From the NCBI RefSeq assembly GCF_008360935.1, contig NZ_SRXO01000009.1, positions 1 through 64,000 of the forward strand: a DNA stretch of 64,000 nucleotides. Reading direction: 5' to 3'. The first letter of the stretch is position 1. Each line of letters starts with the position of its first letter. Of the stretch, positions 1-64,000 are shown in pieces. This stretch comes from Siccirubricoccus phaeus. GTDB taxonomy: Bacteria; Pseudomonadota; Alphaproteobacteria; Acetobacterales; Acetobacteraceae. The position numbers and the translations under genes were made by a program. The notes under the pieces were generated by a model. It was not told the DNA's origin, ran no database searches, and saw only the letters and a list, made by a program, of their open reading frames with translations.

Positions 1-92
1 CGACGCTTGGAGCTCGGCTCGAACACGCGGCGTCGTTCGGGCTGAACCGTGAAGACCGCCTGCCACAGGGCATCCTCCCCCTCGCGGGTCAA
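1..92 (-). CDS. possible N-terminus of an IS66-type TnpA accessory protein, cut by window edge
   Basis: Read on the minus strand from a TTG at position 92, a frame stays open to the window edge. It encodes about 30 residues, including the stretch QPERRRVFEPSSKR. This resembles the basic stretch at the start of IS66-family OrfA/TnpA proteins, which are helix-turn-helix accessory proteins needed for transposition. The frame has a stop just upstream (CTT TGA), and the only start seen is TTG. No IS66 terminal inverted repeat was identified beside it, and most of the gene lies outside the window. It could instead be a degraded remnant or a chance frame. Confidence 0.35.
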   Translation of the reverse strand, partial: MTREGEDALWQAVFTVQPERRRVFEPSSKR

Positions 93-123
93 AGATGCAC
101 CACTACTCCCCGGGACTGCACAC

Positions 124-230
124 CTAGAGCAGATCGCCGGGGGGCGGCATCGCCCGGAGGCGTGAATCTGCTCTACAATCCATGAGCTAGAGCGGCTTCG
201 CGCTGCACAGTCAGCGTGAAACCGCTCTAG
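124..230. repeat. CTAG-jointed palindromic repeat (two modules, inverted orientation)
   Basis: This stretch contains a roughly 50-bp palindrome starting CTAGAGCAGATC and ending ATCTGCTCTA, a 12-nt linker, and a 44-bp palindrome from CTAG at 187 to CTAG at 227. Both modules recur in reverse complement at 38477–38583, including the linker. After it, positions 231–406 hold no gene; 236–261 match 47247–47272 exactly (26 bp). Confidence 0.85.
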
Positions 231-406
231 CCTTGGTTTTCAGTGGCCTGCTTGTCCGCTGGCGGGCGGGCGCCCCCAGGAAGGCGGTGCGGCTGCTTCC
301 GCGGCATCGCCCACGGAAGGCTGCACGCGCCACGGCCCTGGGCGGCCACCGGGCCCCATGACGGCGCGCGGCGGCATCATGGGGATAGGCGTCATGGGGA
401 TAAGTG

Positions 407-1183
407 TCAGGTCCCCGTCCACTCCGTGGGCTGCTTCGCCAGGAAGCGCTCCACCGCCACGCGGAAATCATTGCTGGTGAAGCACATGGTCACCAGATCG
501 TCGCCCTCCACCTGGCGGGCGGCGAGGCGCAGGCGGCGCATCGCCTCCTTGGTCGCGCGCATGGTGAGGGGCGCATGGCCGGCAATGGTCGTCGCCAGCG
601 CCGCCGCCCGGGCCTGCAGCGCCGCGTGGTCCGGCAGGATCTCGGAGACCAGGCCCATCGCCTTCGCCTCCTCCGCCTCCACCAGCCGCGCGGTATAGAC
701 CAGGTCCAGCACCCGCGCCGGGCCGATCAGCGCCGCCAGCCGCCCGTAATTTGCCATGGAAAGGCAGTTGCCCAGCGTCTTGGCGATCGGGAAGCCGAAG
801 CGGGCATTGGCGGCGCAGATGCGGAGGTCGCACACCGCGGCGATCGCCGCGCCACCGCCGGTCGCGGCGCCGGCGATGGCGGCAATGGTCGGCTTCGGGC
901 ATTGCTCCAGCGCGACCAGGACGCGGTCGATCCGCTCCTCATAGGCCAGCGCATCTTCCGGCGTGCGGAATTCCCGGAACTGGGAGATGTCGGTGCCGGC
1001 GGCGAAGGCCTTCTCCCCGGCGCCGGTGATGACGAGGACCTTCAGCGCCTTGTCCTCCCCGGCGCCGAGGGCGATCTCCCGCAGCCTTTCATACATGGGA
1101 AAGGTCATGGCGTTGCGCGCCTGCGGGCGGTTCAGGGTGATGGTCCCGATCCCGTCCCGGATCTCGTACAGCAATTCATCCAT
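407..1183 (-). CDS. enoyl-CoA hydratase/isomerase (crotonase) family protein
   Basis: A 258-residue crotonase-fold protein acting on acyl-CoA thioesters in the cytoplasm. The start ATG at 1183 fits the family length. The oxyanion-hole segments are visible: KAFAAGTD (about residues 58–65) and GAATGGGAA (about 105–113), followed by CDLRICA. The glutamate usually found in the P-E-(I/L) motif after the AxFG segment is missing; this protein has FGFPIAK, with Ile at about 133. Plain hydratase activity is therefore uncertain, and an isomerase, racemase or carnitine-type CoA enzyme is possible. The gene faces away from a CoA-transferase gene about 60 bp off, so the two probably share a pathway and a promoter region. 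Exact substrate unknown. Confidence 0.88.
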   Translation of the reverse strand: MDELLYEIRDGIGTITLNRPQARNAMTFPMYERLREIALGAGEDKALKVLVITGAGEKAFAAGTDISQFREFRTPEDALAYEERIDRVLVALEQCPKPTIAAIAGAATGGGAAIAAVCDLRICAANARFGFPIAKTLGNCLSMANYGRLAALIGPARVLDLVYTARLVEAEEAKAMGLVSEILPDHAALQARAAALATTIAGHAPLTMRATKEAMRRLRLAARQVEGDDLVTMCFTSNDFRVAVERFLAKQPTEWTGT

Positions 1184-1243
1184 GGCCTTGCCCTTCCGGC
1201 GGTTCGCGGGGAATCTAGCCCGCGAAGAACAGGGGTTCCAACC

Positions 1244-2416
1244 ATGCTGCCGCTCTCGCGCTTCACCGTCCTCGATCTCACCCGGGTCCGGTCCGGCCCC
1301 ACCTGCGTGCGCCAGCTCGCCGATTGGGGCGCCAATGTCATCAAGATCGAGGCGCCGGCGGAGGTCGAGGTCGGCAGCGGCATGGGCGGGGACCGGCACG
1401 GGCCGGATTTCCAGCACGTGCATCGCAACAAGCGCGGCATCACGCTGAACCTGAAGAACCCGGACGGCCTCGCCCTGTTCAGGCGTATGGTCGCCAAGGC
1501 GGATGTGGTGGTGGAGAATTACCGCCCGGACGTGAAGGACCGGCTGGGGATCAATTTCGAGGCGCTCTCGGCCATCAATCCCCGCATCATCCTCGGCTCC
1601 ATCAGCGGCTTCGGCCAGACCGGCCCCTACGCCCGCCGCCCGGGCTTCGACCAGATCGCCCAGGGCATGGGCGGGTTGATGAGCGTGACCGGCCTGCCCG
1701 GCCAGGGCCCGGTGCGGGTCGGCATCCCGGTGGCGGATCTCACGGCGGGCCTTTACACCGCGCTCGGCATCATGGTGGCGCTGCTGGAGCGGGAGCAGAC
1801 CGGCAAGGGCCGCTGGGTGCATACCAGCCTGCTGGAAGCCATGGTGGCGATGATGGATTTCCAGGCCACCCGCTGGACCATGAAGCATGAGGTGCCGAAG
1901 CAGGTGGGCAACGACCACCCGACCACGGTGCCGACCGGGCTGTTCCGCACCAAGGACGGCATCATGAACCTGGCCGGCGGCGGGCAGGACATGTGGACCC
2001 GCATCGTCGCGACGCTGGGCATCGAGGAGGCCGCCAAGGCGCCGGAATTCGCCACGGACAAGACCCGGGCGCAGAACCGGGCCAAGACCAACGCCCTGCT
2101 GCAAGCCGTGCTGGAGACCGACACCACGGCCAATTGGATCGAGAAGCTGAACAAGGCCGGCGTGCCAAGCGGCCCGGTCTATGCCATGGACGAGGTCTTC
2201 GCCGACCCGCAGGTGCAGCATCTCGGCCTGGAATGGGCGGTGCCGCATCCGCAGTTCGGCGAGGTGAAGCTGGTGCGGGCGCCGATGAACATCGAGGGCG
2301 TCGCCTCCCCCCGCCGCCCGACGCCGGAGCGCGGCGAGCACACCGCCGAGGTGCTGGGGGAATTCGGCGTCTCGGCCGAGGAGCTGGCAGCGCTGAAGGC
2401 GAAGGGGGCGATTTAG
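1244..2416 (+). CDS. CaiB/BaiF family (class III) CoA-transferase
   Basis: A 390-residue class III CoA-transferase, which moves CoA between carboxylic acids through an aspartyl-CoA mixed anhydride. The start ATG at 1244 gives the expected N-terminus (LSRFTVLDLTRVRSGP). The typical segments are present: IKIEAP, RNKRGITLNLK, VVENYRPDV, and RRPGFDQIAQGMGG with the likely catalytic Asp at about residue 136. The C-terminal domain carries the usual QVQHLG segment. It is divergent from the crotonase-like gene at 407–1183, suggesting joint activation and processing of an unidentified carboxylate. Family assignment is firm; formyl-, succinyl- or carnitine-type specificity cannot be read from the sequence. 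Confidence 0.93.
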   Translation: MLPLSRFTVLDLTRVRSGPTCVRQLADWGANVIKIEAPAEVEVGSGMGGDRHGPDFQHVHRNKRGITLNLKNPDGLALFRRMVAKADVVVENYRPDVKDRLGINFEALSAINPRIILGSISGFGQTGPYARRPGFDQIAQGMGGLMSVTGLPGQGPVRVGIPVADLTAGLYTALGIMVALLEREQTGKGRWVHTSLLEAMVAMMDFQATRWTMKHEVPKQVGNDHPTTVPTGLFRTKDGIMNLAGGGQDMWTRIVATLGIEEAAKAPEFATDKTRAQNRAKTNALLQAVLETDTTANWIEKLNKAGVPSGPVYAMDEVFADPQVQHLGLEWAVPHPQFGEVKLVRAPMNIEGVASPRRPTPERGEHTAEVLGEFGVSAEELAALKAKGAI

Positions 2417-2419
2417 CTC

Positions 2420-2560
2420 CCCACGACGTCGCTGCGCAACGCCGCGGGGACGCCTTATTCCCCATGACGTTCCTGCGCAACGCCACGGGGGCCCCGGAGT
2501 CCGTCCCGATCGGCGCCTCGCACAGCCTGCCGCGGCAAAGCCGCGGCAGGGCAACGGGCG
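2420..2560. repeat. dispersed intergenic repeat (CGCAACGCC / CTGCCGCGGC type)
   Basis: Directly after the CoA-transferase stop come two imperfect copies of a CCC(C/A)(A/T)GACGT(C/T)(G/C)CTGCGCAACGCC unit, then the hairpin CTGCCGCGGCAAAGCCGCGGCAG. The same blocks, in reverse complement and in the same relative order, occur at 29636–29747. This is a repeat family rather than coding sequence. The rest of the gap to 2645 shows nothing recognisable. Confidence 0.7.
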
Positions 2561-2645
2561 GCGCGGTTCGGGGCGGGGCGCTCGCGGCCCGGCGCGGGGC
2601 TGGCCGGCCTGGGGGCGGCGACAGGCGGGGTGGCAAGCTGCTAGC

Positions 2646-3248
2646 ATGGCGTCCGCGACGGAGGCGGCGATGGACGGTCTCTTGGAACGGGCGCCCTGGG
2701 TGAAGCGGCACAAGCTGGACGTGCGGGACTACTACCGCATGGGCGAGGCCGGCATCTTCGAGCCGGGCATGCGGGTGGAGCTGATCGAGGGGGAAATCAT
2801 CGACATGGCCCCCATCGGCAGCGAGCATGGCGGCATCGTGAACCGACTCAACCGGTTCTCGGTGCGCGGCGTCGGAGATCGTGCCGTGGTCTCCGTGCAG
2901 GGTCCGCTTCGCCTTTCGGAATTCAGTGAACCGGAACCCGACCTTCTGCTGCTGAAGCCGCGGGCCGATGACTACACCGGCCAGCATCCCACCGCCGCCG
3001 ACGTCCTCCTTCTGATCGAAGTCGCCAATACCAGCCTGCGCTATGACCGCGACGTGAAGCTGCCGCTCTATGCCAGGCACGGCGTGCCGGAAGTCTGGAT
3101 CGTCAATCTCACCGAGGGCCTGATCGAAGTGTATCGCGACCCCAAGGGCGAAGCCTACCTCACCACCCGTCGCGCCGCGCGGGGCGAAACCCTGGAGCCC
3201 GCCGCCCTGCCGGGCCTCCGCCTCGCCGTCGCCGAGGTGCTGGGCTGA
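2646..3248 (+). CDS. Uma2 family (DUF820) restriction-endonuclease-fold protein
   Basis: A 200-residue Uma2/DUF820 protein with the PD-(D/E)xK nuclease fold. The family shows FEPGMRVELIEGEII (about 38–52), the EPEPDL segment with Pro-Asp at 98–99, IEVANTSLRYDRDVK (124–138) with Glu125 and Lys138 as the likely remaining catalytic residues, then LYARHGVPEVWIVN. Members are abundant in cyanobacteria and also found in proteobacteria; their biological role is mostly unknown. An internal ATG at 2670 has a better ribosome-binding site (GGAGG six bases ahead) and may be the true start, giving 192 residues. The stop overlaps the tarD start (TGATG), so they are co-transcribed, although a functional link to tartrate is not obvious. 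Confidence 0.88.
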   Translation: MASATEAAMDGLLERAPWVKRHKLDVRDYYRMGEAGIFEPGMRVELIEGEIIDMAPIGSEHGGIVNRLNRFSVRGVGDRAVVSVQGPLRLSEFSEPEPDLLLLKPRADDYTGQHPTAADVLLLIEVANTSLRYDRDVKLPLYARHGVPEVWIVNLTEGLIEVYRDPKGEAYLTTRRAARGETLEPAALPGLRLAVAEVLG

Positions 3249-4426
3249 TGCGCATCGTCTCGGTCCGCGACGGCGTGGTGCCGATCGCCTCCGCCATCGC
3301 CAACGCCTATATCGACTTCTCCAAGATGACCGCCTCGGTCGTCGCGGTGACGGTGGCGGATGGCGGCGGCCGCCAGGCCACCGGCTATGGCTTCAACTCC
3401 AATGGCCGCTACGCCCAGCCGGGCCTGCTGAAGGAACGCTTCATCCCCCGCCTGCTGGAGACCTCGCCTGCCACGCTGGAACATGCGGATGGCGGGCTGG
3501 AACCCGCCGGCGCCTGGGCGGCGATGATGAAGAACGAGAAGCCCGGCGGCCATGGCGAGCGCAGCGTCGCCGTCGGCGTGCTGGACATGGCGCTGTGGGA
3601 CGCCGCGGCGAAGCTGGCGCGGAAGCCGCTCTGGAAGCTGCTGGCGGACCGCTACCGCGGCGGCGCCGCCGACGAGACCGCCTGGATCTACGCCGCCGGC
3701 GGCTACTACTACCCCGGCAAGGACAATGCCGCGCTGGTCGAGGAAATGCAGCGCTATCTCGACCTCGGCTACAGCGTGGTGAAGATGAAGATCGGCGGCG
3801 CCCCCGGCACGCCGCTGCGCGAGGCGCTGAAGGAGGACGTCTCGCGCATCGAGGCCGTGCTGAAGCTGCTCGGCGGCGATGGCTCCCGCCTCTGCGTGGA
3901 CGTCAACGGCCGCTTCGGCCTGCATGCCGCGCTGGCCTATGGCGCGGCGCTCGAGCCCTACCGGCTGCGCTGGTACGAGGAGCCGCTGGACCCGCTGGAC
4001 TACGCCACGCACGCGGCACTGGCCGAGCACTACCCTGGCCCGCTGGCGACGGGCGAGAACCTCTTCTCCATGCAGGATGCGCGCAACCTCATCCGCCATG
4101 GCGGGTTGCGGCCGGACCGCGACATCCTGCAATTCGACCCCGCCCTCTCCTATGGCCTGGTCGAATACCTGCGCACCCTCTCGATGCTGGAGCAGCATGG
4201 CTGGCCGGCCCGCCGCTGCGTCCCGCATGGCGGGCACCAATTCGCGCTCAACATCGCGGTCGGCCTCGGCCTCGGCGGCAATGAGAGCTATCCGGAAGTC
4301 TTCGCCCCCTTCGGCGGCTTCGCGGATGCCACGCCGGTGCAGGACAGCCGGATCCGCCTGCCGGATGCCCCGGGCATCGGCTTCGAGGCAAAGGCCAGTC
4401 TCTGGGCGGTGCTGAAGGACCTGTGA
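3248..4426 (+). CDS. tarD: D(-)-tartrate dehydratase (enolase superfamily)
   Basis: A 392-residue mandelate racemase/muconate lactonizing-type enolase that closely follows the characterised Bradyrhizobium D-tartrate dehydratase; shared landmarks are NAYIDFSKMT, YGFNSNGRY, NEKPGGHGERSVAVG, AAGGYYYPGK and GLGLGGNESYP. It would dehydrate D-tartrate to oxaloacetate. Expected active-site residues are in place: Lys179 and Lys181 in the KMK motif, metal ligands Asp218, Glu244 and Glu270, and the general acid/base His327 in the PHGGH motif. It overlaps the Uma2 stop upstream by one base and the racemase-like gene downstream by four bases, so it lies in an operon with both. Confidence in function is high because both the family-specific motifs and the catalytic set agree. 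Confidence 0.93.
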   Translation: MRIVSVRDGVVPIASAIANAYIDFSKMTASVVAVTVADGGGRQATGYGFNSNGRYAQPGLLKERFIPRLLETSPATLEHADGGLEPAGAWAAMMKNEKPGGHGERSVAVGVLDMALWDAAAKLARKPLWKLLADRYRGGAADETAWIYAAGGYYYPGKDNAALVEEMQRYLDLGYSVVKMKIGGAPGTPLREALKEDVSRIEAVLKLLGGDGSRLCVDVNGRFGLHAALAYGAALEPYRLRWYEEPLDPLDYATHAALAEHYPGPLATGENLFSMQDARNLIRHGGLRPDRDILQFDPALSYGLVEYLRTLSMLEQHGWPARRCVPHGGHQFALNIAVGLGLGGNESYPEVFAPFGGFADATPVQDSRIRLPDAPGIGFEAKASLWAVLKDL

Positions 4427-5148
4427 CCCGCCTCCTCATCCTCAACGGCAACACCACGGAGGCGGTGACCGAGCGCATCGCCGCCGCCGCCCGCGCCGCG
4501 GCGCCGCCGGGGGTGGAGATCATCCCAGCCACCGCGCCCTACGGCCTGCCATTGATCGTGACGCGGGCCGATTGGCTGCTTTCCGGCCCGCCCATCCTGG
4601 AAGCGCTGGCCGCCCGCCGCGGCGAGTACGACGCGGCGGTGATCGCCGTCTTCGGCGACCCGGCGCTGAAGGCGGCGAAGGAGCTGCTGGACGTGCCGGT
4701 GCTCGGGATTTCGGAGGCCGCCTTCCACGCCGCCTGCATGCTCGGCACGCGCTTCGGCATCGTCAGCTTCACCACGGCGCTGCAGCCGATGTTCGAGGAT
4801 TGCCTGGACCAGCACGGCTTGCGCGCCCGCTGCGCCGGCTTCCGCATGGGCCCGCCCGAAGCCGGCTACCCGGCCGGTTTCGGGGTGGCGGAGCGCGCCA
4901 CCCTGCTGGCGCTCATTCGCGCCAGCGTCGAGCAGGATGGGGCGGAGGCGGTGATCCTCGCCGGCGGCCCGCTGGCCGGCCTGGCCGCCGTGCTGCAGCC
5001 GGAGGTGAAGGTGCCGCTGGTGGATGGCACGGTGGCGGCGGTGCGCCTCGCCGCCGCGCTCGCCGGCATGGCGCCTGCCGCGAAGTCGCGGCGGGCGCGG
5101 CCGATCAGCGGCTTCGGCCCGGGGATCGCGGCGCTCTACGCCGGCTGA
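4423..5148 (+). CDS. aspartate/glutamate/hydantoin racemase family protein
   Basis: A 241-residue member of the Asp/Glu/hydantoin racemase superfamily, cofactor-independent racemases or maleate isomerase-like enzymes using two cysteines. The N-terminal ILNGNTTEAVTERI segment, the SEAAFHAACMLGTRFGIVSF centre and ILAGGPLAGL near the C-terminus fit the family. The expected second-domain cysteine motif (usually GCA/GCT) is read here as AGGPLAG, so one catalytic Cys seems to be absent; Cys107-region residues (AACML) remain. The start is GTG, overlapping the tarD stop by four bases (GTGA), which indicates translational coupling. Linked to tarD, a role in interconverting tartrate stereoisomers or a related hydroxy-acid is an attractive but unproven inference. 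Confidence 0.82.
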   Translation: MTRLLILNGNTTEAVTERIAAAARAAAPPGVEIIPATAPYGLPLIVTRADWLLSGPPILEALAARRGEYDAAVIAVFGDPALKAAKELLDVPVLGISEAAFHAACMLGTRFGIVSFTTALQPMFEDCLDQHGLRARCAGFRMGPPEAGYPAGFGVAERATLLALIRASVEQDGAEAVILAGGPLAGLAAVLQPEVKVPLVDGTVAAVRLAAALAGMAPAAKSRRARPISGFGPGIAALYAG

Positions 5149-5615
5149 GGATCGGGACCGGCCGAGGATCGGGTGGCCCGCACCATAATCGGCCCCACGG
5201 CTCAGCCGAGCCGGGACGCCGCATGGCGGCGCTCCGCCTCTGCCGCGCCGCCATGCGTCCGGCGGGCCGTCGCTCTTCAGCCCCTTACCGCCTCGCCAGG
5301 GACGCCGTTGTGTCCGGGCGCCCTCCAAGCTCCGGCCATGGTGCCGATTTCGAGTCAAGGACGAAGCCGCGCGTCGTGCGAACAGCACGCCTCGGGCGCG
5401 ACGCGCGGTGCCGCTGGGCGGCATCCTTGCCGCGAAACCGGCACCATGGCTCTCGCGATTGGCCGCCTTCGGCCAGCGAGGGGCGGCGGCAGCCTCATCG
5501 CCTGGGTGGAGCCCTGCGACGTGCCGGGCGCATGTCACATCGGATAGCCGTGCTGATCGGCGCAACGCAGGCAGTACGACGCAGGCGGCGCATGGCGCGG
5601 CTGCGCGAAGGCCGG
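5149..5615. repeat. 467-bp gene-free gap with stem-bounded dispersed element
   Basis: No gene is seen here. The core is an element at 5335–5450 bounded by perfect 12-bp inverted arms (GCCATGGTGCCG at 5335–5346, CGGCACCATGGC at 5439–5450). Its body contains CCGCGCGTCGTGCGAA (5367–5382), also found exactly in the similarly stem-bounded element at 22345–22457. The flank CACCATGGCT…CGCCTTCG resembles 29553–29583. This is probably a non-coding repeat or structured RNA. Confidence 0.6.
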
Positions 5616-6365
5616 TCACGCCCGCAGCCGCGCCGGCTCCAGACTCGCATAGAGGTCGCCGCTATTGGCCACCGCCGGCAGGGCGGCAAGCCAGGCGGCC
5701 ATCGCCTCGGCGCCGATCGGCATGGGATGGGCGAAGGCCATGCTCTCGCCCAGGCAGGCATTGAAGGCGCGGTAGCCCAGGGCGTCCAGCCGCGCCAGGC
5801 ACTCCCGCGCCACGCCGCGCTGGATGGTGGTGAACTCGGCCGAAAGCGTGCGCGGCGGGTGGCTGAGCCCGGCGAGCGCCACCGCCTCATACCCCTCCAC
5901 ATCCAGCTTGATGAAATCCGGGGCCCCATGCGTGGCGGCCAGCGCGTCCAGCGTCGTCACCTTCAGGCGCAGCTCGGCATCCCAGCTCTGCCCCTCCCAG
6001 CCCGGGGCGCCCTCGGCCGCGGCGATGAAGGCCTGGCTCGCCGTCGCCAGGGTGGGGTTGGCGGCGTTCAGGTGCAGCGCGGCCTCCCCGGGCGCGGCGC
6101 CGACCAGCGCCGGCACCAGCGCCACCCCGGCATCCCGGTGGAACAGCAGCCGCAGCAGCCGGGCCAGGCGCGGCTGCGGTTCCACCGCCACCGCCCTTGC
6201 GCCGAGGCGGCGGAAACTCGCCGTCCGGTCGCCGACATGGGCGCCGATATCGAAGCCCAGCTCCCCGGGCCCCAGGAAACGCGCCTGGAAGGCATCCAGC
6301 GCCGCCGCCCGGCCCGGCGCGTAATAGGTGCGAAGGCTTTTCCCGATCCCCGCCGCCGCGGTCAC
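5616..6365 (-). CDS. FkbM family SAM-dependent methyltransferase
   Basis: A 249-residue FkbM-type methyltransferase, usually an O-methyltransferase acting on sugars, glycans or polyketides. The SAM-binding region GFDIGAHVGDRTASF, the acidic loop AVAVEPQP, and the characteristic FIKLDVEGYE motif are all present. The start is a GTG at 6365 that overlaps the stop of the preceding glyoxalase-like gene (GTGA). It is the last gene of a three-gene minus-strand operon with overlapping ends (GST, glyoxalase-like, FkbM). Substrate unknown; the partners suggest small-molecule detoxification or modification rather than a glycan locus. Confidence 0.88.
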   Translation of the reverse strand: MTAAAGIGKSLRTYYAPGRAAALDAFQARFLGPGELGFDIGAHVGDRTASFRRLGARAVAVEPQPRLARLLRLLFHRDAGVALVPALVGAAPGEAALHLNAANPTLATASQAFIAAAEGAPGWEGQSWDAELRLKVTTLDALAATHGAPDFIKLDVEGYEAVALAGLSHPPRTLSAEFTTIQRGVARECLARLDALGYRAFNACLGESMAFAHPMPIGAEAMAAWLAALPAVANSGDLYASLEPARLRA

Positions 6366-7267
6366 GCGGCGAAGACCAGCGCCGCCCCGCCGGCATGTTC
6401 GGGCGGCACCATCAGCCCCTCGCCCCACAGCCCGGGCGCCGGCACGGCCGGGATGCCCTCCGCCGCCAGCAGGGCCCGCGCCGCCGCATTGCCATCCCCG
6501 GTCCGCACCACGAAGCCGGCGATGCAGGGCAGGGCAGGGGGGACGACGCCCGGCAGCACCAGTGGCAGCGCCGCCGGTTCCAGCACCCGCAGAGTGGTCT
6601 CCAGCACCGGCGCCTGCGGCCCTGCCGCCCCGGCGGCGCCGGGCAGGCGCAGCAGGAAGCCGCCGGCCGGGTCCGGCGCCAGCGGCAACCCGGCCAGGCG
6701 GGAGAGCCGCGCCGCCGTCTCCGCCGCAGGGTCATGCGCCAGGATGATGCTCTCCAGCGCCACCGCCCCGTTGCGATGGCCCATCCAGCGCGCATCCCAG
6801 ACCAGCTCCGCCGTCAGGTGGCGGATGAGCTGCAGCCGCCCCTCCGGCGCATCCGGCAGAGGCAGCCGGGCGAAGCGGGCGGTCGGCCCGCCCGCCTCCA
6901 CCGGCCGTTCCAGCCAGGCCACCCCCGGGATCGCCACGCCACCCCGCCGCAGCCTTGCCAGATTGCCGGCCTCATCCTGCATGGCGAGGGCGATGATATG
7001 CGCCCCGGCATAGCGGGCGACGAAGCCATCCACCCCATTGGCGAAGCGCGCGGGGTCCAGGATGGCGATCAGCTCGATATAGCCATGCCGCAGGAAGGCG
7101 CAGCGATTGCCGCTGCCGAACAGCTCCACCTCGCCGTCCGGGTGCTGCCTGCCGCTCTGCTGCGCCACCGGGGAGAGGGCGAAGCCGAGCCGCTCATAGG
7201 CCGCGGTCAGCGGCCCCAGCTCCCGCGCTGCGACGCCCACATGGTCCAGCGCGACGGCACGGCTCAT
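6362..7267 (-). CDS. glyoxalase-like domain (VOC fold) protein
   Basis: A 301-residue protein of the vicinal-oxygen-chelate superfamily, resembling the glyoxalase-like domain-3 group. The start LDHVGVAARELGPLTAAYERLGF is typical of a VOC beta-alpha-beta unit with His in DHV as a likely metal ligand; NRCAFLRHGYIELI is the second strand pair. A second VOC-like half follows from about residue 150. The gene overlaps the GST gene upstream and the methyltransferase downstream by four bases each, so all three are translationally coupled. Reaction unknown. Members of this group are often annotated only as 'VOC family protein'. Confidence 0.85.
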   Translation of the reverse strand: MSRAVALDHVGVAARELGPLTAAYERLGFALSPVAQQSGRQHPDGEVELFGSGNRCAFLRHGYIELIAILDPARFANGVDGFVARYAGAHIIALAMQDEAGNLARLRRGGVAIPGVAWLERPVEAGGPTARFARLPLPDAPEGRLQLIRHLTAELVWDARWMGHRNGAVALESIILAHDPAAETAARLSRLAGLPLAPDPAGGFLLRLPGAAGAAGPQAPVLETTLRVLEPAALPLVLPGVVPPALPCIAGFVVRTGDGNAAARALLAAEGIPAVPAPGLWGEGLMVPPEHAGGAALVFAA

Positions 7268-7926
7268 GCCGGGTTCTCGTAATGCGGGATCAGCCAGGCA
7301 TCGGGCTCGTTCAACGCCGCCTCATACCACGCCGCCATCAGGGGGTGTGCCCGCAGCGTGGCGACGTAGTCCAGGCTATCGGCCGCCAGTTCCGGCTGCC
7401 AGGTGAGGAAGCGGGTCGCGACCGGGGCGAACATGGCATCCACCAGGCCGAATGCGGCGCCGCCCAGGAAGGGGCCACCGGACAGGGCCCGGGCTTCCTG
7501 CCAGATCGCCTCGATCCGGGCGATATCGGCCAGCGCCTCCGGCGTGCGGCCCTGGCCGGGGAAGCGCTTGCCGAGATTCATCGGCATGGCCTGGCGCAGC
7601 CCGCGGAAGCCCGAATGCATCTCGGCCGAGATGGCGCGGCAATGGGCGCGCAGCACCCGGTCCGCCGGCCAGAGGCCCGGCGCCAGCTCGGCGCAGTATT
7701 CGCCGATGGCGAGGCTGTCCCAGATCCTCGCCCCGCGATGCTCCAGGCAGGGGACCAGGCCGGAGGGGCTGGCGGCGGCGACCGCGGGGGTGGAGCCGGG
7801 GCCGTGCCCGGCGATCGGGATCACCACCTCCGCCACATCCAGCCCGGCGAGCTGCACCGCCAGCCAGCCGCGCAGGCTCCAGGAGGAATAGCGCTTGTTG
7901 CCGATATAGAGGGTGCCCTCGGCCAT
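7264..7926 (-). CDS. glutathione S-transferase family protein
   Basis: A 220-residue cytosolic GST. The thioredoxin-like N-terminal domain begins TLYIGNKRYSSWSLRG, with the SSWS region at the position of the catalytic Ser/Tyr, as in the GST group that starts 'IGNKxYSSWSLR'. PSGLVPCLEHRG and WDSLAIGEYCAE form the glutathione-binding cis-Pro and acidic segments; the C-terminal helical domain carries GLVDAMFAPVATRF. It would conjugate glutathione to electrophiles or act in reductive reactions. Start ATG at 7926. It heads an operon with a glyoxalase-like and an FkbM-like gene. Confidence 0.92.
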   Translation of the reverse strand: MAEGTLYIGNKRYSSWSLRGWLAVQLAGLDVAEVVIPIAGHGPGSTPAVAAASPSGLVPCLEHRGARIWDSLAIGEYCAELAPGLWPADRVLRAHCRAISAEMHSGFRGLRQAMPMNLGKRFPGQGRTPEALADIARIEAIWQEARALSGGPFLGGAAFGLVDAMFAPVATRFLTWQPELAADSLDYVATLRAHPLMAAWYEAALNEPDAWLIPHYENPA

Positions 7927-8026
7927 GGTCCCATCCCCGTATCCCCGTCTGCTATGTGCCATGCCCTGGCCGCCCGAGGAACCGCGGAGGCTTGCGGGAG
8001 GCCCGCCCTTGGGCTTGTGTGCCCGG

Positions 8027-8155
8027 GAGCCTGCCTCGAAAGGGTCTGCGGCACGTCCTGGCGGGTCTTCGCGCCTGGGCGGCGTCGGCGGCGCCCACCC
8101 TCGGCCGGGACGCAACCCCCTCGCCAACCGTGGGGGACCTTTTCGAGACAGGCTC
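8027..8155 (+). promoter_or_regulatory. long imperfect inverted repeat in the leader of the aminotransferase gene
   Basis: Two 20-nt arms (8027–8046 and 8136–8155) are reverse complements at 18 of 20 positions and enclose about 90 nt that contain further GC-rich complementarity. The right arm ends 21 nt before the ATG at 8177. In RNA this would form one large branched hairpin. It may be a structured leader or a dispersed repeat copy. No known riboswitch was recognised. Confidence 0.5.
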
Positions 8156-8176
8156 TGAGCCCTGGAGACCGCCCGG

Positions 8177-9505
8177 ATGAACGAAAGCAGCCTGCCCCGC
8201 CCGAACAACCTCGACGCCTATTGGATGCCCTTCTCGGACAACCGGTACTTCAAGGCCAACCCCCGCATGGTCGGCCGGGCGGAGGGCATGTCCTACTTCA
8301 CCCCGGAGGGGCGGGAGATCCTGGACGGCACGGCGGGCCTTTGGTGCTGCAATGCCGGCCATGGGCGGCGGGAGATCAAGGAGGCGATCCAGAAGCAGGC
8401 CGCCATCCTGGACTACGCCCCCACCTTCCAGCTCGGCCATCCCATCGCCTTCGAGGCCGCCGCGCGCATCGCCGAGATGACGCCGGAGGGGATGGACAAG
8501 GTCTTCTTCACCAATAGCGGCTCCGAAAGCGCCGACACCGCGCTGAAGATCGCCCTCGCCTACCACAAGGCCCGGGGCGAGAGCAGCCGGGTGCGGCTGA
8601 TCGGGCGGGAGCGGGGCTATCACGGCGTCGGCTTCGGCGGCATGTCGGTGGGCGGCATCGGCGGCAACCGCAAGCAGTTCGGCGCCCTGCTGCCCTATGT
8701 GGACCATCTGCCGCACACCCATGGGCTGGCGGCCAACCTCTTCGCCAAGGGCCAGCCGGAGCAGGGCGCCCACCTGGCCGACGCGCTGGAGAATATGGTG
8801 GCGCTGCATGGCGCCGAGACCATCGCGGCGGTGATGGTGGAGCCGGTGGCGGGCTCCACCGGCGTGCTGGTGCCGCCGAAGGGCTATCTGGAGCGGCTGC
8901 GGGCGATCTGCGACAAATACGGCATCCTGCTGATCTTCGACGAGGTCATCACCGGCTTCGGCCGCCTCGGCACCAATTTCGGCGCCGAGCGGCTGGGCGT
9001 GACGCCGGACATCATGACCATGGCGAAGGGCCTGACCAACGCCGCGGTGCCGATGGGCGCCGTCGCGGTGAAGAACGGTGTGTTCGATGCCGTCGTGGAG
9101 GGCGCGCCGGCGGGGATCGAGCTGTTCCACGGCTACACCTATTCCGGCCACCCCCTGGCCGCGGCGGCGGCCATCGCCACGCTGGAGCTGCACCGGGCGG
9201 AGGACCTGCCCGGCCGGGCCCTGGCGCTGGAGCCCTATTGGCAGGAGGCGGCACACAGCCTGAAGGCCGCGCCGAACGTGGTGGATATCCGCGATTTCGG
9301 CCTGATCGCCGGCATCGAGCTGGCCCCCCGCCCCGGCGCCGCGGGCGCGCGGGCAACGGAGGTGTTCCGCCGCTGCTTCGACGAGGGCGTGCTGATCCGG
9401 GTGACGGGCGACATCATCGCCCTCTCCCCGCCGCTGATCTGCGAAAAGCCGCATGTGGACCGGATCATGGGGACGATCGACCAGGCGATCCGGGCGGCGG
9501 CTTGA
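8177..9505 (+). CDS. class III omega-aminotransferase (beta-alanine–pyruvate transaminase type)
   Basis: A 442-residue PLP enzyme of the class III aminotransferase group, moving an amino group from beta-alanine or other omega-amino acids to pyruvate. Features include NLDAYWMPFSDNRYFK at the N-terminus, LDGTAGLWCCNAGHG, FFTNSGSESADTALK, the PLP-phosphate region, IFDEVITGFGRLG with the pyridine-nitrogen Asp, and the Schiff-base lysine Lys284 in MAKGLTNA. The opening resembles characterised beta-alanine–pyruvate transaminases. Start ATG at 8177, behind the large inverted repeat. A second, less similar class III enzyme lies at 13147–14544. Substrate is inferred by resemblance only. Confidence 0.9.
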   Translation: MNESSLPRPNNLDAYWMPFSDNRYFKANPRMVGRAEGMSYFTPEGREILDGTAGLWCCNAGHGRREIKEAIQKQAAILDYAPTFQLGHPIAFEAAARIAEMTPEGMDKVFFTNSGSESADTALKIALAYHKARGESSRVRLIGRERGYHGVGFGGMSVGGIGGNRKQFGALLPYVDHLPHTHGLAANLFAKGQPEQGAHLADALENMVALHGAETIAAVMVEPVAGSTGVLVPPKGYLERLRAICDKYGILLIFDEVITGFGRLGTNFGAERLGVTPDIMTMAKGLTNAAVPMGAVAVKNGVFDAVVEGAPAGIELFHGYTYSGHPLAAAAAIATLELHRAEDLPGRALALEPYWQEAAHSLKAAPNVVDIRDFGLIAGIELAPRPGAAGARATEVFRRCFDEGVLIRVTGDIIALSPPLICEKPHVDRIMGTIDQAIRAAA

Positions 9506-9508
9506 GGG

Positions 9509-9529
9509 AATTGGCATAATCTGCCAATT
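9509..9529. promoter_or_regulatory. palindromic operator/promoter of parDE
   Basis: AATTGGCA and TGCCAATT are perfect 8-bp arms around TAATC, centred about 30 bp before the parD start. The dyad is AT-rich in a GC-rich region and contains a -10-like CATAAT. ParD antitoxins repress their own operon by binding such dyads, so this is the likely autoregulatory operator. Confidence 0.75.
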
Positions 9530-9550
9530 GGGGTGGCGAGGAGGTCTGCC

Positions 9551-9817
9551 ATGCCGACCCGGAACGTGGTGATCACCGACCACCAGGCGGCCCTGCTGGA
9601 CCGGCTGGTGGCCGAAGGCCGCTACCAGAACGCCAGCGAGGTGCTGCGCGAGGGGCTGCGGCTGGTGGAGGAGCGGGAGGAGCGCTTCCGCGCGAAGCTG
9701 GAGGCCTTCAAGGCGGCGATTGCCGAGGGGGAGCGGGCCATCGCCGAAGGTCGGTATGTCGACCTCGAGACCGATGAGGATGTCCAGCGCTTCTTCGAGG
9801 GCCTCGGCAAGGCCTGA
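9551..9817 (+). CDS. parD: ParD-type antitoxin (ribbon-helix-helix)
   Basis: An 88-residue antitoxin. The N-terminus RNVVITDHQAALLDRLV is the ribbon-helix-helix DNA-binding fold; GRYQNASEVLREGLRLVEER is the diagnostic CopG/ParD motif; the charged C-terminal half wraps and neutralises the toxin. ATG at 9551 follows GGAGG at suitable distance. It sits five bases before the ParE gene and behind a palindromic operator. Together they form a type II toxin-antitoxin module; ParE-family toxins typically inhibit DNA gyrase. The module may stabilise this region. Confidence 0.93.
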   Translation: MPTRNVVITDHQAALLDRLVAEGRYQNASEVLREGLRLVEEREERFRAKLEAFKAAIAEGERAIAEGRYVDLETDEDVQRFFEGLGKA

Positions 9818-9822
9818 CCGGC

Positions 9823-10158
9823 ATGCCCTGGCGGTTGCGCCTCGCCGAACCGGCGGAGGCCGATCTGCGGGAGGCCGTAGCCTGGTCCCGCCAGGTCTTC
9901 GGCGAGGCCCAGGCGGCCCGGTATCGCCTGGCCCTGCGCGCCACGGCAATGGCGGTCCGGCAGGACCCCTTCGGGCCGCTCACCCGGGGGCAAGAGGCGC
10001 TGCTGCCTGGCCTTCGCTCCCTGCATATGCGGGAGGCCGGGCAGCGCGGCCGACATGTCCTCTACTACCGGGCCGAGGATGCGGGGCGCATCCTTGTCCT
10101 GCGGGTGCTCCACGACGCCATGGACCCCACCCGCCACTTGCCGCCCGGCCCGAGATGA
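9823..10158 (+). CDS. parE: ParE-type toxin (RelE/ParE superfamily)
   Basis: A 111-residue RelE/ParE-fold toxin. WRLRLAEPAEADLREAVAW at the start, the FGEAQAARYRLAL helix, and the ending GQRGRHVLYYRAEDAGRILVLRVLHDAMDPTRHL are the standard ParE pattern. No truncation is visible, so the module is probably intact. It starts five bases after the parD stop. A 17-bp tandem repeat array begins 69 bp after its stop. Confidence 0.93.
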   Translation: MPWRLRLAEPAEADLREAVAWSRQVFGEAQAARYRLALRATAMAVRQDPFGPLTRGQEALLPGLRSLHMREAGQRGRHVLYYRAEDAGRILVLRVLHDAMDPTRHLPPGPR

Positions 10159-10226
10159 AGCGGCCCGGCCCCGCGCGGCCCATCGAGCACCGCGCAGGGC
10201 CGGCCAAGGCCGGACGCCGTCATTCA

Positions 10227-10325
10227 GGGGCAGCCCAGAGACAGGGGCAGCCCAGAGACAGGGGCAGCCCAGAGACAGGGGCAGCCCAGAGACAGGGGCA
10301 GCCCAGAGACAGGGGCAGCCCAGGG
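10227..10325. repeat. 17-bp tandem repeat, five full copies plus one partial
   Basis: The unit GGGGCAGCCCAGAGACA starts at 10227, 10244, 10261, 10278 and 10295, with a 15-nt partial, diverged copy at 10312. The five full copies are identical. Identity between units suggests recent expansion and likely copy-number variation between strains. There are no spacers, so it is not a CRISPR array. It lies between parE and the small secreted protein gene. Confidence 0.97.
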
Positions 10326-10436
10326 AAAAGGCGCTGCCCGTCGCCCGGGGTGGCCTCGCTGCGGCAGGCCGGTGAAGCCCCAGGGGCGGCTCACCTCAGG
10401 CCCCAGCCGAGCCGCCGCCGGCTCCGGTGGAAGGCC

Positions 10437-10811
10437 TCAGGCTCCGCGCAGCGCCTGCCGCGCCTCCGCCGCCTTCTCGCCGGCCTGCGGCAGGTGGCCC
10501 TGGCGGGCATCCATCCGGGCTTCCCCGATGGTCGCCACCACATGGTCCAGCGCCGCCACGCGCGGCCCGCTCTCCGACTGGCCCTGGAGTTCGGAGCGAC
10601 GGTTCAGCACCGCGGTCTCCGCCCGTTCCAGCCAGCTTTCCGCCGCGATCCGGCGGCCATGCGCCAGGTCCCGCTCAGCCACATGCAGTTCGCGGAGCGC
10701 GGCGACCGGCGAGGCGGCGGCGGTCTGGGCCCGTGCCAGCCCGGTCATGGCCGGGATGCCGGCAGTGAGGATGAGGGCCAGGACGGCCCCGCTGCGACGA
10801 AGCATGCTCAT
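10437..10811 (-). CDS. small secreted protein of unknown function
   Basis: A 124-residue protein with a Sec signal peptide: basic start SMLRRSGAV, hydrophobic LALILTAGIPAM, and probable cleavage after the ALARA-type end near residue 28. The mature part is helical and charged, with repeated Arg/Glu segments (ELHVAERDLAHGRR, ESWLERAETAVLNRRS) that could form paired helices. ATG at 10811 follows a clear AGGAGA. The product resembles short periplasmic helical proteins annotated only as hypothetical in Acetobacteraceae; I do not recognise a domain. It is divergent from the CobW gene. Confidence 0.75.
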   Translation of the reverse strand: MSMLRRSGAVLALILTAGIPAMTGLARAQTAAASPVAALRELHVAERDLAHGRRIAAESWLERAETAVLNRRSELQGQSESGPRVAALDHVVATIGEARMDARQGHLPQAGEKAAEARQALRGA

Positions 10812-11013
10812 GCTCTGTCTCCTGTTCCCGCGAGGCGCCGGGGGGCGTCCCTTGCGGTAAGGGGAAGCTTCTGCCCGCCCCGCTGCCCCGGCCCCAGGCT
10901 TACCGTTCCGTATGCCGCCGCCGCCCCCTTTCCCGGCGCCCCTTTGCCCCCGGCGCCCGGCCGCCCCATATTCCAGCCCAACCGAATCCCGCCTTTCCGC
11001 GGAGCCAGTCCTG

Positions 11014-12030
11014 ATGAGCGAAACCGCCCAGATCCCCGTCACCGTCCTCACCGGCTATCTCGGGGCCGGCAAGACCACCCTGCTGAACCGCATCCTCAGC
11101 GAGAACCACGGCAAGAAATTCGCCGTGGTGATCAACGAGTTCGGCGAGCTCGGCGTGGACAACGACCTCGTCGTCGATGCTGACGAGGAAGTCTTCGAAA
11201 TGAACAACGGCTGTATTTGTTGCACCGTGCGTGGCGATCTCATCCGCATCATCGGCGGCTTGATGAAGCGCCGCGGCAAATTCGACGGCATCATCGTCGA
11301 GACGACGGGTCTGGCGGATCCTGCCCCGGTCGCCCAGACCTTCTTCGCCGATGAGGATGTGAAGCGCGCCACCCGCCTCGACGCCATCGTCACCGTGGTG
11401 GACGCCAAGAACCTCCCCGCCCGGCTGGATGACAGCAAGGAGGCCGCCGAGCAGATCGCCTTCGCCGACATCATCCTGCTGAACAAGATGGACCTGGTGA
11501 CGGAGGCGGAAGCCGCCGAGGTCGAGCGCCGCATCCGCGCCATCAACCCCTATGCGGAGATCCGCCGCAGCACCAAGTCCGAGGTGCCGATCGACGCGGT
11601 GATCGGCCGCGAGGCCTTCGACCTGAAGCGCATCCTGGAGCGGGAGCCGGAATTCCTCTCCGGCGAGGACGACCACGAGCACGACAGCGACGTGAACAGC
11701 GTCTCCTTCGAGGTCTCCCGCCCGATCGACCCGGAGCGCTTCAATGCCTGGATCAGCCAGCTCCTCGCCCAGAAGGGGCAGGACCTGCTGCGCACCAAGG
11801 GCATCCTCTACTACGCCAATGACGACCGCCGCTTCGCCTTCCAGGCGGTGCACATGATCGCCGATGGCGATTTCATCGGCCCGGTGAAGGCGGGCGATCC
11901 GCGCCGCTCCAAGCTCGTCTTCATCGGCCGCGATCTGAGCCGCCCGGTGCTGCGCCGCGGCTTCGAAGCCTGCCAGGTGGACGGGACCCCGTCGACGGCG
12001 CAGGGCGCCGCCGATGGGCACCAGGCATGA
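11014..12030 (+). CDS. CobW/COG0523 family GTP-binding metallochaperone-like protein
   Basis: A 338-residue G3E GTPase of the CobW/COG0523 group, linked to metal (zinc, cobalt) delivery. Walker [10 protein letters not shown] spans residues 14–22, the metal-binding CxCC motif CICC lies at 67–70, ETTGLADP follows Walker B, and LLNKMD is the nucleotide-specificity motif. A short His/Asp stretch (DDHEHD, about residue 226) may also bind metal. The C-terminal CobW domain is complete. It overlaps the next gene by four bases, a WD40 protein, which appears repeatedly with this GTPase type in related bacteria. No zinc-uptake-regulator box was recognised upstream. Confidence 0.9.
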
Positions 12031-13055
12031 GCGAGGCTGAGGGCGCCGATTTCCTCTTCGACACCCGCGGCACCGGGCGTGAGCTCGGTGCCTGGGTGGT
12101 GAGCCTGGCCTGCGGCGGGGACGGCACCTTCGGTTTCGCCCTGGGCGACGGCACGGTGCATCTGGCGAAGCCGGGTGCCACGGAGTGGCAGGCGGTGGCG
12201 GCGCATGACGGCGCCGTCCTCGCCCTCTGCCCGGATGTGAAGACCGGCTTCCTGACGGGCGGCGATGATGGCCGCTTCCTGCGCATCGCCCCCGACGGCG
12301 CGGTCACGGACATCGCCCGGCTCGGCGCCATGAAATGGGTGGAGCATGTGGCGGCGCATGAGAGCGGCGTGCGCGCCGCCGCCGTCGGCAAGCAGCTCCA
12401 TCTCTTCGACGCCAAGGGGGAGAAGCTGAAGACACTGACGACGCCTTCCGCCGTCGCCGGCATCGCCTTCGATGGCAAGGGCAAGCGCGTGGCGGCCAGC
12501 CACTACAACGGCGCCTCCCTCTGGTTCGTCGCGGCGAAGGAGGACAAGGCGCGGCTGCTGGAATGGAAGGGCAGCCATACCACCATCGTCATCAGCCCGG
12601 ATGGCACCCATGTGGTGACGGCGATGCAGGAGAACGCCCTGCATGGCTGGCGGCTTTCGGACAGCCAGCACATGCGCATGTCCGGCTACCCCTCGAAGAC
12701 CAAATTCCTCTCCTTCACCGCCCGCGGCAAATGGCTGGCGACCAGCGGCGCCGACAGCATCGTCATCTGGCCCTTCTTCGGCGGCGGCCCGATGGGCAAG
12801 GCGCCGACCGAGCTGGCCGGCGGGGATGGCGTGCTGTGCAGCGCCGTCGCCTGCCACCCGCAGCATGAGATCGTGGCGGCCGGCTTCGCCGACGGGCTGG
12901 TGCTGCTGGCCGAGATTGCCTCCGGCCGCGTGGTGCCGGTGGCGGCGCCGGGGCATGGGCCGGTCTCGGCGCTCGGCTGGAACGCCTCGGGCAGCCATCT
13001 CGCCTTCGGCACGGAAACCGGCTTCGCCGGAATTGTGGACCTGTCGAAGCGATAA
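12027..13055 (+). CDS. WD40 repeat protein coupled to the CobW GTPase
   Basis: A 342-residue beta-propeller protein without a signal peptide, so cytoplasmic. Repeating blades can be followed through segments such as [66 protein letters not shown] and [20 protein letters not shown]. Propellers usually act as binding platforms rather than enzymes. The ATGA overlap with the GTPase gene implies coupled synthesis and probably a physical or functional partnership, perhaps docking the metal-loaded GTPase to a client. That role is inference. Confidence 0.85.
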
Positions 13056-13146
13056 TCGCCGCCAGGGGGGTGCCAGGGCCGTGACAGCCCTGGCCATTCC
13101 GGCCTAGCCTCTGCCTCGGTTCATCCCTGCCAGCCGAGGCGCCCGC

Positions 13147-14544
13147 ATGTCCCTGACCAACCAGCCCGATCCCGAAGCCCGCGCGCGTGTGGTGGCGCAG
13201 GACCTGCAGAACGTGATGCACCCCATCGTGCAGCACAAGGCGCTGGAAAAGTCCCAGATGGTGGTGACCGGGGCCCAGGGCTCCACCATCTACGACGCCG
13301 ACGGCACCGCCTTCCTGGACGCCATGGCGGGCCTCTGGTGCGTGAACATCGGCTATGGCCGCACCGAGCTGGCGCAGATCGCCGCCGAGCAGATGCAGGC
13401 GATGGCCTATTACCCGCACACCGCCATGAACCTGCCCGCCGCCCAGCTCGGCGAGCAGATCAACGGGCTGATGGGCGGCGACTACCACACCTATTTCGTC
13501 AACTCGGGCTCCGAGGCGAACGAGGCCGGCTTCAAGATCGCCCGGCAATACGCCAAGCACGAATTCCCCGGCGAATTCCGCTTCAAGACCATCAGCCGCT
13601 ACTACGCCTATCACGGCACCACGCTGGGGACGCTGGCTGCCGGCGGCATGGGCGACCGCAAGACGAAATTCGAACCCTTCGCGGGCGAGTTCGTCCATGT
13701 CCCGGCGCCGACCTGCTACCGCTGCCCGCTTGGCCTGGAAGCTGGCAAATGCGGCATGGCCTGCGCCAAGCTGATCGAGACCACCATCCAGGGCGAGGGG
13801 CCGCAGACCGTTGCCGAGGTGATCGTGGAGCCGATCATGTCCGGCGTCGGCGTCGCCGTGCCGCCCGATGGCTATCTGGAGACGGTGGAGGAGATCTGCC
13901 GGAAATACGACGTGCTGCTGCATGTCGATGAGGTGATCAACGGCTTCGGCCGCACCGGCAAGATGTTCGGCCACCAGCATTGGGGCATCAGCCCGGACAT
14001 CATGGCAGTCGCCAAGGGCATCGTCTCCGCCTACCTGCCCATCGCGGCGACGGTGGTGAAGAACAAGGTGTTCGAGAGCTTTCTCGGCGAGGTCGCCGAT
14101 GCCCGCCAGGTGATGCAGGTGAACACCTATGGCGGCCATCCGGCGGCCGCCGCCGTCGCGGTGCGCAACATCGAGATCATGCTGGAGGAGAAGCTACCGG
14201 AGCGAGCCGCCTCCATGGGCGCCTACCTCATGGACGGGCTGAAGGACCGGCTGTTCCGCCACGGCATCACCGGCGACATCCGCGGCAAGGGCCTGCTCAT
14301 CGGCATCGAGCTGGTGAAGGACCGCGAGAGCAAGGTGCAGCTCGAAGGCCCGCTGATGCAGGGCGTGGTGGATTTCTGCAAGGCGAACAACGTCGTCGTC
14401 GGCCGCTCCGGCGGCGGCGCGCGGCATTCCAACACCATCGTCCTCTCCCCGCCGCTGGTCATCACCCGTAGCGAGTGCGACACGCTGATCGAGGTGCTGG
14501 ACAAGGCGCTGGCGGAGGCGGCGACCAAGGTGAAGCCGGTCTGA
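13147..14544 (+). CDS. class III omega-aminotransferase (taurine/putrescine–pyruvate type)
   Basis: A 465-residue class III PLP aminotransferase. Landmarks are VMHPIVQHKALEKSQMVV near the N-terminus, LDAMAGLWCVNIGYGR, FVNSGSEANEAGFK, RYYAYHGTTLGTLAAGG, LLHVDEVINGFGRTG with the conserved Asp, and Lys290 in AVAKGIVSAYLP forming the Schiff base. The HPIV-H opening resembles taurine–pyruvate and related omega-aminotransferases. A CPLGLEAGKCGMACA insert with four cysteines follows the YHG segment. Five bases after its stop starts an aldo/keto reductase, so the aldehyde product may be reduced by the neighbour. The amine substrate is not determinable here. Confidence 0.9.
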   Translation: MSLTNQPDPEARARVVAQDLQNVMHPIVQHKALEKSQMVVTGAQGSTIYDADGTAFLDAMAGLWCVNIGYGRTELAQIAAEQMQAMAYYPHTAMNLPAAQLGEQINGLMGGDYHTYFVNSGSEANEAGFKIARQYAKHEFPGEFRFKTISRYYAYHGTTLGTLAAGGMGDRKTKFEPFAGEFVHVPAPTCYRCPLGLEAGKCGMACAKLIETTIQGEGPQTVAEVIVEPIMSGVGVAVPPDGYLETVEEICRKYDVLLHVDEVINGFGRTGKMFGHQHWGISPDIMAVAKGIVSAYLPIAATVVKNKVFESFLGEVADARQVMQVNTYGGHPAAAAVAVRNIEIMLEEKLPERAASMGAYLMDGLKDRLFRHGITGDIRGKGLLIGIELVKDRESKVQLEGPLMQGVVDFCKANNVVVGRSGGGARHSNTIVLSPPLVITRSECDTLIEVLDKALAEAATKVKPV

Positions 14545-14549
14545 CCGCC

Positions 14550-15377
14550 ATGCCCGTCCCGGTCTTCCGCAGCGCGCGGACGGCGATGCCGCGCCTTGGC
14601 TTCGGCACCTGGCCGATGAAGGGGGCGGAGTGCCAGGCGGCGGTCGAGAGCGCCATCGGCCTCGGCTACCGCCATATCGACACGGCCGAGATGTACGGCA
14701 ACGAAGCCGCGGTGGGCGCCGGCCTCAAGGGCAGCGGCGTGACGCGGGAGGCGCTCTACCTGACCACCAAGGTGTGGTGGGACAAGCCCGACGGCCCCAG
14801 CTTCCGCGCCGCCTTCGAGGCCTGCCTGGCGCGGCTGGCGACGCCCTATGTCGATCTGCTGCTGGTCCACTGGCCGAGCCCGCAGCTTCAGCTCGACTCC
14901 GTGCTGGAGGCGCAGGCGAGGATTGTGGAGGAAGGGCTGGCCAAGGCGGTGGGGGTGGCGAATTTCCCGCTGGCCCTGCTCAAGCGGGCGGTGGAGGCGA
15001 AGATCGCCCCCATCGCCTGCCTGCAGGTGGAGCATCACGTCTTCCTCGGCCAGCAGAAGCTGCTCGCCTACTGCCAGGCGCAGGATCTGGTGCTGACCAG
15101 CTACACCCCGGTCGCCAAGGGCGCGGTGCTGGAGGATGCGACCGTCACCCGCATCGCGGCGAAGCATGGCGCGACGCCGGGGCAGGTGGCGCTGGCTTGG
15201 CTGCTGGGGATGGAGAATGTCGCCGCCATCCCGAAAGCCGCGTCGCCGGCGCGGCAGGCGGAGAATCTGAAATCCGTCGAGCTGGTGCTGGATGCGGAGG
15301 ACAGGGCGGCGCTGGCGGCGTTGCCGAAGAATCGGCGGATGGTGAATCCGGGATTTGCGCCCCACTGGGATAGTTGA
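14550..15377 (+). CDS. aldo/keto reductase (AKR family)
   Basis: A 275-residue NADPH-dependent aldo/keto reductase of the DkgA/2,5-diketogluconate reductase type. The tetrad is intact: Asp44 and Tyr49 (HIDTAEMYGNE), Lys74 (TTKVWW) and His107 (LVHWPSP). The cofactor-binding part IPKAASPARQAENL is near the C-terminus. It is five bases behind the aminotransferase and likely in the same operon; together they could turn an omega-amino acid into an aldehyde and then an alcohol. A bidirectional terminator-type repeat follows. Confidence 0.92.
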   Translation: MPVPVFRSARTAMPRLGFGTWPMKGAECQAAVESAIGLGYRHIDTAEMYGNEAAVGAGLKGSGVTREALYLTTKVWWDKPDGPSFRAAFEACLARLATPYVDLLLVHWPSPQLQLDSVLEAQARIVEEGLAKAVGVANFPLALLKRAVEAKIAPIACLQVEHHVFLGQQKLLAYCQAQDLVLTSYTPVAKGAVLEDATVTRIAAKHGATPGQVALAWLLGMENVAAIPKAASPARQAENLKSVELVLDAEDRAALAALPKNRRMVNPGFAPHWDS

Positions 15378-15419
15378 GGGAGGGCTCTGCCCTCCTCGTC
15401 GGACGCAGTGCGTCCAACC

Positions 15420-15548
15420 CCACCTGCAAAGGGCCGAAAGGCCCTTTGAACCCTGGAATTTGGACCCGTCGGTCGAGGCGCCAAACTCAAGGTTTCCAAA
15501 GGCCCTTCGGCCTTTGGCAGGGGGAGTTTGAGGGGGACAGCGTCCCCC
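15420..15548. terminator. bidirectional terminator-like repeat between convergent genes
   Basis: Two strong hairpins lie between the convergent reductase and Bug genes. The first has arms CAAAGGGCC/GGCCCTTTG around GAAA (15427–15448); the second CCAAAGGCC/GGCCTTTGG around CTTC (15496–15517). A third palindrome, TTGAGGGGGAC/GTCCCCCTCAA, runs into the stop codon of the Bug gene. The unit recurs at 36625–36791 and in part at 44937–44999. Confidence 0.75.
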
Positions 15549-16532
15549 TCAATCCGCCCGCACCCCCGCCGCCTTGGCGATATCCCGCCAGACGATACTT
15601 TCCTCCTGCACCTGCGCCGCGAATTGCTGCCGGCTGGTCCACACCGCCTCGGCGCCCTGCACCGCCAGCGCCTCCCGCAACTGCGCGTTCTCGCTTGCCC
15701 GGCGCATGGCGGCGGAGAGCTTTTCCAGGATCGCCGCCGGCAGCGCAGGCGGCGCGACCATGCAATACCAATTCTCCGCCAGCAGCTTCGGGTAGCCATA
15801 TTCCCCCGTGGTCGCCAGGTCGGGGAGCGACGGGCTGCGCTCCCGCGCCGCCAGCGCCAGCGGGACGATCGCCTTGGCCTGGAGATGCGGCAGCAGCGGC
15901 GGCAGATCCGCGAACAGCAGCTGCACCTGGCCGGCGACGAGATCCGTGATGGCCGGCGCCGCCCCGCGGTAGGGCACCACCTCCACCTCCGCCCCCGTCA
16001 GCGCCTTGAACAGCACGGCGGCGAGGTGGGAGATGCCGGCCGCCCCCGCCGTGCCGATGTTCAGCTTGCCCGGCTGGCGCTTCGCCAGCTCCAGCAGCTC
16101 CGGCAGCGTCTTCACCCGGAGGCTCGGATGCGCCACCAGCGCTTCCGGCACCTTGGCCACCACCGTGACCAGCCCCACCTCCTCCGGCACCTTGTAGGGC
16201 ATGGTGGATTGGGTGTGCGGCACGATGACCAGCGAGCCGCCATCGCAGATCGCCACCGTGTAGCCATCCGGCGCGGATTTCAGCGCCGAATCCGTGCCGA
16301 CCACCCCGGAGCCGCCGGCCCGGTTCTCCACCACCACCTGCTGGCTGAGGATGGGCGTCAGCGCCTGGGCGTAGAGCCGGGCGATGATGTCGTTCGGCCC
16401 GCCCGGCGGGAAGGGGACGACGATGCGGACCGGGCGGTTGGGCCATTCCCCGGCCTGGGCCTGGGCCTGAGTCTGGGTTTGTGCGAGGCTGGGCAGCAGG
16501 CCGGCAGCCGCCAGCAGGGCACGACGTTGCAT
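15549..16532 (-). CDS. Bug/TctC family tripartite tricarboxylate transporter substrate-binding protein
   Basis: A 327-residue periplasmic binding protein of the Bug (TctC) family, which captures carboxylates for TTT transporters. It has a signal peptide (MQRRALLAAAGLLPSLAQ followed by a Gln/Ala-rich linker), then the family hallmark PNRPVRIVVPFPPGGPNDIIAR, VENRAGGSGVVGTD, and SAPDGYTVAI. No TctA/TctB membrane genes are nearby; such orphan binding proteins are very numerous in Acetobacteraceae and Burkholderiales. The ligand is unknown. Its stop codon lies inside the terminator-like repeat. Confidence 0.93.
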   Translation of the reverse strand: MQRRALLAAAGLLPSLAQTQTQAQAQAGEWPNRPVRIVVPFPPGGPNDIIARLYAQALTPILSQQVVVENRAGGSGVVGTDSALKSAPDGYTVAICDGGSLVIVPHTQSTMPYKVPEEVGLVTVVAKVPEALVAHPSLRVKTLPELLELAKRQPGKLNIGTAGAAGISHLAAVLFKALTGAEVEVVPYRGAAPAITDLVAGQVQLLFADLPPLLPHLQAKAIVPLALAARERSPSLPDLATTGEYGYPKLLAENWYCMVAPPALPAAILEKLSAAMRRASENAQLREALAVQGAEAVWTSRQQFAAQVQEESIVWRDIAKAAGVRAD

Positions 16533-16559
16533 ATTGTGCTTCCTCCGTTTCGGCGGAAG

Positions 16560-16602
16560 CTAGACCATGATCTGCACAGACAGAAGTGCGGATCATGGTC
16601 CA
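16560..16602. repeat. palindrome of the CTAG-module type upstream of two genes
   Basis: GACCATGATC (16563–16572) and GATCATGGTC (16591–16600) are perfect arms; with the next five bases the stem reaches 15 pairs (one G·U) around an 8-nt loop. It opens with CTAG like the repeat modules at 38437 and 47193, and the following 60 bp (to about 16665) resemble their GATTCACGCC…CCGGCGATC module. It lies between the divergent Bug and VOC-like genes. Confidence 0.7.
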
Positions 16603-16711
16603 GCTTGTTGTCCGGGCGCGCGATTCACGCCGCCGGGCGGTCCGCCCTCCGGCGATCACGCGCTGGCCTTCACCCGGCCTCGCGCCGGAGCCTCACCCCT
16701 GGAGACACCGC

Positions 16712-17104
16712 ATGCAGCTCAACCATTGCGCCAACCGCCTGGCGCCGGCGCATTTCGAGACGGTGGTGGAGCTGCTGCGCAGCCAGCTCGGCTTCGTGCT
16801 GCTGCGGCGGACGGAGCGCGCGGTGTGGCTGCGCCAGCCCGGCGCCAATGTGGACCTGCAATTCAGCCGCAGCCCCACCGCGAATCGGGATGCGGACAAG
16901 CTCCGCTCCCAGGTCGCCTTCCTCAGCGAGACGCCGAAGGAAGCGCTGGAGGCGCTGGCCGCCTGGTGCAAGGCGCATGGGCTGGAAGCCGAGGTCGGCG
17001 CCTATTCCGACCGGGAATTCTACCTCGACGCGCCCGCCGCCTTCGTCGATTTCGTCATCGAGGCGATGCGGCCGGAACTCGCCGATTACGGGGTGGAGAT
17101 GTAG
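16712..17104 (+). CDS. VOC-like (glyoxalase-fold) protein, function unknown
   Basis: A 130-residue protein with the pattern of a single VOC domain: MQLNHCANRLAP, AHFETVVELLRSQLGFVLLRRTERAVWLRQPGANVDLQF, and DREFYLDAPAAFVDFVIEAM at the end. His5 and the C-terminal Glu could be metal ligands. ATG at 16712 follows TGGAGAC. It converges with the hypothetical gene at 17111, only six bases away, with no clear terminator between them. No reaction can be proposed. Confidence 0.7.
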   Translation: MQLNHCANRLAPAHFETVVELLRSQLGFVLLRRTERAVWLRQPGANVDLQFSRSPTANRDADKLRSQVAFLSETPKEALEALAAWCKAHGLEAEVGAYSDREFYLDAPAAFVDFVIEAMRPELADYGVEM

Positions 17105-17110
17105 CGCCCC

Positions 17111-18523
17111 TCACCGCCCCGGCGGCGTCTCCACCAGCTCGACCAGCTCGCCGAGCTGGTCGAGCGCCTCCGGCGGCAGCGCCGCCAGGTCGAAGTCGCG
17201 GCTGTCCAGGAACCGGCCCTCCTTGGTGTAGAGCGCCAGGGAGAGGCGCACCCCGTCCCGCCCGGCAATATGGCCGACGATCGGCACGCCGCCCGCCTCC
17301 TGCTCCGCCATCAGGACGAAATCGCCGAGCTCGACGAGGGTCTCGGGGATGTCCGCCAGCGTAGCCTCGCCGAAATAATCCTCCAGCTCCGCCTCCAATT
17401 GCGAGGCGCCGACCAGATGCAGCGGAACGCAGTCCCGGAAGCGGTCGGCGATCTCCTCGGCCCAGGAGTCGAAGGCATCCTCCGCGGCATCTTCCACCGC
17501 CGCATGCGCCGCCGTCTGCGGGTCCAGGGCCGCGAGATCCGCCGGCGCCGTCGGGTCCGGCGCCGGGCTGCGGTCGATCTCCGCCCATTCCGGGATGTCC
17601 CAGGAGAGATTCAGGCCGAGCAGCAGGCCGATGCCCTCCTCCGCCAGCTCTGCCTCGGTGGCCGGGGGCAGGGCGCTCGGCTCACGGCCCGCCAGCATGT
17701 CCTCCAGCGCCCGGCGCATTGCCACCGGCGCCAGATCGAGCAGCGGGCCCGGCGTGCGCCATGCCGGCAGCAGCCGCAATTCGGCAAACTCCCCGGCCGC
17801 GCCGGAGGCCAGGAAGCTTTCGGCGATGAAGGCCGCCTCCGGCGCCGGCCGGTCCTCCGGCAGCACCATGGGCAGGGCGACGAGGACCGCGCGCCCGGTC
17901 GGCGGCACCGCCTTCGCCTCCGCCGTCAGGTAGAGCAGGTCTTCCAGATGCTCGACGGAATCATCCTCATAGCGGTCCGCGGCGCGGCGCACCGCCTGGT
18001 CCAGCACGCCCTGGCGGCCGGCCTGCAGCAGCTCCTCGGCCAGCGCCTCGAAGGCCGGCGGGTCCGGGGCGAAGGCGGCCTGCACCAGCCGCTCCGCCGG
18101 GCTGCCCAGGCTGCGGCGCGGCTTCGGCCGCTCCACCCGGCGCGGATCGAGGCCGAGCGTGGCGAGGGCCGCGTCGCCCATCAGCCGTGGCGCGCGGCGG
18201 CGCCAGGCCAGCGGGTTGCGCGGCGATTCCGCCGGGCTTTCCAGCCAGGCGCGGAATTCGGCAGCATCCGCCACCTGCACCAGCACCTTGGTGCCGAAGG
18301 CGAGGGCGGCCCGCGCCACCGCGCGGTTGATCTCGGCCATCACCGGGAGCGGCGGTGCCTCCGGCCGCAGCGCATCAAGCGTCCCCTGGTCCGGGAAATG
18401 GGTCAGCAGGATGGCGGGCAGCACGGGCACCCAGGCGCTGGCATGGGCGGCGGCCTCTTCCGGCGTGCGGGAGGGGGGCTTGCCGGCCTCGGTCACTGGC
18501 ATGGGCATGGGCTCCTCAGCCAT
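17111..18523 (-). CDS. large acidic hypothetical protein coupled to the FAD oxidoreductase
   Basis: A 470-residue protein I do not recognise. It is cytoplasmic by lack of signal or membrane segments and unusually acidic, with Asp/Glu-rich stretches such as DSVEHLEDLLYL, EAELAEEGIG and AVEDAAEDAFDSWAEEIADRF. No nucleotide-binding or metal motif is visible. The start ATG at 18523 overlaps the end of the preceding FAD oxidoreductase gene by eight bases, so the two are co-translated. The conserved length and codon use match the neighbours, so it is a real gene. It might be an accessory partner of the flavoprotein; this is only inferred from coupling. Confidence 0.72.
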   Translation of the reverse strand: MAEEPMPMPVTEAGKPPSRTPEEAAAHASAWVPVLPAILLTHFPDQGTLDALRPEAPPLPVMAEINRAVARAALAFGTKVLVQVADAAEFRAWLESPAESPRNPLAWRRRAPRLMGDAALATLGLDPRRVERPKPRRSLGSPAERLVQAAFAPDPPAFEALAEELLQAGRQGVLDQAVRRAADRYEDDSVEHLEDLLYLTAEAKAVPPTGRAVLVALPMVLPEDRPAPEAAFIAESFLASGAAGEFAELRLLPAWRTPGPLLDLAPVAMRRALEDMLAGREPSALPPATEAELAEEGIGLLLGLNLSWDIPEWAEIDRSPAPDPTAPADLAALDPQTAAHAAVEDAAEDAFDSWAEEIADRFRDCVPLHLVGASQLEAELEDYFGEATLADIPETLVELGDFVLMAEQEAGGVPIVGHIAGRDGVRLSLALYTKEGRFLDSRDFDLAALPPEALDQLGELVELVETPPGR

Positions 18524-20180
18524 AGGCCAGGGCCGCCTCGGCGCCCCGGCTCATTTCGCGCGGAATTGGCTGGCCGGTGGCGGCCAGCGCCAGCGCCTCC
18601 GCCACCCGGATGCCATCCACCCCGGCGGAGAGGATGCCCCCCGCATAGCCCGCGCCCTCCCCCGCCGGATAGAGGCCGCGTGTGTTGAGGCTCTGGAAGT
18701 CGAAGCCGCGGCGGATGCGGATGGGGCTGCTGGTGCGGGTCTCGACGCCGGTCATCACCGCATCCTCGCGGGCGAAGCCGGGGATCTGCCGGGCGAATTC
18801 CGGCAGCGCCTCCCGCATCGCCGCCACGGCGAAATCCGGCAGGCAGCGCGCCAGGTCGGTGGGGGTGACGCCGGGCTTGTAGCTGGGCTCGATCTCGCCG
18901 AGGCCGGTGCTGGCGCGGCCGGCGAGGAAATCGCCGACGAGCTGCACCGGCGCGCAATAGCCGCCGCCCCCGGCCTCGAAGGCCAGGCTTTCCCAGCGGC
19001 GCTGGAATTCGACGCCGGCGAGCACGTCGCCCGGATAGTCCGCGGGCGAGATGCCGACGACCATGCCGGCATTGGCGTTGAATTCGGCGCGGCTGTACTG
19101 GCTCATGCCGTTGGTCACCACGCGCCCGGCCTCGCTGGTGGCGGCGACCACGCGGCCGCCCGGGCACATGCAGAAGCTGTAGACGCTGCGGCCGTTGCGG
19201 CCGTGATGCACCAGCTTGTAGTCCGCCGCGCCCAGCGCCTTGTTGCCGGCATTGGGGCCGAAGCGGGCGCGGTCGATCAGGGATTGCGGATGCTCGATGC
19301 GGATGCCGAGGGAGAAGGGCTTGGCTTCCAGGTACACGCCGCGGTCGCGCAGCATGGCGAAGCTGTCCCGCGCGCTGTGGCCGATGGCGAGCACCACCTG
19401 GTCGGCCGCCAGGGTCTCGCCGCCCGCCAGCACCACGCCGCGGAGATGGCGCGTGCCGTCCCCATCGGTCTCGATCAGCAGGTCCTCGACGCGCGTGCCG
19501 AAGCGGTATTCGCCGCCGAGGGATTCGATCTCGGCGCGGATGCTCTCCACCATGGTGACCAGGCGGAAGGTGCCGATATGCGGCTTGGAGAGGTAGAGAA
19601 TCTCTTCGGGTGCGCCGGCCTTGACGAATTCCGTCAGCACCTTGCGGCCGTAGAAGCGCGGATCCTTGATGCCGGAATAGAGCTTGCCGTCGGAGAAGGT
19701 GCCGGCGCCACCCTCGCCGAATTGCACGTTGCTCTCCTCGGTCAGCACGCCGCGGCGCCACAGCGCCCAGGTGTCCTTGGTCCGCTGCCGCACCGCCTGG
19801 CCGCGTTCCAGGATGATCGGGCGGAAGCCCATCTGCGCCAGCACCAGCGCCGCCAGCAGCCCGCAGGGGCCGGCGCCGATGACGATGGGGCGCGGGCGCC
19901 CCTCCGGCGCACGGGCGACGAAGCGGTATTGCGTCTCCGGCGCGGGGCCGAGGCGCGGATCATCCGCATGGCGCGCCAGCAGCGCGGCCTCCTCCGCCAC
20001 ATCCAGGTCCAGCGTATAGACCAGCATGATGGCGCGCGGGTTGCGCGCATCATAGCCGCGGCGGAACACCTGCAGGCTGCGCAGCGCCGCATCCGCCACG
20101 CCGAGCCGCGCCAGCACGGCGGCGCGCAGCGCCTCGGGCGGGTGGTCCAGGGGCAGGCGCAGCTCGGTCAGGCGGATCAT
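18516..20180 (-). CDS. NAD(P)/FAD-dependent oxidoreductase (COG2509 type)
   Basis: A 554-residue flavoprotein of the COG2509 'FAD-dependent dehydrogenase' type. An N-terminal region of about 90 residues (MIRLTELRLPLDHPPEAL…) precedes the dinucleotide-binding VIGAGPCGLLAALVLA. Then come the family segments EESNVQFGEGGAGTFSDGKL, VLAIGHSARDSFAML, FCMCPGGRVVAATSEAG, and the C-terminal YPAGEGAGYAGGILSAGVDG flavin motif. The substrate of this widespread group is unknown. ATG at 20180. It is divergent from the aldo/keto reductase at 20361 and overlaps the acidic hypothetical gene downstream. Confidence 0.9.
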   Translation of the reverse strand: MIRLTELRLPLDHPPEALRAAVLARLGVADAALRSLQVFRRGYDARNPRAIMLVYTLDLDVAEEAALLARHADDPRLGPAPETQYRFVARAPEGRPRPIVIGAGPCGLLAALVLAQMGFRPIILERGQAVRQRTKDTWALWRRGVLTEESNVQFGEGGAGTFSDGKLYSGIKDPRFYGRKVLTEFVKAGAPEEILYLSKPHIGTFRLVTMVESIRAEIESLGGEYRFGTRVEDLLIETDGDGTRHLRGVVLAGGETLAADQVVLAIGHSARDSFAMLRDRGVYLEAKPFSLGIRIEHPQSLIDRARFGPNAGNKALGAADYKLVHHGRNGRSVYSFCMCPGGRVVAATSEAGRVVTNGMSQYSRAEFNANAGMVVGISPADYPGDVLAGVEFQRRWESLAFEAGGGGYCAPVQLVGDFLAGRASTGLGEIEPSYKPGVTPTDLARCLPDFAVAAMREALPEFARQIPGFAREDAVMTGVETRTSSPIRIRRGFDFQSLNTRGLYPAGEGAGYAGGILSAGVDGIRVAEALALAATGQPIPREMSRGAEAALAYG

Positions 20181-20360
20181 GGGCTTCCGGCGGGTGGCAG
20201 GGCGAATTCGGCGCGGGCGGGCTTGCCTGGCGCCAGGAACACGCGTCCAGATGGCGGCAGGCCAAAGGGGCAGGCGAGGGCGGCGGCCTCCGTGCCCGGC
20301 ACGGGCGGCGGCATCCCAGGTGCAGCGATAGGCCGAAGCGGCAGGCGAGGGAACAGGCAC

Positions 20361-21338
20361 ATGCAGCAACGCAGTCTCGGACGGACGGGTCTGACGGTTT
20401 CCGCCCTCGGCTATGGCGCGGGGGCGGTGGGCGGGCTGATGGTGCGCGGCAGCCAGGCGGAGCAGCAGGCCTCGCTGGACCGTGCCCTCGCTGCCGGCAT
20501 CACCTATGTGGACACCGCCGCCCTCTATGGCGATGGGGAAAGCGAGCGGAGCCTCGGCCGGCTGCTGAAGGGCAGGGCGGAGCAGCCGGTGCTGGGCACC
20601 AAGGTAAGGCTGCCGGCGGCGCTGCGGGGCGATATTCCCGGCGCCATCGCCGCCTCGCTGGAGGCGAGCCTCACGCGGCTGGGGCGCGACCATGTCGATC
20701 TGTTCCAATTGCACGACCCCATCGTGCCCCGTGGCGGCTCCCCCGGCGGCTACACCCTGGCGCAGGTGCTGGGGGAAGCGGTGCCGGCCATGCAGCGGCT
20801 GCGGGACCAGGGGAAATGCCGCTTCCTCGGCATCACTGCCCTGGGCGACACCCAGGTGCTGGGGGAGCTGCTGGAGAAGGGCGTGATCGACACGGCGCAG
20901 ATCCCCTTCAACGCGCTGAACCCAAGCTGGCTGGCGCCGAAGCCGGCCCGGCTGCCAGGGCAGGATTTCGCCGGGCTTGGCCGTAAGGCGGCGGCGCAGG
21001 GGGTGGGGCTGATCGCCATTCGCATCCTGGCCGGTGGCGCGCTCTCCGGCGAGGCGGCGCGGCACCCGGTGGCGATGCCGCAGGTGGCGCCCATCGCCTC
21101 CGGCCCCGACTACGCGGCTGACGTGGCGGAGGCGCGGCGGCTGCTGCCGCTGGTCGCCGAGGGGCATGCGGCGAGCCTCGCCGAGCTGGCCATCCGCTAC
21201 GCCCTGTCCTGGCCGGAGATCGGCACGGCGCTGATCGGCACCGCTTCCGTCGAGCAATTGGAGGTGGCGATCGCGGCGGCGGAGAAGGGACCGCTGCCGG
21301 CGGAAACCCTGGCCCGGATCGGTGCGCTGCTGGCGTGA
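20361..21338 (+). CDS. aldo/keto reductase (pyridoxal/L-fucose dehydrogenase-like)
   Basis: A 325-residue aldo/keto reductase with the tetrad Asp51, Tyr56 (VDTAALYGDGESE), Lys81 (GTKVRL) and His118 (LFQLHDP). The start QQRSLGRTGLTVSALGYGAG is typical of AKR enzymes of the galactose/fucose-dehydrogenase and pyridoxal-reductase-like branch. The cofactor motif lies in ALIGTASVEQLEVAI at the end. Its stop overlaps a GTG start of the EamA transporter, so a product might be exported. Substrate unknown. Confidence 0.9.
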   Translation: MQQRSLGRTGLTVSALGYGAGAVGGLMVRGSQAEQQASLDRALAAGITYVDTAALYGDGESERSLGRLLKGRAEQPVLGTKVRLPAALRGDIPGAIAASLEASLTRLGRDHVDLFQLHDPIVPRGGSPGGYTLAQVLGEAVPAMQRLRDQGKCRFLGITALGDTQVLGELLEKGVIDTAQIPFNALNPSWLAPKPARLPGQDFAGLGRKAAAQGVGLIAIRILAGGALSGEAARHPVAMPQVAPIASGPDYAADVAEARRLLPLVAEGHAASLAELAIRYALSWPEIGTALIGTASVEQLEVAIAAAEKGPLPAETLARIGALLA

Positions 21339-22219
21339 TTCCCCCGCCTATGCAGGGCTATGCCCTGGTGCTGGCATCCGCCCTGGCCTGGGGCGGCAAT
21401 TGGCCGATCATGAAGCTGCTGATGCTGGACTGGCCGGCCTTCGCCTTCCGCGTCCTCTGCGCTGCCTGTTCGGTGGTGGTGCTGGGGTGCGTGGCATTGG
21501 CGCAGGGCCAGGCGCTGCTGCCGCGGCCGGGGCAATGGGGGCGGCTGAGCATCTCCGCCCTGCTGAACGTGACGAGCTGGGGGGCCCTGGCGCCCATCGC
21601 CATCTTCTGGCTGGATGCCTCGGAGGCGGCGATCATCGCCTACACCATGCCGGTCTGGGCGACGATGCTGGCCTGGCCCTTCCTGGGGGAGCGGCCCGGC
21701 TGGCAGCGCTTCGCCGGGCTCGGGATGGGGCTGGCGGGGGTGACGCTGCTGATGGCGGGGCAATTGGCGGTGGGGCCGCCGGAGGCGCTGCTGGACAAGC
21801 TGCCCGGGGTGGCCGCCATCCTCGGCACGGCGCTGCTGTTCGCCGGCGGCGTGGTGTTCACCAAGCGCTATCCGGTGGCGATGGCACCGGTGCCGCTGGT
21901 GGCCTGGCAGCTCATCATCGGCATGGCGCCGGTGTTGGCGATCAGCCTGGGGTTCGAGCGGCTGTCGCTGAGCGGCGTGACGGCGCGGGGGTGGCTGTGC
22001 CTGGCCTATGGGTCGCTGGCCGGGCAGGTGCTGGCCTATCTGGCCTGGTTCCGCGCCATTCGGCTGCTGCCGGCGGGGAATGCGGCGCTCGGGGCGCTGC
22101 TGGTGCCGGTGGTCGGGGTGCTGGGCAGCGGGCTGATACTGGGGGAGCCGCTGGGCGTGCGGCATGCGGTGGCGCTGGTGCTGACGCTTGGGGGCGTGGC
22201 GCTGGCCTCGCGGGGGTGA
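21335..22219 (+). CDS. EamA/DMT family transporter
   Basis: A 294-residue inner-membrane protein of the drug/metabolite transporter superfamily with about ten hydrophobic segments in two EamA halves. The first opens YALVLASALAWGGNWPIMK, the second near LPGVAAILGTALLFAGGVV. The GTG at 21335 overlaps the reductase stop by four bases; an ATG at 21350 is an alternative start. Members export amino acids, nucleotides or small metabolites. The protein ends cleanly with a last helix VALVLTLGGVALASRG. Confidence 0.92.
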   Translation: MIPPPMQGYALVLASALAWGGNWPIMKLLMLDWPAFAFRVLCAACSVVVLGCVALAQGQALLPRPGQWGRLSISALLNVTSWGALAPIAIFWLDASEAAIIAYTMPVWATMLAWPFLGERPGWQRFAGLGMGLAGVTLLMAGQLAVGPPEALLDKLPGVAAILGTALLFAGGVVFTKRYPVAMAPVPLVAWQLIIGMAPVLAISLGFERLSLSGVTARGWLCLAYGSLAGQVLAYLAWFRAIRLLPAGNAALGALLVPVVGVLGSGLILGEPLGVRHAVALVLTLGGVALASRG

Positions 22220-22668
22220 GTCATTGGCGGCGCCGGCCGGCGATGGCGTCGGGGGGCCGGCCCCCTTTTGGCCATTCCGGCCCGGCGCGTCCTGCGCGCT
22301 CGATGTCGCGCGGAAGGCGCGGCCGGGCGCAGCTCTCGCGGACGCCACGGTGCCGCAAGCGAGGCAGGGCCGTAGCCGCGCGTCGTGCGAATGCACGCCT
22401 CCGGCGCCAAGCGCGGTGCGCCTTCGGCCCGGCCTTGACTCGCTTGCCGCACCGTGGCCCGGGGCAAGGGCCGCCTTCGACGCTGTCGAAAGCGCCATGT
22501 CGCGCCTTCGCAGGCGAGGCAAGGCAGCCGCATATCCGCCCCTTGGGCGCCCAGCTTCGACCGCGCTGCCTGCTGCCCTGCCACGGCTTTACGGGCTGTG
22601 CGCGGCCTGGAGAGGACAGCCCATCCGAGGCCCCCGCGGAGCCGCGCAGCGGCTTCGTGGGGAATGAA
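22220..22668. repeat. 449-bp gene-free gap with stem-bounded dispersed element
   Basis: No gene is seen. An element at 22345–22457 is bounded by 20-nt arms complementary at 18 positions (22345–22364 and 22438–22457) around about 73 nt. Its body contains CCGCGCGTCGTGCGAA (22376–22391), exactly as in the element at 5335–5450. The flanks CGCCTTCGACGCTGTCGAAAG resemble 29570–29600. Confidence 0.6.
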
Positions 22669-23643
22669 TCAGTCCGGCTTGATCCCTGCGCTCTGGATCA
22701 CCCCACGCCAGCGCGTCAGCTCCCCCTGGATCATCGCCGTGTAGGCCGCCGGCCCCATCCTCCCCGGCACCACGCCGATATTGGCGAAGCGCTCCTGCAG
22801 CTTCGGGTCCTGCAGCGCCTCGCCGATCACCACCTCCCACCGCGCGACGATCGGCGCCGGCACGCCGGCGGCGGTGGAGAAGCCGAACCAATTCGTGCTC
22901 TGCACCGTCGGCAGCCCGGCCTCGGTGAAGCTCGGCACCTCCGGCAGCGCCGCGTCCCGCGCCGCCTCGCTGGTGCCCAGCGCCTTCAGCCGCCCGGCGC
23001 GCAGATGCGGCAGGGCGATGGGCAGGCTTTCCATCACCGCGGGAATCTGCCCGCCCATCGCATCCGTCAGCGCGGCGGCGGAGCCGCGATAGGGCACATG
23101 CGTCAGCTCCACCCCCGCGGCCCGCGCCAGCACCTGGCCGATCAGGTGGTTCATCGTGCCATTGCCGCCCGTGCCATAGGCGAGGCCGCCCGGCCGCCCC
23201 TTCGCCAGCGCCAGGAATTCCTGAAGGGTCGCCGCCGGCACGCCGGGGTTCACCACCAGCACGCTGGCGAAGGTGCCGACCAGCGCGACATGGGTGAAAT
23301 CCGCCATCGGGTCATAGGGCATGTTCGGGTAGAGCACCGGCCCGATGCCATGCGAGGCGGCGTTGGACATGATGACCGTATGCGCATCGCCGCGCGCCTT
23401 CGCCACCAGATCGGCGCCCACCAGCCCGCCGGCGCCCGGCCGGTTCTCGATGACGATGGGCTGGCCGAGCCTGGTGCCGATGCTCTCGCCGAGGGCGCGG
23501 GAGAGCGTGTCCGCCGCGCCGCCCGGCGGGAAATTCACGATCCAGCGGATGGGGCGTTCCGGCCAATTGCCCTGGGCCTGGGCAAAGCGGCCCAGCAGAA
23601 GGGCAGGGGAGGCGAGGAGCAGGCTACGGCGTGACGGCAACAT
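22669..23643 (-). CDS. Bug/TctC family tripartite tricarboxylate transporter substrate-binding protein
   Basis: A 324-residue periplasmic binding protein of the Bug family. The signal peptide SRRSLLLASPALLLGRFAQAQ is followed by NWPERPIRWIVNFPPGGAADTLSRA, VIENRPGAGGLVGADLVAKA, and HVPYRGSAAALTDAMGGQI, all diagnostic. It is a second, clearly different paralogue of 15549–16532 and also lacks nearby transporter membrane subunits. Ligand unknown. Confidence 0.93.
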   Translation of the reverse strand: MLPSRRSLLLASPALLLGRFAQAQGNWPERPIRWIVNFPPGGAADTLSRALGESIGTRLGQPIVIENRPGAGGLVGADLVAKARGDAHTVIMSNAASHGIGPVLYPNMPYDPMADFTHVALVGTFASVLVVNPGVPAATLQEFLALAKGRPGGLAYGTGGNGTMNHLIGQVLARAAGVELTHVPYRGSAAALTDAMGGQIPAVMESLPIALPHLRAGRLKALGTSEAARDAALPEVPSFTEAGLPTVQSTNWFGFSTAAGVPAPIVARWEVVIGEALQDPKLQERFANIGVVPGRMGPAAYTAMIQGELTRWRGVIQSAGIKPD

Positions 23644-23971
23644 CTGAAGGTCCCGGACTGAGGTCGCGGGCCCGGAGCGGCTTCACCTTGCCTGCGCTCG
23701 GCGAACCCGGTCCAGCCCATGGTTTGGTGGTATTTCTCGAATCGTCCGGCGATTTCGCCGGACTTGAAAATGCTCTAGCCAATGCCGTGCCACCGGGCGG
23801 CCTTGCGCGCCGGGGAAGACTCTCTTCCACCCTGCCGCGCTATCGGGCGCGGCACCCGGCCCGTACAGCCTTCCGCAGGTCCGGCACCGGACGACCCGGA
23901 GGATGCACCGGAGAACGCCCGGAATCGCCCGCGCATCGCGCCGGCGAGCCCTGCCTGGAGGAGAGACGAGG
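23644..23971. other. gene-free region upstream of GST and Bug genes
   Basis: About 330 bp between divergent genes. It contains a hairpin-prone block GTCCGGCGATTTCGCCGGAC (arms around 23746–23765) and a CTAG at 23775 ending a degenerate repeat-type module (GAGCGGCTTCAC…GCTCTAG). Both divergent promoters should be here, but no convincing -35/-10 pair was found. Confidence 0.5.
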
Positions 23972-24592
23972 ATGACCGCCCCGAGCATCACCCTGCATGG
24001 CACCCCCTATTCCGGCCATGCGCATCGCGTCGCCCTGCTGCTGCGGATGCTCGGGCTGCCGTATCGCTTCGTCGAGGCGCCGGGCCCCGTGCGGCACTCG
24101 CCGGCGTTCCGCGCGCTGAACCCGCTCGGCCAGATCCCGGTGCTGGAGATCGAGGGCCTGGTCCTGGCGGATTCCAACGCCATCCTGGTCTATCTGGCCA
24201 AGTGCTTCGATGCCGGCGGCCTCTGGCTGCCGGAGACGCCGGAGGGCGCCGCCGCGGTGCAGCGCTGCCTCTCCCTCGCGGCGGGGGAGCTGGCCTTCGG
24301 CCCCGCCACCGCCCGCGCCGTGGCGCAATGGCAGATGCCGGGCGTGCCGGCGGAGGCAAGGCGGGTGGCGGACAAGCTCCTCGCCTTCCTGGAGCAGCAT
24401 CTGGCGGGGCGGGAATTCCTCGCCGCCGCGCACCCGACCATCGCCGACCTCGCCTGCTATTCCTACCTGGCGCATGCGCCGGAGGGCGGCATTTCCCTGG
24501 ACTCCTACCCTGCGCTGCGCGCCTGGCTGGCCCGGGTGGAAGCGCTGCCGGGCTTCTTCCCCATGCCGCGCCTGCCGGTACCCGCGGCGTGA
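23972..24592 (+). CDS. glutathione S-transferase family protein
   Basis: A 206-residue GST. The thioredoxin-like domain shows ITLHGTPYSGHAHRVALLLRML with the PYSG region at the catalytic position, NPLGQIPVLEIEGL with the cis-Pro, and ADSNAILVYLAKCF. The C-terminal helical domain has HPTIADLACYSYLAHAPEGG. ATG at 23972 is preceded by a strong GGAGGAGAG. It is only distantly like the GST at 7264–7926. Acceptor substrate unknown. It converges with the NTF2-like gene one base after its stop. Confidence 0.92.
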   Translation: MTAPSITLHGTPYSGHAHRVALLLRMLGLPYRFVEAPGPVRHSPAFRALNPLGQIPVLEIEGLVLADSNAILVYLAKCFDAGGLWLPETPEGAAAVQRCLSLAAGELAFGPATARAVAQWQMPGVPAEARRVADKLLAFLEQHLAGREFLAAAHPTIADLACYSYLAHAPEGGISLDSYPALRAWLARVEALPGFFPMPRLPVPAA

Positions 24593-24593
24593 C

Positions 24594-24959
24594 TCACCCC
24601 ATGCGGAAGAGGAAGCGTTCCTCCGCGATCTTGCCGTCCTGCACGGTGTAGAGGCCGATCTCCTCCATCTGCATGCGCTGGCCGCTGGCCTTCGCCGTGA
24701 CGTCGATGAGGAAGCGCACCGCGAATTGGTCGCCATTCACGTAAGGCCCATGCGCTTCGGTCGCATGGATGGTGTGGTTGGCGTACCACCATTCGCCCTT
24801 GGCCTTCACCGCGGCGCGGCCGCGCAGCACGGCCATCTCGCCCTCCATGGGCTCGATGCTCACGATGTCCTCGGACCAGAAGCGGTCGCCGGCGGCATCG
24901 AACTCGCCCTGCTGGCAGAGCTTCACGAATTCCGCGGCGATTTCGGCGGTGGCGGGCAT
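24594..24959 (-). CDS. NTF2-like/SnoaL-like protein
   Basis: A 121-residue protein of the nuclear transport factor 2-like superfamily (SnoaL-like), a cone-shaped fold used for binding or for small-molecule isomerase/hydrolase reactions. The pattern AAEFVKLCQQGEFDAAGDRFWSEDIVSIEP, RGRAAVKAKGEWWYANH and GLYTVQDGKIAEERFLFRMG is typical. It is the last gene after the amidohydrolase and ABC importer on the same strand, with about 90 bp to the amidohydrolase, so it may belong to the same catabolic unit. Function unknown. Confidence 0.85.
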   Translation of the reverse strand: MPATAEIAAEFVKLCQQGEFDAAGDRFWSEDIVSIEPMEGEMAVLRGRAAVKAKGEWWYANHTIHATEAHGPYVNGDQFAVRFLIDVTAKASGQRMQMEEIGLYTVQDGKIAEERFLFRMG

Positions 24960-25049
24960 GGCGAGGTCTCCTCCGGCGCAGCGAGCGCCGGAGAGAACGT
25001 ATAAAGAACTCGTGCCGGCCTCAAGCCGTGTTTTCGTGACGTTCCCGCG

Positions 25050-26558
25050 TCAGGCCGGCGCATCGCAGAGATAGCGCTTCAGGTGATAGGGCTGCGCCGC
25101 GATGGCCGGGCAGAAGCTGGCGATGATCGGCTCCAGCTTCCAATAGAGGTCGCGCCATTCGGCATTCAGCGCCTCCAGCCGCGCCCGCGCCGCTTCCGCT
25201 TCCCGCGCTAATTTCGCCAGGTCGATCATGGTGTGCTTGCCGTCCTTGAAGACGAAATTGCCGCCCGTCATCACATGGCGCACGCCGTTGCCGTCCTCGG
25301 TATGGACGATCTGGTTGGTGGACCAGTGATGCGGGATCCAGTTGATGGTCCCGAGGTCGAGGAAGACGATATCCGCCTTGTAGCCCGGCGCCAGCAGGCC
25401 GAGATCCTTGAAGCCCAGCGCCTTGGCCGAGCCCAGGGTCGCCGCCCGATAGACCTCGTCGCTGGTCGCCCAGAAGCGCGGATCGGGCGTCTGTACCTTG
25501 GAGAGCATGGAGGCGTAGCGCATCGCCTCATACATGTTCTGGTTGTCGGCGCAGGTGGCGCCATCCGTGCCGATGCCCACATTGCAGCCGGCATCCAGCG
25601 CCTGGCGCAGCCGGAACATGCCATTGCCGAGGCGCATGTTGGAGCCCGGGTTGTGCGCCATGGAGGCGCCGTGATCCGCCATGCGCCGGAAGTCGTCGTC
25701 ATCCAGCCAGACGGCATGGGCGGCGGTGAAATTCGGCCCCAGCAGGCCGAGCCCATCCATATGGGCGATCAGCGTCTTGCCGTATTTCTTGCGGCCGACC
25801 ACCGCCTGCACCTTGCTCTCCCCCACATGGGAATGCAGGCCGATGCCGTGCTCCTTCGCCAGCCGGGCGCAGCCGCACATGAATGCATCGGCGCAATGCA
25901 GCGGGATGGTGGGGGCGATGGCGGGCAGGATGTCCTCCCCGGCCCAGGCCCAATTCTTCAGGATGCCCTCGATGGCCGCGAGCGTCTGCTGCCAGGGCAG
26001 CAGCTTCAGCTTGTCCACCTGGGTCTGCAACGCGTCCGGCAGCGCGTCGTAGAGGCCGGGGATGGCCTCGTAGAAGCTGCGGTCGGCAACCATCGGCGCG
26101 ATGACGGCGCGCATCCCCGCCTCGGCATAGGCCTCCGCCGCGGCGGCGAAGCCATCCTGGGTCGGCAGGGGGAATTCGTAGTAAAGGTCATAGGCCGCGG
26201 TGCAGCCCTTCGAGATCATCTCCGCCGCGCAGATCAGGGTGGAGAGCTTCTTGTCCTCGGTGGTGCGGCTGCCGCCGATCCAGGGCGCGGAGGCCAGCAG
26301 CAATTCCAGCGTCACCTTGTCGAGCTGCCCCTTGCCGAGGCCGGTATGGCCATGGGTATGGGCGTTGATGAGGCCGGGATGCAGCAGCATCCCCGTCGCA
26401 TCCACTTCCGTCGTGCCCTCCGGCGCCTCCAGGCTGGGGCCGACGGCGCGGATGATGCCATCCTCGATGAGGATGTCGGCCGGCGTGCCGCGGCGGGCGG
26501 CGGTTTCGGCGATCAGGCCACCGCGGATGCGGGTGAAGCCCTTGGCGGCTTTTGCCAT
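25050..26558 (-). CDS. amidohydrolase family protein (TRZ/ATZ/cytosine deaminase type)
   Basis: A 502-residue metal-dependent hydrolase of the amidohydrolase superfamily. The metal site begins with HTHGH (His67, His69) after LLHPGLINA; GLHSHVGES and the later IGTDGATCADNQN provide further metal and catalytic residues (the Asp of GTDG). The opening and closing beta-sandwich (ILIEDGIIRAVG, LLAPGYKADIVFLDLGTINWIPHH) is complete. The family includes deaminases of cytosine, guanine, S-adenosylhomocysteine and triazines. The start is ATG 26558 with AGGGAG ahead. It follows the ABC permease in the same direction, so the imported compound is probably its substrate. Confidence 0.9.
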   Translation of the reverse strand: MAKAAKGFTRIRGGLIAETAARRGTPADILIEDGIIRAVGPSLEAPEGTTEVDATGMLLHPGLINAHTHGHTGLGKGQLDKVTLELLLASAPWIGGSRTTEDKKLSTLICAAEMISKGCTAAYDLYYEFPLPTQDGFAAAAEAYAEAGMRAVIAPMVADRSFYEAIPGLYDALPDALQTQVDKLKLLPWQQTLAAIEGILKNWAWAGEDILPAIAPTIPLHCADAFMCGCARLAKEHGIGLHSHVGESKVQAVVGRKKYGKTLIAHMDGLGLLGPNFTAAHAVWLDDDDFRRMADHGASMAHNPGSNMRLGNGMFRLRQALDAGCNVGIGTDGATCADNQNMYEAMRYASMLSKVQTPDPRFWATSDEVYRAATLGSAKALGFKDLGLLAPGYKADIVFLDLGTINWIPHHWSTNQIVHTEDGNGVRHVMTGGNFVFKDGKHTMIDLAKLAREAEAARARLEALNAEWRDLYWKLEPIIASFCPAIAAQPYHLKRYLCDAPA

Positions 26559-26673
26559 GTTGTCGTCTCCCTGAGGGTGGTCGCTTGCGGCGGAAGCACC
26601 GGAAGCATGACTCACGCGATGAAACCAAAGACCAGAGCGTGAGGCGTGGGCACCGGGCGAACGCCTCCCGCCT

Positions 26674-27418
26674 TCAGATACCGGGGTTGGGCGTGTCCAC
26701 GCCGCTGGACCAGGGGAAGAGCAGGCGTTCCGCGATCGCCACCGCCTGGAACAGCAGGATGCCCATCAGCGCCAGGATCACCACCGCGCCGAAGGCGAGC
26801 GGCGTGCGGAAGAAGGCCATGGAGGTCTGGATAAGATAGCCGAGCCCCGCATCCGCCCCGACGAATTCCGCCACCACCGCGCCCACCACGGCCAGCGCCG
26901 CCGCCACCTTCAGCCCGGCGAAGACGAAGGGGATGGCGAAGGGTAGGCGGATGCGGGTGAGTTCTTGGATACGCCCGGCGCGGCAGGCGCGGCCCAGCTC
27001 GATCAGCTCCGGCGGCGTCGCCAGCAGGCCGGAGACGGTGCCGACCACCAGCGGAAAGAAGGCGACGAGGAAGGTGACGATGATCCGCGGCAGCTCATTG
27101 GCGCCGAGGGCGACGATGAGGATGGGGGCCAGCGCCACCTTCGGGATGGATTGCGTCACCACCAGCAGCGGGGTGAGCGCCGCCGAGATGGCGGGGGAGG
27201 CGGCGATCAGCATCGCCAGCGGCAGGGAGATGACGACCGAGGCGGCGAAGCCCCACAGCACGGTGCCGAGCGTGGCCAGCGTATGGCCCAGCACGGTGGG
27301 CCAGGCGGCCAGGGTCTCGGCGAGGATCAGGCTGGGCATGGGCAGCAGGAAGGGGCGGATGCCGAAGCCACGGCAGGCGCCCTCCCAGGCCAGGAACAGC
27401 GCGATGACGGCCGCGAAG
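26674..27418 (-). CDS. ABC transporter permease (SsuC/TauC/ThiX type), 5' end lost in homopolymer tract
   Basis: A binding-protein-dependent permease of the NitT/TauT group. The open frame codes for FAAVIALFLAWEGACRGFGI, a first membrane helix, then at least five more; the EAA-like cytoplasmic loop is at ELIELGRACRAGRIQELTRIRLP. The frame runs into a poly-C/poly-G tract at 27419, and no start codon is left upstream. An internal ATG at 27339 would delete the first helix. About 247 residues remain, so perhaps only 5–15 N-terminal residues and the start are missing. I think the gene is intact in the organism and damaged in this sequence. It lies between the ATPase and amidohydrolase genes. Confidence 0.85.
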
Positions 27419-27495
27419 CCCCCCCCCCCCCGCGCCCCCCCCCCCCCCCCGCCGCCCCCCCCCCCCCCCCGGGGGGGGGGGGGGGGGGGGGGGGG
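27419..27495. other. 77-nt poly-C/poly-G tract, probably a sequencing or assembly artefact
   Basis: About 49 cytosines broken by a few guanines (27419–27470) run directly into 25 guanines (27471–27495). Nothing similar occurs elsewhere in the window. It removes the start of the permease gene. A true tract of this type would be a perfect hairpin; a base-calling or gap-closing error is more likely. Confidence 0.85.
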
Positions 27496-27529
27496 CCGCG
27501 GCAGGCCCGGGCCGTGTGCCGACCCACCC

Positions 27530-27592
27530 CCACACCCGTCCCCTCCACCCCCACCCTGGCCCTCCCCCGCCAGCGGGGGAGGGAATGGTCCG
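27530..27592. repeat. dispersed repeat, CCCCCACCCTG…GCGGGGGAGGG type
   Basis: ACCCCCACCCTGGCCCTCC followed by a small hairpin CCCCCGCCAGCGGGGG. Near-identical units occur at 33839–34033 (twice, inverted) and 35388–35490. It ends two bases before the ATPase stop codon. Confidence 0.7.
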
Positions 27593-27594
27593 GT

Positions 27595-28347
27595 TCATGC
27601 CGCACGCACCCGCTCCCCATAGATCAGCCCGCGGATGCGTTGCGCCGCCGCCTGGAATTCCGCGCTGCCTTCCTGGTCGAAGCTGCGTGGCCGCGGCAGC
27701 TTCACCGGGATGATCTCCGCCACCCGCCCGGGCCGCGGCGACATCACCACCACCCGGTCCGCCAGCAGCACCGCCTCCGGGATGGAATGGGTCACGAACA
27801 GCACCGCCATTTCCCGCCCCTGCCAGATGCGGAGCAATTCCAGGCTCATCTCCTCCCGCGTCAGCGCGTCCAGCGCGCCGAAGGGCTCGTCCATCAGCAG
27901 CACCCGCGGCTCCTGCAGCAGGGCGCGGCAGATCGCGACGCGCTGCTGCATGCCGCCGGAAAGCTCGCGTGGCCGCCGATGCTCGAAGCCCGCCAGCCCG
28001 GCGGTGGCCAGCAGCGCCCGGGCGCGGGCTTCCGTCTCGCGCCCTGCGCGCCGCATCAGCCGCAGCGGGAAGGTGACGTTGCGCAGCACATCCGCCCAGG
28101 GCAGCAGCGTCGCCGCCTGGAACACCATGGCGGTGTCCGCGCGCGGTTCCGTCACCGGGCGGCCGTCCAGCACCACATGCCCGGCCGTCGCCGGCAGCAG
28201 CCCCGCCACCAGCCGCAGCAGCGTCGACTTCCCGCAGCCCGAGGCGCCGACGATGGCGACGAATTCCCCCGGCGCGACCGTCAGCGTGACGTCGCGCAGC
28301 GCCTCCATCTCGCCGAAGCGCTTGCTGACGCGGTCCAGCCGGATCAT
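27595..28347 (-). CDS. ABC transporter ATP-binding protein (SsuB/TauB/ThiZ type)
   Basis: A 250-residue nucleotide-binding subunit. Walker A GASGCGKST is at residues 34–42, the Q-loop is in MVFQAATLLPW, the signature is LSGGMQQR, Walker B is VLLMDEPFGALD, and the switch His is in FVTHSIPEA. Start ATG at 28347 overlaps the binding-protein stop by four bases (ATGA). It belongs with the permease at 26674 and the binding protein at 28344 in an importer of the nitrate/sulfonate/taurine/pyrimidine group. Confidence 0.95.
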   Translation of the reverse strand: MIRLDRVSKRFGEMEALRDVTLTVAPGEFVAIVGASGCGKSTLLRLVAGLLPATAGHVVLDGRPVTEPRADTAMVFQAATLLPWADVLRNVTFPLRLMRRAGRETEARARALLATAGLAGFEHRRPRELSGGMQQRVAICRALLQEPRVLLMDEPFGALDALTREEMSLELLRIWQGREMAVLFVTHSIPEAVLLADRVVVMSPRPGRVAEIIPVKLPRPRSFDQEGSAEFQAAAQRIRGLIYGERVRAA

Positions 28348-29339
28348 GGCAGCAGGCTGGTATCGATGGCCTGGGTCGGATCCCATTTCGGGTCGAGCTG
28401 CAGGCTTTCCGCCACCACCCGCCAGGTCGTCGCCAGGCGTTCCGCGCCGAAGCGGCCGAGGCCGGTCTCCCGCGCATGGTCGGTGAAGACGAAGCTCACC
28501 ACGGCGCGGAGCGAGCCCTCGCAATCATCCTGCGCCACTTCCGGGTTGCGGGCGACATGCAGCCTGCAGGCCTCCGCCTGGTTGTCCCGCGCCCATTCCA
28601 GGCTCTTCTGCAAGCCGCGCAGGAAGCGGCGCGTCAGGTCCGGGTTGCGCTGGATCATCTCGTCCGTCGCCACGATGGCGGCGGCGTAGATCGCGAAGCC
28701 GGTCTCGACGAAGGGCAGGACGACGATCTCCTCCCCCGCCGCCCGCGCCGCCTTGTTCGTGTAGTAGTGGTGGATGGAGTAGAAGGGCGCGGCATCGACG
28801 CGCCGGGTGATGAGCATCGCCGCCATGGCGGAGGCATCGGTGTTCACCCAGGTGATGCGGTCCGGGTTGGTGCCGGCGCGGCGGGCGACTTCCGGGAAGT
28901 AGAGGCGGTGGCTGTTGCCCGGCGTCACCGCGATGCGCTTGCCCTCCAGCCCCTGGAAGCTGGTGATGCCGGAGGAGCGCAGCACGAAGAGCGAATGCGG
29001 CGAATGGGTGTAGATGGCGGAGATGGCCCGCACCGGCACGTTCTGCCGCGCCCGCGCCGCCAGCACCGCGCCGAGATCAGCGACGCCGAATTGCGCGGCG
29101 CCGGCGACGATCTTGTTCACGGTGTCGCCGGAGCCGTAGCCGCGGGTGAGGGAGAGCTCGATCCCCTGGTCCCGCCAGAAGCCGCGGGCGGCGCCGGCGA
29201 AATAGGCGGCGTGCTCGCCGGTGGGGATCCAGTCGAGCTGGAGCAGGGCCCGGTCAGGCGCTGTCCCCTGGGCTCTGGCGGGGGCGGCGAGGGCAAGCGC
29301 GAGCGCGCAGATACCGGCCGCGATGGTCCTGAATCCCAT
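28344..29339 (-). CDS. ABC transporter substrate-binding protein (NMT1/THI5-like)
   Basis: A 331-residue periplasmic binding protein. It has a signal peptide (FRTIAAGICALALALAAPARAQG). The core LQLDWIPTGEHAAYFAGAARGFW is the NMT1/THI5-like hallmark seen in ThiY and related proteins that bind hydroxymethyl- or formylamino-pyrimidines and riboflavin; GYGSGDTVNKIVAGAAQFGVAD and GKRIAVTPGNSH follow. ATG 29339 with GGAGA ahead is preferred over a GTG 12 bases upstream. It is the first gene of the importer–amidohydrolase operon, so the ligand may be a pyrimidine-like or triazine-like ring compound. Confidence 0.92.
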   Translation of the reverse strand: MGFRTIAAGICALALALAAPARAQGTAPDRALLQLDWIPTGEHAAYFAGAARGFWRDQGIELSLTRGYGSGDTVNKIVAGAAQFGVADLGAVLAARARQNVPVRAISAIYTHSPHSLFVLRSSGITSFQGLEGKRIAVTPGNSHRLYFPEVARRAGTNPDRITWVNTDASAMAAMLITRRVDAAPFYSIHHYYTNKAARAAGEEIVVLPFVETGFAIYAAAIVATDEMIQRNPDLTRRFLRGLQKSLEWARDNQAEACRLHVARNPEVAQDDCEGSLRAVVSFVFTDHARETGLGRFGAERLATTWRVVAESLQLDPKWDPTQAIDTSLLP

Positions 29340-29747
29340 CGACGTCTCCACATCCGTTGCCCGGTGCCGGCGGCCTTCCCGGCGCGGATGGAACGCGAAA
29401 CGGCGGCGCGGCGCAAGGGTGGGGACGCCTGCCTTCGATTTTCAGGACGCCGCACTACCACAGCCCTAGGACGTTCCGTCCGGACGCGCCATCTGCGCGC
29501 TCGACCTCGCGCCGGAGGCGCGCCTCCGGCGCCTCCTTGACTTGAAATCGACACCATGGCTTTCGCGAATGGTCGCCTTCGACGGTGTCGAAGGCGCATG
29601 AGAGCGCCTTCGCTCAACAGCAGACGGAAGGCGCAACCGGACCGTCCGGTGCCTGCCGCGGCTTTGCCGCGGCAGGCTGTGCGAGGCCCGGCAGACATGG
29701 CGACTCCGGGGCCCCATGGCGTTGCGCAGCAACGTCATGGGGAAATC
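29340..29747. repeat. 408-bp gap filled by two dispersed repeat blocks
   Basis: No gene is seen. Positions 29470–29610 hold a block with CACCATGGCTTTCGCGAATGG and CGCCTTCGACGGTGTCGAAGGCG, related to 5443–5472 and 22470–22500. Positions 29660–29747 hold the hairpin CTGCCGCGGC…GCCGCGGCAG followed by CCCATGGCGTTGCGCAGCAACG, related in reverse complement to 2420–2560. The promoter of the importer operon should lie near 29340–29400 but is not obvious. Confidence 0.6.
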
Positions 29748-32330
29748 TCAAACCCCCGCCGGCGCCCCGACCTTGCCGCCGGCGGCCTGCCCCACCTCGC
29801 CCCGCCGCAGCCGCCCCTCGCCGCTGTACAGCACGATGGGCGCGGCGATGAAGACGGAGGAGGAGGCGCTGACGACAATGCCGAACAGCATCACCCAGGC
29901 AAACCCCGCCAGCGTGTCGCCACCGAAGATCGCCAGCGGCAGCGCCGAGAGCAGCAAGGTCATCGACGTGCCCAGCGAGCGGTTGAGCGTCTCGTTGATC
30001 GACTGATCGACGAGCTGCCGCAGCGGCATCTGCTTGTACTTCCGCAGATTCTCCCGCATCCGGTCGAACACCACCACCTTGTCGTTGGCCGAGAAGCCGA
30101 CGACCGTCAGGATGGCGGCGACCGTCGTCAGGTTGAACTCCACCCCGAACAGCACCATGAAGCCGACCGTCTTGGTGGTGTCCAGCACCAGGGTGATGAT
30201 CGCCGCAATGGCGAACTGCCACTCGAAGCGGAACCAGATATAGACCAGCATCGCCAGCAGGCTGATGCCCAGCGCGATCATGCCGCCCATGAAGAGCTCG
30301 TCGGAAACGCGGTTGCCCACCGCCTCCACCCGCAGCAGCCTCGTGCCGGGCGCCACCTGCTCCAGGGTTCCGCGCACCGCATTCACCGCCCGCTGGGTGC
30401 CGGCCTCATCGCCCTGCACCGGCAGCTTCACCAGCACCGTATCGGCGCTGCCGAATTCCTGCACGCCGACATCGCCGAGGTTCAGGCCGGACACGGCGCT
30501 GCGGATCTGCGCCAGGTCGGCAGCCTCCGGCGTCCGCACCTCCATCACGATGCCGCCCTTGAAGTCGATGCCCTTCTCCAGCCCCGGGTAGAAGGCGCCG
30601 ATCAGGGAGGCGGTGGAGAGCAGCGCGGACACCATCAACCCCATCCGCGCGCCCCTCATGAAGGGGATCTTCGTCACATCCGGCACCAGCCGGAACATCG
30701 GCCGCCCCAGCCAGCCCAGCAGGCCGCGGCCGCGGCCCATCACCGGCAGCTCGTTCGGCCGCTTCGCCCGGTACCACCAGGAGACCATGAGGCGCACCAG
30801 CGTCGTCGCCGTCCACATCTGCACCACGGTGCCGATCGCGACCGTGACGGCGAAGCCCTTCACCGGCCCACTGCCGAAGGCATAGAGGCAGCCCATGGCG
30901 ATCAGGTTGGTCAGGTTGGAATCCATGATGGTGCCGGAGGCCTTGGTGAAGCCCGCCTCCAGCGCGGAGAGCGCCGGGCGGCCGTTCTTCACCTCCTCCC
31001 GGATGCGCTCATTGATCAGGATATTCGCATCGAGGGCGGTGCCGAGCGTCAGCACGATGCCGGCGATGCCCGGCAGGGTCAGCGTCGCCTCCATCAGGGA
31101 CAGCGCCGCGATCATCATGACGATGTTGAAGAGCAGCGCGATATCGGCCAGCCAGCCGAACAGCCCATAGGCGAGGCCCATATAGAGGAAGACGAAAAGC
31201 GCCCCGGCGGCGAGTGCCAGCACGCCGGCGCGGATGGCGTCTGCCCCCAGCTCCGGCCCCACCGTCCGTTCCTCCACCACCGTCAGCGGCGCCGGCAAGG
31301 CGCCGGCGCGCAGCAGCACGGCCAGCTCGTTCGCCGTGCGGGCGGTGAAGCTGCCGCTGATCTGGCCGCGGCCGCCGGTGATCGGCTCCCTAATATTCGG
31401 CGCGGTGATCACCTTGTCGTCCAGCACGATGGCGAAGGGCCGGCCGACATTCTGCCGCGTCACCTCGGCGAAGCGACGGGTGCCCACGGAATCGAAGGTG
31501 AAATTCACCACCCATTCGCCGTTGCGGCTGTCCTGCCCGGCCCGCGCATCGGTCAGGTTGGCGCCGTCCACCTCCACCCGCCGGCGCACCGCGAAGCGGT
31601 CCTGCTGGCCGGGCACCGGGCGCTCCGCGGCCAGGAACATCACCCCGGGCGGCGGGGTGGGGCTCAGCGGGTTCGCGCTTTCGTCCAGCAGGTGGAAGGT
31701 CATGCGGGCGGTCTTGCCCAGCAGCTCCTTGATCCGCCCCGGATCTTCCACGCCCGGAAGCTGCACCAGGATGCGGCTCTGCCCCTGGCGAGCGATCAGC
31801 GCCTCGGAAACGCCGGTCTCGTCGATCCGCCGCCGGACGATCTCGATGGATTGCTCGACGGCGCCGGTCGCCTTGGCGCGCAGCCCGGCCTCCGTCAGGG
31901 TGGCGGTGACGGTGCCGTCCTCGGCCGTCGCCACCTCGATGTCAGGCACGCTGGTGCCGGTGCTGGCGGTGATCTGGTTCGCCTGTTCCCGCATCAGCCC
32001 GGCCGCGGCGGCGGCCTGCCCCGCCTCCCGCACCCGGAAGCTGACGCGGCGATTCGCCGGGTCCGCGGCCAGGTTGACATAGCCGATATTCTGCTGCCGG
32101 AGCCGCGTGCGCGCGGCATCCGCCAGGCTTTCCAGCCTCTCCCGCACCACCGCGTTCAGATCGACCTCGAGCAGCAGGTAGGAGCCGCCGCGGAGGTCGA
32201 GGCCGAGGGAGAATTGCCGCGCCCAGCCGGGCAGCTCGGCGCGCGGGAAGAAATTCGGCACGCAGAGCAGGGTGCTGACCAGCAGCACCGCCAGGATGGC
32301 GAGGGTCTTCCAGCGCGAGAAGAACATCAT
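29748..32330 (-). CDS. secDF: fused protein translocase subunit SecDF
   Basis: An 860-residue membrane protein joining SecD and SecF, the RND-like accessory of the Sec translocon that uses the proton gradient to pull proteins across the inner membrane. The SecD part has an N-terminal helix, SLGLDLRGGSYLLLEVD, a periplasmic head region, and TLGTALDANILINERIREE in the membrane domain. After a linker (residue about 540) the SecF part opens IPFMRGARMGL, continues with EKGIDFKGGIVMEV, and shows GFSANDKVVVFDRMREN and NETLNRSLGTSMT. All twelve expected membrane helices appear present. Many alphaproteobacteria keep SecD and SecF as separate genes. No yajC is next to it. Confidence 0.95.
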   Translation of the reverse strand: MMFFSRWKTLAILAVLLVSTLLCVPNFFPRAELPGWARQFSLGLDLRGGSYLLLEVDLNAVVRERLESLADAARTRLRQQNIGYVNLAADPANRRVSFRVREAGQAAAAAGLMREQANQITASTGTSVPDIEVATAEDGTVTATLTEAGLRAKATGAVEQSIEIVRRRIDETGVSEALIARQGQSRILVQLPGVEDPGRIKELLGKTARMTFHLLDESANPLSPTPPPGVMFLAAERPVPGQQDRFAVRRRVEVDGANLTDARAGQDSRNGEWVVNFTFDSVGTRRFAEVTRQNVGRPFAIVLDDKVITAPNIREPITGGRGQISGSFTARTANELAVLLRAGALPAPLTVVEERTVGPELGADAIRAGVLALAAGALFVFLYMGLAYGLFGWLADIALLFNIVMMIAALSLMEATLTLPGIAGIVLTLGTALDANILINERIREEVKNGRPALSALEAGFTKASGTIMDSNLTNLIAMGCLYAFGSGPVKGFAVTVAIGTVVQMWTATTLVRLMVSWWYRAKRPNELPVMGRGRGLLGWLGRPMFRLVPDVTKIPFMRGARMGLMVSALLSTASLIGAFYPGLEKGIDFKGGIVMEVRTPEAADLAQIRSAVSGLNLGDVGVQEFGSADTVLVKLPVQGDEAGTQRAVNAVRGTLEQVAPGTRLLRVEAVGNRVSDELFMGGMIALGISLLAMLVYIWFRFEWQFAIAAIITLVLDTTKTVGFMVLFGVEFNLTTVAAILTVVGFSANDKVVVFDRMRENLRKYKQMPLRQLVDQSINETLNRSLGTSMTLLLSALPLAIFGGDTLAGFAWVMLFGIVVSASSSVFIAAPIVLYSGEGRLRRGEVGQAAGGKVGAPAGV

Positions 32331-32431
32331 GGCAGGCGGGCTTCACCTTTGCAGGGCCAAGGGGACCCAGGGGGGGCCGGGTTAGCCGTGGGGGGGCGGG
32401 GATGCAAGCTTCGCCCCGCCGGCGGGCCGGG

Positions 32432-32635
32432 TCAGCCCTCGGCGGGTTCCGCCCCCGTCGCCGGCGCGGCCCAGGCGCCGCCCCCGGTCAGCCAGTGGTA
32501 GAAGCCGGCATATTGCGCCGGCACTGCCGGCCGCGCCGCTGCGGCCTCGGGGCGTTCGGTGGCTTCGATCTCGCGCAGGCGGGCGGCGATGGCGGCGAAA
32601 TCCTCGGCAATCGGCAGGGTCACGATGCAATCCAT
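32432..32635 (-). CDS. small hypothetical protein
   Basis: A 67-residue frame starting MDCIVTLPIAEDFAAIAARLREIEATERPE, with a helical first half and an Ala/Pro-rich second half containing YAGFYHWLTGGGAWA. It is about 100 bp upstream of secDF on the same strand. The ribosome-binding site is weak. The composition of the first half looks coding; I do not recognise a family. It may be translated or may be chance. Confidence 0.45.
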   Translation of the reverse strand: MDCIVTLPIAEDFAAIAARLREIEATERPEAAAARPAVPAQYAGFYHWLTGGGAWAAPATGAEPAEG

Positions 32636-32865
32636 GGTGCAGGGCAGTGGGGCATATCTTCCCCCGGGATCATTCCCCGTTCATTGCCACCGGGTGACGC
32701 AGTGTACCAGCCGGGTGACGCGCCGGCCCCGCTGGTCTAGAGGCCCCGTTGCTCTGCCCTCTTCTTCGCCCGCGGGTTCCGCCCGCGCCCGGAAGGGACC
32801 GGCAGGCGGCTGACATCAAGGCCGACGGCGCGACCGCGCCAGCGGCGGCTGCGCAGGAATCTCGC

Positions 32866-33804
32866 ATGTCCCTCAGGATCGGCGTCATCGGCACCGGGCA
32901 TTTCGGCCGCTTCCATGCCCAGAAATTGGCGGCCCGCGGCTGCCTGGCAGGGCTGCACGACATGGACGCCGCCCGCGCCGCCCAGGTGGCGGAGGAGGTG
33001 GGGACCACAGCCATGGACCCCATCGCCCTGATCGACGCGGCCGACGCCGTGGTGGTGGCGGTGCCCACGGCGTATCACTACCAGCACGCCATCGCCGCCA
33101 TCGCCGCCGGCCGCCACGTCTTCATCGAGAAGCCGATCGCCGCCAGCCTGGAGGAGGCGCAGGACCTGGTCGATGCCGCCGCCGCCCGCGGGGTGGTGCT
33201 GCAGGTGGGGCTTATCGAGCGCTATTCCGCCGCCATCCGCACGCTGCGCGAAAGCCGGGCGGGGGAAGGGGCGCTGGCCTTCGAGGCGACCCGCGTCGCC
33301 CCCTTCCGCCCGCGCAGCCTGGATATCTCCGTGGTGCTGGACCTGATGATCCATGATTTGGACCTGCTGCTGACCCTGGCCGCCTCGAAGCTCGCGGAGG
33401 TGCGGGCGGTGGGGCGGCGGGTGATGTCGCCGCATCCGGATTTCGCCGTGGCGCAGCTTCGCTTCGAGAGTGGCGCGGCGGCGACGGTGACGGCCAGCCG
33501 GATCAGCGTGGGGCTGGAACGGCGGCTGCGCGTGCTGGGGCCGGCGGGGGAGACGCGGGTGGATTTCCTTGCCCGCAGCCTGGAGCGGCTGCGCCCTGGC
33601 GGGGCGGAGCCGGTCGCGACCATGCCCGGCTGGGGCATCGACCGCGCCACCTGGGTGGAGCATGACAGCCTGGAGGCGGAGCAGACCGCCTTCCTGGCCA
33701 GCATCGAGACCGGGGCGCCGGTGGAGGCGAACGGCGCCGTGGCGATCGCCGCGCTGGACGCCGCGCTGCGGGTGGAGGCGGCGATCCGGGCAAGCGGCGG
33801 CTGA
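32866..33804 (+). CDS. Gfo/Idh/MocA family oxidoreductase
   Basis: A 312-residue NAD(P)-dependent oxidoreductase of the Gfo/Idh/MocA family. The Rossmann motif GVIGTGHFGRFHAQKL is at residues 6–21, VVVAVPTAYHYQHA and HVFIEKPIA (catalytic-type Lys in EKP) follow, and MIHDLDLLL carries the DxxxH-like region. In several alphaproteobacteria a protein of this type lies between lpxA and lpxB; here lpxB is only 1.6 kb away but on the other strand with a MarR–SDR pair between, so a lipid A link is possible but unproven. Start ATG 32866. Substrate unknown. Confidence 0.9.
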   Translation: MSLRIGVIGTGHFGRFHAQKLAARGCLAGLHDMDAARAAQVAEEVGTTAMDPIALIDAADAVVVAVPTAYHYQHAIAAIAAGRHVFIEKPIAASLEEAQDLVDAAAARGVVLQVGLIERYSAAIRTLRESRAGEGALAFEATRVAPFRPRSLDISVVLDLMIHDLDLLLTLAASKLAEVRAVGRRVMSPHPDFAVAQLRFESGAAATVTASRISVGLERRLRVLGPAGETRVDFLARSLERLRPGGAEPVATMPGWGIDRATWVEHDSLEAEQTAFLASIETGAPVEANGAVAIAALDAALRVEAAIRASGG

Positions 33805-33838
33805 GCGGCCGGGCGCGCCTGCCCCCCAGGCGGGCGGC

Positions 33839-34033
33839 GCCGACCGCGACTCTCTCTCCCGCCTGCGGGGGAGGGCCCGGGGTGTCTTTCCACCGGGAAG
33901 TGCCGGGCGGTGGGGTACCCGTCCCTGGCAGCCACTCCGGCATCCGTGCCCAGGACACCGGGGCCGGCAGCAGACGCCACGCCACCCACCCCCACCCTGA
34001 CCCTCCCCGCCAGCGGGGGAGGGGACATGCATC
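33839..34033. repeat. inverted pair of CCCCCACCCTGACCCTCC-type repeats
   Basis: A block CTCTCTCCCGCCTGCGGGGGAGGG at the left and CCCCCACCCTGACCCTCC plus CGCCAGCGGGGGAGGGGA at the right enclose GGTGTCTTTCCACCGGGAAG. The right unit matches 27540–27592 and 35448–35490 nearly base for base. Non-coding. Confidence 0.7.
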
Positions 34034-34061
34034 CCTTGCCTCCCTCGCGGCTTGGCCATAA

Positions 34062-34078
34062 GGTTGTATCATACAACC
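34062..34078. promoter_or_regulatory. 17-bp perfect palindrome, likely MarR operator
   Basis: GGTTGTAT-C-ATACAACC is a perfect dyad 13 bp before the marR-type start, AT-rich in a GC-rich context. TTGGCC…TTGTAT-like promoter elements overlap it. MarR dimers bind palindromes of this size, so it is the likely autorepression site for the marR–SDR operon. Confidence 0.8.
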
Positions 34079-34091
34079 AAACCTCCACCCC

Positions 34092-34565
34092 ATGCCCGCC
34101 AGCCCGCCCGACCCCCGCATCCCGCCCATCCGCGACGCCTCCCGCCGCCTGGTGCGGGAGCTGGGCTTCCTGCGCCCCACCCTGGCGGGCACCGACCTGC
34201 CCGCCTCCGCCGTGCATGCGCTGGTGGAGATCGGCCGCGCCGGCCCCCTCCGCGCCGCCGAACTGGCCGAGCGGCTGGTGCTGGAGAAATCCAGCGTCAG
34301 CCGGATGCTGGCCAAGCTGGTCGCCGCCGGCGAGCTGGCCGAGACCCCCAGCCCCGAGGATGGCCGGGCCAAGCTGCTCTCCCTGACGCCGCGGGGCGAG
34401 GCGAGCCTCGCCCGCATCGATGCCTTTGCCGAGGCCCAGGTGGCAGCCGCGCTGCGCCGCATGCCGCCAGCCGCCGCCGCCGGCCTGGCCGAGGGCCTGG
34501 CCGCCTATGCCGCGGCGCTTGCCGCCTGCCGCCGGGAAGGGGAATCACGCGATGGAGGAGGCTGA
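34092..34565 (+). CDS. MarR family transcriptional regulator
   Basis: A 157-residue MarR-type winged-helix repressor. The recognition helix region AELAERLVLEKSSVSRMLAKLVAAGEL and the wing ETPSPEDGRAKLLSLTPRG are clear. MarR proteins release DNA on binding small aromatic or oxidant ligands. A perfect 17-bp palindrome lies directly upstream. Its end overlaps the SDR gene by 14 bases, so the reductase is the probable controlled function, perhaps acting on the inducing ligand. Confidence 0.93.
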   Translation: MPASPPDPRIPPIRDASRRLVRELGFLRPTLAGTDLPASAVHALVEIGRAGPLRAAELAERLVLEKSSVSRMLAKLVAAGELAETPSPEDGRAKLLSLTPRGEASLARIDAFAEAQVAAALRRMPPAAAAGLAEGLAAYAAALAACRREGESRDGGG

Positions 34566-35361
34566 ACTGACCGCCCTGGCCGGGCCGCGCCCCGCCTTGC
34601 CCGCCGCCGGCAGGCTGCGGGGGAAGATTTGCCTCGTCACCGGCGCCACCAGCGGCATCGGCCGCGCCGCCGCGCTGCGCATGGCGGCGGAGGGCGCCGC
34701 CGCGGTGGTGGTCTCCGGCCGCCGCCACGCGCTGGGGCAGGCGGTGGCCGCCGAGATCGCCGCCCTGGGCGCCGAGCCGCTTTTCCTCGCCGGCGATGTG
34801 ACGCGAGAGGCGGATGCGGCGGCGCTGGTCGCCGCGACGCTGGCCCGCTTCGGCCGGCTGGACCGTGCCTTCCACAATGCCGGCTTCCAGGAACGCCGCG
34901 CGCCCCTCGCCGCGCAAGGCGATGCGGTCTACGCCCAGGTCTTCGACAGCAATGTCCGCGCCCTCTGCCATGCGCTGCGCCACCAGGTGCCGGCCCTGCT
35001 GGCGGCGGGCGGCGGGGCGATGGTGGTGAACGCCAGCGTCAGCGGGCTGCGCAACCCCAATCCGGGGCTGGGGCTCTACTCCGCCTCCAAGGCCGCGGCC
35101 ATTGCGCTGACGCGGACGGCGGCGCTGGAGAATGCGCCGCTGGGGCTGCGGATCAACGCCGTGGCGCCGGGGCGGGTGGTGACGGAGATGATGCTGGGCT
35201 CCGGCATTGCCGATATGCGCCAGGTGGCGGCCGGCCTGCCGCTGCGCCGCATGGGCCACCCGGAGGAGGTGGCGGCGGCCGTCTGTTGGCTGCTGTCCGA
35301 GGAGGCCAGCTTCGTGGTCGGACATGTGCTATGCACGGATGGGGGCTTCCTGGCGGGGTGA
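34552..35361 (+). CDS. short-chain dehydrogenase/reductase (SDR)
   Basis: A 269-residue classical SDR. TGATSGIG (30–37) is the cofactor motif, HNAGFQER stands in for the NNAG motif, and YSASK has the catalytic Tyr176 and Lys180 with Ser in VVNASVSG. The C-terminal LLSEEASFVVGHVLCTDGGFLAG is the usual tetramer/cofactor end. The start ATG at 34552 lies inside the marR 3' end. A 15–20-residue N-terminal extension precedes the Rossmann fold. Substrate unknown; expression is probably induced by the MarR ligand. Confidence 0.93.
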   Translation: MEEAELTALAGPRPALPAAGRLRGKICLVTGATSGIGRAAALRMAAEGAAAVVVSGRRHALGQAVAAEIAALGAEPLFLAGDVTREADAAALVAATLARFGRLDRAFHNAGFQERRAPLAAQGDAVYAQVFDSNVRALCHALRHQVPALLAAGGGAMVVNASVSGLRNPNPGLGLYSASKAAAIALTRTAALENAPLGLRINAVAPGRVVTEMMLGSGIADMRQVAAGLPLRRMGHPEEVAAAVCWLLSEEASFVVGHVLCTDGGFLAG

Positions 35362-35387
35362 GGTCGGGGGGACGGCCTGCTCCCTGC

Positions 35388-35490
35388 CGCTCTGCGGGAG
35401 GGTCGGGGTGGGGGTGCCGGTCCCGCTACGCGCAGCGCCCGGCCGCCACCCCCACCCTAACCCTCCCCCGCCCGCGGGGAGGGGACAGCG
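35388..35490. repeat. inverted repeat element encoding the C-terminus of LpxB
   Basis: CTGCGGGAGGGTCGGGGTGGGGGT and ACCCCCACCCTAACCCTCCCCCG face each other across GCCGGTCCCGCTACGCGCAG. The right half matches 27540–27592 and 33980–34025. The lpxB stop codon (35426–35428) lies inside the element. Confidence 0.75.
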
Positions 35491-36616
35491 CCGCGATCAC
35501 CGCGGCCGCCGCCGCCTCGCTCGGCAGTCCTTCCGCCGGGCGCAGCTTCGCCAGCACCTCGGCAAATCCGGCGCGCTGGGCCGCCGCCGCGGCCGGGTTC
35601 CGCAGCAGGGGCAGCACCGCCGCGGCCAGCGCCTCCGGCGTGCAGGCCTCCTGCAGCTTCTCCGGCACCACTTCCCGCTCCGCCAGCAGATTGACGAGAG
35701 AGGCGAAGCGCACCTTGACCAGCCTTCGCACGATCGCGGCGGTGACGGGGTTGACCCGGTAGCCGATCACATGCGGCACGCCCGCCACCGCCATCTCCAG
35801 GCTGGAGGTGCCGGATTTGATGAGGCCCGCCGCCGCAGCCGCATAAGCGTCCTGCTTCTCCGCCGGCGTCCGCACCAGGATGGGCGGCACGGGCCAATGG
35901 GCGCTGCCTTGCCGCACCGCTTCCTCGACCGGCCCGGCCAGCGCCACCACGGGGCGCAGCCCGGGCTCCGCCGCCAGCAGGCGCTGTACCGCTGCGCCGA
36001 AGAGAGGCAGCAGCCGCGCCACCTCGCCGCGCCGGCTGCCGGGCATCACCAGCAGCACCTTCTCCGCCGGCCCTATCCCATGCGCGGCGCGGAAGCGGGC
36101 GGCATCGCCCCGGTCGGCGCCGCTCTCCAGCACCGGGTGGCCGACGAAGCGCACCCTGATGCCGGCGGCCTCGAAGAAGGGCGGCTCGAAGGGCAACAGG
36201 GCCAGCAGCAGATCCACCCGCCGGGCGATCTTCTTCACCCGCCCCGGCCGCCAGGCCCAGAGCTGCGGCGCCACGTAATGCACCACCCGGACGCCGCGCG
36301 GCCGCACCCGGGCGGCGATGCGCAGGGTGAAGCTGGGGGCGTCGATCGTCACCAGCACGGCGGGCTGCCGGGCGAGGATATCCGCCTCCACCTCATCCAG
36401 CCGGCGCAGCAGGCGGCGGAGGCTGGGCAGCACCTCCATCAGCCCCATCAGGGACAGCTCGCGCATGGGGAAGAGGCTCTGCAGCCCCTCGGCCGCCATG
36501 CGTTCGCCGCCGACGCCGGCGAACTCCACGCCGGGCAGGCGGCGCTGCAACGCCGCCATCAGGCGGCCGCCGAGGAGGTCGCCGGAGGCTTCGCCGGCGA
36601 GGAGGTAAATTACCAC
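35426..36616 (-). CDS. lpxB: lipid-A-disaccharide synthase
   Basis: A 396-residue peripheral membrane glycosyltransferase joining UDP-2,3-diacylglucosamine and lipid X in lipid A synthesis. IYLLAGEASGDLLGGRLM at the start, MGLMEVLPSLRRL, YVAPQLWAWRPGR, VGHPVLE, VMPGSRRGEVARLLPLF and LIKSGTSSLEMAVAGVPHVIGYRVN are family hallmarks. The start is GTG at 36616. The last 20 residues or so (PPRGRGRVRVGV…) are encoded by a dispersed repeat, so the natural end has been replaced or extended; the catalytic body ends before it. The other lpx genes are not in the window. Confidence 0.95.
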   Translation of the reverse strand: MVIYLLAGEASGDLLGGRLMAALQRRLPGVEFAGVGGERMAAEGLQSLFPMRELSLMGLMEVLPSLRRLLRRLDEVEADILARQPAVLVTIDAPSFTLRIAARVRPRGVRVVHYVAPQLWAWRPGRVKKIARRVDLLLALLPFEPPFFEAAGIRVRFVGHPVLESGADRGDAARFRAAHGIGPAEKVLLVMPGSRRGEVARLLPLFGAAVQRLLAAEPGLRPVVALAGPVEEAVRQGSAHWPVPPILVRTPAEKQDAYAAAAAGLIKSGTSSLEMAVAGVPHVIGYRVNPVTAAIVRRLVKVRFASLVNLLAEREVVPEKLQEACTPEALAAAVLPLLRNPAAAAAQRAGFAEVLAKLRPAEGLPSEAAAAAVIAALSPPRGRGRVRVGVAAGRCA

Positions 36617-36624
36617 CGCAGTGT

Positions 36625-36791
36625 TGAGGAAGGGCGCTGCCCTGCCTCAAACTCCAACCCGCCAAGGGCCGAAGGGCCCTTGGAACCCTTGAGTCGGCGG
36701 TTCCAACCGCGACGCGCAAACTCCCGGTTTCCAAAGGCCCTTCGGCCTTTGGCGGGGGAGAGTTCGAGAGGGGGCAGAGCCCCCTCTCGCC
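36625..36791. repeat. dispersed hairpin repeat between lpxB and nitrilase-like gene
   Basis: Contains CCAAGGGCC-GAAG-GGCCCTTGG, then CCAAAGGCC-CTTC-GGCCTTTGG, then GAGAGGGGGCAGAGCCCCCTCTC, the same order as 15420–15548. It ends exactly at the stop codon of the nitrilase-like gene. It probably terminates that transcript just before the lpxB start. Confidence 0.75.
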
Positions 36792-37670
36792 TCACCGGAA
36801 CACCCCCAACGCCGGCACCGCCACCGGCGCCTGCGGCCAATCCCGATGGTTCAGCACCGCCCCGTCCCGTCGCACCGCGTCGATCCGCGCCGGATCCAGC
36901 GTCGCGTACACCCAGCCCGGCATGTCCAGCGCCCCGCGCGCCACCACCCCATCTTCCGGAAACCCCCGGTCGATCGGCCCGAACACACTCGCAAAACCCC
37001 GGTTCGCATCCAGCGCCGCCGACCAGGGCGCCTCCCCCACCGTCGGCGCCACCGCGACGAAGCACTGATTCTCCAGCGCCCGCGCCTGCGCCGCGAAGCG
37101 CACCCGGTTGAAGCCATGCATGGTGTCCGTGCAGCTCGGCACCAGCACCAGCCAGGCGCCGGCCTCCACCTGCGCCCGCACATGCTTGGGGAATTCCGCA
37201 TCGTAGCAGATGGAGATGCCGATCCTTCCCCAGGGCGTCTCGAACACCGCCGGCCCCGCGCCGGCGGCAACCCCCCAGCGCTCCCGCTCGAATCGCGTCA
37301 TCGCCATCTTGTCCTGGAAGGCGAGCCGCCCGTCCGGCGCGATCAGCGGCGCCCGGTTCACCACGCGCCCGCCCTCCGCCATGGGCAGGCTGCCCGGCAC
37401 CAGCCACACGCCGTGCCTTCGCGCCACGCCGCGCATCGCCTCCAGCAGCGCCGGCGCCGCCGCCACCATGGCGCGCAGCTCCGCCGCCTCATCCGCCACC
37501 TGGCCGGAGAGCGCCGTCCCCAGCTCCACGCAGGCATATTCCGGCATCACCAGCAGATCGGCCCGCGGCGCCGCCTCCGCCACCAGCGCCGCCAGCTTCG
37601 CGGCATAGGCGGCGACGTCCGGCGTGCGCTCCACCGGCCAGGCGAGGCTCGCCAGCCGCAGCGCGCTCAC
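36792..37670 (-). CDS. carbon–nitrogen hydrolase (nitrilase superfamily)
   Basis: A 292-residue nitrilase-superfamily amidase. The triad is complete: Glu44 (VMPEYACVE), Lys121 (FQDKMAMTRFE) and Cys155 (ISICYDAEFP). It hydrolyses amides or nitriles in the cytoplasm; the YDAEFP cysteine motif resembles N-carbamoyl-type amidases and unassigned branch members. It overlaps a GNAT acetyltransferase gene by four bases upstream, a pairing commonly seen for this branch. Substrate unknown. Confidence 0.92.
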   Translation of the reverse strand: MSALRLASLAWPVERTPDVAAYAAKLAALVAEAAPRADLLVMPEYACVELGTALSGQVADEAAELRAMVAAAPALLEAMRGVARRHGVWLVPGSLPMAEGGRVVNRAPLIAPDGRLAFQDKMAMTRFERERWGVAAGAGPAVFETPWGRIGISICYDAEFPKHVRAQVEAGAWLVLVPSCTDTMHGFNRVRFAAQARALENQCFVAVAPTVGEAPWSAALDANRGFASVFGPIDRGFPEDGVVARGALDMPGWVYATLDPARIDAVRRDGAVLNHRDWPQAPVAVPALGVFR

Positions 37671-38266
37671 AACGGATCCTTCAGCCAGAAGCCGAGGCTG
37701 TGCGGCGTTTCTCGGTCATCCCCCGGCTCCCGCCAGCGGAAGACGCAGGAGAGGTCGGGCCGCGGCGTGTAGCCGCGCTTCCGCCAGAACGCATCCAGTG
37801 GCACGTAATCCTTCGGCTTGCGCGGGTCATTGGCGTTGCGCACCACGGCGCAGAAGCAGGTGGCCGCCAGGCCGAGCGCCCTGGCATGCGCCTCCCGCGC
37901 CGCGAAGAACCCCACCCCGGCACCGCGGCCGCGATACTCCCGCAGCAGCACGCTTTCGCCGAAATAGCAGAAGCGCGCCGGGTCCAACCCGCGCTTCAGG
38001 AAGGCGCTGCGCACCTCGGCATGCGTCTCCGCCATGGGCTGGCAGGTGGCCATGCCGACGGGCGTCTCGCCGTCGAAGGCGATCACCGCCGCGGCGCCAT
38101 CGCCCTGGGCATAGGCGGTCAGGTATTCCTCCTCCGAGGCTGCATCGCCGGCGTAGAGATAGGGCCATTCGGCGAAGACGGCGATGCGCAGCCCGGCCAG
38201 CGCCGGGAAGAGCGGCCGCAGCGCGGCGCCGGTCAGGGTTTCGAGGCGAAGCGGCGGGGCTGGCAT
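37667..38266 (-). CDS. GNAT family N-acetyltransferase
   Basis: A 199-residue GNAT acetyltransferase. The acetyl-CoA pyrophosphate loop is at LREYRGRGAGVGFFAAREAHA; AVIAFDGETPVGMATCQPM is the preceding strand pair, and FWRKRGYTPRPDLSCVFRW closes the fold. Start ATG 38266. It is coupled to the nitrilase-like amidase downstream (four-base overlap). The two may acetylate and hydrolyse the same amine or amide, or act on a peptide/amino-acid derivative; not determinable. Confidence 0.92.
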   Translation of the reverse strand: MPAPPLRLETLTGAALRPLFPALAGLRIAVFAEWPYLYAGDAASEEEYLTAYAQGDGAAAVIAFDGETPVGMATCQPMAETHAEVRSAFLKRGLDPARFCYFGESVLLREYRGRGAGVGFFAAREAHARALGLAATCFCAVVRNANDPRKPKDYVPLDAFWRKRGYTPRPDLSCVFRWREPGDDRETPHSLGFWLKDPL

Positions 38267-38436
38267 GGCGCCAGGGATAGGCGGGCGCCCCGCCCCGCGC
38301 AACGGCCGAAGCGGCAAGGCATGCGGCCCTGGCGCATGGCTGGCGCGGCACCGGCGGGAGAGGCTGGTACGGTCGTGTTCATCGTGATGCGATGAGGTCA
38401 CCGAAGCGTCATGGAATCACGCGACCGAACAATGAG

Positions 38437-38583
38437 CTAGAGCGGGGCGGGTGAGCGCAGCTCAACCGATCCCGCTCTAGGGCGGTTTCACGCTGACTGT
38501 GCAGCGCGAAACCACTCTAACTTATGGATTGTAGAGCAGATTCACGCCTCCGGGCGATGCCGCCCTCCGGCGATCTGCTCTAG
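38437..38583. repeat. CTAG-jointed palindromic repeat, three modules
   Basis: Three hairpin modules in a row: 38437–38480 (CTAGAGCGGGGCG…CGCTCTAG), 38477–38520 sharing the CTAG at 38477, and 38532–38583 (TAGAGCAGATTC…ATCTGCTCTAG). Left flank 38409–38440 matches 47351–47381 in reverse complement. The last CTAG holds the TAG stop of the MBL gene. Modules two and three recur inverted at 124–230, module one inverted at 47311–47354. Confidence 0.9.
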
Positions 38584-39398
38584 GGCGCCACCATCTCCGT
38601 CGCCCAGGCGCAGTACCGCGCCGCGCTTTTCGCCAGCGCCGCTTTTGCCCCGGTCACGATCTCCCGCTCGTGGAAGGCGCCGTAGATCGCGTCGAAGGCC
38701 AGCCCCGCGCAATATGCCGCCATGCGCTGCACCTCGGCCGGCGGCAGCGGGATCAGGCAGGGGTAGCTGCGCATGAAGCCCAGATGCTTGCGGTCCGGCA
38801 GCACCTGCAGGACGTCGCCCGAAAGCAGCGCGCCGCGCCCGCCCGCCCCCGCCGCCCAGTGCGCGACGGCCCCGCCGGCGAAATGCCCGCCCAGCCGGTG
38901 CAGCGTGAGCCCCGGCAGCACCGGCTGGGCCTCGCCTTCCCAGAAGCGCAGGCAGGGATCGGGCCGCATCACATGCTGCCGGTCCGCCGCATGCAGCCAG
39001 ACCGGCACACCGAATTCCCGCCCCCATTCCACCATGGTGGAATAGTAGTGCGGATGGCTGATCCCCACCCCCGCCAGCCCGCCCAGCGCCCGGACCAGCG
39101 CGATCGTCGCCGCGTCCAGCAGCGCGATGCAGTCCCAGAGGAAATTCCCCGCCCCCGTCCGCACCAGCAGCGCCCGCTGGTCGATCCCCACGGCCGGCAC
39201 GCTGCGGATGGCCAGCAGCTCCGCCTCCAGCGCCCGCCAGGTATTAGCATGGCCGCGGCGCAGCGCTTCCAGCGTGGTCCAGCCCTGGCCGCGCGCCGGC
39301 ACATATTGCCGCTCATCCTCGCAGATCGGGCAGGCGGGCGGCGGCGCCAGGCTTTCGGCGAATTGGGTGGAACAGGTCTGGCAGAGGAAATGCGGCAT
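38580..39398 (-). CDS. MBL-fold hydrolase with N-terminal zinc ribbon
   Basis: A 272-residue protein with an N-terminal zinc-ribbon (Cys6, Cys9, Cys23, Cys26: CQTC and CPIC) followed by a metallo-beta-lactamase-like domain. The metal motif is degenerate: HPHYYS replaces HxHxDH, while HRLGGHFAGG and LLSGDVLQV provide the later His and Asp ligands. This composition matches a family of 'hydrolases' of unknown substrate in proteobacteria. Its start touches the DsbA-like gene stop (TGATG), so it is the last gene of the M48–DsbA–MBL operon. The TAG stop is provided by a CTAG repeat. Confidence 0.85.
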   Translation of the reverse strand: MPHFLCQTCSTQFAESLAPPPACPICEDERQYVPARGQGWTTLEALRRGHANTWRALEAELLAIRSVPAVGIDQRALLVRTGAGNFLWDCIALLDAATIALVRALGGLAGVGISHPHYYSTMVEWGREFGVPVWLHAADRQHVMRPDPCLRFWEGEAQPVLPGLTLHRLGGHFAGGAVAHWAAGAGGRGALLSGDVLQVLPDRKHLGFMRSYPCLIPLPPAEVQRMAAYCAGLAFDAIYGAFHEREIVTGAKAALAKSAARYCAWATEMVAP

Positions 39399-40138
39399 CA
39401 GAGGCGCTCCCGCGCCTCGGTCACCAGCCGCTCCAGCGTGGCGAGATCGACCGCGCCCGGGATCAGCCGGTCGCCGATCACCAGCGCCGGCGTGCCCTCG
39501 ATGCGCAGCGCCATGGCAAGGCGCCCATTCGCCTCCAGCCGGCGCTGGATGGCCGGGTCCTCCATGTCCCGCCGCAGCCGGGACCAGTCGAGGCCGAGCC
39601 GTTCCGCCTCCCGTCGCAGCACCGGCTCGGTCGGCTCCTCGCGCAGCCGCATCAGCGCGTCCTGCAACGGAACGTATTTGCCCTGGGCCTGGGCGGCCAG
39701 CAGCGCGCGGCTGGCGGTGCGGCTGTTGGGGCCGAGGATCGGCAGGTCCTTCAGCACCAGTCGCACATCCGGCTGGCGCCGCAACAACTCCTCCATCACC
39801 GGGTGGAGCTGCTTGCAATAGCCGCAGCGGGCATCGAAGAACTCCACCAGGGTGACGCGCCCCTGGGGGTTGCCCTTCACCGGGTCGCGCGGGTCCTGGA
39901 ACAGCGCCGGGGCATTGCCCCCGATGGCGTTGCGCGCGGCGCCGTCCCGCGCCGCGTTCTCCGCCGCCTCCAGCGCGCTGAGCGCGTCGCGCAGGATGCT
40001 CGGGTCGCGCCGCAGCGCCTCGCGCATGATCTCGACGATGGCGGCGCGCTGCTCGGCGGTGAAAGGGTCCGCCACGGCCGGACCGGGCCAGGCGAAAGGC
40101 GGCCAGGCCAGCAAAGTCGCCAGGATCAGTTTCCTCAT
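39398..40138 (-). CDS. DsbA family thiol-disulfide oxidoreductase
   Basis: A 246-residue periplasmic thioredoxin-fold protein. It has a signal peptide ending PAVADP near residue 23, a helical N-terminal segment (AEQRAAIVEIMREALRRDPSIL) typical of ScsC/Com1-like DsbA relatives, the active site CGYC (Cys105–Cys108) in FFDARCGYCKQLHP, and the cis-Pro motif GTPALVIGDRLIPG. It would form or reshuffle disulfides, and the N-terminal helix suggests oligomerisation. It overlaps the M48 protease gene by four bases. Together they suggest envelope protein quality control. Confidence 0.93.
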   Translation of the reverse strand: MRKLILATLLAWPPFAWPGPAVADPFTAEQRAAIVEIMREALRRDPSILRDALSALEAAENAARDGAARNAIGGNAPALFQDPRDPVKGNPQGRVTLVEFFDARCGYCKQLHPVMEELLRRQPDVRLVLKDLPILGPNSRTASRALLAAQAQGKYVPLQDALMRLREEPTEPVLRREAERLGLDWSRLRRDMEDPAIQRRLEANGRLAMALRIEGTPALVIGDRLIPGAVDLATLERLVTEARERL

Positions 40139-41568
40139 CGCGGCCTCCGGCGCATGGCGTCATCCTGGTCCCGCTGTTCGCGCGTCAGGTTGTCGCGTTG
40201 GGCGGCGAAGCGCAAATCCTGGGCTCGCAACTTTAAGGCACCAGGGGGCAGCGCCTCTTCCGCGCGCCGGGCGAGGAAGCGGGCGCGGGGATAGTCGCCG
40301 TCCAGCATCGCCTCCTCGGCCAGGGCCAGATCGGCCTGGGGCAACTGGCCCAGCCTGCCATGCGCGGTGCCGAGCTGCCGCCAGGTGAAGCCGCTGTCCC
40401 GTTCCGCCCTCAGGCTCCATTCGAATTCCGTCACGGCCGCCTGCAGCCGGGCGGTGCCGCCCGCCTCCATCAGCGCGCGGCCGTACAGGGTGCGCAGCAG
40501 CGGCTCGTTCGGCGCCAGCCGCACCGCTTCCCGCAGCGGCGCCAGGGCGGCCTCGGGGCGGCCGGCCTCGAACAGGATCTGCCCCTGCAGCTCGCGCAGC
40601 CAGGGATTGCCCGGCTGCTCCTGCAACAAGGGGTCGAGCAGCGCCAGCGCGCTGTCCGCCCTTCCGGTGCGGTACTGCGCCACCGCCCTGGCATAGCGCG
40701 CGGGGGCGGAGGCATCGCTGTCCGGGTAGCGCCGCCAGGTGGTGAGCGGCGGGTCGATGAAGCCGTCCAGCTTCGCCTTCGCCATGCGGAAGGCAGGCTC
40801 GAATTCCGGCGGGAAGCCGCCCGCAGCACCACCCCCCGGGCGGCGGGCGACCACGGTCGCGACGAAATCCATCCGGTCCCGGGACAGCGGATGGGTGCGC
40901 AGATAGGGGTCCTGCCGCGCCGTCACCAGCGCCTCCTGCTCCCTGAGCTTGCCGAGGAGCTGCAGCAGCCCGTCCGCCGGCCAGCCCAGCCGGGCGAGAT
41001 AGGTGATGCCGGCCTGGTCCGCCGCCTGTTCCTGCGCTCTTGTGAAGGCCAGCAGCTCCTGCTGCGCGAGCGCCGGGCCGCTCAGGATCGCCGCGCCGGG
41101 ATTGCCGCCGACATTGCGCCCGCCGGCCGCCGCCACCGCCCCGCCCAGCAGCATGCCGGCGACGGAACGGATCATCGCGTTCCGCATCTCCTCCGGCAGC
41201 CGGGCGACGTGGCCGCCGGCGATATGCCCGGTCTCATGCGCCAGCACCCCGACCAGCTCCCCGACGCTGCCGGATTGCTGGATCAGGCCGGTATGGATGA
41301 AGAGCCGGTTGCCAGTGGTGACGAAGGCGTTTATCGCCCGCGCCTGGATCAGGGATATCCGTACCAGGGCCGGGTCGACTCCGGCGGTGCGGAACAGGGG
41401 GGTGGTGAGGGTGCGGAGGAGCCGTTCGATCTCCGCATCCCGCACCAGCACGGTACTTTCTGTCTGGGCGCTGGCGCGCCCCGGCAGCAGCCAGGGGGCC
41501 AGGGACGCCAGCATGAGGATCAGCGCCGATGCCCAGCGTGCGGCGAAAGGGAAGAGCGCATTCCGCAT
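40135..41568 (-). CDS. M48 family metalloprotease with TPR repeats (BepA-like)
   Basis: A 477-residue periplasmic zinc protease. It has a signal peptide (FAARWASALILMLASLAPWLL…ASAQ), the zinc motif HETGH (His111, Glu112, His115) in VLAHETGHIAGGHVARL, the third ligand in EQAADQAGITYLA, and a C-terminal TPR region (ARYARAVAQYRTGRADSALALLDPLL, NPWLRELQGQILFEAGRPEAALAPL). The architecture equals BepA (YfgC), which assists outer-membrane assembly, including LptD. It starts the operon with a DsbA-like protein. The start ATG at 41568 overlaps the start of the divergent GGT-like gene by two bases. Confidence 0.93.
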   Translation of the reverse strand: MRNALFPFAARWASALILMLASLAPWLLPGRASAQTESTVLVRDAEIERLLRTLTTPLFRTAGVDPALVRISLIQARAINAFVTTGNRLFIHTGLIQQSGSVGELVGVLAHETGHIAGGHVARLPEEMRNAMIRSVAGMLLGGAVAAAGGRNVGGNPGAAILSGPALAQQELLAFTRAQEQAADQAGITYLARLGWPADGLLQLLGKLREQEALVTARQDPYLRTHPLSRDRMDFVATVVARRPGGGAAGGFPPEFEPAFRMAKAKLDGFIDPPLTTWRRYPDSDASAPARYARAVAQYRTGRADSALALLDPLLQEQPGNPWLRELQGQILFEAGRPEAALAPLREAVRLAPNEPLLRTLYGRALMEAGGTARLQAAVTEFEWSLRAERDSGFTWRQLGTAHGRLGQLPQADLALAEEAMLDGDYPRARFLARRAEEALPPGALKLRAQDLRFAAQRDNLTREQRDQDDAMRRRPR

Positions 41569-43024
41569 GGCGGGTTGTCTAGCGCGGGGGCTTCGGCGGG
41601 GGCCAGCGCTGCCTCTGCTGGGGGCGCTGCTGGCCCTGCCGGGCTGCGAGACCATGGGCAATCTCGGCCGCGACGTCTTCGGCGGCGGCCCGTCCCAGGG
41701 CAGCCCGGGCTTCGTCCGCGGCTTCCTCGGCGGCGTGGCGGCGGAGGACCCGGCGGCGGCGCTCGCCGCGCGCCAGGTGCTCTCGGCCGGCGGCTCGGCG
41801 ACGGATGCGGCGGTGGCGGCGGGCTTCACCATGGCGGTGACCCTGCCATCCCGCGTCGGCCTCGGCGGCGGCGGCGCCTGCCTGATCTTCGACCCGGCCA
41901 AGGGCGGCACTGATGCCATCATGTTCCTGCCCGGGGCCCGCCCGGCCTCGCCCCAGGCGGACCGGCCGGCGGCGGTGCCGCTGCTGGCCCGCGGGCTCTT
42001 CGCCCTGCATACCAGGAAGCCGGTCCGGCCCTTCGAGGAGCTGATGGCGGCGGCCGAGCAGGCCGCCCGCTTCGGCACGGAGGTGAGCCGCGGCCTCGCC
42101 GCCGACCTCGCCGCCGTTTCCGGGCCGCTGTTTGCCGACCCCGGCGCCAGGGCGGTGTTCGCCCGGCCGGATGGCCGGCCGAAAGGCCCCGGGGAGGCGC
42201 TGGCGCAGCCGGAGCTGGCGGCGAGCCTCGGCCAGCTCCGCCTGGCCGGTGTGGGGGACATGCACCAGGGCGCCCTGGCCAGGCGGCTGGACCAGACCGC
42301 GGCCTCGAGCGGCTCCGGCCTGACCTACGAGATGCTGCGGGCCGCCCTGCCGGACCTGCTGCAGCCCTTCGAGCGGGAGAGCCGCGGCGGCGACCGCATC
42401 GCCTTCCTGCCGCCGCCGGCCGATGGCGGCGTGGCGGCGGCCGCGGCCTTCGAGGCGCTGCGCAACGGTGCCACGGCAGAGGCGGCGGCCGCCCAGGCGC
42501 TGGCGGTGGCCGGCACGCTGCGGCGCCAGGGGGGCGACCCGGCGGCGCTGGTGGCGGCGCAAGGGTTGCCGCCCTGGAACCCGCCGGCGCTGCCCGCCTC
42601 GGCCGGGCTGGTGGTGTTCGACCGCACCGGCATGGCGGTGACCTGCGCCTTCACCCTGAACAATCTGTTCGGCACCGGGCGGATGGCGCCGGGCATGGGC
42701 TTCCTGCTGGCGGCGGCGCCAGGGCTGGGGCAGGTGCAGCCGCCGCTCCTCTCGGCGGCCATAGCCTACAACCCGAATCTGCGGGCCTTCCGCATGGGGC
42801 TGGCGGGCTCGGGCCAGGAGGCGGCGCCGATGGCGGTGGCCTGGCCGGCGGCGCAGCATCTGCTGAACCGCGTGCTGCCGGCGGCGGCGCTGGAAGGGCA
42901 GGGGGGGCCGGGGCGGACGCAGCTCGGCGCCTGCCTGAACTACCTGCCGGGATATCCGGACCGCTGCGTGGCGCTGACGGATCCGCAGGGCAGCGGGGTG
43001 GCGCTGGGGGCGATCGACAACTGA
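41567..43024 (+). CDS. gamma-glutamyltransferase-like lipoprotein, nucleophile not conserved
   Basis: A 485-residue predicted lipoprotein: basic start LARGLRRG, hydrophobic core, lipobox ALPGC with Cys27. The body is a divergent gamma-glutamyltranspeptidase: AARQVLSAGGSATDAAVAAGFTM and SRVGLGGGGACLIFD match the large-subunit start, and FDRTGMAVTCAFTLNNLFGTGRMAPG matches the small subunit. The usual TTHxS(V/I) self-cleavage motif is absent; the aligned position reads SAGLVV, placing Ser345 where the catalytic Thr should be. It may be a pseudoenzyme or use Ser. The ATG overlaps that of the M48 gene on the other strand (CATG), so each promoter must lie within the other gene. Confidence 0.8.
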   Translation: MAGCLARGLRRGPALPLLGALLALPGCETMGNLGRDVFGGGPSQGSPGFVRGFLGGVAAEDPAAALAARQVLSAGGSATDAAVAAGFTMAVTLPSRVGLGGGGACLIFDPAKGGTDAIMFLPGARPASPQADRPAAVPLLARGLFALHTRKPVRPFEELMAAAEQAARFGTEVSRGLAADLAAVSGPLFADPGARAVFARPDGRPKGPGEALAQPELAASLGQLRLAGVGDMHQGALARRLDQTAASSGSGLTYEMLRAALPDLLQPFERESRGGDRIAFLPPPADGGVAAAAAFEALRNGATAEAAAAQALAVAGTLRRQGGDPAALVAAQGLPPWNPPALPASAGLVVFDRTGMAVTCAFTLNNLFGTGRMAPGMGFLLAAAPGLGQVQPPLLSAAIAYNPNLRAFRMGLAGSGQEAAPMAVAWPAAQHLLNRVLPAAALEGQGGPGRTQLGACLNYLPGYPDRCVALTDPQGSGVALGAIDN

Positions 43025-43027
43025 GCG

Positions 43028-43165
43028 GGGGCTTCGCCCGTTGGCGACAGTGCCGCCAACCCCCCACCAGGGGCGCTGCCCCTGGACCCCGCCGTGGACC
43101 GGACCGGTCCCCGGACCCCGGTCCGAGTTTCAGACCCGAGGGTTGAAGCTGCCGACTCTTTCCCC
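43028..43165. repeat. long GC-rich dispersed repeat after the GGT-like gene
   Basis: GGGGCGCTGCCCC, GGACCGGACCGGTCCCCGG, CCCCGGTCCGAGTTTCAGA and CTGCCGACTC follow each other. The central 39 bp also occur at 54680–54720. Members of this family lie at 44396, 47060, 50553, 54630 and 55283, mostly right after stop codons; the hairpins probably terminate transcription. Confidence 0.8.
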
Positions 43166-43224
43166 CCTTGGCGGGGGCGGGCCCCTGCATTCTTCCGGCC
43201 GCCCCGCCCTGCTACTCTGCCGCC

Positions 43225-44391
43225 ATGCTGAAGACCGGCCGCGGGGCCGAGGCCCCGCCTTTCCTCGTCATGGACGTCATCGCCGCGGCCAATGCCCGCG
43301 CCGCCACCCTGCCGCCCGCCGCCCCCGGCATCCTGCGCATGGAGGTGGGCCAGCCCGGCACCGGCGCCCCGCGCGGCGCCACCCAGGCGGTGGTCCGCGC
43401 GCTCGAGGCCGGCTCCCCCATGGGCTATACCGAGGCCTTCGGCCTGCCCGGCCTGCGCCACCGCCTCTCCCGCCACTACGCCGAGCGCTACGGCGTCCCG
43501 GTGCCGGCGGAACGGATCGCCGTGACGGTCGGGGCTTCCGGCGCCTTTCCCCTGGCCTTCCTGGCGGCGTTCGACCCCGGCGACGCCGTCGCCATGGCGG
43601 CGCCCTTCTACCCGCCCTATGCCAATATCCTCACCGCCCTCGGCATGCGGCCCCAGCTTCTGGAATGCGGGCCGGCGACGCGCTGGCAGCCCAGCCTCGC
43701 CATGCTCCAGGGGCTGGACCCGAAGCCGGAGGGGCTGATCCTCGCCAGCCCCTGCAACCCCGCCGGCACCATGCTGCCGCCGGAGGAATTCACCACCATC
43801 GCCCGCTGGTGCCATGCGAACGGGGTGCGGCTGGTCTCGGACGAGATCTATCACGGCCTGACCTACGGCACCGTCGCCGAGACCACCGCGGCTGGGCTGA
43901 CCCCCAGCACCGTGGTGGTGAACAGCTTCTCCAAGTATTTCTCCATGACCGGCTGGCGGATCGGCTGGCTGGTGCTGCCGGAGGATCTGGTCCGGCCGGT
44001 GGAATGCCTGGCGCAGAACCTGTTCATCTCCGCACCGCATGTCGCCCAGGTGGCGGCGGAGGCGGCCTTCGACTGCCGGGCGGAGCTGGAGGAGAACCTG
44101 GCCCGCTACCGCCGCAGCCGCGCTTTGCTGCTGCGGGAGCTGCCGCGGGCAGGGCTCGACCGGATCGCGGCGGCGGATGGTGCCTTCTACCTGTGGGCGG
44201 ATGTCGGCCATCTGACGAATGACAGCGTCGCCTTCTGCCGCCGGCTGCTGGCAGAGGCGGGGATCGCCGCAACCCCCGGGGTGGATTTCGACCCGGGGCG
44301 GGGCGGGCGCTTTATGCGGCTTTCCTATTGCGGGCCGGAGGCGGAGATGGCCGAGGCGCCGGGGCGGATCGCACGGTTCCTGGGGCGGTAG
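43225..44391 (+). CDS. class I/II pyridoxal-phosphate aminotransferase
   Basis: A 388-residue fold-type I PLP enzyme. GQPGTGAPRGA is the N-terminal substrate region, MGYTEAFGLPGLRHRLS the next segment, ASPCNPAGTMLP the conserved Asn region, LVSDEIYHGLTYG the Asp/Tyr pair, and SFSKYFSMTGWRIGW carries the Schiff-base Lys237 and a phosphate-binding Arg. It probably uses aspartate or aromatic/branched amino acids with 2-oxoglutarate. ATG at 43225 is preferred. It stands alone between two repeat elements; substrate not determinable. Confidence 0.92.
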   Translation: MLKTGRGAEAPPFLVMDVIAAANARAATLPPAAPGILRMEVGQPGTGAPRGATQAVVRALEAGSPMGYTEAFGLPGLRHRLSRHYAERYGVPVPAERIAVTVGASGAFPLAFLAAFDPGDAVAMAAPFYPPYANILTALGMRPQLLECGPATRWQPSLAMLQGLDPKPEGLILASPCNPAGTMLPPEEFTTIARWCHANGVRLVSDEIYHGLTYGTVAETTAAGLTPSTVVVNSFSKYFSMTGWRIGWLVLPEDLVRPVECLAQNLFISAPHVAQVAAEAAFDCRAELEENLARYRRSRALLLRELPRAGLDRIAAADGAFYLWADVGHLTNDSVAFCRRLLAEAGIAATPGVDFDPGRGGRFMRLSYCGPEAEMAEAPGRIARFLGR

Positions 44392-44395
44392 CGCC

Positions 44396-44557
44396 CCACG
44401 GTGGCGTTAGGGGCTCCGCCCCATAGGCGGTAGTTCAGGGAAAAGCGAAGAAAACAGGAAGAAGGATCGGAGGCTTTGCCTCCGAACCCCCACCGGGGAG
44501 GCAAGCGCCTCCCCGGACCCCGGCCTGAGTTTGGATCCGAGGTTTGAACCTGCCGAC
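44396..44557. repeat. long GC-rich dispersed repeat between convergent genes
   Basis: GGGGCTCCGCCCC, GGAGGCTTTGCCTCC, ACCGGGGAGGCAAGCGCCTCCCCGG, CCCCGGCCTGAGTTTGGATC and AACCTGCCGACTCA follow in the same order as at 43028 and 54630. It lies between convergent genes and likely acts as a two-way terminator. Confidence 0.8.
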
Positions 44558-44914
44558 TCAAGGCAGGTCGAGGAACGCCGCGTTGCTGTCCGCCGGCGCC
44601 TGGTCGCGGCGCTCCGCCGGGCCGTAATCCCGCAGCACCGCGGCGACCCGCAGCCGGTAGCCGGCGAACAGCCCCGCCCGGCCCGCGGCCTGGCTCGCCC
44701 GGTGCTCCGCATGGGTCCGCCAGCGGGCCACCGCCGCCTCATCCTCCCAGAAGGAGAGGCTGAGCAGCTTCGCCGGATTGGTCAGGCTGCGGAAGCGCTC
44801 CACCGAGATGAAGCCGGGGATTTGCGCGAGCTCGGTTCGGAGGCGGCCGGCATGGTCCAGATAATTCTCCAGCTTCCCCTCAGCCGGCTCCACCTCGAAG
44901 ATCACCGCGATCAT
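44558..44914 (-). CDS. antibiotic biosynthesis monooxygenase (ABM) domain protein
   Basis: A 118-residue dimeric alpha+beta barrel protein of the ABM family. MIAVIFEVEPAEGKLENYLDHAGRLRTELAQIPGFISVERFRSL and LLSLSFWEDEAAVARWRTHAEHRASQ are the standard two halves. Members are cofactor-free monooxygenases, heme-degrading enzymes or proteins without known reaction. The C-terminus has a 25-residue tail not seen in the core domain. Single-gene unit. Confidence 0.9.
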   Translation of the reverse strand: MIAVIFEVEPAEGKLENYLDHAGRLRTELAQIPGFISVERFRSLTNPAKLLSLSFWEDEAAVARWRTHAEHRASQAAGRAGLFAGYRLRVAAVLRDYGPAERRDQAPADSNAAFLDLP

Positions 44915-44936
44915 TGGCCGTTCCCGAACTCATGAT

Positions 44937-44999
44937 TTCCAAAGGCCTTTCGGCCTTTGGCGGGTGGGAGTTTGAGGGAGGGCGGCGTCCTCCCTCAAC
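44937..44999. repeat. partial copy of the CCAAAGGCC hairpin repeat
   Basis: CCAAAGGCC-TTTC-GGCCTTTGG followed by TTTGAGGGAGGGCGGCGTCCTCCCTCAA, the last two hairpins of the elements at 15420 and 36625. Here it sits between two divergent starts, not at a 3' end. Confidence 0.75.
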
Positions 45000-45063
45000 A
45001 CCCGAACTGGTCGCTTCGGTCCGGGGCGAAGCGTCGCCCGCCCTTCGCTGCTAACCTGCTTGC

Positions 45064-45771
45064 ATGTCCACCCCCGCCGCCTTTGCCGGCCTCGCCGCCC
45101 TGATGGGCGACCCCGCCCGTGCTGCCATGCTGCAGGCCCTGCTCTCCGGCGAGGCCCTGACCGCCGGCGAGCTGGCCCGCGCCGCCGGCATCGGCGCCCC
45201 GGCCGCCAGCGCGCATCTCGCGCGGCTGGCCGAGGGTGGGCTGGTCCTGGTCCATCCCCAGGGCCGCCACCGCTATCACCGCCTGGCCGGCGAGGAGGTT
45301 GCCGCGGCCATCGAGATGCTGGGCGGCCTCGCCACCGCCGTCGCCCCTGCCCGTCGCTGGCCGCATGGCGAGGAATTCCGCCAGGCCCGCCTGTGCTACG
45401 ACCACCTCGCCGGCCGCCTTGGCGTCGCCCTGCATGGCGCGCTGACGGGCCGGGGCTGGATCGCCCCCGCCCCCGGCGGCTGGCAGGCGACCGGGGCAGG
45501 GGAGGCGGGCCTCGCCGCCCTGGGCGTGGACCTGACCGCCGCCCGCCGCGCCCGCCGCTTCGCCTGCGACTGCATGGACTGGTCGGAGCGCCGCGCCCAT
45601 CTGGCCGGCGGGCTGGGCCGGGAGATCGCTGCCTGCTGCCTGCGCCGCCACTGGCTGCGCCGCCTGCCGCCGCTGCGGGAGGGCGATCCGCTCGGCCGCC
45701 GCCGCCTGGCCCTGACGCCGGAGGGCGCCAGGCAGCTCGATGCCGCGCTCGGGGTGAGGCTGGCGGCGTGA
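45064..45771 (+). CDS. ArsR-type helix-turn-helix regulator with C-terminal extension
   Basis: A 235-residue winged-helix protein. The N-terminal ArsR domain is clear: LAALMGDPARAAMLQALLSGEALTAGELARAAGIGAPAASAHLARL, then QGRHRYHRLAGEEVAAAIE. The C-terminal 130 residues carry several cysteines (RLCYDHLAG, RFACDCMDWSERRAHLAG, AACCLRRHWLRR) that could bind metal or sense redox state; this CYDHLAG/CxDWSERR layout is typical of a subgroup of longer ArsR proteins. It overlaps the MFS transporter by four bases, so it probably controls export or uptake by that carrier. Confidence 0.92.
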   Translation: MSTPAAFAGLAALMGDPARAAMLQALLSGEALTAGELARAAGIGAPAASAHLARLAEGGLVLVHPQGRHRYHRLAGEEVAAAIEMLGGLATAVAPARRWPHGEEFRQARLCYDHLAGRLGVALHGALTGRGWIAPAPGGWQATGAGEAGLAALGVDLTAARRARRFACDCMDWSERRAHLAGGLGREIAACCLRRHWLRRLPPLREGDPLGRRRLALTPEGARQLDAALGVRLAA

Positions 45772-47015
45772 GGGATGGCGAGCTGCCCCCGGGCGCCGAG
45801 GGCACGGATCACGGCGCCCGCCGCCGCCTGTTCTACGCCCTGGCGCTGATGACCGGGGCCAGCCAGTTCCACCGCGCCGCGCTGGGCGTGGTGGGGCCGG
45901 AGCTGGCCGCCGATCTCGGCGCCGGGCCGGCGCTGCTGGGGGCGGCGAATGGCGCCTTCTTCCTGGCGCTGCTGCTGCTGCAGGTGCCGGTGGGGCTGGC
46001 GCTGGACCGGCTGGGGCCGCGGCTGACGGTGGCGGCGCTGTCGCTGCCGGCCGCGCTGGGCGCGCTGGGCCAGGCGTTGGCGCCGGAGGGCGGCTGGTTC
46101 CTGCTCGCCCGCTTCGTGCTGGGGCTGGGCTGTGCGGCCTCCTTCATGGGGGCGGTGGTGCTGGCGGCGCGCTGGCATGGCGGGCCGGCGCTGACCACGG
46201 CGCTGGCCCGCATCTTCGCCAGCAGCCAGGCGGGCGTGCTGCTGGCCGGGGCGCCCTTCGCCTGGGTCTCGGGGCTGCTGGGCTGGCGCGGGGCCTATGC
46301 GGTCTCGGCGGCGATGACGCTGGGGCTGGCCTGGCTGTGGTGGCGCTGGGCGCGGGACGACCCGCCGGACCGCCCCCGCCCGCACCGCCCGGCCGAGGGG
46401 CTGGGGGAGGCGCTGCGCGGGCAGCTCACCGTCTGGCGGACGCCGGGGCTGCTGCCGGTGCTGGCCATGCATCTGGTGGGCTATGCCGCCGCGGCGACAG
46501 TGCTGGCGGTCTGGGCCGGGTCCTATCTGGCGGAGGTGCATGGCCTGGCCCCCGGGCCGCGCGGCGCGGTGCTCGGCGCCATGGGCGGCGCGCTGGTGCT
46601 GGGGCTGCTCGGCATCGGCCCGCTGGAGCGGCGGCTGAACACGCGGAAATGGCTGGTCGCGGCCTGCTGCCTGGGGGCGGCGGTGTCGCTGGGCTTGCTG
46701 GCGGCCCGGCCGGGGGCGCCGCTGCCGGCGGCGGTGGCGCTGCTGGTGCTGCTCTGCCTCTTCAGCGCCTTTCCGGTGGTGGTGGTGGCGCATGGCCGCA
46801 GCCTGTTCCCGGACCATCTGGTCGGGCGCGGCGCCACCACGGTGAATCTGGCCCAGACCCTGGGCAGCGCCGCCCTGCCGGCGCTGACCGGCTGGGCGGT
46901 GGCGGTGGCGCCGGCCGGCGAGGCCTGGCCGATCGCCTTCGGCACGCTGGCGGGCTGCCTGCTGCTGGGGCTGGCGGGCTACCTGACCGGCCGGGACGCG
47001 CCGCCGAGGGGATGA
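45768..47015 (+). CDS. MFS transporter
   Basis: A 415-residue major facilitator with about twelve membrane helices. ALMTGASQFHRAALGVVGPELAADLG starts the first helix pair; PVGLALDRLGPRLTVAALSL is the conserved loop between helices 2 and 3. The second half begins near GLLPVLAMHLVGYAAAATVL. The start is the GTG at 45768 overlapping the ArsR stop (GTGA). It is likely regulated by the ArsR-type gene before it; substrate unknown. Confidence 0.92.
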   Translation: MRDGELPPGAEGTDHGARRRLFYALALMTGASQFHRAALGVVGPELAADLGAGPALLGAANGAFFLALLLLQVPVGLALDRLGPRLTVAALSLPAALGALGQALAPEGGWFLLARFVLGLGCAASFMGAVVLAARWHGGPALTTALARIFASSQAGVLLAGAPFAWVSGLLGWRGAYAVSAAMTLGLAWLWWRWARDDPPDRPRPHRPAEGLGEALRGQLTVWRTPGLLPVLAMHLVGYAAAATVLAVWAGSYLAEVHGLAPGPRGAVLGAMGGALVLGLLGIGPLERRLNTRKWLVAACCLGAAVSLGLLAARPGAPLPAAVALLVLLCLFSAFPVVVVAHGRSLFPDHLVGRGATTVNLAQTLGSAALPALTGWAVAVAPAGEAWPIAFGTLAGCLLLGLAGYLTGRDAPPRG

Positions 47016-47059
47016 CGTGAGGGGGGCACATGGCGATGGCGCCGATCTGCCAGGAATGG

Positions 47060-47185
47060 GGACGCCGCCCTCGAACCCCCGGCAAAGGGCGCCGGCTCGT
47101 TGGCGGCGGTGCCCCCAACCCCGTCGGGGCCAAGGCTTGGCCCCGAACCCCGCCCTGAGGCTGCAAGTTGAGCCGTCGGGTCTGA
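47060..47185. repeat. long GC-rich dispersed repeat (diverged copy)
   Basis: CCCCCAACCCCGTCGGGGCCAAGGCTTGGCCCCGAACCCCGCCCTGAGGCTGCAAG follows the order of the family at 43028 and 50553 but is more diverged. It opens a 605-bp gene-free region (47016–47620) consisting almost completely of repeats. Confidence 0.65.
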
Positions 47186-47192
47186 ACTGAAG

Positions 47193-47417
47193 CTAGTGTC
47201 CCGCTTCCGCAGTCCTGCGGACTTCGTTCTCGGGCCACCAGCTTGTGTTTTCAGTGGCCTGCTTGTCCGCTGCCTTCGCTGGAAATCCAGCGAACTTCGC
47301 GGGCAGGACACTAGAGCGGGATCGGTTGAGCTGCGCTCACCCGCCCCGCTCTAGCTCATTGTTCGGTCGCGTGATTCACGGTTTCGGTCGATTCGACCTC
47401 AACCGATCACGCTCTAG
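47193..47417. repeat. chain of CTAG-jointed palindromic modules
   Basis: CTAG sites at 47193, 47311, 47351 and 47414 divide the stretch into three modules. The first (47193–47314) has perfect 9-bp ends CTAGTGTCC/GGACACTAG and contains the 26-bp match to 236–261. The second (47311–47354) equals 38437–38480 inverted. The third (47351–47417) contains GTTCGGTCGCGTGATTCA, matching 38413–38434 inverted. Neighbouring modules share their CTAG. Confidence 0.9.
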
Positions 47418-47540
47418 GGTCCGGGGAGGGGCTTCCCCTCCCCGGTGGGGGTTGGCTGCACGGCCGCCAACAGGCAAAGCCCCGACCTTCTTCCTGTTCT
47501 CTTAAGCTGGCGCCTATGGGGACGGCGCCCCCGATCTTCA
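47417..47540. repeat. GC-rich dispersed repeat, inverted copy
   Basis: GGGTCCGGGGAGGGGCTTCCCCTCCCCGGTGGGGGTT, then AAAGCCCCGACCTTCTTCCTGTTCT and GGCGCCTATGGGGACGGCGCCCCC. The order is that of 44396–44557 read in reverse complement. The leader of the aldolase gene starts after it. Confidence 0.7.
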
Positions 47541-47620
47541 CCCGCGCCCGCACCATCAGCGCCGATTGACCCCGCCGCCCCCGCATGGTGCGCTCCCCCC
47601 GCCTCAGGGGAGAGAACGCC

Positions 47621-48406
47621 ATGCCCATCGTACCCAACCATGTGAAGCAGCGGCTGCAGAAGGATGAGCTCGCCCTCGGCTTCGGGGTGCATCACATGCG
47701 CGGCGCCGCGGTCGGCATGCTGGCCGCCGCCGCCGGCTTCGACTGGCTGTTCATCGACATGGAGCACGGCGCGACCTCGGTCCATGAGGCGACGCAGATC
47801 GCCATCGCCGCGCTGAACCAGGGCGTCACCCCCATCGTGCGGGTCTGCAAGGACGCCGTGTTCGAGGGCACGCGGGCGCTCGACAATGGCGCCATGGGCG
47901 TCGTCGTGCCGCATGTGGACACTGCCGAGGAGGCCAGGGCGGTGGCGGATGCCTATCGCTTCCCGCCGGTCGGCACCCGGTCCTGGGGTGGCCCGCCCTT
48001 CGCCTATAATTTCAGGCCGCCGGCGGTGGCCGAGGCGCAGGTGGAGCTGAACAAGGAAATCCTGGTCACGGTGATGATCGAGACGCCGGAGGCGGTCGCC
48101 AACGCCGCCGCCATCGCCGCCGTGCCGGGGATCGATGCGCTGATGATCGGCACCTCGGACCTCACCGCCTCCATGGGGATCGCCGGCCAGATCGGGCATG
48201 AGCGGGTGCAGGCCGCCTACAAGACCGTTGCCGATGCCTGCAAATCCGCCGGCAAGGTGCTGGGCATGGGCGGCGTGTATGACGAGACCTGGGCCGCGGC
48301 CTACATCAAGCTGGGCGCCCGGCTGCTGCTCAGCGGCTCGGATCACAATCTGCTGCTGGCCGGCGCCTCGGCGCGCAGCAAATTCCTCCGCGGCCTGCAG
48401 GGCTGA
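47621..48406 (+). CDS. HpcH/HpaI aldolase family protein
   Basis: A 261-residue class II pyruvate aldolase-type TIM barrel. FGVHHMRGAAVGMLAAAAGFDWLFIDMEHG (with the catalytic-type His and metal loops), PIVRVCKDAVFEGTRALDNGAMGVVVPHVDT, TVMIETPEAV (metal Glu) and DALMIGTSDLTASMG (metal Asp) are present. It cleaves or forms 4-hydroxy-2-oxo acids. ATG 47621 has AGGGGAGAG ahead and is preferred over an in-frame start 36 bases upstream. Possible substrate class: hydroxy-ketoacids from aromatic or sugar-acid breakdown. Confidence 0.92.
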   Translation: MPIVPNHVKQRLQKDELALGFGVHHMRGAAVGMLAAAAGFDWLFIDMEHGATSVHEATQIAIAALNQGVTPIVRVCKDAVFEGTRALDNGAMGVVVPHVDTAEEARAVADAYRFPPVGTRSWGGPPFAYNFRPPAVAEAQVELNKEILVTVMIETPEAVANAAAIAAVPGIDALMIGTSDLTASMGIAGQIGHERVQAAYKTVADACKSAGKVLGMGGVYDETWAAAYIKLGARLLLSGSDHNLLLAGASARSKFLRGLQG

Positions 48407-48466
48407 GGGGGGGGGCCTGAAAGGGCTGAGCCTGAAAGCCTGGCCGGTATCGCGCAGGGCCGGCGT

Positions 48467-48494
48467 GGCCGCCGGGCGCCGCAGCCCGGCGGCC
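48467..48494 (+). terminator. strong GC hairpin downstream of the aldolase
   Basis: GGCCGCCGGGC (48467–48477) and GCCCGGCGGCC (48484–48494) are perfect 11-bp arms around a six-base loop, extended by GCAGGGCC…GGCCCTGC outside. There is no clear T-run, so it may slow polymerase rather than terminate fully. The rest of 48407–48678 shows no gene. Confidence 0.5.
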
Positions 48495-48678
48495 CTGCCT
48501 TTGGCCGGCCGGTCAAGGGGAAGATGCGAGACGGGGCAGAGGCGCGGTGCGCCCTTCCGGCGCCTGTCAGCTCGGCTCGGCGCCGGCCGCGCCGCTTCCG
48601 GCCCAGCTCAGCCGGGCGCCGGCCGCGCCTGCCCGGCCAAGGCAAGGCACATTTCCCGGCAGGCGGCATCGAGAGACT

Positions 48679-48693
48679 TGCGAATGGTTCTCA
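48679..48693. promoter_or_regulatory. Fur/Irr-like dyad before the iron genes
   Basis: TGCGAAT-G-GTTCTCA is a 7-1-7 imperfect palindrome (five of seven pairs), AT-richer than its surroundings, 35 bp before the Fe3+ binding protein start. The spacing and layout resemble iron-responsive Fur-type boxes of alphaproteobacteria. The iron function of the three genes downstream supports this reading. Confidence 0.5.
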
Positions 48694-48728
48694 CTCTCGC
48701 TATCACCGCTGGCGTGACGGAGTGACCC

Positions 48729-49784
48729 ATGCGCCCTCCCCGACGCATTTCTGGCCGACGCATTCCTGGCCGCCGCATCCTCGGCCTGCTGGCCGCCGCC
48801 ATGGCCCTGCCCGGCGCCGCGCTGGCGCAGGAGGTCAACCTCTACTCCTCCCGCCACTATGACAGCGACCGCGCCCTCTACGCCGAATTCACCAAGGAAA
48901 CCGGCATCCGCGTCCGCCTGATCGAGGGCGATGCCGACCAGCTCATCGAGCGCATCCGCAACGAGGGGGCGAACAGCCCCGCCGATGTCTTCATCACCGT
49001 CGATGCCGCGCGCCTCGCCCGCGCCGCGCATGCAGGCGTGCTGGCGCCGGTGCAGTCCCAGGTGATCGCCGGCCGGGTGCCGGAGGGGCTGCGCGACCCG
49101 GGCGGCACCTGGTTCGCCGTCTCCCAGCGCGCCCGCGTCATCATGTATGACAAGGAGCGCGGCGCGCCGCAGGGCCTGACGCGCTACGAGGATCTGGCGG
49201 ATGACCGCTTCCGCGGCATGATCTGCGTCCGCAGCAGCAACCACCCCTACAATATCAGCCTCGCCGCCTCGATCCTCGCCGCCAACGGGCCGGAACGGAC
49301 GGAGGAATGGGCCAAGGGTGTCGCCGCCAACCTCGCCCGGCCGCCCCAGGGCGGGGATCGCGACCAGTTCCGCGCCATCCCCGCCGGCCAGTGCCAGCTC
49401 GCCATCTCCAACACCTATTACTTGGCAGCCTTCGGCGCCTCCCAGCGCGCCGAGGACCAGGCGCTGTTCCAGCGGATCGGGGTGATCTTCCCGAACCAGG
49501 GGCAGGGCGACCGCGGGGCGCATGTGAACATCTCCGGCGCCGGGCTGGTGAAGACCGCGCCGCACCGGGCGGATGCCATCCGCTTCCTGGAATTCCTCGT
49601 CTCCGACAAGGCGCAGGAAATGTTCGCCCTGGGGAACATGGAATACCCGGCCGTGCCGGAAGCGCCGCTGCACCCGGCCCTGACCGCCATGGGCAGCTTC
49701 CGCGGCGAGAAGGTGGACGCCGAGCGGACCAACACCAATGCCGGGCCGGCGCTGCAGATCATGCAGCGCGCCGGCTGGCGCTGA
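48729..49784 (+). CDS. Fe(3+) ABC transporter substrate-binding protein (FbpA/FutA type)
   Basis: A 351-residue periplasmic ferric-binding protein. The signal peptide is arginine-rich (GRRIPGRRILGLLAAAMAL) with likely cleavage after ALA at 33. EVNLYSSRHYDSDRALYAEF carries a conserved Tyr; NTYYLAAFGAS holds the Tyr-Tyr iron-binding pair; LIEGDADQLIERI is the hinge region. The permease and ATPase genes that would complete the importer are not next to it. It heads an iron block with Bfd and bacterioferritin, behind a Fur-like dyad. Confidence 0.93.
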   Translation: MRPPRRISGRRIPGRRILGLLAAAMALPGAALAQEVNLYSSRHYDSDRALYAEFTKETGIRVRLIEGDADQLIERIRNEGANSPADVFITVDAARLARAAHAGVLAPVQSQVIAGRVPEGLRDPGGTWFAVSQRARVIMYDKERGAPQGLTRYEDLADDRFRGMICVRSSNHPYNISLAASILAANGPERTEEWAKGVAANLARPPQGGDRDQFRAIPAGQCQLAISNTYYLAAFGASQRAEDQALFQRIGVIFPNQGQGDRGAHVNISGAGLVKTAPHRADAIRFLEFLVSDKAQEMFALGNMEYPAVPEAPLHPALTAMGSFRGEKVDAERTNTNAGPALQIMQRAGWR

Positions 49785-49801
49785 GGGGGAATCGGGGGGG
49801 A

Positions 49802-50002
49802 ATGATCGTCTGCCTCTGCAACGCCCTGACCGATCGCCAGTTAGAACAGGCGGTCGCCCAGGGGGCCAAGCGGCCGCGGGAGGTCTATGCCGCCTGCGAC
49901 TGCAAGGCGCAGTGCGGTACCTGTACGCGATTGGTGCTCGGCATGATCCGTGACGCCATGCTACAGCCGGGCACGGGCGAGGCCACACTGGCGGCCGGGT
50001 GA
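49802..50002 (+). CDS. bfd: bacterioferritin-associated ferredoxin
   Basis: A 66-residue [2Fe-2S] protein. The four cluster ligands Cys4, Cys6, Cys38 and Cys41 are at exactly the same positions as in Escherichia coli Bfd (IVCLCN at the start and QCGTC later); extra Cys32 and Cys34 precede them. Bfd binds bacterioferritin and delivers electrons through its heme to release stored iron. It lies directly before the bacterioferritin gene and after the ferric binding protein gene. ATG at 49802; the gene starts within GGGGGGAATG. Confidence 0.93.
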   Translation: MIVCLCNALTDRQLEQAVAQGAKRPREVYAACDCKAQCGTCTRLVLGMIRDAMLQPGTGEATLAAG

Positions 50003-50054
50003 CGCGGGCTGGTTCGGCTGCCGGACCCCCGGCGGCCGCAACCAGGAGCGTTGC

Positions 50055-50552
50055 ATGAAATCCGACCCGAAGGTCGTCGAGCATCTGAACACCCAGCTCA
50101 CCAACGAGCTGACCGCGATCAACCAGTACTTCCTGCATGCCCGCACCCTGCGCCATTGGGGGGTGACGAAGCTGGGCAAGCACGAATACGAGGAATCCAT
50201 CGACGAGATGCGCCATGCCGACTGGCTGATCGAGCGCATCCTCTTCCTCGGCGGCCTGCCCAATGTGCAGCGGCTGAACCAGATCATGGTCGGGCAGACC
50301 GTGGAGGAGATCCTCGGCGCCGATCTGAAGCTGGAGGAGAAGGCGATGGCCGATCTGCGGGAAGGCATCGCCTATTGCGAATCGGTGCGGGACTACATTT
50401 CCCGCGACCTGCTCCGCCGCATCCTCGACAGCGAGGAGGAGCATGTCGATTTCCTGGAGCGGCAATTCGACCTGATCAAGCTGATCGGCATCCAGAAATA
50501 CATCCAGCTCAACAGCGCGCCGGCGCCGGAGCAGGAGGGCGGCGGGGAGTAG
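50055..50552 (+). CDS. bfr: bacterioferritin
   Basis: A 165-residue heme-containing ferritin storing iron in a 24-subunit shell. The ferroxidase residues are in place: Glu18, Glu51, His54, Glu94, Glu127 and His130; the heme ligand Met52 is present in DEMRHADW. The C-terminal tail APEQEGGGE is short and acidic. ATG 50055 follows AGGAGCG. The gene makes an iron-storage unit with bfd in front. A GC-rich hairpin repeat follows its stop at once and probably ends the transcript. Confidence 0.97.
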   Translation: MKSDPKVVEHLNTQLTNELTAINQYFLHARTLRHWGVTKLGKHEYEESIDEMRHADWLIERILFLGGLPNVQRLNQIMVGQTVEEILGADLKLEEKAMADLREGIAYCESVRDYISRDLLRRILDSEEEHVDFLERQFDLIKLIGIQKYIQLNSAPAPEQEGGGE

Positions 50553-50755
50553 AGTGTTGGGGGCTTCGCCCCCAAGCCCCCAGCAGAGGGCGTCGCCCTC
50601 TGCACCCCCGCCGGGGCCAGGACCTGGCCCCGGACCCCGGTCCGAGTCGGCAGGTTGCACCGCAAAACCCACACCGGGGTCCGGGGAGGGGTCCCCTCTC
50701 CGGCGGGGTGCAGGGGCAGAGCCCCTGCCGGGGGCTATGGGGGCGGAGCCCCCAA
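50553..50755. repeat. composite GC-rich dispersed repeat between convergent genes
   Basis: A chain of hairpins: GGGGGCTTCGCCCCC, GCAGAGGGCGTCGCCCTCTGC, GGGGCCAGGACCTGGCCCC, CCCCGGTCCGAGTCGGCAGG, then the same family inverted (GGGGTCCGGGGAGGGG, CAGGGGCAGAGCCCCTG, GGGGGCGGAGCCCCC). It is the longest copy. Its right end encodes the last residues and stop of the GH3-like gene. Confidence 0.85.
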
Positions 50756-52252
50756 CCCCTTCACCGCCGCCGCGAACCGCCCCGGATCCGCCAGCACCCG
50801 CGGCACCTTGTGCTGCCCGCCGAGCTTCCCTGCCGCCCGCATCCAGGCCTCGAACCGTCCTTCCGGCAGCAGGGTCACTTCCGGCGCGTCCATCTGCCCG
50901 CCCAGCCGATGCGCCGCGTAATCGGCGTTCTTTGCCTGCAACGCCGCGTCCAGCGCCGCCGCCAGCGTCTCGGCCGAGCCCGTGCCGCGCGCTTCCACCA
51001 GCCAGCGGTGATGCCCCCGCACCGTGCCGAAGACAGGCCCCACCGTATATTCCGCCACCGCCAGCCCCACCCGCCCGGCGGCGTCCAGCAGCGCCTGTTC
51101 CAGCTCCTCGCCCACCAGATGCTCGCCGAAGGCGGAGAGCATGTAGCTGGTCCGCCCCGTCACCAGCAGCCGCGGCGGCGTGCGCTCCAGGAAGCGCACC
51201 GTATCCCCCAGCACATAGGCCCAGAGCCCGGCGCAGGAGGTGGCGATGACCGCATACTCCACCCCGGTCTCGATGGTCGCCGCCCAGTGCCGCGTCGGGT
51301 TCGGCCGGTCCAGCTCCTCCAGCGGCACGAATTCCCAGAACACCCCGCGATCGGCCAGCAGCCGCAGCCCCTCGCCATCGCCGCGGTCGGCGATGGCGCA
51401 GAAGCCCTCGCTGGCCGGGTACACCTCCCGCGTCGCGCAGCCCGGCGGCAGGAAGGCCGCGATGCGCTCCCGGTAGGGCGCCCAGGCGACGCCGCCATGC
51501 ACCAGCAACTCCAGCTTCGGCAAGGGCGGCGTGCCGTGCCTTGCCGCCAGCTTCTCCAGCAGCAGCAGCAGCCAGGAGGGGGTGCCGGAGAGCATGGCGA
51601 TCTCCGCCGCCGGCGTCTCCACCGCCAGCGCCGCCAGCTTCGCATCCCAATCCGCCAGCAGCGCCAGCCGCGCCGGCGGCCAGCCCCAGGGGGCGAGGAA
51701 GCGCGGCACTTCCGCAGCCGCGATGCCGGAGAGATCGCCCTGCCGCACGCCCTTCCTCCCCCCGGGCGCCACCGCCTCCAGCGCCGTGGAGCCGCCGAGC
51801 ATGAAGGACAGCCCGCCGAAGACATGGCTTGCCGGGTGGTGGTGCAGGTGCCAGGCCAGCACGTCCAGCGCCGCCAGCCGGTTCGCCCGCACCATGGCGC
51901 GGGAGACGGGGATGTATTTCGTGGCGCCGGAGGTGGTGCCGGAGGAGAGGGCGAAATAGGGCATCAGCCCCGGCCAGGTGGCGTCGCGCAGCGCCGGGTA
52001 ACCCGGCTGCCACCAGTCTCGCCAGAATTCCTCGTAGCGGCGGAGCGGCACCCGGGTCTGATAGCCGGCAACATCCCCGATCTGCGCGAAACCATGCGCC
52101 CGGCCGAACGCCGTACCGGCGGCACGCTGCAGCAGCCGCCGCAGCAGCGCCGCCTGGGCCGCCGCAGCATCCTGCGCCTCAAGCGCCGCGATGCGCCGGG
52201 CGGAGACCAGCCGCAGCAGCAGGGTGGCGTCGAAGGGCGGGCCCGGCCTCAT
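50735..52252 (-). CDS. GH3 auxin-responsive-promoter family protein (adenylate-forming)
   Basis: A 505-residue protein of the GH3 family, adenylating enzymes that in plants join jasmonate or auxin to amino acids. Nucleotide-binding motifs are visible: YFALSSGTTSGATKYIPVS (P-loop-like), then YPASEGFCAIAD, and SCAGLWAYVLGDTVRFLERTPPRLLVTGRTSYMLSAFGEH. The C-terminal domain is complete. Bacterial members are of unknown substrate. It overlaps the acylase-type lipoprotein gene upstream by four bases (ATGA), implying coupled synthesis. Its last residues (GLGAPPP) and stop come from the neighbouring repeat. Confidence 0.9.
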   Translation of the reverse strand: MRPGPPFDATLLLRLVSARRIAALEAQDAAAAQAALLRRLLQRAAGTAFGRAHGFAQIGDVAGYQTRVPLRRYEEFWRDWWQPGYPALRDATWPGLMPYFALSSGTTSGATKYIPVSRAMVRANRLAALDVLAWHLHHHPASHVFGGLSFMLGGSTALEAVAPGGRKGVRQGDLSGIAAAEVPRFLAPWGWPPARLALLADWDAKLAALAVETPAAEIAMLSGTPSWLLLLLEKLAARHGTPPLPKLELLVHGGVAWAPYRERIAAFLPPGCATREVYPASEGFCAIADRGDGEGLRLLADRGVFWEFVPLEELDRPNPTRHWAATIETGVEYAVIATSCAGLWAYVLGDTVRFLERTPPRLLVTGRTSYMLSAFGEHLVGEELEQALLDAAGRVGLAVAEYTVGPVFGTVRGHHRWLVEARGTGSAETLAAALDAALQAKNADYAAHRLGGQMDAPEVTLLPEGRFEAWMRAAGKLGGQHKVPRVLADPGRFAAAVKGLGAPPP

Positions 52253-54495
52253 GGCTGCAACACTGTCACGCGGCGGAATTCCCGCGCCACCGTTTCCGGC
52301 CGCAGCGGCAGGCGGATGCTGCGTCCCTCGCGCCAGAGGGGGATCTGGTCCGCGAAGGCGGCGCTGCCGAGGAAGCCGTCCTGCCCGCCGAACAGCACGA
52401 ACCAATTGGCATCGGGGTCGGCGAGGTCGGAGACCTGCCGCGCCATGGCGCCGAAGCTCACCTCATGCGGGCCGGCGACCAGGCCATGGCCGGTCTTCAT
52501 CGGCGTCTCGCGGGAGCCGCCGACGGGGCTGCTGCCGAGGACGAAGGCGCGGCCGAGCAGGGGCAGGTTCACCAGCCAATGCGCCGCGCGCAGCCGGTGC
52601 ACCTCGCCCCAATTCGCATATTGCGTCGCGAGCGGTGCGGCGGCGGCCACCGCGGCGCGCAGCACGGCCTCCCGCCGCGGCGGCGGCAGGGCGTCTAGGT
52701 CGCGCAGCAGGAAGGAGGTGATGAAATTCCATCCCGTCTCCGGCCCGCGCGCCGTCACCCCCTCCGGCTGCAAGGCGGGGACGAGCTGGCCGAGCAGCAG
52801 CTCGAACACCAAGGCGGCGCGGCTCGTCGCGGCGTAGTCGCCGTCCCAGCCGCGCAGCGGGGCGAGCAAAGCGGGCTCCGGCGCGCCGCCTTGCAGGGTG
52901 TCCAGCCGCGCCAGCAGCGCCGCCGCCAGCAGCGCCGCCTTGGGCGCCACCGTATCCCGCTGCAGGGCGAAGAGATCCTCCGCCGAGAGCTGCGGCCGGG
53001 CGGCGAGCAGGGCGCGCAGCCGCGCGACGCGGTCGCCATCGGAGAAGAAATAGCCGATGGGCGGCGCATCCGGCGCCCAGAGCGCGGGGTTCTCGTTGGC
53101 CGAGGCGAGGAAGCCTTCCTTCGGGTCCTCCAGCGTCGGCAGGCGGCGCGCGTCGCGCAGCCGGGTCCAGGGCGCGGTGGCGGCCGGGTCCCGCGCATCC
53201 AGCACCGGGTCGGTGGCGGGGAAGCCCTCGCGGTCTGGCAGCAGCGCCGCGGTCAACCGGCCGATGCGGCCGTGGCGGTCGGCCCAGAGCATGTTCTGCG
53301 GCGAGACGGCGAAGCCAGCGAAGGCGGCGCGGAATTCGCCGCCATTCCGGGCGCGGGCGGCGCGCAGCAGGGCGGTGATCTCGTCGGCCGGCTCATGCCC
53401 GGCCCAACGCAGGGCGATCGTCTCCCCCTGCGGATTGGGGATGATGGCGGCATCGGTCATCACCGGCCCCTGGGGCGAGACGCGGACGCGCCGCCTTGTG
53501 GCGAACCAGAGGCGCTGGCGGATCACCTCCTCCCGCTCCTCCATGGGCAGGCCGGCGACGGCGAAGAGGTCCGAGGAGGCGGCGCGCAGGTTGGTCCCGC
53601 CCCAGGCGAGATCCGGGTTGCGCCCGAGGCCGAGGATGGGCAGCCCCGGCACCATCATCCCGACCGCATGGAAGGAGGGGGAGCGCATGCCGGCCAGCAG
53701 CCAGAGATTGGGCAGCGAGAGGCCGAGATGCGGATCGGAGGCCAGCAGCGGCGCGCCGCTGGCGCTGTGCGCCGCATCCACCGCGACGGCGTTGCTGCCG
53801 TTGCGGGAGAGGCCGGTGAGCAGGGTGCCGAGTGTCGCCTGCTCCGGATTGGTCGGCGGCAATCCCACACCGGCAAGGCGCAGCCGCTGCCAGGCGCGGG
53901 CGAAGCCGGGCGTGCCGCGCTCCGCCAGCAGGGAGAAGTAGCCGAGCCAATTGATGTCCGTGCCCGCCAGCCGGCCGATCGCCAGCAGATCCTCCCGCGT
54001 CAGGGGCTCGCGGCGGAGGCCGAGCAGCCCGGCCTCGGGCGGCCGTGGGCTGCGGGCGACGGCGCGGTTCAGGCCGAGCAGGAAGGCATCGATGAAATCC
54101 CGCGTCTCCGGCGGCCAGGCGGCGATGATCTGCGGCGCGGCGCGGCCGAAATCGAGGATGCGCAGGGCGTGGTCGATATCGGTCGCCAGCGGCCCGGCGA
54201 TCTCCGCCAGGCGGCCGCGTGCGACATGGCGCAGCAGGTCGACCTGGGCGCCGCGCAGATGGCCGTGCACCAGGCCGAGGGCCATGGCGAGGTCGGTGTC
54301 GGTGGCCGCTTCGACCCAGGGAATGAGATAATCATTCCAGCGGATGGTGACGGGGGCTGAGAGGGGGAGGCCCTGAAGGGGCAGGGTGGCGAGCCGGTCC
54401 TCCACCGGGACGCTGCGGGGGAAGAGCGCGGCACAGCCGGGGAGCAACGCCGCCACCGCCAGCAACAGCGCCGCCTGGCGCGCCCATCCCTGCAT
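52249..54495 (-). CDS. penicillin acylase family lipoprotein (Ntn hydrolase)
   Basis: A 748-residue precursor of the penicillin-G/acyl-homoserine-lactone acylase family. The signal ends in lipobox ALLPGC (Cys21), so it is anchored to a membrane, unlike most secreted relatives. The self-cleavage site is in SRNGSNAVAVDAAHSASG: Ser234 of GSN should become the N-terminal nucleophile of the beta chain; PLLASDPHLGLSLPNLW and ENPALWAPDAPPIGYFFSDGDR continue it. It removes acyl groups from amides in the periplasm. Coupled by a four-base overlap to a GH3-type amide-forming enzyme. Substrate unknown. Confidence 0.92.
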   Translation of the reverse strand: MQGWARQAALLLAVAALLPGCAALFPRSVPVEDRLATLPLQGLPLSAPVTIRWNDYLIPWVEAATDTDLAMALGLVHGHLRGAQVDLLRHVARGRLAEIAGPLATDIDHALRILDFGRAAPQIIAAWPPETRDFIDAFLLGLNRAVARSPRPPEAGLLGLRREPLTREDLLAIGRLAGTDINWLGYFSLLAERGTPGFARAWQRLRLAGVGLPPTNPEQATLGTLLTGLSRNGSNAVAVDAAHSASGAPLLASDPHLGLSLPNLWLLAGMRSPSFHAVGMMVPGLPILGLGRNPDLAWGGTNLRAASSDLFAVAGLPMEEREEVIRQRLWFATRRRVRVSPQGPVMTDAAIIPNPQGETIALRWAGHEPADEITALLRAARARNGGEFRAAFAGFAVSPQNMLWADRHGRIGRLTAALLPDREGFPATDPVLDARDPAATAPWTRLRDARRLPTLEDPKEGFLASANENPALWAPDAPPIGYFFSDGDRVARLRALLAARPQLSAEDLFALQRDTVAPKAALLAAALLARLDTLQGGAPEPALLAPLRGWDGDYAATSRAALVFELLLGQLVPALQPEGVTARGPETGWNFITSFLLRDLDALPPPRREAVLRAAVAAAAPLATQYANWGEVHRLRAAHWLVNLPLLGRAFVLGSSPVGGSRETPMKTGHGLVAGPHEVSFGAMARQVSDLADPDANWFVLFGGQDGFLGSAAFADQIPLWREGRSIRLPLRPETVAREFRRVTVLQP

Positions 54496-54898
54496 GCTCC
54501 GTCCGGCCCCTGGCTGCCCGGCGCGAGAGCTTGGGGCGGGGATGGTCGGGTGCAAGGCTGGCGGGGGCGCGATGTCGCAGAGCCGTAACATGTCTTTGAC
54601 GGTGGTTGGTGGGACCGCCAAAGAGGAGAGCAAGAAAAAACAAGATCGGGGGCGCTGCCCCCGAACCCCCGCCGGGGACCGGACCGGTCCCCGGACCCCG
54701 GTCCGAGTTTCAGAGCCGTGGGTTCAACCTGCCGACTCACACCGGGGTCCGGGGAGGAGTATCCTCCCCGGCGGGGGTTTGGGGGTAGCGCCCCCAATCT
54801 TCTTCCCGTGACTTTGGCCTCGGGCGGGAAGACACGACGCATCCGGCGGCGCCGCGCCTTCCCGCTTGCACTTCCTTACCGAGCCGACATTTTTCGCA
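54496..54898. repeat. 403-bp gene-free gap holding a GC-rich dispersed repeat
   Basis: Positions 54630–54812 contain GGGGGCGCTGCCCCC, GGACCGGACCGGTCCCCGGACC, GGTCCGAGTTTCAGA, CAACCTGCCGACTCA and the inverted half CCGGGGTCCGGGGAGGA…GGGGGTAGCGCCCCC. It shares 39 exact bp with 43095–43133. The acylase promoter must lie within 54496–54629; no clear -35/-10 pair was seen. Confidence 0.75.
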
Positions 54899-55132
54899 TC
54901 ACCAGCCGCGATAGCCGCGCGGCGGGCCATAGCCGCGCCCGCCTCGGCCATAGCCGGAGGCGTAGTGGTGCCGCGGGCGGTCATTCGCCGCGCCGGCGAT
55001 GAGGCCGGCGGCCGCGCCGACGCCGGCGCCCAGCAGCAGGGTGTTGCCCCAATTGGTCGAGCCATCGGGGTTCTGGCAGCCCCCCAGCACCAGGCTGAGG
55101 GAGAGGGTCAGGGCGGCCAGGATACGGGTCAT
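54899..55132 (-). CDS. small glycine-zipper lipoprotein
   Basis: A 77-residue lipoprotein: signal RILAALTLSLSLVLGGC with Cys19 as the lipidation site, then a glycine-zipper stretch GAGVGAAAGLIAG that can insert into a membrane, and an Arg/Gly/Tyr-rich tail (GYGRGGRGYGPPRGYRGW). The ATG at 55132 has a strong GAGGAGG. Proteins of this composition are common small outer-membrane lipoproteins of unknown role in alphaproteobacteria. Single-gene unit. Confidence 0.82.
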   Translation of the reverse strand: MTRILAALTLSLSLVLGGCQNPDGSTNWGNTLLLGAGVGAAAGLIAGAANDRPRHHYASGYGRGGRGYGPPRGYRGW

Positions 55133-55282
55133 CGTGAGTCCTCCTCGAGGACGCAGCCTGGCGCAGGGTGAAGGCGGGCCAAGGGCGCTGCCGTGGCGGC
55201 GCCGGGCAAAGGTGGTGGCAGGGATGGCGGGATCGTGCCGGAATCGTGGCGAAGCCCCCCGGACCAAGAAAGGCGGGCCGGC

Positions 55283-55380
55283 GGACTCAGACCGGGGTCC
55301 GGGGACCGGTCCGGTCCCCGGCGGGAGTGCAGAGGGCAGCGCCCTCTGCTGGGGTTTGGGGGCAGAGCCCCCAACTCACC
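55283..55380. repeat. GC-rich dispersed repeat, inverted copy
   Basis: GACTCAGACCGGGGTCCGGGG, ACCGGTCCGGTCCCCGG, GCAGAGGGCAGCGCCCTCTGC and GGGGGCAGAGCCCCC, i.e. the family at 50553 read in reverse. It lies just after the stop of the AsnC-type gene. Confidence 0.8.
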
Positions 55381-55389
55381 CCTGAAATC

Positions 55390-55644
55390 TCAGGCCCTGC
55401 CGGGCGAGAAGGCGTTGAAGGTCTGCAGCGTATAGGTGTCCTTCACCCCCGCCACGGTCTGCAGCCGCTCCACCACGAACAGGCCGATATCCTGCTCCGG
55501 CTCCAGGTAGAATTTCCCCATGAGGTCATACTGGCCGGAGATGGAGTGCATTTCCGAGAGTTCCGGGATGGTGTCCGCCATTTCCCGCGCCACGCGGTAG
55601 GCCTGGCCCATCTCGCACTTGATCATGACGAAGATCGCCCGCAT
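55390..55644 (-). CDS. stand-alone Lrp/AsnC ligand-binding domain protein
   Basis: An 84-residue RAM/AsnC-type domain without the helix-turn-helix. MRAIFVMIKCEMGQAYRVAREMADTIPELSEMHSISGQYDLMGKFY and ERLQTVAGVKDTYTLQTF are the typical beta-alpha-beta segments. Such stand-alone modules bind amino acids and assemble into dimers and octamers, possibly modulating full-length Lrp proteins. ATG 55644 is preceded by GAGGAGG. It is an independent unit followed by a terminator-like repeat. Confidence 0.9.
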   Translation of the reverse strand: MRAIFVMIKCEMGQAYRVAREMADTIPELSEMHSISGQYDLMGKFYLEPEQDIGLFVVERLQTVAGVKDTYTLQTFNAFSPGRA

Positions 55645-55864
55645 CGGCTCCTCCTCGGGCCCGGCCGTCGGGCCGTGCCGCTTGCCTGCCATTGGGGGCG
55701 GCCAACCGGCCCGGTCAAGCCCGGCATGGCCGCACACCGCCGGGGCTTCCAGCGCGGCCGGCGAGCCCCCGCCTCCCGCTGCTGCCGCGGCAGGCCGTGC
55801 GACCCCTCCGGAGCACGGCGCCCTCGGGGTCCCCGTGAAGACGCGCAGCGTCTTCACGGGGACT

Positions 55865-56437
55865 CTAGAAGTGCAGCAGTTCCGGCGAGAAATAGCCGAC
55901 GCCGGTCAGCGCCACGCCAACCAGCCCGACGGCGCCGCCAAGCACCGCCAGCACCGGCACGCCGGTGACGATGGAGGAGGAGGCCATGACGATCGCCACC
56001 TGGAAGGCGGCGGAGGCGTATTCGTAATTGTGGTAGGCGGCCATGGAATGGTCGCGGTGATGCTCCGCGGCGCGCGCCCGGTCCATCAGCTCGCGCCTGC
56101 CCTCGCCGGTCTCCGGATCGCTCTCCCAGCGCTGCGCGGTCTCGCGCCAGGCGCGCTGCTGCTGCTCGATGCTGCCGCGCAGCACCTCATCGGCCGCGGC
56201 CAGCCGGGCCAGCTCCGCCTCCTCCGCCGCCGTCCGCACGGTGGTCTGGCGGATGGTGCGGGCCTGGAAGAAGGCCCAGAGATTGGCGGCTTCCACATTG
56301 CGCGAAATCGCCTCGGTCTGCGCGCTCTTCGCCCCGGTCTCGGCCAGGGCGAGGAACAGCGCCAGGATGGAAATCAGCAGGGCGATCCGCTTGTCCCCGC
56401 TATGGTCGCCATGGTCCGCATGCCCGTGTCCCGCCAT
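55865..56437 (-). CDS. DUF4337 family membrane protein
   Basis: A 190-residue protein matching the DUF4337 pattern: a His-rich start (GHGHADHGDHSGDKRIALLISILALFLALAETGAKSAQTEAISRNVEAANLWAFFQARTIRQT), a long charged coiled-coil-like middle (residues about 65–140), and two C-terminal membrane helices (AAFQVAIVMASSSIVTG, VLAVLGGAVGLVGVALTGVGYF). Three membrane segments in total. Function unknown. ATG at 56437 is preferred. It is upstream of and divergent from the T6SS phosphatase gene. Confidence 0.85.
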   Translation of the reverse strand: MAGHGHADHGDHSGDKRIALLISILALFLALAETGAKSAQTEAISRNVEAANLWAFFQARTIRQTTVRTAAEEAELARLAAADEVLRGSIEQQQRAWRETAQRWESDPETGEGRRELMDRARAAEHHRDHSMAAYHNYEYASAAFQVAIVMASSSIVTGVPVLAVLGGAVGLVGVALTGVGYFSPELLHF

Positions 56438-56853
56438 GTTCTCCCCCACCCCCAGGCCGCCGGGCGCCGCCTGGGGCGCGCCGGCCGCCGGAATGCCATT
56501 GGGGCACGCAAATGAAAAGCGTGCCACCGCCGCCCGGAGCGGCCTCGGGCGGCCGGAACGGGAGCCGTTCCGGCCGGCCGGGACAGGCCGCGCCGAACAT
56601 TATGCTTGCTGATCATTGCCGCTATGCGAACCGGAATCGGCCGGCGCGGACGCGCGCCGGCCGCCGCCCATGGCCGCCACCCATCGCAGGAAAGTGATAA
56701 GCCCGGCCCCCGCGTTCAATCGCTTCCCGGCGAGCGAACGGAACGGTATCGTTGCCGGGTTGAGTCGCAACCTTTCGGTTCGGGTGGGGGGCCCGCGTCA
56801 GGCGTGAGAGCGAGAGATCCCGTCGGCGCAGCCCCGTCCGAACCGGCCGCCAG
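56438..56853. other. 416-bp gap between DUF4337 and the T6SS phosphatase gene
   Basis: No gene is supported. Positions 56595–56640 are AT-richer (CATTATGCTTGCTGATCATTG) and contain the small palindrome TGATCA, a possible promoter region for the phosphatase. CGGAACGGGAGCCGTTCCG (56558–56576) is a hairpin that could terminate a transcript or act as a dyad. Confidence 0.4.
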
Positions 56854-57576
56854 ATGCCGTTCCTGATCACGGCGCGTGGCGCGACCCATGTCGGCACCGT
56901 CCGCAAGCGGAACGAGGATGCCTTCATCGACCGCTCGGATATCGGCATCTGGGCCGTGGCCGATGGCGCCGGCGGGCATGGGGCGGGGGATGTCGCCTCC
57001 GCCACCGTGGTCGCGGCGCTGGCCGCCCTGCCGGTGGATCTCGCCCCGGGAGAGAAGCTGGCGGAGATCCGCCGCCGCCTCGCCGAGGTGCATGCCGGGC
57101 TGCAGCGCCAGGCCGCCGGGACGGAAAGCGGCGTCATCGCCACCACCATCGTCGTCATGCTGGCGCATGGCGACCATTTCGCCTGCCTCTGGGCCGGGGA
57201 TTCCCGCGCCTACCTGCTGCGCCACGGCGTGCTGACCCGCATCACCCGCGACCATTCCCTGGTGCAGGAGCTGGTGGACCAGGGAACGCTGGCCGCCGAG
57301 GATGCCGAGCGCCACCCCCAGGCCAATGTCATCACCCGGGCGATCGGCGGGGCGGGGGAGCTGGAGCTCGACAAGGTCTCCGGCCGCTTCGAGGATGACG
57401 ATCTGGTGCTGCTCTGCACGGACGGGTTGTTCAAGGCGCTGCCGGAGGAGCAGATCGGCATCCTGCTGATGGCCGGCGCCTCGCCCGAGCAATTGCTGGC
57501 GGCAGCCAACGAGGCGCGGGCACGGGACAATGTGACCGCGGTGATGGTGCGGGCGCGGGAGAAGGTGGCGGCCTGA
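56854..57576 (+). CDS. PP2C-type serine/threonine phosphatase, T6SS-associated
   Basis: A 240-residue PPM/PP2C phosphatase. Metal and catalytic motifs are present: RKRNEDAF (Arg and Asp), AVADGAGGHGAGDVAS, LWAGDSRAYLLR, RDHSLVQELV, and CTDGLFKALPE plus ARDNVTAV at the end. In type VI secretion loci such phosphatases (PppA) reverse phosphorylation of Fha1 or TagF-related switches set by the kinase PpkA. No PpkA or Fha gene is in this window; they may lie to the right. It precedes TagF in convergent orientation. Confidence 0.92.
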   Translation: MPFLITARGATHVGTVRKRNEDAFIDRSDIGIWAVADGAGGHGAGDVASATVVAALAALPVDLAPGEKLAEIRRRLAEVHAGLQRQAAGTESGVIATTIVVMLAHGDHFACLWAGDSRAYLLRHGVLTRITRDHSLVQELVDQGTLAAEDAERHPQANVITRAIGGAGELELDKVSGRFEDDDLVLLCTDGLFKALPEEQIGILLMAGASPEQLLAAANEARARDNVTAVMVRAREKVAA

Positions 57577-57586
57577 GCGGCGGCGT

Positions 57587-58210
57587 TCAGGCCAGCGGCT
57601 CCACGGGTCCGAGGCCGGCCCCGGCATCGAGCATCCGGGCGAATTCCCAGCCATCCGGCAGGCCCGGCAGCACCAGCACGCCGGCCGGCACCAGGGGCGA
57701 TCCCTCGGTCCACCACACCGTCTCGCCGCGGCTGACGGCGGCGCATTCCAGCGGCGTCGCCGGCACCACCGCGGGCGCCGGCCCGGCCAGCTGCGCGGCC
57801 AGCTCGGCCGGGCCGAATTCCGCCTCCAGCGCCGCCAGCCCGGCGGCCTCCGCCAGGGCCAGCCAGCCGGCCTGCTGCGCCGCGAAGCCGGCCGGCGCCC
57901 CCTCCGCCGGCCGGGCGAAGGTCAGCGGGAAGAGCCGCCCGGCGCGGTCGACGCTCGGCATCCAGAGGCCGAGCATGGCGGCAGGGCCGCAGGCGCCGGC
58001 CGGCAGCAGGAAGCGCCAGATCGGCGCCTCCATCCAGGCCGCCTCCCAGCGCGCGCCGAGGGCGTTGCGGCTGCCGGCGATCGCCTGCTGCCACCACGCA
58101 TCCCAGGGGCGAGTGAAGCTGGCGGCCAGGCCCTGGCCGACGAAATCGCCGCGGCCGGGCAGCTTGCCGTAGAAGCCGCCGGCCAAGCGCGCCGGTGTGA
58201 CTCCGGACAC
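57587..58210 (-). CDS. tagF: type VI secretion-associated protein TagF (SciT-like)
   Basis: A 207-residue TagF-family protein. GGFYGKLPGRGDFVGQGLAASFTRPWDAWW and WRFLLPAGACGPAAMLGLWMPSVDRAGRLFPLTFA are hallmarks. TagF is a post-translational repressor of T6SS assembly, acting on the Fha protein. The start is GTG 58210 with GAGGAG ahead. It ends ten bases from the convergent PP2C gene, and is divergent from TssA. In some bacteria TagF and PppA are fused; here they are neighbours. Confidence 0.92.
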   Translation of the reverse strand: MSGVTPARLAGGFYGKLPGRGDFVGQGLAASFTRPWDAWWQQAIAGSRNALGARWEAAWMEAPIWRFLLPAGACGPAAMLGLWMPSVDRAGRLFPLTFARPAEGAPAGFAAQQAGWLALAEAAGLAALEAEFGPAELAAQLAGPAPAVVPATPLECAAVSRGETVWWTEGSPLVPAGVLVLPGLPDGWEFARMLDAGAGLGPVEPLA

Positions 58211-58401
58211 TGCTCATCTCCTCATGGTTGATAGCGGGCTGGACATTGTCGCATTCTTCCGACACGATCCAGGACCGGGAACAGATCACTTCAACAACGG
58301 ATCTTCCGGCGGGAGCGCGGCGCGGCCCATGAGTGCGATGACGCAGCTACAAGGGGCGGCGACTCGTGTCCTGCGCGCCTTCCGGCACCGGGAGGCGGCG
58401 G

Positions 58402-59436
58402 ATGGCGGAGTTTGACGCCTTCCTGGAGACTGCCGAGACCGGGCCGGATCTGGAGTTCGATCCGGATTTCCTGGCGCTGACGGCGGCCGCGGCGGGCAAG
58501 CCGGAACAGCAATTCGGCAGCACCATCATCCCGGCCGAGGACCCGGATTGGCGCGAGGTGGAGCAGCTCGCCGCCGCGCTGCTGGAGCGCTCGCGCGACA
58601 TCCGCATCATCGCCCACCTGGCCGTGGCGCGGCTGCATACCGGCGGCATCGTCGCCTATACGGCGGCGGTCGGGCTGATCGCCAGGCTGCTCGACACGCA
58701 TTGGGACGCGGTGCATCCGACGCTCGACCCGGATGACGACAACGACCCGACCATGCGCGCCAATGCGGTGCTCGGCATCGCCCATGTCGGGCGGGTGATC
58801 CGGGTGCTGCGCGAAGTGCCGCTGACGCGCTCGCAGCGCGCCGGCAGCCTCGGCTGGTCCCAGATCGCGCTCGGCCTCGGCCTGATAGAGGCCGACCCGG
58901 AGGCGACGCCGCCGACCGAGCAGGCGATCAGCGCCGCCTTCAACGACACCGATCCGGGCTGGAGCCAGGCGGTGCGGGAGGCGGTCGCAAGGCTGGCAGG
59001 CGACCTGAAGACCATCGTCGCCGCCTTCGAGGACAAGGCCGGGGCCGGGACAAGCCCCGATCTCAGCCGGCTGGAGAAGCAGGTCTTCGACATCCGCAAG
59101 GTGCTGGACCGGTTCCCGCCCGTCATGGCGGCGGAGGAGCTGCCGGCGGAAGAAGAAGCCCCGGCGGCGGAGGCTGTCATGGTAGCGGCGCCGCGGCGCG
59201 GCGGCGCCGGCTTCGCCTCCGTGCTCGCGCTGCGCGAGGTGCAGACGCGCCAGGAAGCGGTGCATCTGATGGATGTGGTGGTCCGCTACTTCGAGACGCA
59301 TGAGCCCTCGAGCCCGCTGCCCCTGCTGATCCGGCGCGCCCTGCGGCTGTCCGACAAGAACTTCCTCGACGTGCTGCGGGACCTGGCGCCGGACGGCGTT
59401 AACCAGGCGCAACTCATTGTCGGGGTAAGTGACTAG
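58402..59436 (+). CDS. tssA: type VI secretion system protein TssA
   Basis: A 344-residue TssA-family protein. The N-terminal ImpA domain is shown by DWREVEQLAAALLERSRDIRIIAHLAVARLHTGGI and LLDTHWDAVHPTLDPDDDNDPTMRANAV. The C-terminal part PLLIRRALRLSDKNFLDVLRDLAPDG is the oligomerisation segment. TssA coordinates baseplate and sheath polymerisation. ATG 58402 has GGGAGGCGG ahead; a GTG 36 bases earlier is possible. It is the first gene of the main T6SS operon, with a 187-bp gap before tssB. Confidence 0.93.
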   Translation: MAEFDAFLETAETGPDLEFDPDFLALTAAAAGKPEQQFGSTIIPAEDPDWREVEQLAAALLERSRDIRIIAHLAVARLHTGGIVAYTAAVGLIARLLDTHWDAVHPTLDPDDDNDPTMRANAVLGIAHVGRVIRVLREVPLTRSQRAGSLGWSQIALGLGLIEADPEATPPTEQAISAAFNDTDPGWSQAVREAVARLAGDLKTIVAAFEDKAGAGTSPDLSRLEKQVFDIRKVLDRFPPVMAAEELPAEEEAPAAEAVMVAAPRRGGAGFASVLALREVQTRQEAVHLMDVVVRYFETHEPSSPLPLLIRRALRLSDKNFLDVLRDLAPDGVNQAQLIVGVSD

Positions 59437-59623
59437 CGTTCTGCCCGCAACTTTGGCCGGCCCCGGCGAAGGGCGCGGAGAGGCAGGCCACGAAGGATGA
59501 AGGCGGCTGCCCTGATGCCGAAACCCGCCGGGCTTCGGCATCAGGGCAGCAGGAAGCGGACCCGTCGGAGGCCTCGGCTGCCGACCCTTGCGACAACCCT
59601 AGAAGACCAGAGCGAGGACAACA

Positions 59624-60145
59624 GTGGCCAAACCGAGCAGCCAGAAATTCATCGCCCGGAACCGCGCCCCGCGGGTCCAGATCGAATACGACGTCGAGAC
59701 CTACGGCGCCTCGAAGCGGGTGCAGCTCCCCTTCGTCGCGGGCGTGATGGCCGATCTCACGGGCAACCCGTCGGACCCGCTGCCGCCGGTCGCGGACCGC
59801 AAGATGCTGGAGATCGATGTCGACAACTTCGACAGCCGGCTGAAGGCGATGAAGCCGCGCGTCGCCTTCATGGTGCCGAACACCCTGACGGGCGAGGGCA
59901 GCATGGCGGTCGATATCACCTTCGAGAGCATGGAGGATTTCTCCCCCGCCGCGGTCGCGCGGAAGGTGGATGCGCTGAACCAGCTCCTCACCGCGCGCAC
60001 CGAGCTCTCCAACCTACTGACCTACATGGACGGCAAGAGCGGCGCCGAGGAGCTGATCAGCAAGGTGCTGCAGGACCCCACGCTGCTGCAGGCGCTCGCC
60101 TCCGCGCCCAAGGCGGATGGCGGCAACGAATCGTCGGAGGGCTGA
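59624..60145 (+). CDS. tssB: type VI secretion contractile sheath small subunit TssB (VipA)
   Basis: A 173-residue small sheath subunit. RNRAPRVQIEYDVETYGASKRVQLPFVAGVMADLTGN near the start, then DRKMLEIDVDNFDSRLKAMKPR and ARTELSNLLTYMDGKSGAEELISKVL are family hallmarks. It co-assembles with TssC into the contractile tail sheath. The start is GTG 59624. The C-terminal tail is acidic (GGNESSEG). Three bases separate its stop from tssC, so the two are co-translated. Confidence 0.97.
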   Translation: MAKPSSQKFIARNRAPRVQIEYDVETYGASKRVQLPFVAGVMADLTGNPSDPLPPVADRKMLEIDVDNFDSRLKAMKPRVAFMVPNTLTGEGSMAVDITFESMEDFSPAAVARKVDALNQLLTARTELSNLLTYMDGKSGAEELISKVLQDPTLLQALASAPKADGGNESSEG

Positions 60146-60148
60146 TCG

Positions 60149-61630
60149 ATGTCCGAGCAACTCCAGTCCTCCTCCGCCTTCGCGGGGGTCACTTTCCAGG
60201 AGAACGACTTCGCCTCCCTGCTCAGTAAGGAGTTCCGGCCGAAATCCGACGCGGCGAGGGATGCGGTGGCGGGGGCGGTGCAGACCCTGGCGCAGCAGGC
60301 GCTGGCGAACACCACGCTGATCGGCGCCGAGGCGCTGAAGACGATCGAGGGCATCATCGCCGCGATCGACGCCAAGCTGACCGAGCAGGTGAACCAGATC
60401 ATCCACCATGAGGATTTCCAGCAGCTCGAGTCCGCCTGGCGCGGCCTGCACTACCTGGTCAACAACACCGAGACGGATGAGTTCCTGAAGATCAAGGTGC
60501 TCAACATCTCGAAGAAGGAGCTGACCCGGACGCTGAAGAAATTCCGCGGCACCGCCTGGGACCAGAGCCCGCTGTTCAAGAAGCTGTACGAGGAGGAATT
60601 CGGCCAGTTCGGCGGCGAACCCTTCGGCTGCCTGGTGGGCGATTACTACTTCGACCACAGCCCGCAGGACGTGGCGCTGCTGGGCGACATCGCGGCCATC
60701 GCCTCGGCCATGCATGCCCCCTTCATTTCTGCGGCGGCGCCGACCGTGATGCAGATGGATGGCTGGAACGAGCTGGCCAATCCGCGCGACTTGACGAAGA
60801 TCTTCCAGACGCCGGAATACGCCGCCTGGCGCAGCCTGCGGGAGAGCGAGGACGCCCGCTATATCGGCCTGACCATGCCGCGCTTCCTGGCGCGCCTGCC
60901 CTATGGCGCGAAGACCGAGCCGGTGGAGGAATTCGCCTTCGAGGAAGAGGTCGAGGGCGCCGACAGCAGCAAGTATACATGGGCCAATTCGGCCTATGCG
61001 ATGGCAACGAACATTACCCGCGCCTTCAAGATGTATGGCTGGTGCACGCGGATTCGCGGCATTGAAAGTGGCGGCGCAGTCGAAGGCCTGCCCTCGCACA
61101 CTTTCCCGACCGATGATGGCGGCGTCGATCAGAAATGTCCGACCGAAATCGCGATCAGCGACCGGCGCGAGGCGGAGCTGGCGAAGAATGGCTTCATGCC
61201 GCTGATCCACAAGAAGAATTCGGATTTCGCGGCCTTCATCGGCGCCCAGTCGCTGCAGAAGCCGCAGGAATATGACGACCCCGCGGCGACCGCCAATGCC
61301 AATCTCTCCGCGCGGTTGCCTTACCTTTTCGCGAGTTGTCGTTTCGCCCACTACCTGAAATGCATGGTTCGGGACAAGATCGGTTCTACCATGACGCAAC
61401 AGCAGCTCACCGAGTGGCTGGAGCGCTGGCTCGGCCAGTATGTGGATGGCTCGCCGGATTCCTCGACGGAGGAATACAAGGCGACGCACCCGCTGGCCGA
61501 AGGCAAGGTGGTGGTGGAGGCCAATCCGGAAAATCCCGGCTACTACAGCGCCAAATTCTTTCTCAAGCCGCACTATCAGCTTGAGGGGCTGACGGTCTCG
61601 CTGCGCCTCGTCTCCCGCCTACCGGCGTGA
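60149..61630 (+). CDS. tssC: type VI secretion contractile sheath large subunit TssC (VipB)
   Basis: A 493-residue large sheath subunit. LIHHEDFQQLESAWRGLHYLVNNTETDEFLKIKVLN near the start and FGCLVGDYYFDH, FISAAAPTVMQMDGW, LPYGAKTEPVEEFAFEEEV and LIHKKNSDFAAFIGAQSLQKPQEY are typical. It carries the sheath's interior and the handshake strands; the C-terminus (YSAKFFLKPHYQLEGLTVSLRLVSRLPA) is complete. With TssB it forms the contractile tube. The gene uses slightly more AT-rich codons around 60960–61400 than its neighbours. Confidence 0.98.
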   Translation: MSEQLQSSSAFAGVTFQENDFASLLSKEFRPKSDAARDAVAGAVQTLAQQALANTTLIGAEALKTIEGIIAAIDAKLTEQVNQIIHHEDFQQLESAWRGLHYLVNNTETDEFLKIKVLNISKKELTRTLKKFRGTAWDQSPLFKKLYEEEFGQFGGEPFGCLVGDYYFDHSPQDVALLGDIAAIASAMHAPFISAAAPTVMQMDGWNELANPRDLTKIFQTPEYAAWRSLRESEDARYIGLTMPRFLARLPYGAKTEPVEEFAFEEEVEGADSSKYTWANSAYAMATNITRAFKMYGWCTRIRGIESGGAVEGLPSHTFPTDDGGVDQKCPTEIAISDRREAELAKNGFMPLIHKKNSDFAAFIGAQSLQKPQEYDDPAATANANLSARLPYLFASCRFAHYLKCMVRDKIGSTMTQQQLTEWLERWLGQYVDGSPDSSTEEYKATHPLAEGKVVVEANPENPGYYSAKFFLKPHYQLEGLTVSLRLVSRLPA

Positions 61631-61698
61631 GCGGGGCAAGGCGCGCCGATACGCAAGAAGAGACGAACCAGAACGCGGATCGAGACTAGGAGAGAAAC

Positions 61699-62250
61699 AT
61701 GGCTTTCGATGCTTTCATGCTGTTCACCCCGGCGGATACGGGCACCCCGCTGCAGGGCGAGACCCAGACCGACTTCACCGTCGGCGGCGACCCCTTCATC
61801 GCCGATTTCAAGAGCACGACGCCCTTCGAAATCGACGATTTCTCCTTCGACATCGAGAACGTGCTGAACATCGGCTCGTCCTCCTCGGGCGTCGGCGCCG
61901 GCAAGCCCACCTTCAACCCCTTCCAGTTCAGCCGGAAGATCGACATCGCCTCCCCGGACTTCTTCCGCATGTGCTGCGCCGGCAAGCACTTCAAGGATGT
62001 CTGCCTGGCGCTGCGCAAATCCACCGGCGGCCAGACCTCGGGCGAGGTCTTCCTGCGCTTCAACTTCAAGCTGGTCGGCATCAAGACGGTTTCCTGGTCC
62101 GGCGCCGATGGCGATGAGGCGGTGAAGGAGGAAGTGACCTTCGAATACGGCTCGGTACAGATCCAGTACAAGAAGCAGAAGCCGGATGGCGCCCTCGAAT
62201 CCACCTCGAAGGATGCCGGCTGGGATCGTATTCGTAACGTCCAGATCTGA
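61699..62250 (+). CDS. hcp: type VI secretion tube protein Hcp (TssD)
   Basis: A 183-residue Hcp protein, forming hexameric rings that stack into the inner tube and chaperone effectors. MAFDAFMLFTPADTGTPLQGETQTDF, DDFSFDIENVLNIGSSSSG, FQFSRKIDIASPDFFRMCCAGKHF and GVKTV-like IKTVSWSG segments place it in the larger Hcp group with a VenomA-like N-terminus rather than the Hcp1 size. A strong AGGAGAG precedes ATG 61699. A terminator hairpin follows, which fits the higher level at which Hcp is usually made. Confidence 0.95.
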   Translation: MAFDAFMLFTPADTGTPLQGETQTDFTVGGDPFIADFKSTTPFEIDDFSFDIENVLNIGSSSSGVGAGKPTFNPFQFSRKIDIASPDFFRMCCAGKHFKDVCLALRKSTGGQTSGEVFLRFNFKLVGIKTVSWSGADGDEAVKEEVTFEYGSVQIQYKKQKPDGALESTSKDAGWDRIRNVQI

Positions 62251-62259
62251 TCCGACCGG

Positions 62260-62293
62260 CGGCCGCCGCGAACCCTCGCGGCGGCCGTCTGTT
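62260..62293 (+). terminator. Rho-independent terminator after hcp
   Basis: CGGCCGCCGCGA (62260–62271) and TCGCGGCGGCCG (62276–62287) are a perfect 12-bp stem with a four-base ACCC loop, followed by TCTGTT. It lies nine bases after the hcp stop and probably lowers transcription into tagJ, tssE and tssF. The stretch to 62485 contains an AT-richer TTACTTATAAGTCGTATTGACG that could hold a secondary promoter. Confidence 0.85.
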
Positions 62294-62485
62294 ACTTATA
62301 AGTCGTATTGACGGATCGTGGTCACCGCGGCGCCGAACGTTCCGACGGCCTGTCTGCTTCAGGGCTCGGGATTGCAGGCGGGTTGGTTGCGGGCGGTACG
62401 GCCAAGGGCGGCACGGTCGTGGGCGGTCCCGTCGCGCCGGTCGGCCGGAACGGCCAGGCGGGGGAAGGGGGAGAGGGGTAGGGGC

Positions 62486-63337
62486 ATGGCCTCGGAGATG
62501 GCGACACTCGATGCCCGTGGCGTGCTTCGCAGCGGCGATCCTCGCGCCGCGCTCGAGAAGCTGAAGCAGGACGTCCGCAAGGCGCCGCGCGACCCGAAGC
62601 TGCGCACCTTCCTCTTCCAGCTCTTCTGCATCACCGGCGAATGGGACAGGGCGATCAACCAGCTCTCGGTCATCAGCGAGATCGACAAGCTCGCCATGCC
62701 CATGGTCGCCACCTACCGCGCCGCCATACGCTGCGAGATCCTGCGCGAGCGGGTCTTCGCCGGCACCCGCCAGCCGGATTTCTTCGGCGAGCCGGAGCCC
62801 TGGATGTCCCTACTGGTGGAGGCCAATCGCCGCCTCGCCGCCGGCGCCTTCGGCCACGCGGCCGAGCTGCGCGACCAGGCCTTCGAGGCGGCGCCGAGCA
62901 GCAGCGGCACGGCGGACGGGACGGCGTTCGAGTGGATCGCCGATGCCGATCCGCGGCTCGGCCCGGTGCTGGAGGCGGTGATCGACGGCAAGTATTACTG
63001 GCTGCCGGTGCACCGGCTGGCGAAGCTGGAGATCGACCCGCCGGAGGATCTGCGCGACCAGGTCTGGCTGCCGGCGCAGCTCACCTTCGCCAATGGCGGC
63101 GGCTCGGTGGCGCTGCTGCCGGCCCGCTACCCGGGCACCCAGGACGCGGCGGACCCCGCTCTGCTGCTCGGCCGGCGCACCGAATGGGTGGAGCAGGGGG
63201 AGGGCTGGTTCCTCGGCCTCGGCCAGCGCATGCTGACCATCGGCGCGGAGGAAGACCTGCCGCTGCTTGACCTCCGCCGCCTCGAGATCGCCGCGCCGCC
63301 GGCCGCTGAGGCCGAGGCTCGCCCGGCAGCCGGCTGA
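62486..63337 (+). CDS. tagJ: type VI secretion accessory protein TagJ (ImpE family)
   Basis: A 283-residue ImpE/SciE-type protein. GVLRSGDPRAALEKLKQDVRKAPRDPKLRTFLFQLFCITGEWDRAINQLSVI is the TPR-like N-terminus and AFEWIADADPRLGPVLEAVIDGKYYWLPVHRLAKLEIDPPEDLRDQVWLPAQLTF the diagnostic C-terminal half. TagJ binds TssB and may help sheath recycling by ClpV. The start ATG 62486 follows GAGGGGTAGGGG; an ATG 15 bases later is also possible. Four bases separate it from tssE. Confidence 0.95.
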   Translation: MASEMATLDARGVLRSGDPRAALEKLKQDVRKAPRDPKLRTFLFQLFCITGEWDRAINQLSVISEIDKLAMPMVATYRAAIRCEILRERVFAGTRQPDFFGEPEPWMSLLVEANRRLAAGAFGHAAELRDQAFEAAPSSSGTADGTAFEWIADADPRLGPVLEAVIDGKYYWLPVHRLAKLEIDPPEDLRDQVWLPAQLTFANGGGSVALLPARYPGTQDAADPALLLGRRTEWVEQGEGWFLGLGQRMLTIGAEEDLPLLDLRRLEIAAPPAAEAEARPAAG

Positions 63338-63341
63338 ACCC

Positions 63342-63851
63342 ATGGTGGAGTTCAGCAGCCGCGAGCATCTGCAGCCCTCCCTGCTGGACCGGCTGACCGA
63401 CAACGCGCCGGACACTCTGCGCGATCCGCCGGACCAGTCCATGCTGACCCTCGCACAGCTTCGCAACAGCGTGCTGCGGGATCTGGCCTGGCTGTTCGCG
63501 ACCATCAGGCTCGAGGTGCTGGAGGAGCTCGACGGGCTGAACGAGGTGCGGCGCTCCGTGCTGAATTACGGGTTGCCCGCCTTCACCGGCCTGACCAGCG
63601 GCGGCAACCGCATCGCCCAGTTGGAGAACGCCATCGCCGAGGCGATCCGCTTCTTCGAGCCGCGCATCCTGCGCGACACGCTGAAGGTGAAATTGCGCGG
63701 GCTGCAGAATGCCAGCGCCGATGGCGCCCTGGTCTTCGAGATCCAGGGCGAGCTCTGGGCCCAGCCCGTGCCGCTGCGCATCCTGCTGGAGACCGCCATC
63801 GAGCCGGAGAGCAACACCGTCTCCGTCGTCGAAGCCCGGGCGCGCGGCTGA
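63342..63851 (+). CDS. tssE: type VI secretion baseplate subunit TssE
   Basis: A 169-residue protein of the gp25/TssE family, a phage-baseplate-like wedge component. QPSLLDRLTDN at the start, LRNSVLRDLAWLFATIRLEVLEELDGLNEVRRSVLNYGLPAFTGLTSG in the middle and the EIQGELWAQPVPLRILLETAIE end are hallmarks. It nucleates sheath assembly on the baseplate. ATG 63342 is preferred over an upstream in-frame ATG inside tagJ. It overlaps the start of tssF (TGATG). Confidence 0.95.
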   Translation: MVEFSSREHLQPSLLDRLTDNAPDTLRDPPDQSMLTLAQLRNSVLRDLAWLFATIRLEVLEELDGLNEVRRSVLNYGLPAFTGLTSGGNRIAQLENAIAEAIRFFEPRILRDTLKVKLRGLQNASADGALVFEIQGELWAQPVPLRILLETAIEPESNTVSVVEARARG

Positions 63852-64000
63852 TGGACCCGCGCCTGCTGCGGCACTACGAATCGGAACTGCGCTTCGTGCG
63901 GGAGATGGGCGCGGAATTCGCCCGGGAATACCCGAAGATCGCCGGCCGCCTGGCGCTGGCCAATACCGAGGTGGCGGACCCCTATGTGGAGCGGCTGCTG
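63851..64000 (+). CDS. tssF: type VI secretion baseplate subunit TssF, 5' part only
   Basis: The first 50 codons of a TssF (VasA/ImpG) gene run into the window edge. MDPRLLRHYESELRFVREMGAEFAREYPKIAGRLAL is the diagnostic start, followed by DPYVERLL. TssF joins TssK, TssG and TssE in the baseplate. The start overlaps the tssE stop by one base. The rest of the cluster (TssG, TssH/ClpV, TssK–M, VgrG) should lie to the right. Confidence 0.95.
   Translation, partial: MDPRLLRHYESELRFVREMGAEFAREYPKIAGRLALANTEVADPYVERLL

What the first reader, a model, noticed from the sequence alone, without database searches (positions are those of the whole stretch)
124..47417. Modular palindromic repeats joined by shared CTAG tetranucleotides
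Three loci (124–230, 38437–38583, 47193–47417), plus weaker ones at 16560 and 23700–23778, are chains of hairpin modules of about 44–60 bp, with one of about 120 bp. Each module starts or ends with CTAG or (C)TAGAG/CTCTA(G), and neighbours share the same CTAG. Modules appear in different orders and orientations. CTAG is generally rare in many bacterial genomes, so a system that joins or cuts at CTAG is conceivable. This looks like a mosaic, recombining or mobilised repeat (REP/RAYT-like or RNA-processed) rather than ordinary terminators.
Basis: partly seen in the sequence, partly recalled or inferred. Interest (0 to 1): 0.72.

Follow-up and report, generated by a model that had tools for sequence, protein, structure and literature searches.

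The report
Mobile hairpin repeats inserted at CTAG
These are small gene-less mobile DNA elements that insert into CTAG sites and leave a CTAG at both ends, so they pile up in chains; they resemble the long-known intergenic repeats of rhizobia and relatives, whose way of moving has been unclear.

Summary
The loci are chains of short hairpin elements, often joined by one shared CTAG. In 737 kb of this Siccirubricoccus-genus genome CTAG is eight- to nine-fold below base-composition expectation, yet 103 of 221 CTAGs border a matched element. The usual units are a 103-bp two-hairpin element (63 + 40 bp; types alpha and beta) and a 118-bp element (gamma), not freely shuffled hairpins, although a 63-bp half twice sits inside alpha at its internal CTAG. 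S. soli has a bare CTAG where the window has an element (16560; 23672-23778), and in one own locus alpha splits gamma at a CTAG that some other gamma copies keep. So these are insertions at CTAG/YTAR that leave the site on both sides. The plan, spacing and fold recur, with covariation, in rhizobial and Sphingobium plasmids and in 23 of 181 sampled class genomes (own included; a few weak): the RIME/Bru-RS kind. No Y1/RAYT gene was found in this genome. A TA-targeting DDE transposase acting in trans is likeliest. IS5-type ISs at YTAR, one abutting alpha at a shared CTAG, fit, but 8 of the 23 genomes lack that IS domain, so the enzyme is not identified.

The parts
124..230 (+). beta element (b63 124-190 + b40 187-230), CTAG at 124, 187 and 227
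   Evidence: R1, 71.7 bits
232..261 (+). gamma remnant next to beta
   Evidence: g118 positions 50-80
16560..16666 (-). diverged beta-like 103-bp element between CTAG and CTGG; S. soli has a bare CTAG here
   Evidence: R1, 65.5 bits; this element was in the alignment R1 was built from, one base shorter
23672..23778 (-). diverged 103-bp element ending in CTAG; S. soli has a bare CTAG here
   Evidence: R1, 35.2 bits
38414..38480 (+). alpha element truncated at its left (end of a63 38414-38440, a40 38437-38480)
   Evidence: R1 hit 38401-38480, 55.1 bits
38477..38583 (-). beta element sharing the CTAG at 38477 with alpha
   Evidence: R1, 52.3 bits
47193..47314 (+). gamma element (TGTCC...GGACA, 118 bp CTAG to CTAG)
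   Evidence: this copy is the g118 reference
47311..47417 (-). alpha element (a40 47311-47354, a63 47351-47417), shares the CTAG at 47311 with gamma
   Evidence: R1, 83.6 bits; in the R1 alignment
59433..59491 (-). gamma half, CTAG at 59433
   Evidence: g118 positions 62-122

Best explanation
The loci are non-autonomous mobile elements of the alphaproteobacterial RIME/Bru-RS kind. Each is a roughly 103-bp unit of two hairpins (63 + 40 bp) joined at an internal CTAG; a separate 118-bp element (gamma) has the same insertion habit. SHOWN: they insert at CTAG/YTAR, and after insertion CTAG (or a variant of it) stands on both sides. INFERRED: the target TA is duplicated, written C-TA-[GAGC...GCTC]-TA-G, so one CTAG becomes two, and new copies land in the CTAGs supplied by older copies. 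That makes the chains with shared CTAG in any order and orientation. CTAG is depleted in the rest of the genome, so the elements carry a large share of their own targets. INFERRED: a transposase acting in trans moves them, most likely a TA-targeting DDE enzyme such as an IS5-family (IS427/IS1031-like; group names recalled) or IS630/mariner-like one. SHOWN: the fold and spacing are kept across the class with compensatory changes; why the fold is needed is open.
For: Empty sites: window 16560 and 23672-23778 filled, S. soli bare CTAG in aligned flanks; the reverse, S. soli filled and own site TTCAG at C1:488588. Nested: alpha splits a gamma in L240 (AAAACAAAAG-CTAG-[alpha]-CTAG-TGGCCC); L220 has an uninterrupted gamma with CTAG there, and of 14 pattern matches in C1+C54 3 have CTAG, 10 CTGG or CCAG and 1 is probably unrelated. 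Borders: at 118 outer ends the base before TA is C 94, T 18, A 3, G 3; 57 ends are exact CTAG, TTAG 10, CTAA 3, most of the rest transitions of the TA. Five elements have TTAG at one end and CTAG at the other, three at the 63 end and two at the 40 end. ISs with PF13340: of 30 loci scanned, 5 gave clear ends: L049 (TTAG...CTTAG, ends GAGCG), L071 (CTAA[GAGCG...CGCTC]TAAG), L063 and L064 (TA both sides at YTAR), L090 (TA both sides at GTAG); L050 abuts alpha through one CTAG, L051 ends at CTAG. Published parallel: IS711 duplicates TA at YTAR and prefers Bru-RS (PMC2266754, PMC3163539, passages seen). Class-wide plan. Covariation: 85.8% cells paired against 72.2 shuffled, 61 double changes against 22; further hits 90.2% against 65.2. 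Modules lie outside coding-like ORFs in 88 of 99 cases by a crude gene call.
Against: No IS with alpha, beta or gamma terminal repeats was found; the match to L049 and L071 is only about AGAGCG plus YTAR, and by my reading those two have 3-bp TNA repeats, not TA. PF13340 is absent (E 0.001) from 8 of 23 element-bearing genomes, including G164 with 12 hits; the association in the rest (15 of 23 against 44 of 158) may reflect genome size. The two empty sites have flanks of 88-92% identity, and one border of each filled site has decayed (CTGG, CCGG). Locus 1 lies at the contig start; loci 2 and 3 gave no clean empty site. One gamma (C1:587959) has TTAG/CTAA ends, which a 4-bp duplication predicts instead. 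Junctions alone cannot tell a TA duplication from insertion without duplication 3' of YTA by an element that ends in CTA. A plain DDE MITE would not need a class-wide conserved fold. In one search one of five measures (further pair types) did not exceed shuffles (175 of 500).
Confidence: 0.74

Rival explanations
1. The elements move as folded single strands (IS200/IS605- or attC-like): an enzyme recognises the hairpins and inserts the strand 3' of YTA, and the element carries its own terminal CTA. No target duplication is involved.
For: Fold and spacing are kept by compensatory change over both stems; the border data fit this equally well; in the 16-element alignment the linker ACAAWGANCTARAGC is the most conserved stretch, not the left tip.
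Against: No Y1 transposase (PF01797) in the own genome, although three alpha copies are identical to the reference and so look recent. Alpha carries matching inverted ends (GAGCGTGATCGGTTGAG / GAGCGGGATCGGTTGAG), as double-strand elements do.
Confidence: 0.2
2. REP/BIME elements mobilised by a RAYT.
For: Hairpins, intergenic, mosaic, a TAG-containing tetranucleotide at the border.
Against: PF01797: no match in the own genome while it rings in 5 of 14 control genomes; CTAG at both ends; two-hairpin unit of about 103 bp.
Confidence: 0.03
3. Transcribed RNA structures (mRNA 3' protection, terminators or attenuators) spread by occasional duplication, with CTAG only incidental.
For: Conserved fold; intergenic location; 26 REP elements of S. 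meliloti showed transcription (PMC2873474, passages seen).
Against: Empty CTAG sites, nested insertion at CTAG and CTAG joints in several orientations need a CTAG-specific insertion step; no Rfam match.
Confidence: 0.05
4. Chains arise by recombination or repair between CTAG sites of resident repeats rather than by transposition.
For: b63 inside alpha in L197 and L220 without b40 and a beta array (C1:376614) look like module exchange or amplification.
Against: Single elements stand alone at CTAG sites that are bare in S. soli, which recombination between repeats does not give. It may act in addition, so these odds overlap with the best reading.
Confidence: 0.06

Closest known systems
RIME (Rhizobium-specific intergenic mosaic elements), Rhizobium/Sinorhizobium
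   Same: Intergenic mosaic repeats of rhizobia. Elements read here from plasmids of R. etli, R. phaseoli, Rhizobium sp. CIAT894, R. leguminosarum, S. mexicanum, S. chiapasense, S. americanum, S. terangae and E. adhaerens have YTAR-(62..64)-YTAR-40-YTAR (one starts ATAG), most with a linker ending ..CAAAGA(N).
   Different: Siccirubricoccus alpha/beta differ in sequence (alpha finds no plasmid at E 1e-5). The original 1995 paper is not held, so that the plasmid elements are the named RIMEs was not checked; the two-palindrome, 108-bp description is recalled.
Bru-RS1/Bru-RS2 of Brucella
   Same: 103-105 bp palindromic intergenic repeats, 35-40 reported copies (PMC2267715 table, passage seen); YTAR site in Bru-RS1 received IS711 with TA duplication (PMC3163539, passage seen; PMC2266754, passages seen).
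   Different: Sequence not compared here; no Brucella DNA was fetched.
IS711 and related IS5-family insertion sequences
   Same: TA duplication at YTAR (published); ISs with PF13340 end at TTAG or CTAG in the own genome and at YTAR or GTAG in relatives.
   Different: Autonomous (IS711 842 bp; L049 about 865 bp); terminal repeats are not those of alpha/beta/gamma.
REP/BIME with RAYT
   Same: Hairpin repeats, intergenic, mosaic.
   Different: GTAG at one end and 20-40 bp units (PMC3733652, abstract start and passages seen); no Y1 transposase found in this genome.

Membership tests
RIME/Bru-RS-type intergenic two-palindrome elements | About 103-108 bp made of two hairpins | tested here: met
   26 of 40 paired alpha and beta copies span exactly 107 nt CTAG..CTAG, i.e. 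a 103-bp repeat unit, the rest 99-106; architecture scan 25 in C1 against 1 in reversed C1. Gamma (118 bp) is not of this plan
RIME/Bru-RS-type intergenic two-palindrome elements | Homology to rhizobial elements | tested here: met
   S. soli copy L059:7960-8140 against plasmids at E 10: 60 records, but of the 20 listed only H1 (S. mexicanum 2e-5), H2 (S. chiapasense 3e-3) and two Komagataeibacter (4e-8) are below 0.01, and the list has unrelated taxa too. H1 and H2 proved full elements of the same spacing; covariance model over 16 elements. Alpha itself: no plasmid match
RIME/Bru-RS-type intergenic two-palindrome elements | Intergenic | tested here: met
   88 of 99 full-length modules (gamma included) outside coding-like ORFs, 7 partial, 4 inside; coding-like fraction 0.81; crude GC3 gene call
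RIME/Bru-RS-type intergenic two-palindrome elements | Mosaic exchange of parts | tested here: met
   b63 inside alpha in L197 and L220; S. soli site D: b63 with a different 40-bp half; half-length matches among rhizobia
RIME/Bru-RS-type intergenic two-palindrome elements | Identity with the published RIME1 and Bru-RS sequences | not tested
   RIME paper not held; no Brucella genome was chosen for search
MITE of an IS5-family (PF13340) element | Insertion at TA of YTAR, TA on both sides | tested here: met
   a TA duplication is not distinguishable from insertion 3' of YTA
MITE of an IS5-family (PF13340) element | Terminal repeats shared with an autonomous element in the genome | tested here: not met
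   only AGAGCG + YTAR shared with L049; loci from PF13586, PF13340 and PF13358 searched in own genome
MITE of an IS5-family (PF13340) element | Partner transposase present wherever elements are | tested here: not met
   15 of 23 genomes with elements have PF13340, 8 do not; old copies could outlive their enzyme
REP/RAYT | Y1 (RAYT) transposase in the genome | tested here: not met
   PF01797: 0 matches own genome
REP/RAYT | GTAG at one end of a 20-40 bp hairpin | tested here: not met
   CTAG/YTAR at both ends, 103-bp unit

The most novel reading that the evidence does not exclude
The 103-bp two-hairpin plan (49 + 14 + 40 bp between YTAR sites, similar linker, compensatory changes along both stems) is a class-wide substrate for one still unidentified trans-acting enzyme that reads the folded strand and joins it at YTA. 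It would be a CTAG-directed structure-dependent transposition system distinct from RAYT and from IS5 MITEs, inherited or spread through many alphaproteobacterial families.
Probability: 0.2. Interest if true: 0.78.

Novelty: new member of a known kind. Interest (0 to 1): 0.52.

Why it matters
Rhizobial repeats of this kind were described in 2008 as intergenic sequences of unknown function (PMC2573895, passage seen). Empty CTAG sites, a nested insertion and a class-wide covariance model turn them into a testable mobile system. They offer a reason why such repeats form mosaics (the target stands again at both ends) and give a motif, a substrate and a junction to assay. They also account for about half of the rare CTAG sites in the part of this genome that was examined.

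Tried and rejected
RAYT/REP: no PF01797 in the own genome. IS630 family as partner: PF13358 gave 2 hits, no convincing TA-flanked terminal repeats. Automatic IS-end finding gave mostly noise; of 30 PF13340 loci scanned only 5 clear pairs were used. Alpha against plasmids: no match at E 1e-5. Exact linker pattern AACAAWGANCTARAGC: 47 + 53 in the own genome, 0 there with the reversed control (1 control match in another genome, G024), but only 4 of the other 189 class genomes, one match each; by eye L155 (G164) is an element, L157 (G153) perhaps, L156 and L158 look like chance. So the letters of the linker are not conserved class-wide; the plan is. Locus 1 is 124 bp from the contig start. Locus 2 gave no clean empty site because the intergenic region differs in S. 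soli and S. deserti; synteny with S. soli contig 309 ends near 47 kb, so locus 3 could not be tested. Elements at C1:277390, C1:281380 and C1:496839 gave no clean empty site. In C1+C54 I saw no element interrupting an internal 63/40 CTAG; the two cases with b63 inside alpha came from elsewhere. R1 class hits near E 1e-3 (G075, G204, G216) and loci L213 and L216-L218 do not show the YTAR plan well and may be chance; L221, L222 and L224 were put off register by my script. Rfam: no match. PF13340 presence goes with elements (Fisher p 0.0007), but genome size was not controlled. Paper searches: no listed title or abstract start states the CTAG-regeneration mechanism for RIME or Bru-RS; only passages of eight papers were seen, and the library lacks most subscription papers.

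Full report
1. What is there. The window is the start of contig C54 (G000:C54:1-64000) of a 6.55-Mb genome in 54 contigs. The three main loci and the two weak ones read as described. Genome-wide there are 181 exact CTAGAGC-N20..45-GCTCTAG palindromes against 8 with the reversed pattern. I took contig C1 (593 kb) and 144 kb of C54, window included. CTAG is rare (174 and 47, against 1543 and 374 expected by composition and 534 and 122 by a Markov estimate), its spacings peak at 40, 63, 103 and 118, and 103 of 221 CTAGs stand at the border of a matched module.

2. The real units. Matching six modules to C1 and C54 gave 146 matches, many partial, in 79 chains. The usual units are alpha (a63+a40) and beta (b63+b40), both 103 bp from CTAG to CTAG, and gamma (118 bp, with a shorter 62-bp form). 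They join in many orders and orientations: 13 of 23 inter-element joints are exactly one shared CTAG, as are 30 of 42 internal 63/40 joints; the remainder are decayed, tandem or loose. A sequence-free scan for YTAR-63-YTAR-40-YTAR with two stems found 25 in C1, 21 of them at exactly (63,40), against 1 in reversed C1.

3. They are insertions at CTAG. (a) Window 16560-16666: S. soli has ...GGCGGAAG-CTAG-CGTCCCGCC... with no element. (b) Window 23672-23778: S. soli has ...GCTTGC-CTAG-CCAGCGCC... with no element. (c) In reverse, S. soli carries an element between TTAG and CTAG where the own genome has GTTTCAGCG. (d) Inside the own genome alpha splits a gamma at AAAACAAAAG-CTAG-TGGCCC (L240); L220 and three gamma copies of C1+C54 show that position uninterrupted with CTAG, ten others with CTGG or CCAG. 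(e) b63 sits in alpha's internal CTAG in L197 and L220. Other elements compared with S. soli gave no clean empty site. At 118 outer ends the base before TA is C 94, T 18, A 3, G 3, and TTAG (10) exceeds CTAA (3). Among 57 paired elements TTAG at one end goes with CTAG at the other in five cases, at either end; one gamma has TTAG/CTAA. Most of this fits Y and R coming from the target and G and C from the element: C-TA-[GAGC...GCTC]-TA-G. It does not by itself prove a TA duplication.

4. Why chains. One insertion turns one CTAG into two. Because CTAG is depleted elsewhere, older copies supply a large share of available targets, so copies accumulate side by side. This step is inference from points 1-3.

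5. Which enzyme. No Y1/RAYT match in the genome. IS5-family transposase domains are present: PF13586 3 and PF13340 8 matches; PF13358 (IS630) 2; the link from Pfam name to IS family is recalled. L049 is an IS with ends GAGCG in a TTAG context. L050 and L051 are copies at contig starts that end at CTAG, L050 directly abutting alpha. In relatives L063 and L064 show TA on both sides at YTAR, L090 at GTAG, and L071 has GAGCG ends between CTAA and TAAG; these and L049 are the 5 clear cases of 30 loci scanned. Published work reports TA duplication at YTAR and preference for Bru-RS by IS711 (PMC2266754, PMC3163539; passages seen). Against this: no IS shares the long terminal repeats of alpha, and 8 of 23 genomes with elements have no PF13340. 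The enzyme is therefore unidentified.

6. Relatives. The S. soli copy L059:7960-8140, searched against plasmids at E 10, led to S. mexicanum (2e-5), S. chiapasense (3e-3) and Komagataeibacter (4e-8); most other rows of that search are weak. The S. mexicanum element has CTAG spacings 49/14/40 when read in the orientation of beta, total 103; beta has the same total and an internal CTAC at the 49 position. That element matches 114 plasmid records at E 1e-3, all but one of them Rhizobium, Sinorhizobium, Ensifer, Neorhizobium or Martelella. Of 14 further plasmid loci fetched, nine (L183, L185-L192) show YTAR (one ATAG)-(62..64)-YTAR-40-YTAR; L182 was read off register, and L184 and L193-L195 hold only half elements or were mis-registered. 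Alignment A1 of 16 elements, seven of them close Rhizobium/Sinorhizobium relatives, gives 85.8% paired cells against 72.2 +/- 1.3 shuffled, 61 double changes against 22, and at most 45% when slid; the number of further pair types did not exceed shuffles. Model R1 finds matches at E 0.001 in 23 of 181 class genomes, own included, in 18 families (at most 21 candidates were scored per genome, so copy numbers are lower bounds; the weakest genomes may be chance). The 32 hits in 28 of those loci, own genome left out, give 90.2% against 65.2 +/- 1.1 and 23 of 26 pairs with changes on both sides (this alignment was fitted to the model and so leans towards it, and it includes one G164 element that was also in A1).

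7. Reading. Alpha and beta are filed with the RIME/Bru-RS kind; identity with the named published sequences was not tested, and gamma is a different element with the same target. New here are three sequence families in Siccirubricoccus, empty-site and nested-insertion evidence for CTAG targeting, an explanation of shared CTAGs, and a class-wide structural model. A conserved fold is more than a simple DDE MITE needs, which keeps folded-strand recognition open.

Noticed in passing
window 8023-8155: About 131-bp insertion absent from S. soli, with terminal inverted repeats like GAGCCTGYCTCGAAARGGTC; a similar insertion at C1:569165. Looks like another small non-autonomous element family without CTAG.
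   Followed up: no
window 15419-15553, 36632-36788, 44924-44996: Repeat family with TTTCCAAAGGCCCTTCGGCCTTTGG-like palindromes, longer in the window than in S. soli at 15378-15484.
   Followed up: no
window 43061-43158, 44465-44560, 50560-50734, 54639-54804, 55278-55372: GC-rich repeat family (CCCCGCCGGGGAC..GGTCCCCGGACCCCGGTCCGAGT) in both orientations.
   Followed up: no
window 2458-2550 and 29652-29744: Inverted copies of a 36-nt perfect repeat with a CCGCGGCAAAGCCGCGG palindrome, and a second 37-nt pair beside it.
   Followed up: no
window 10208-10343: Tandem 17-bp repeat CAGGGGCAGCCCAGAGA, about six units.
   Followed up: no
window 27427-27511: Long poly-C runs followed by a poly-G run; possible slippage site or assembly artefact.
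   Followed up: no
window 38580 and 47414: Two ORFs on the minus strand (38580-40163, 47414-48346) end exactly at an element's CTAG, so the inserted CTAG may supply their TAG stop codon.
   Followed up: partly
L006:1399-1442: Another TTAG/CTAG-bounded hairpin (TTAGGGCGTTCGCCATG...CATGGCGAACGCCCTAG) joined to a 62-bp gamma form by a shared CTAG; further small families exist beyond alpha, beta and gamma.
   Followed up: no
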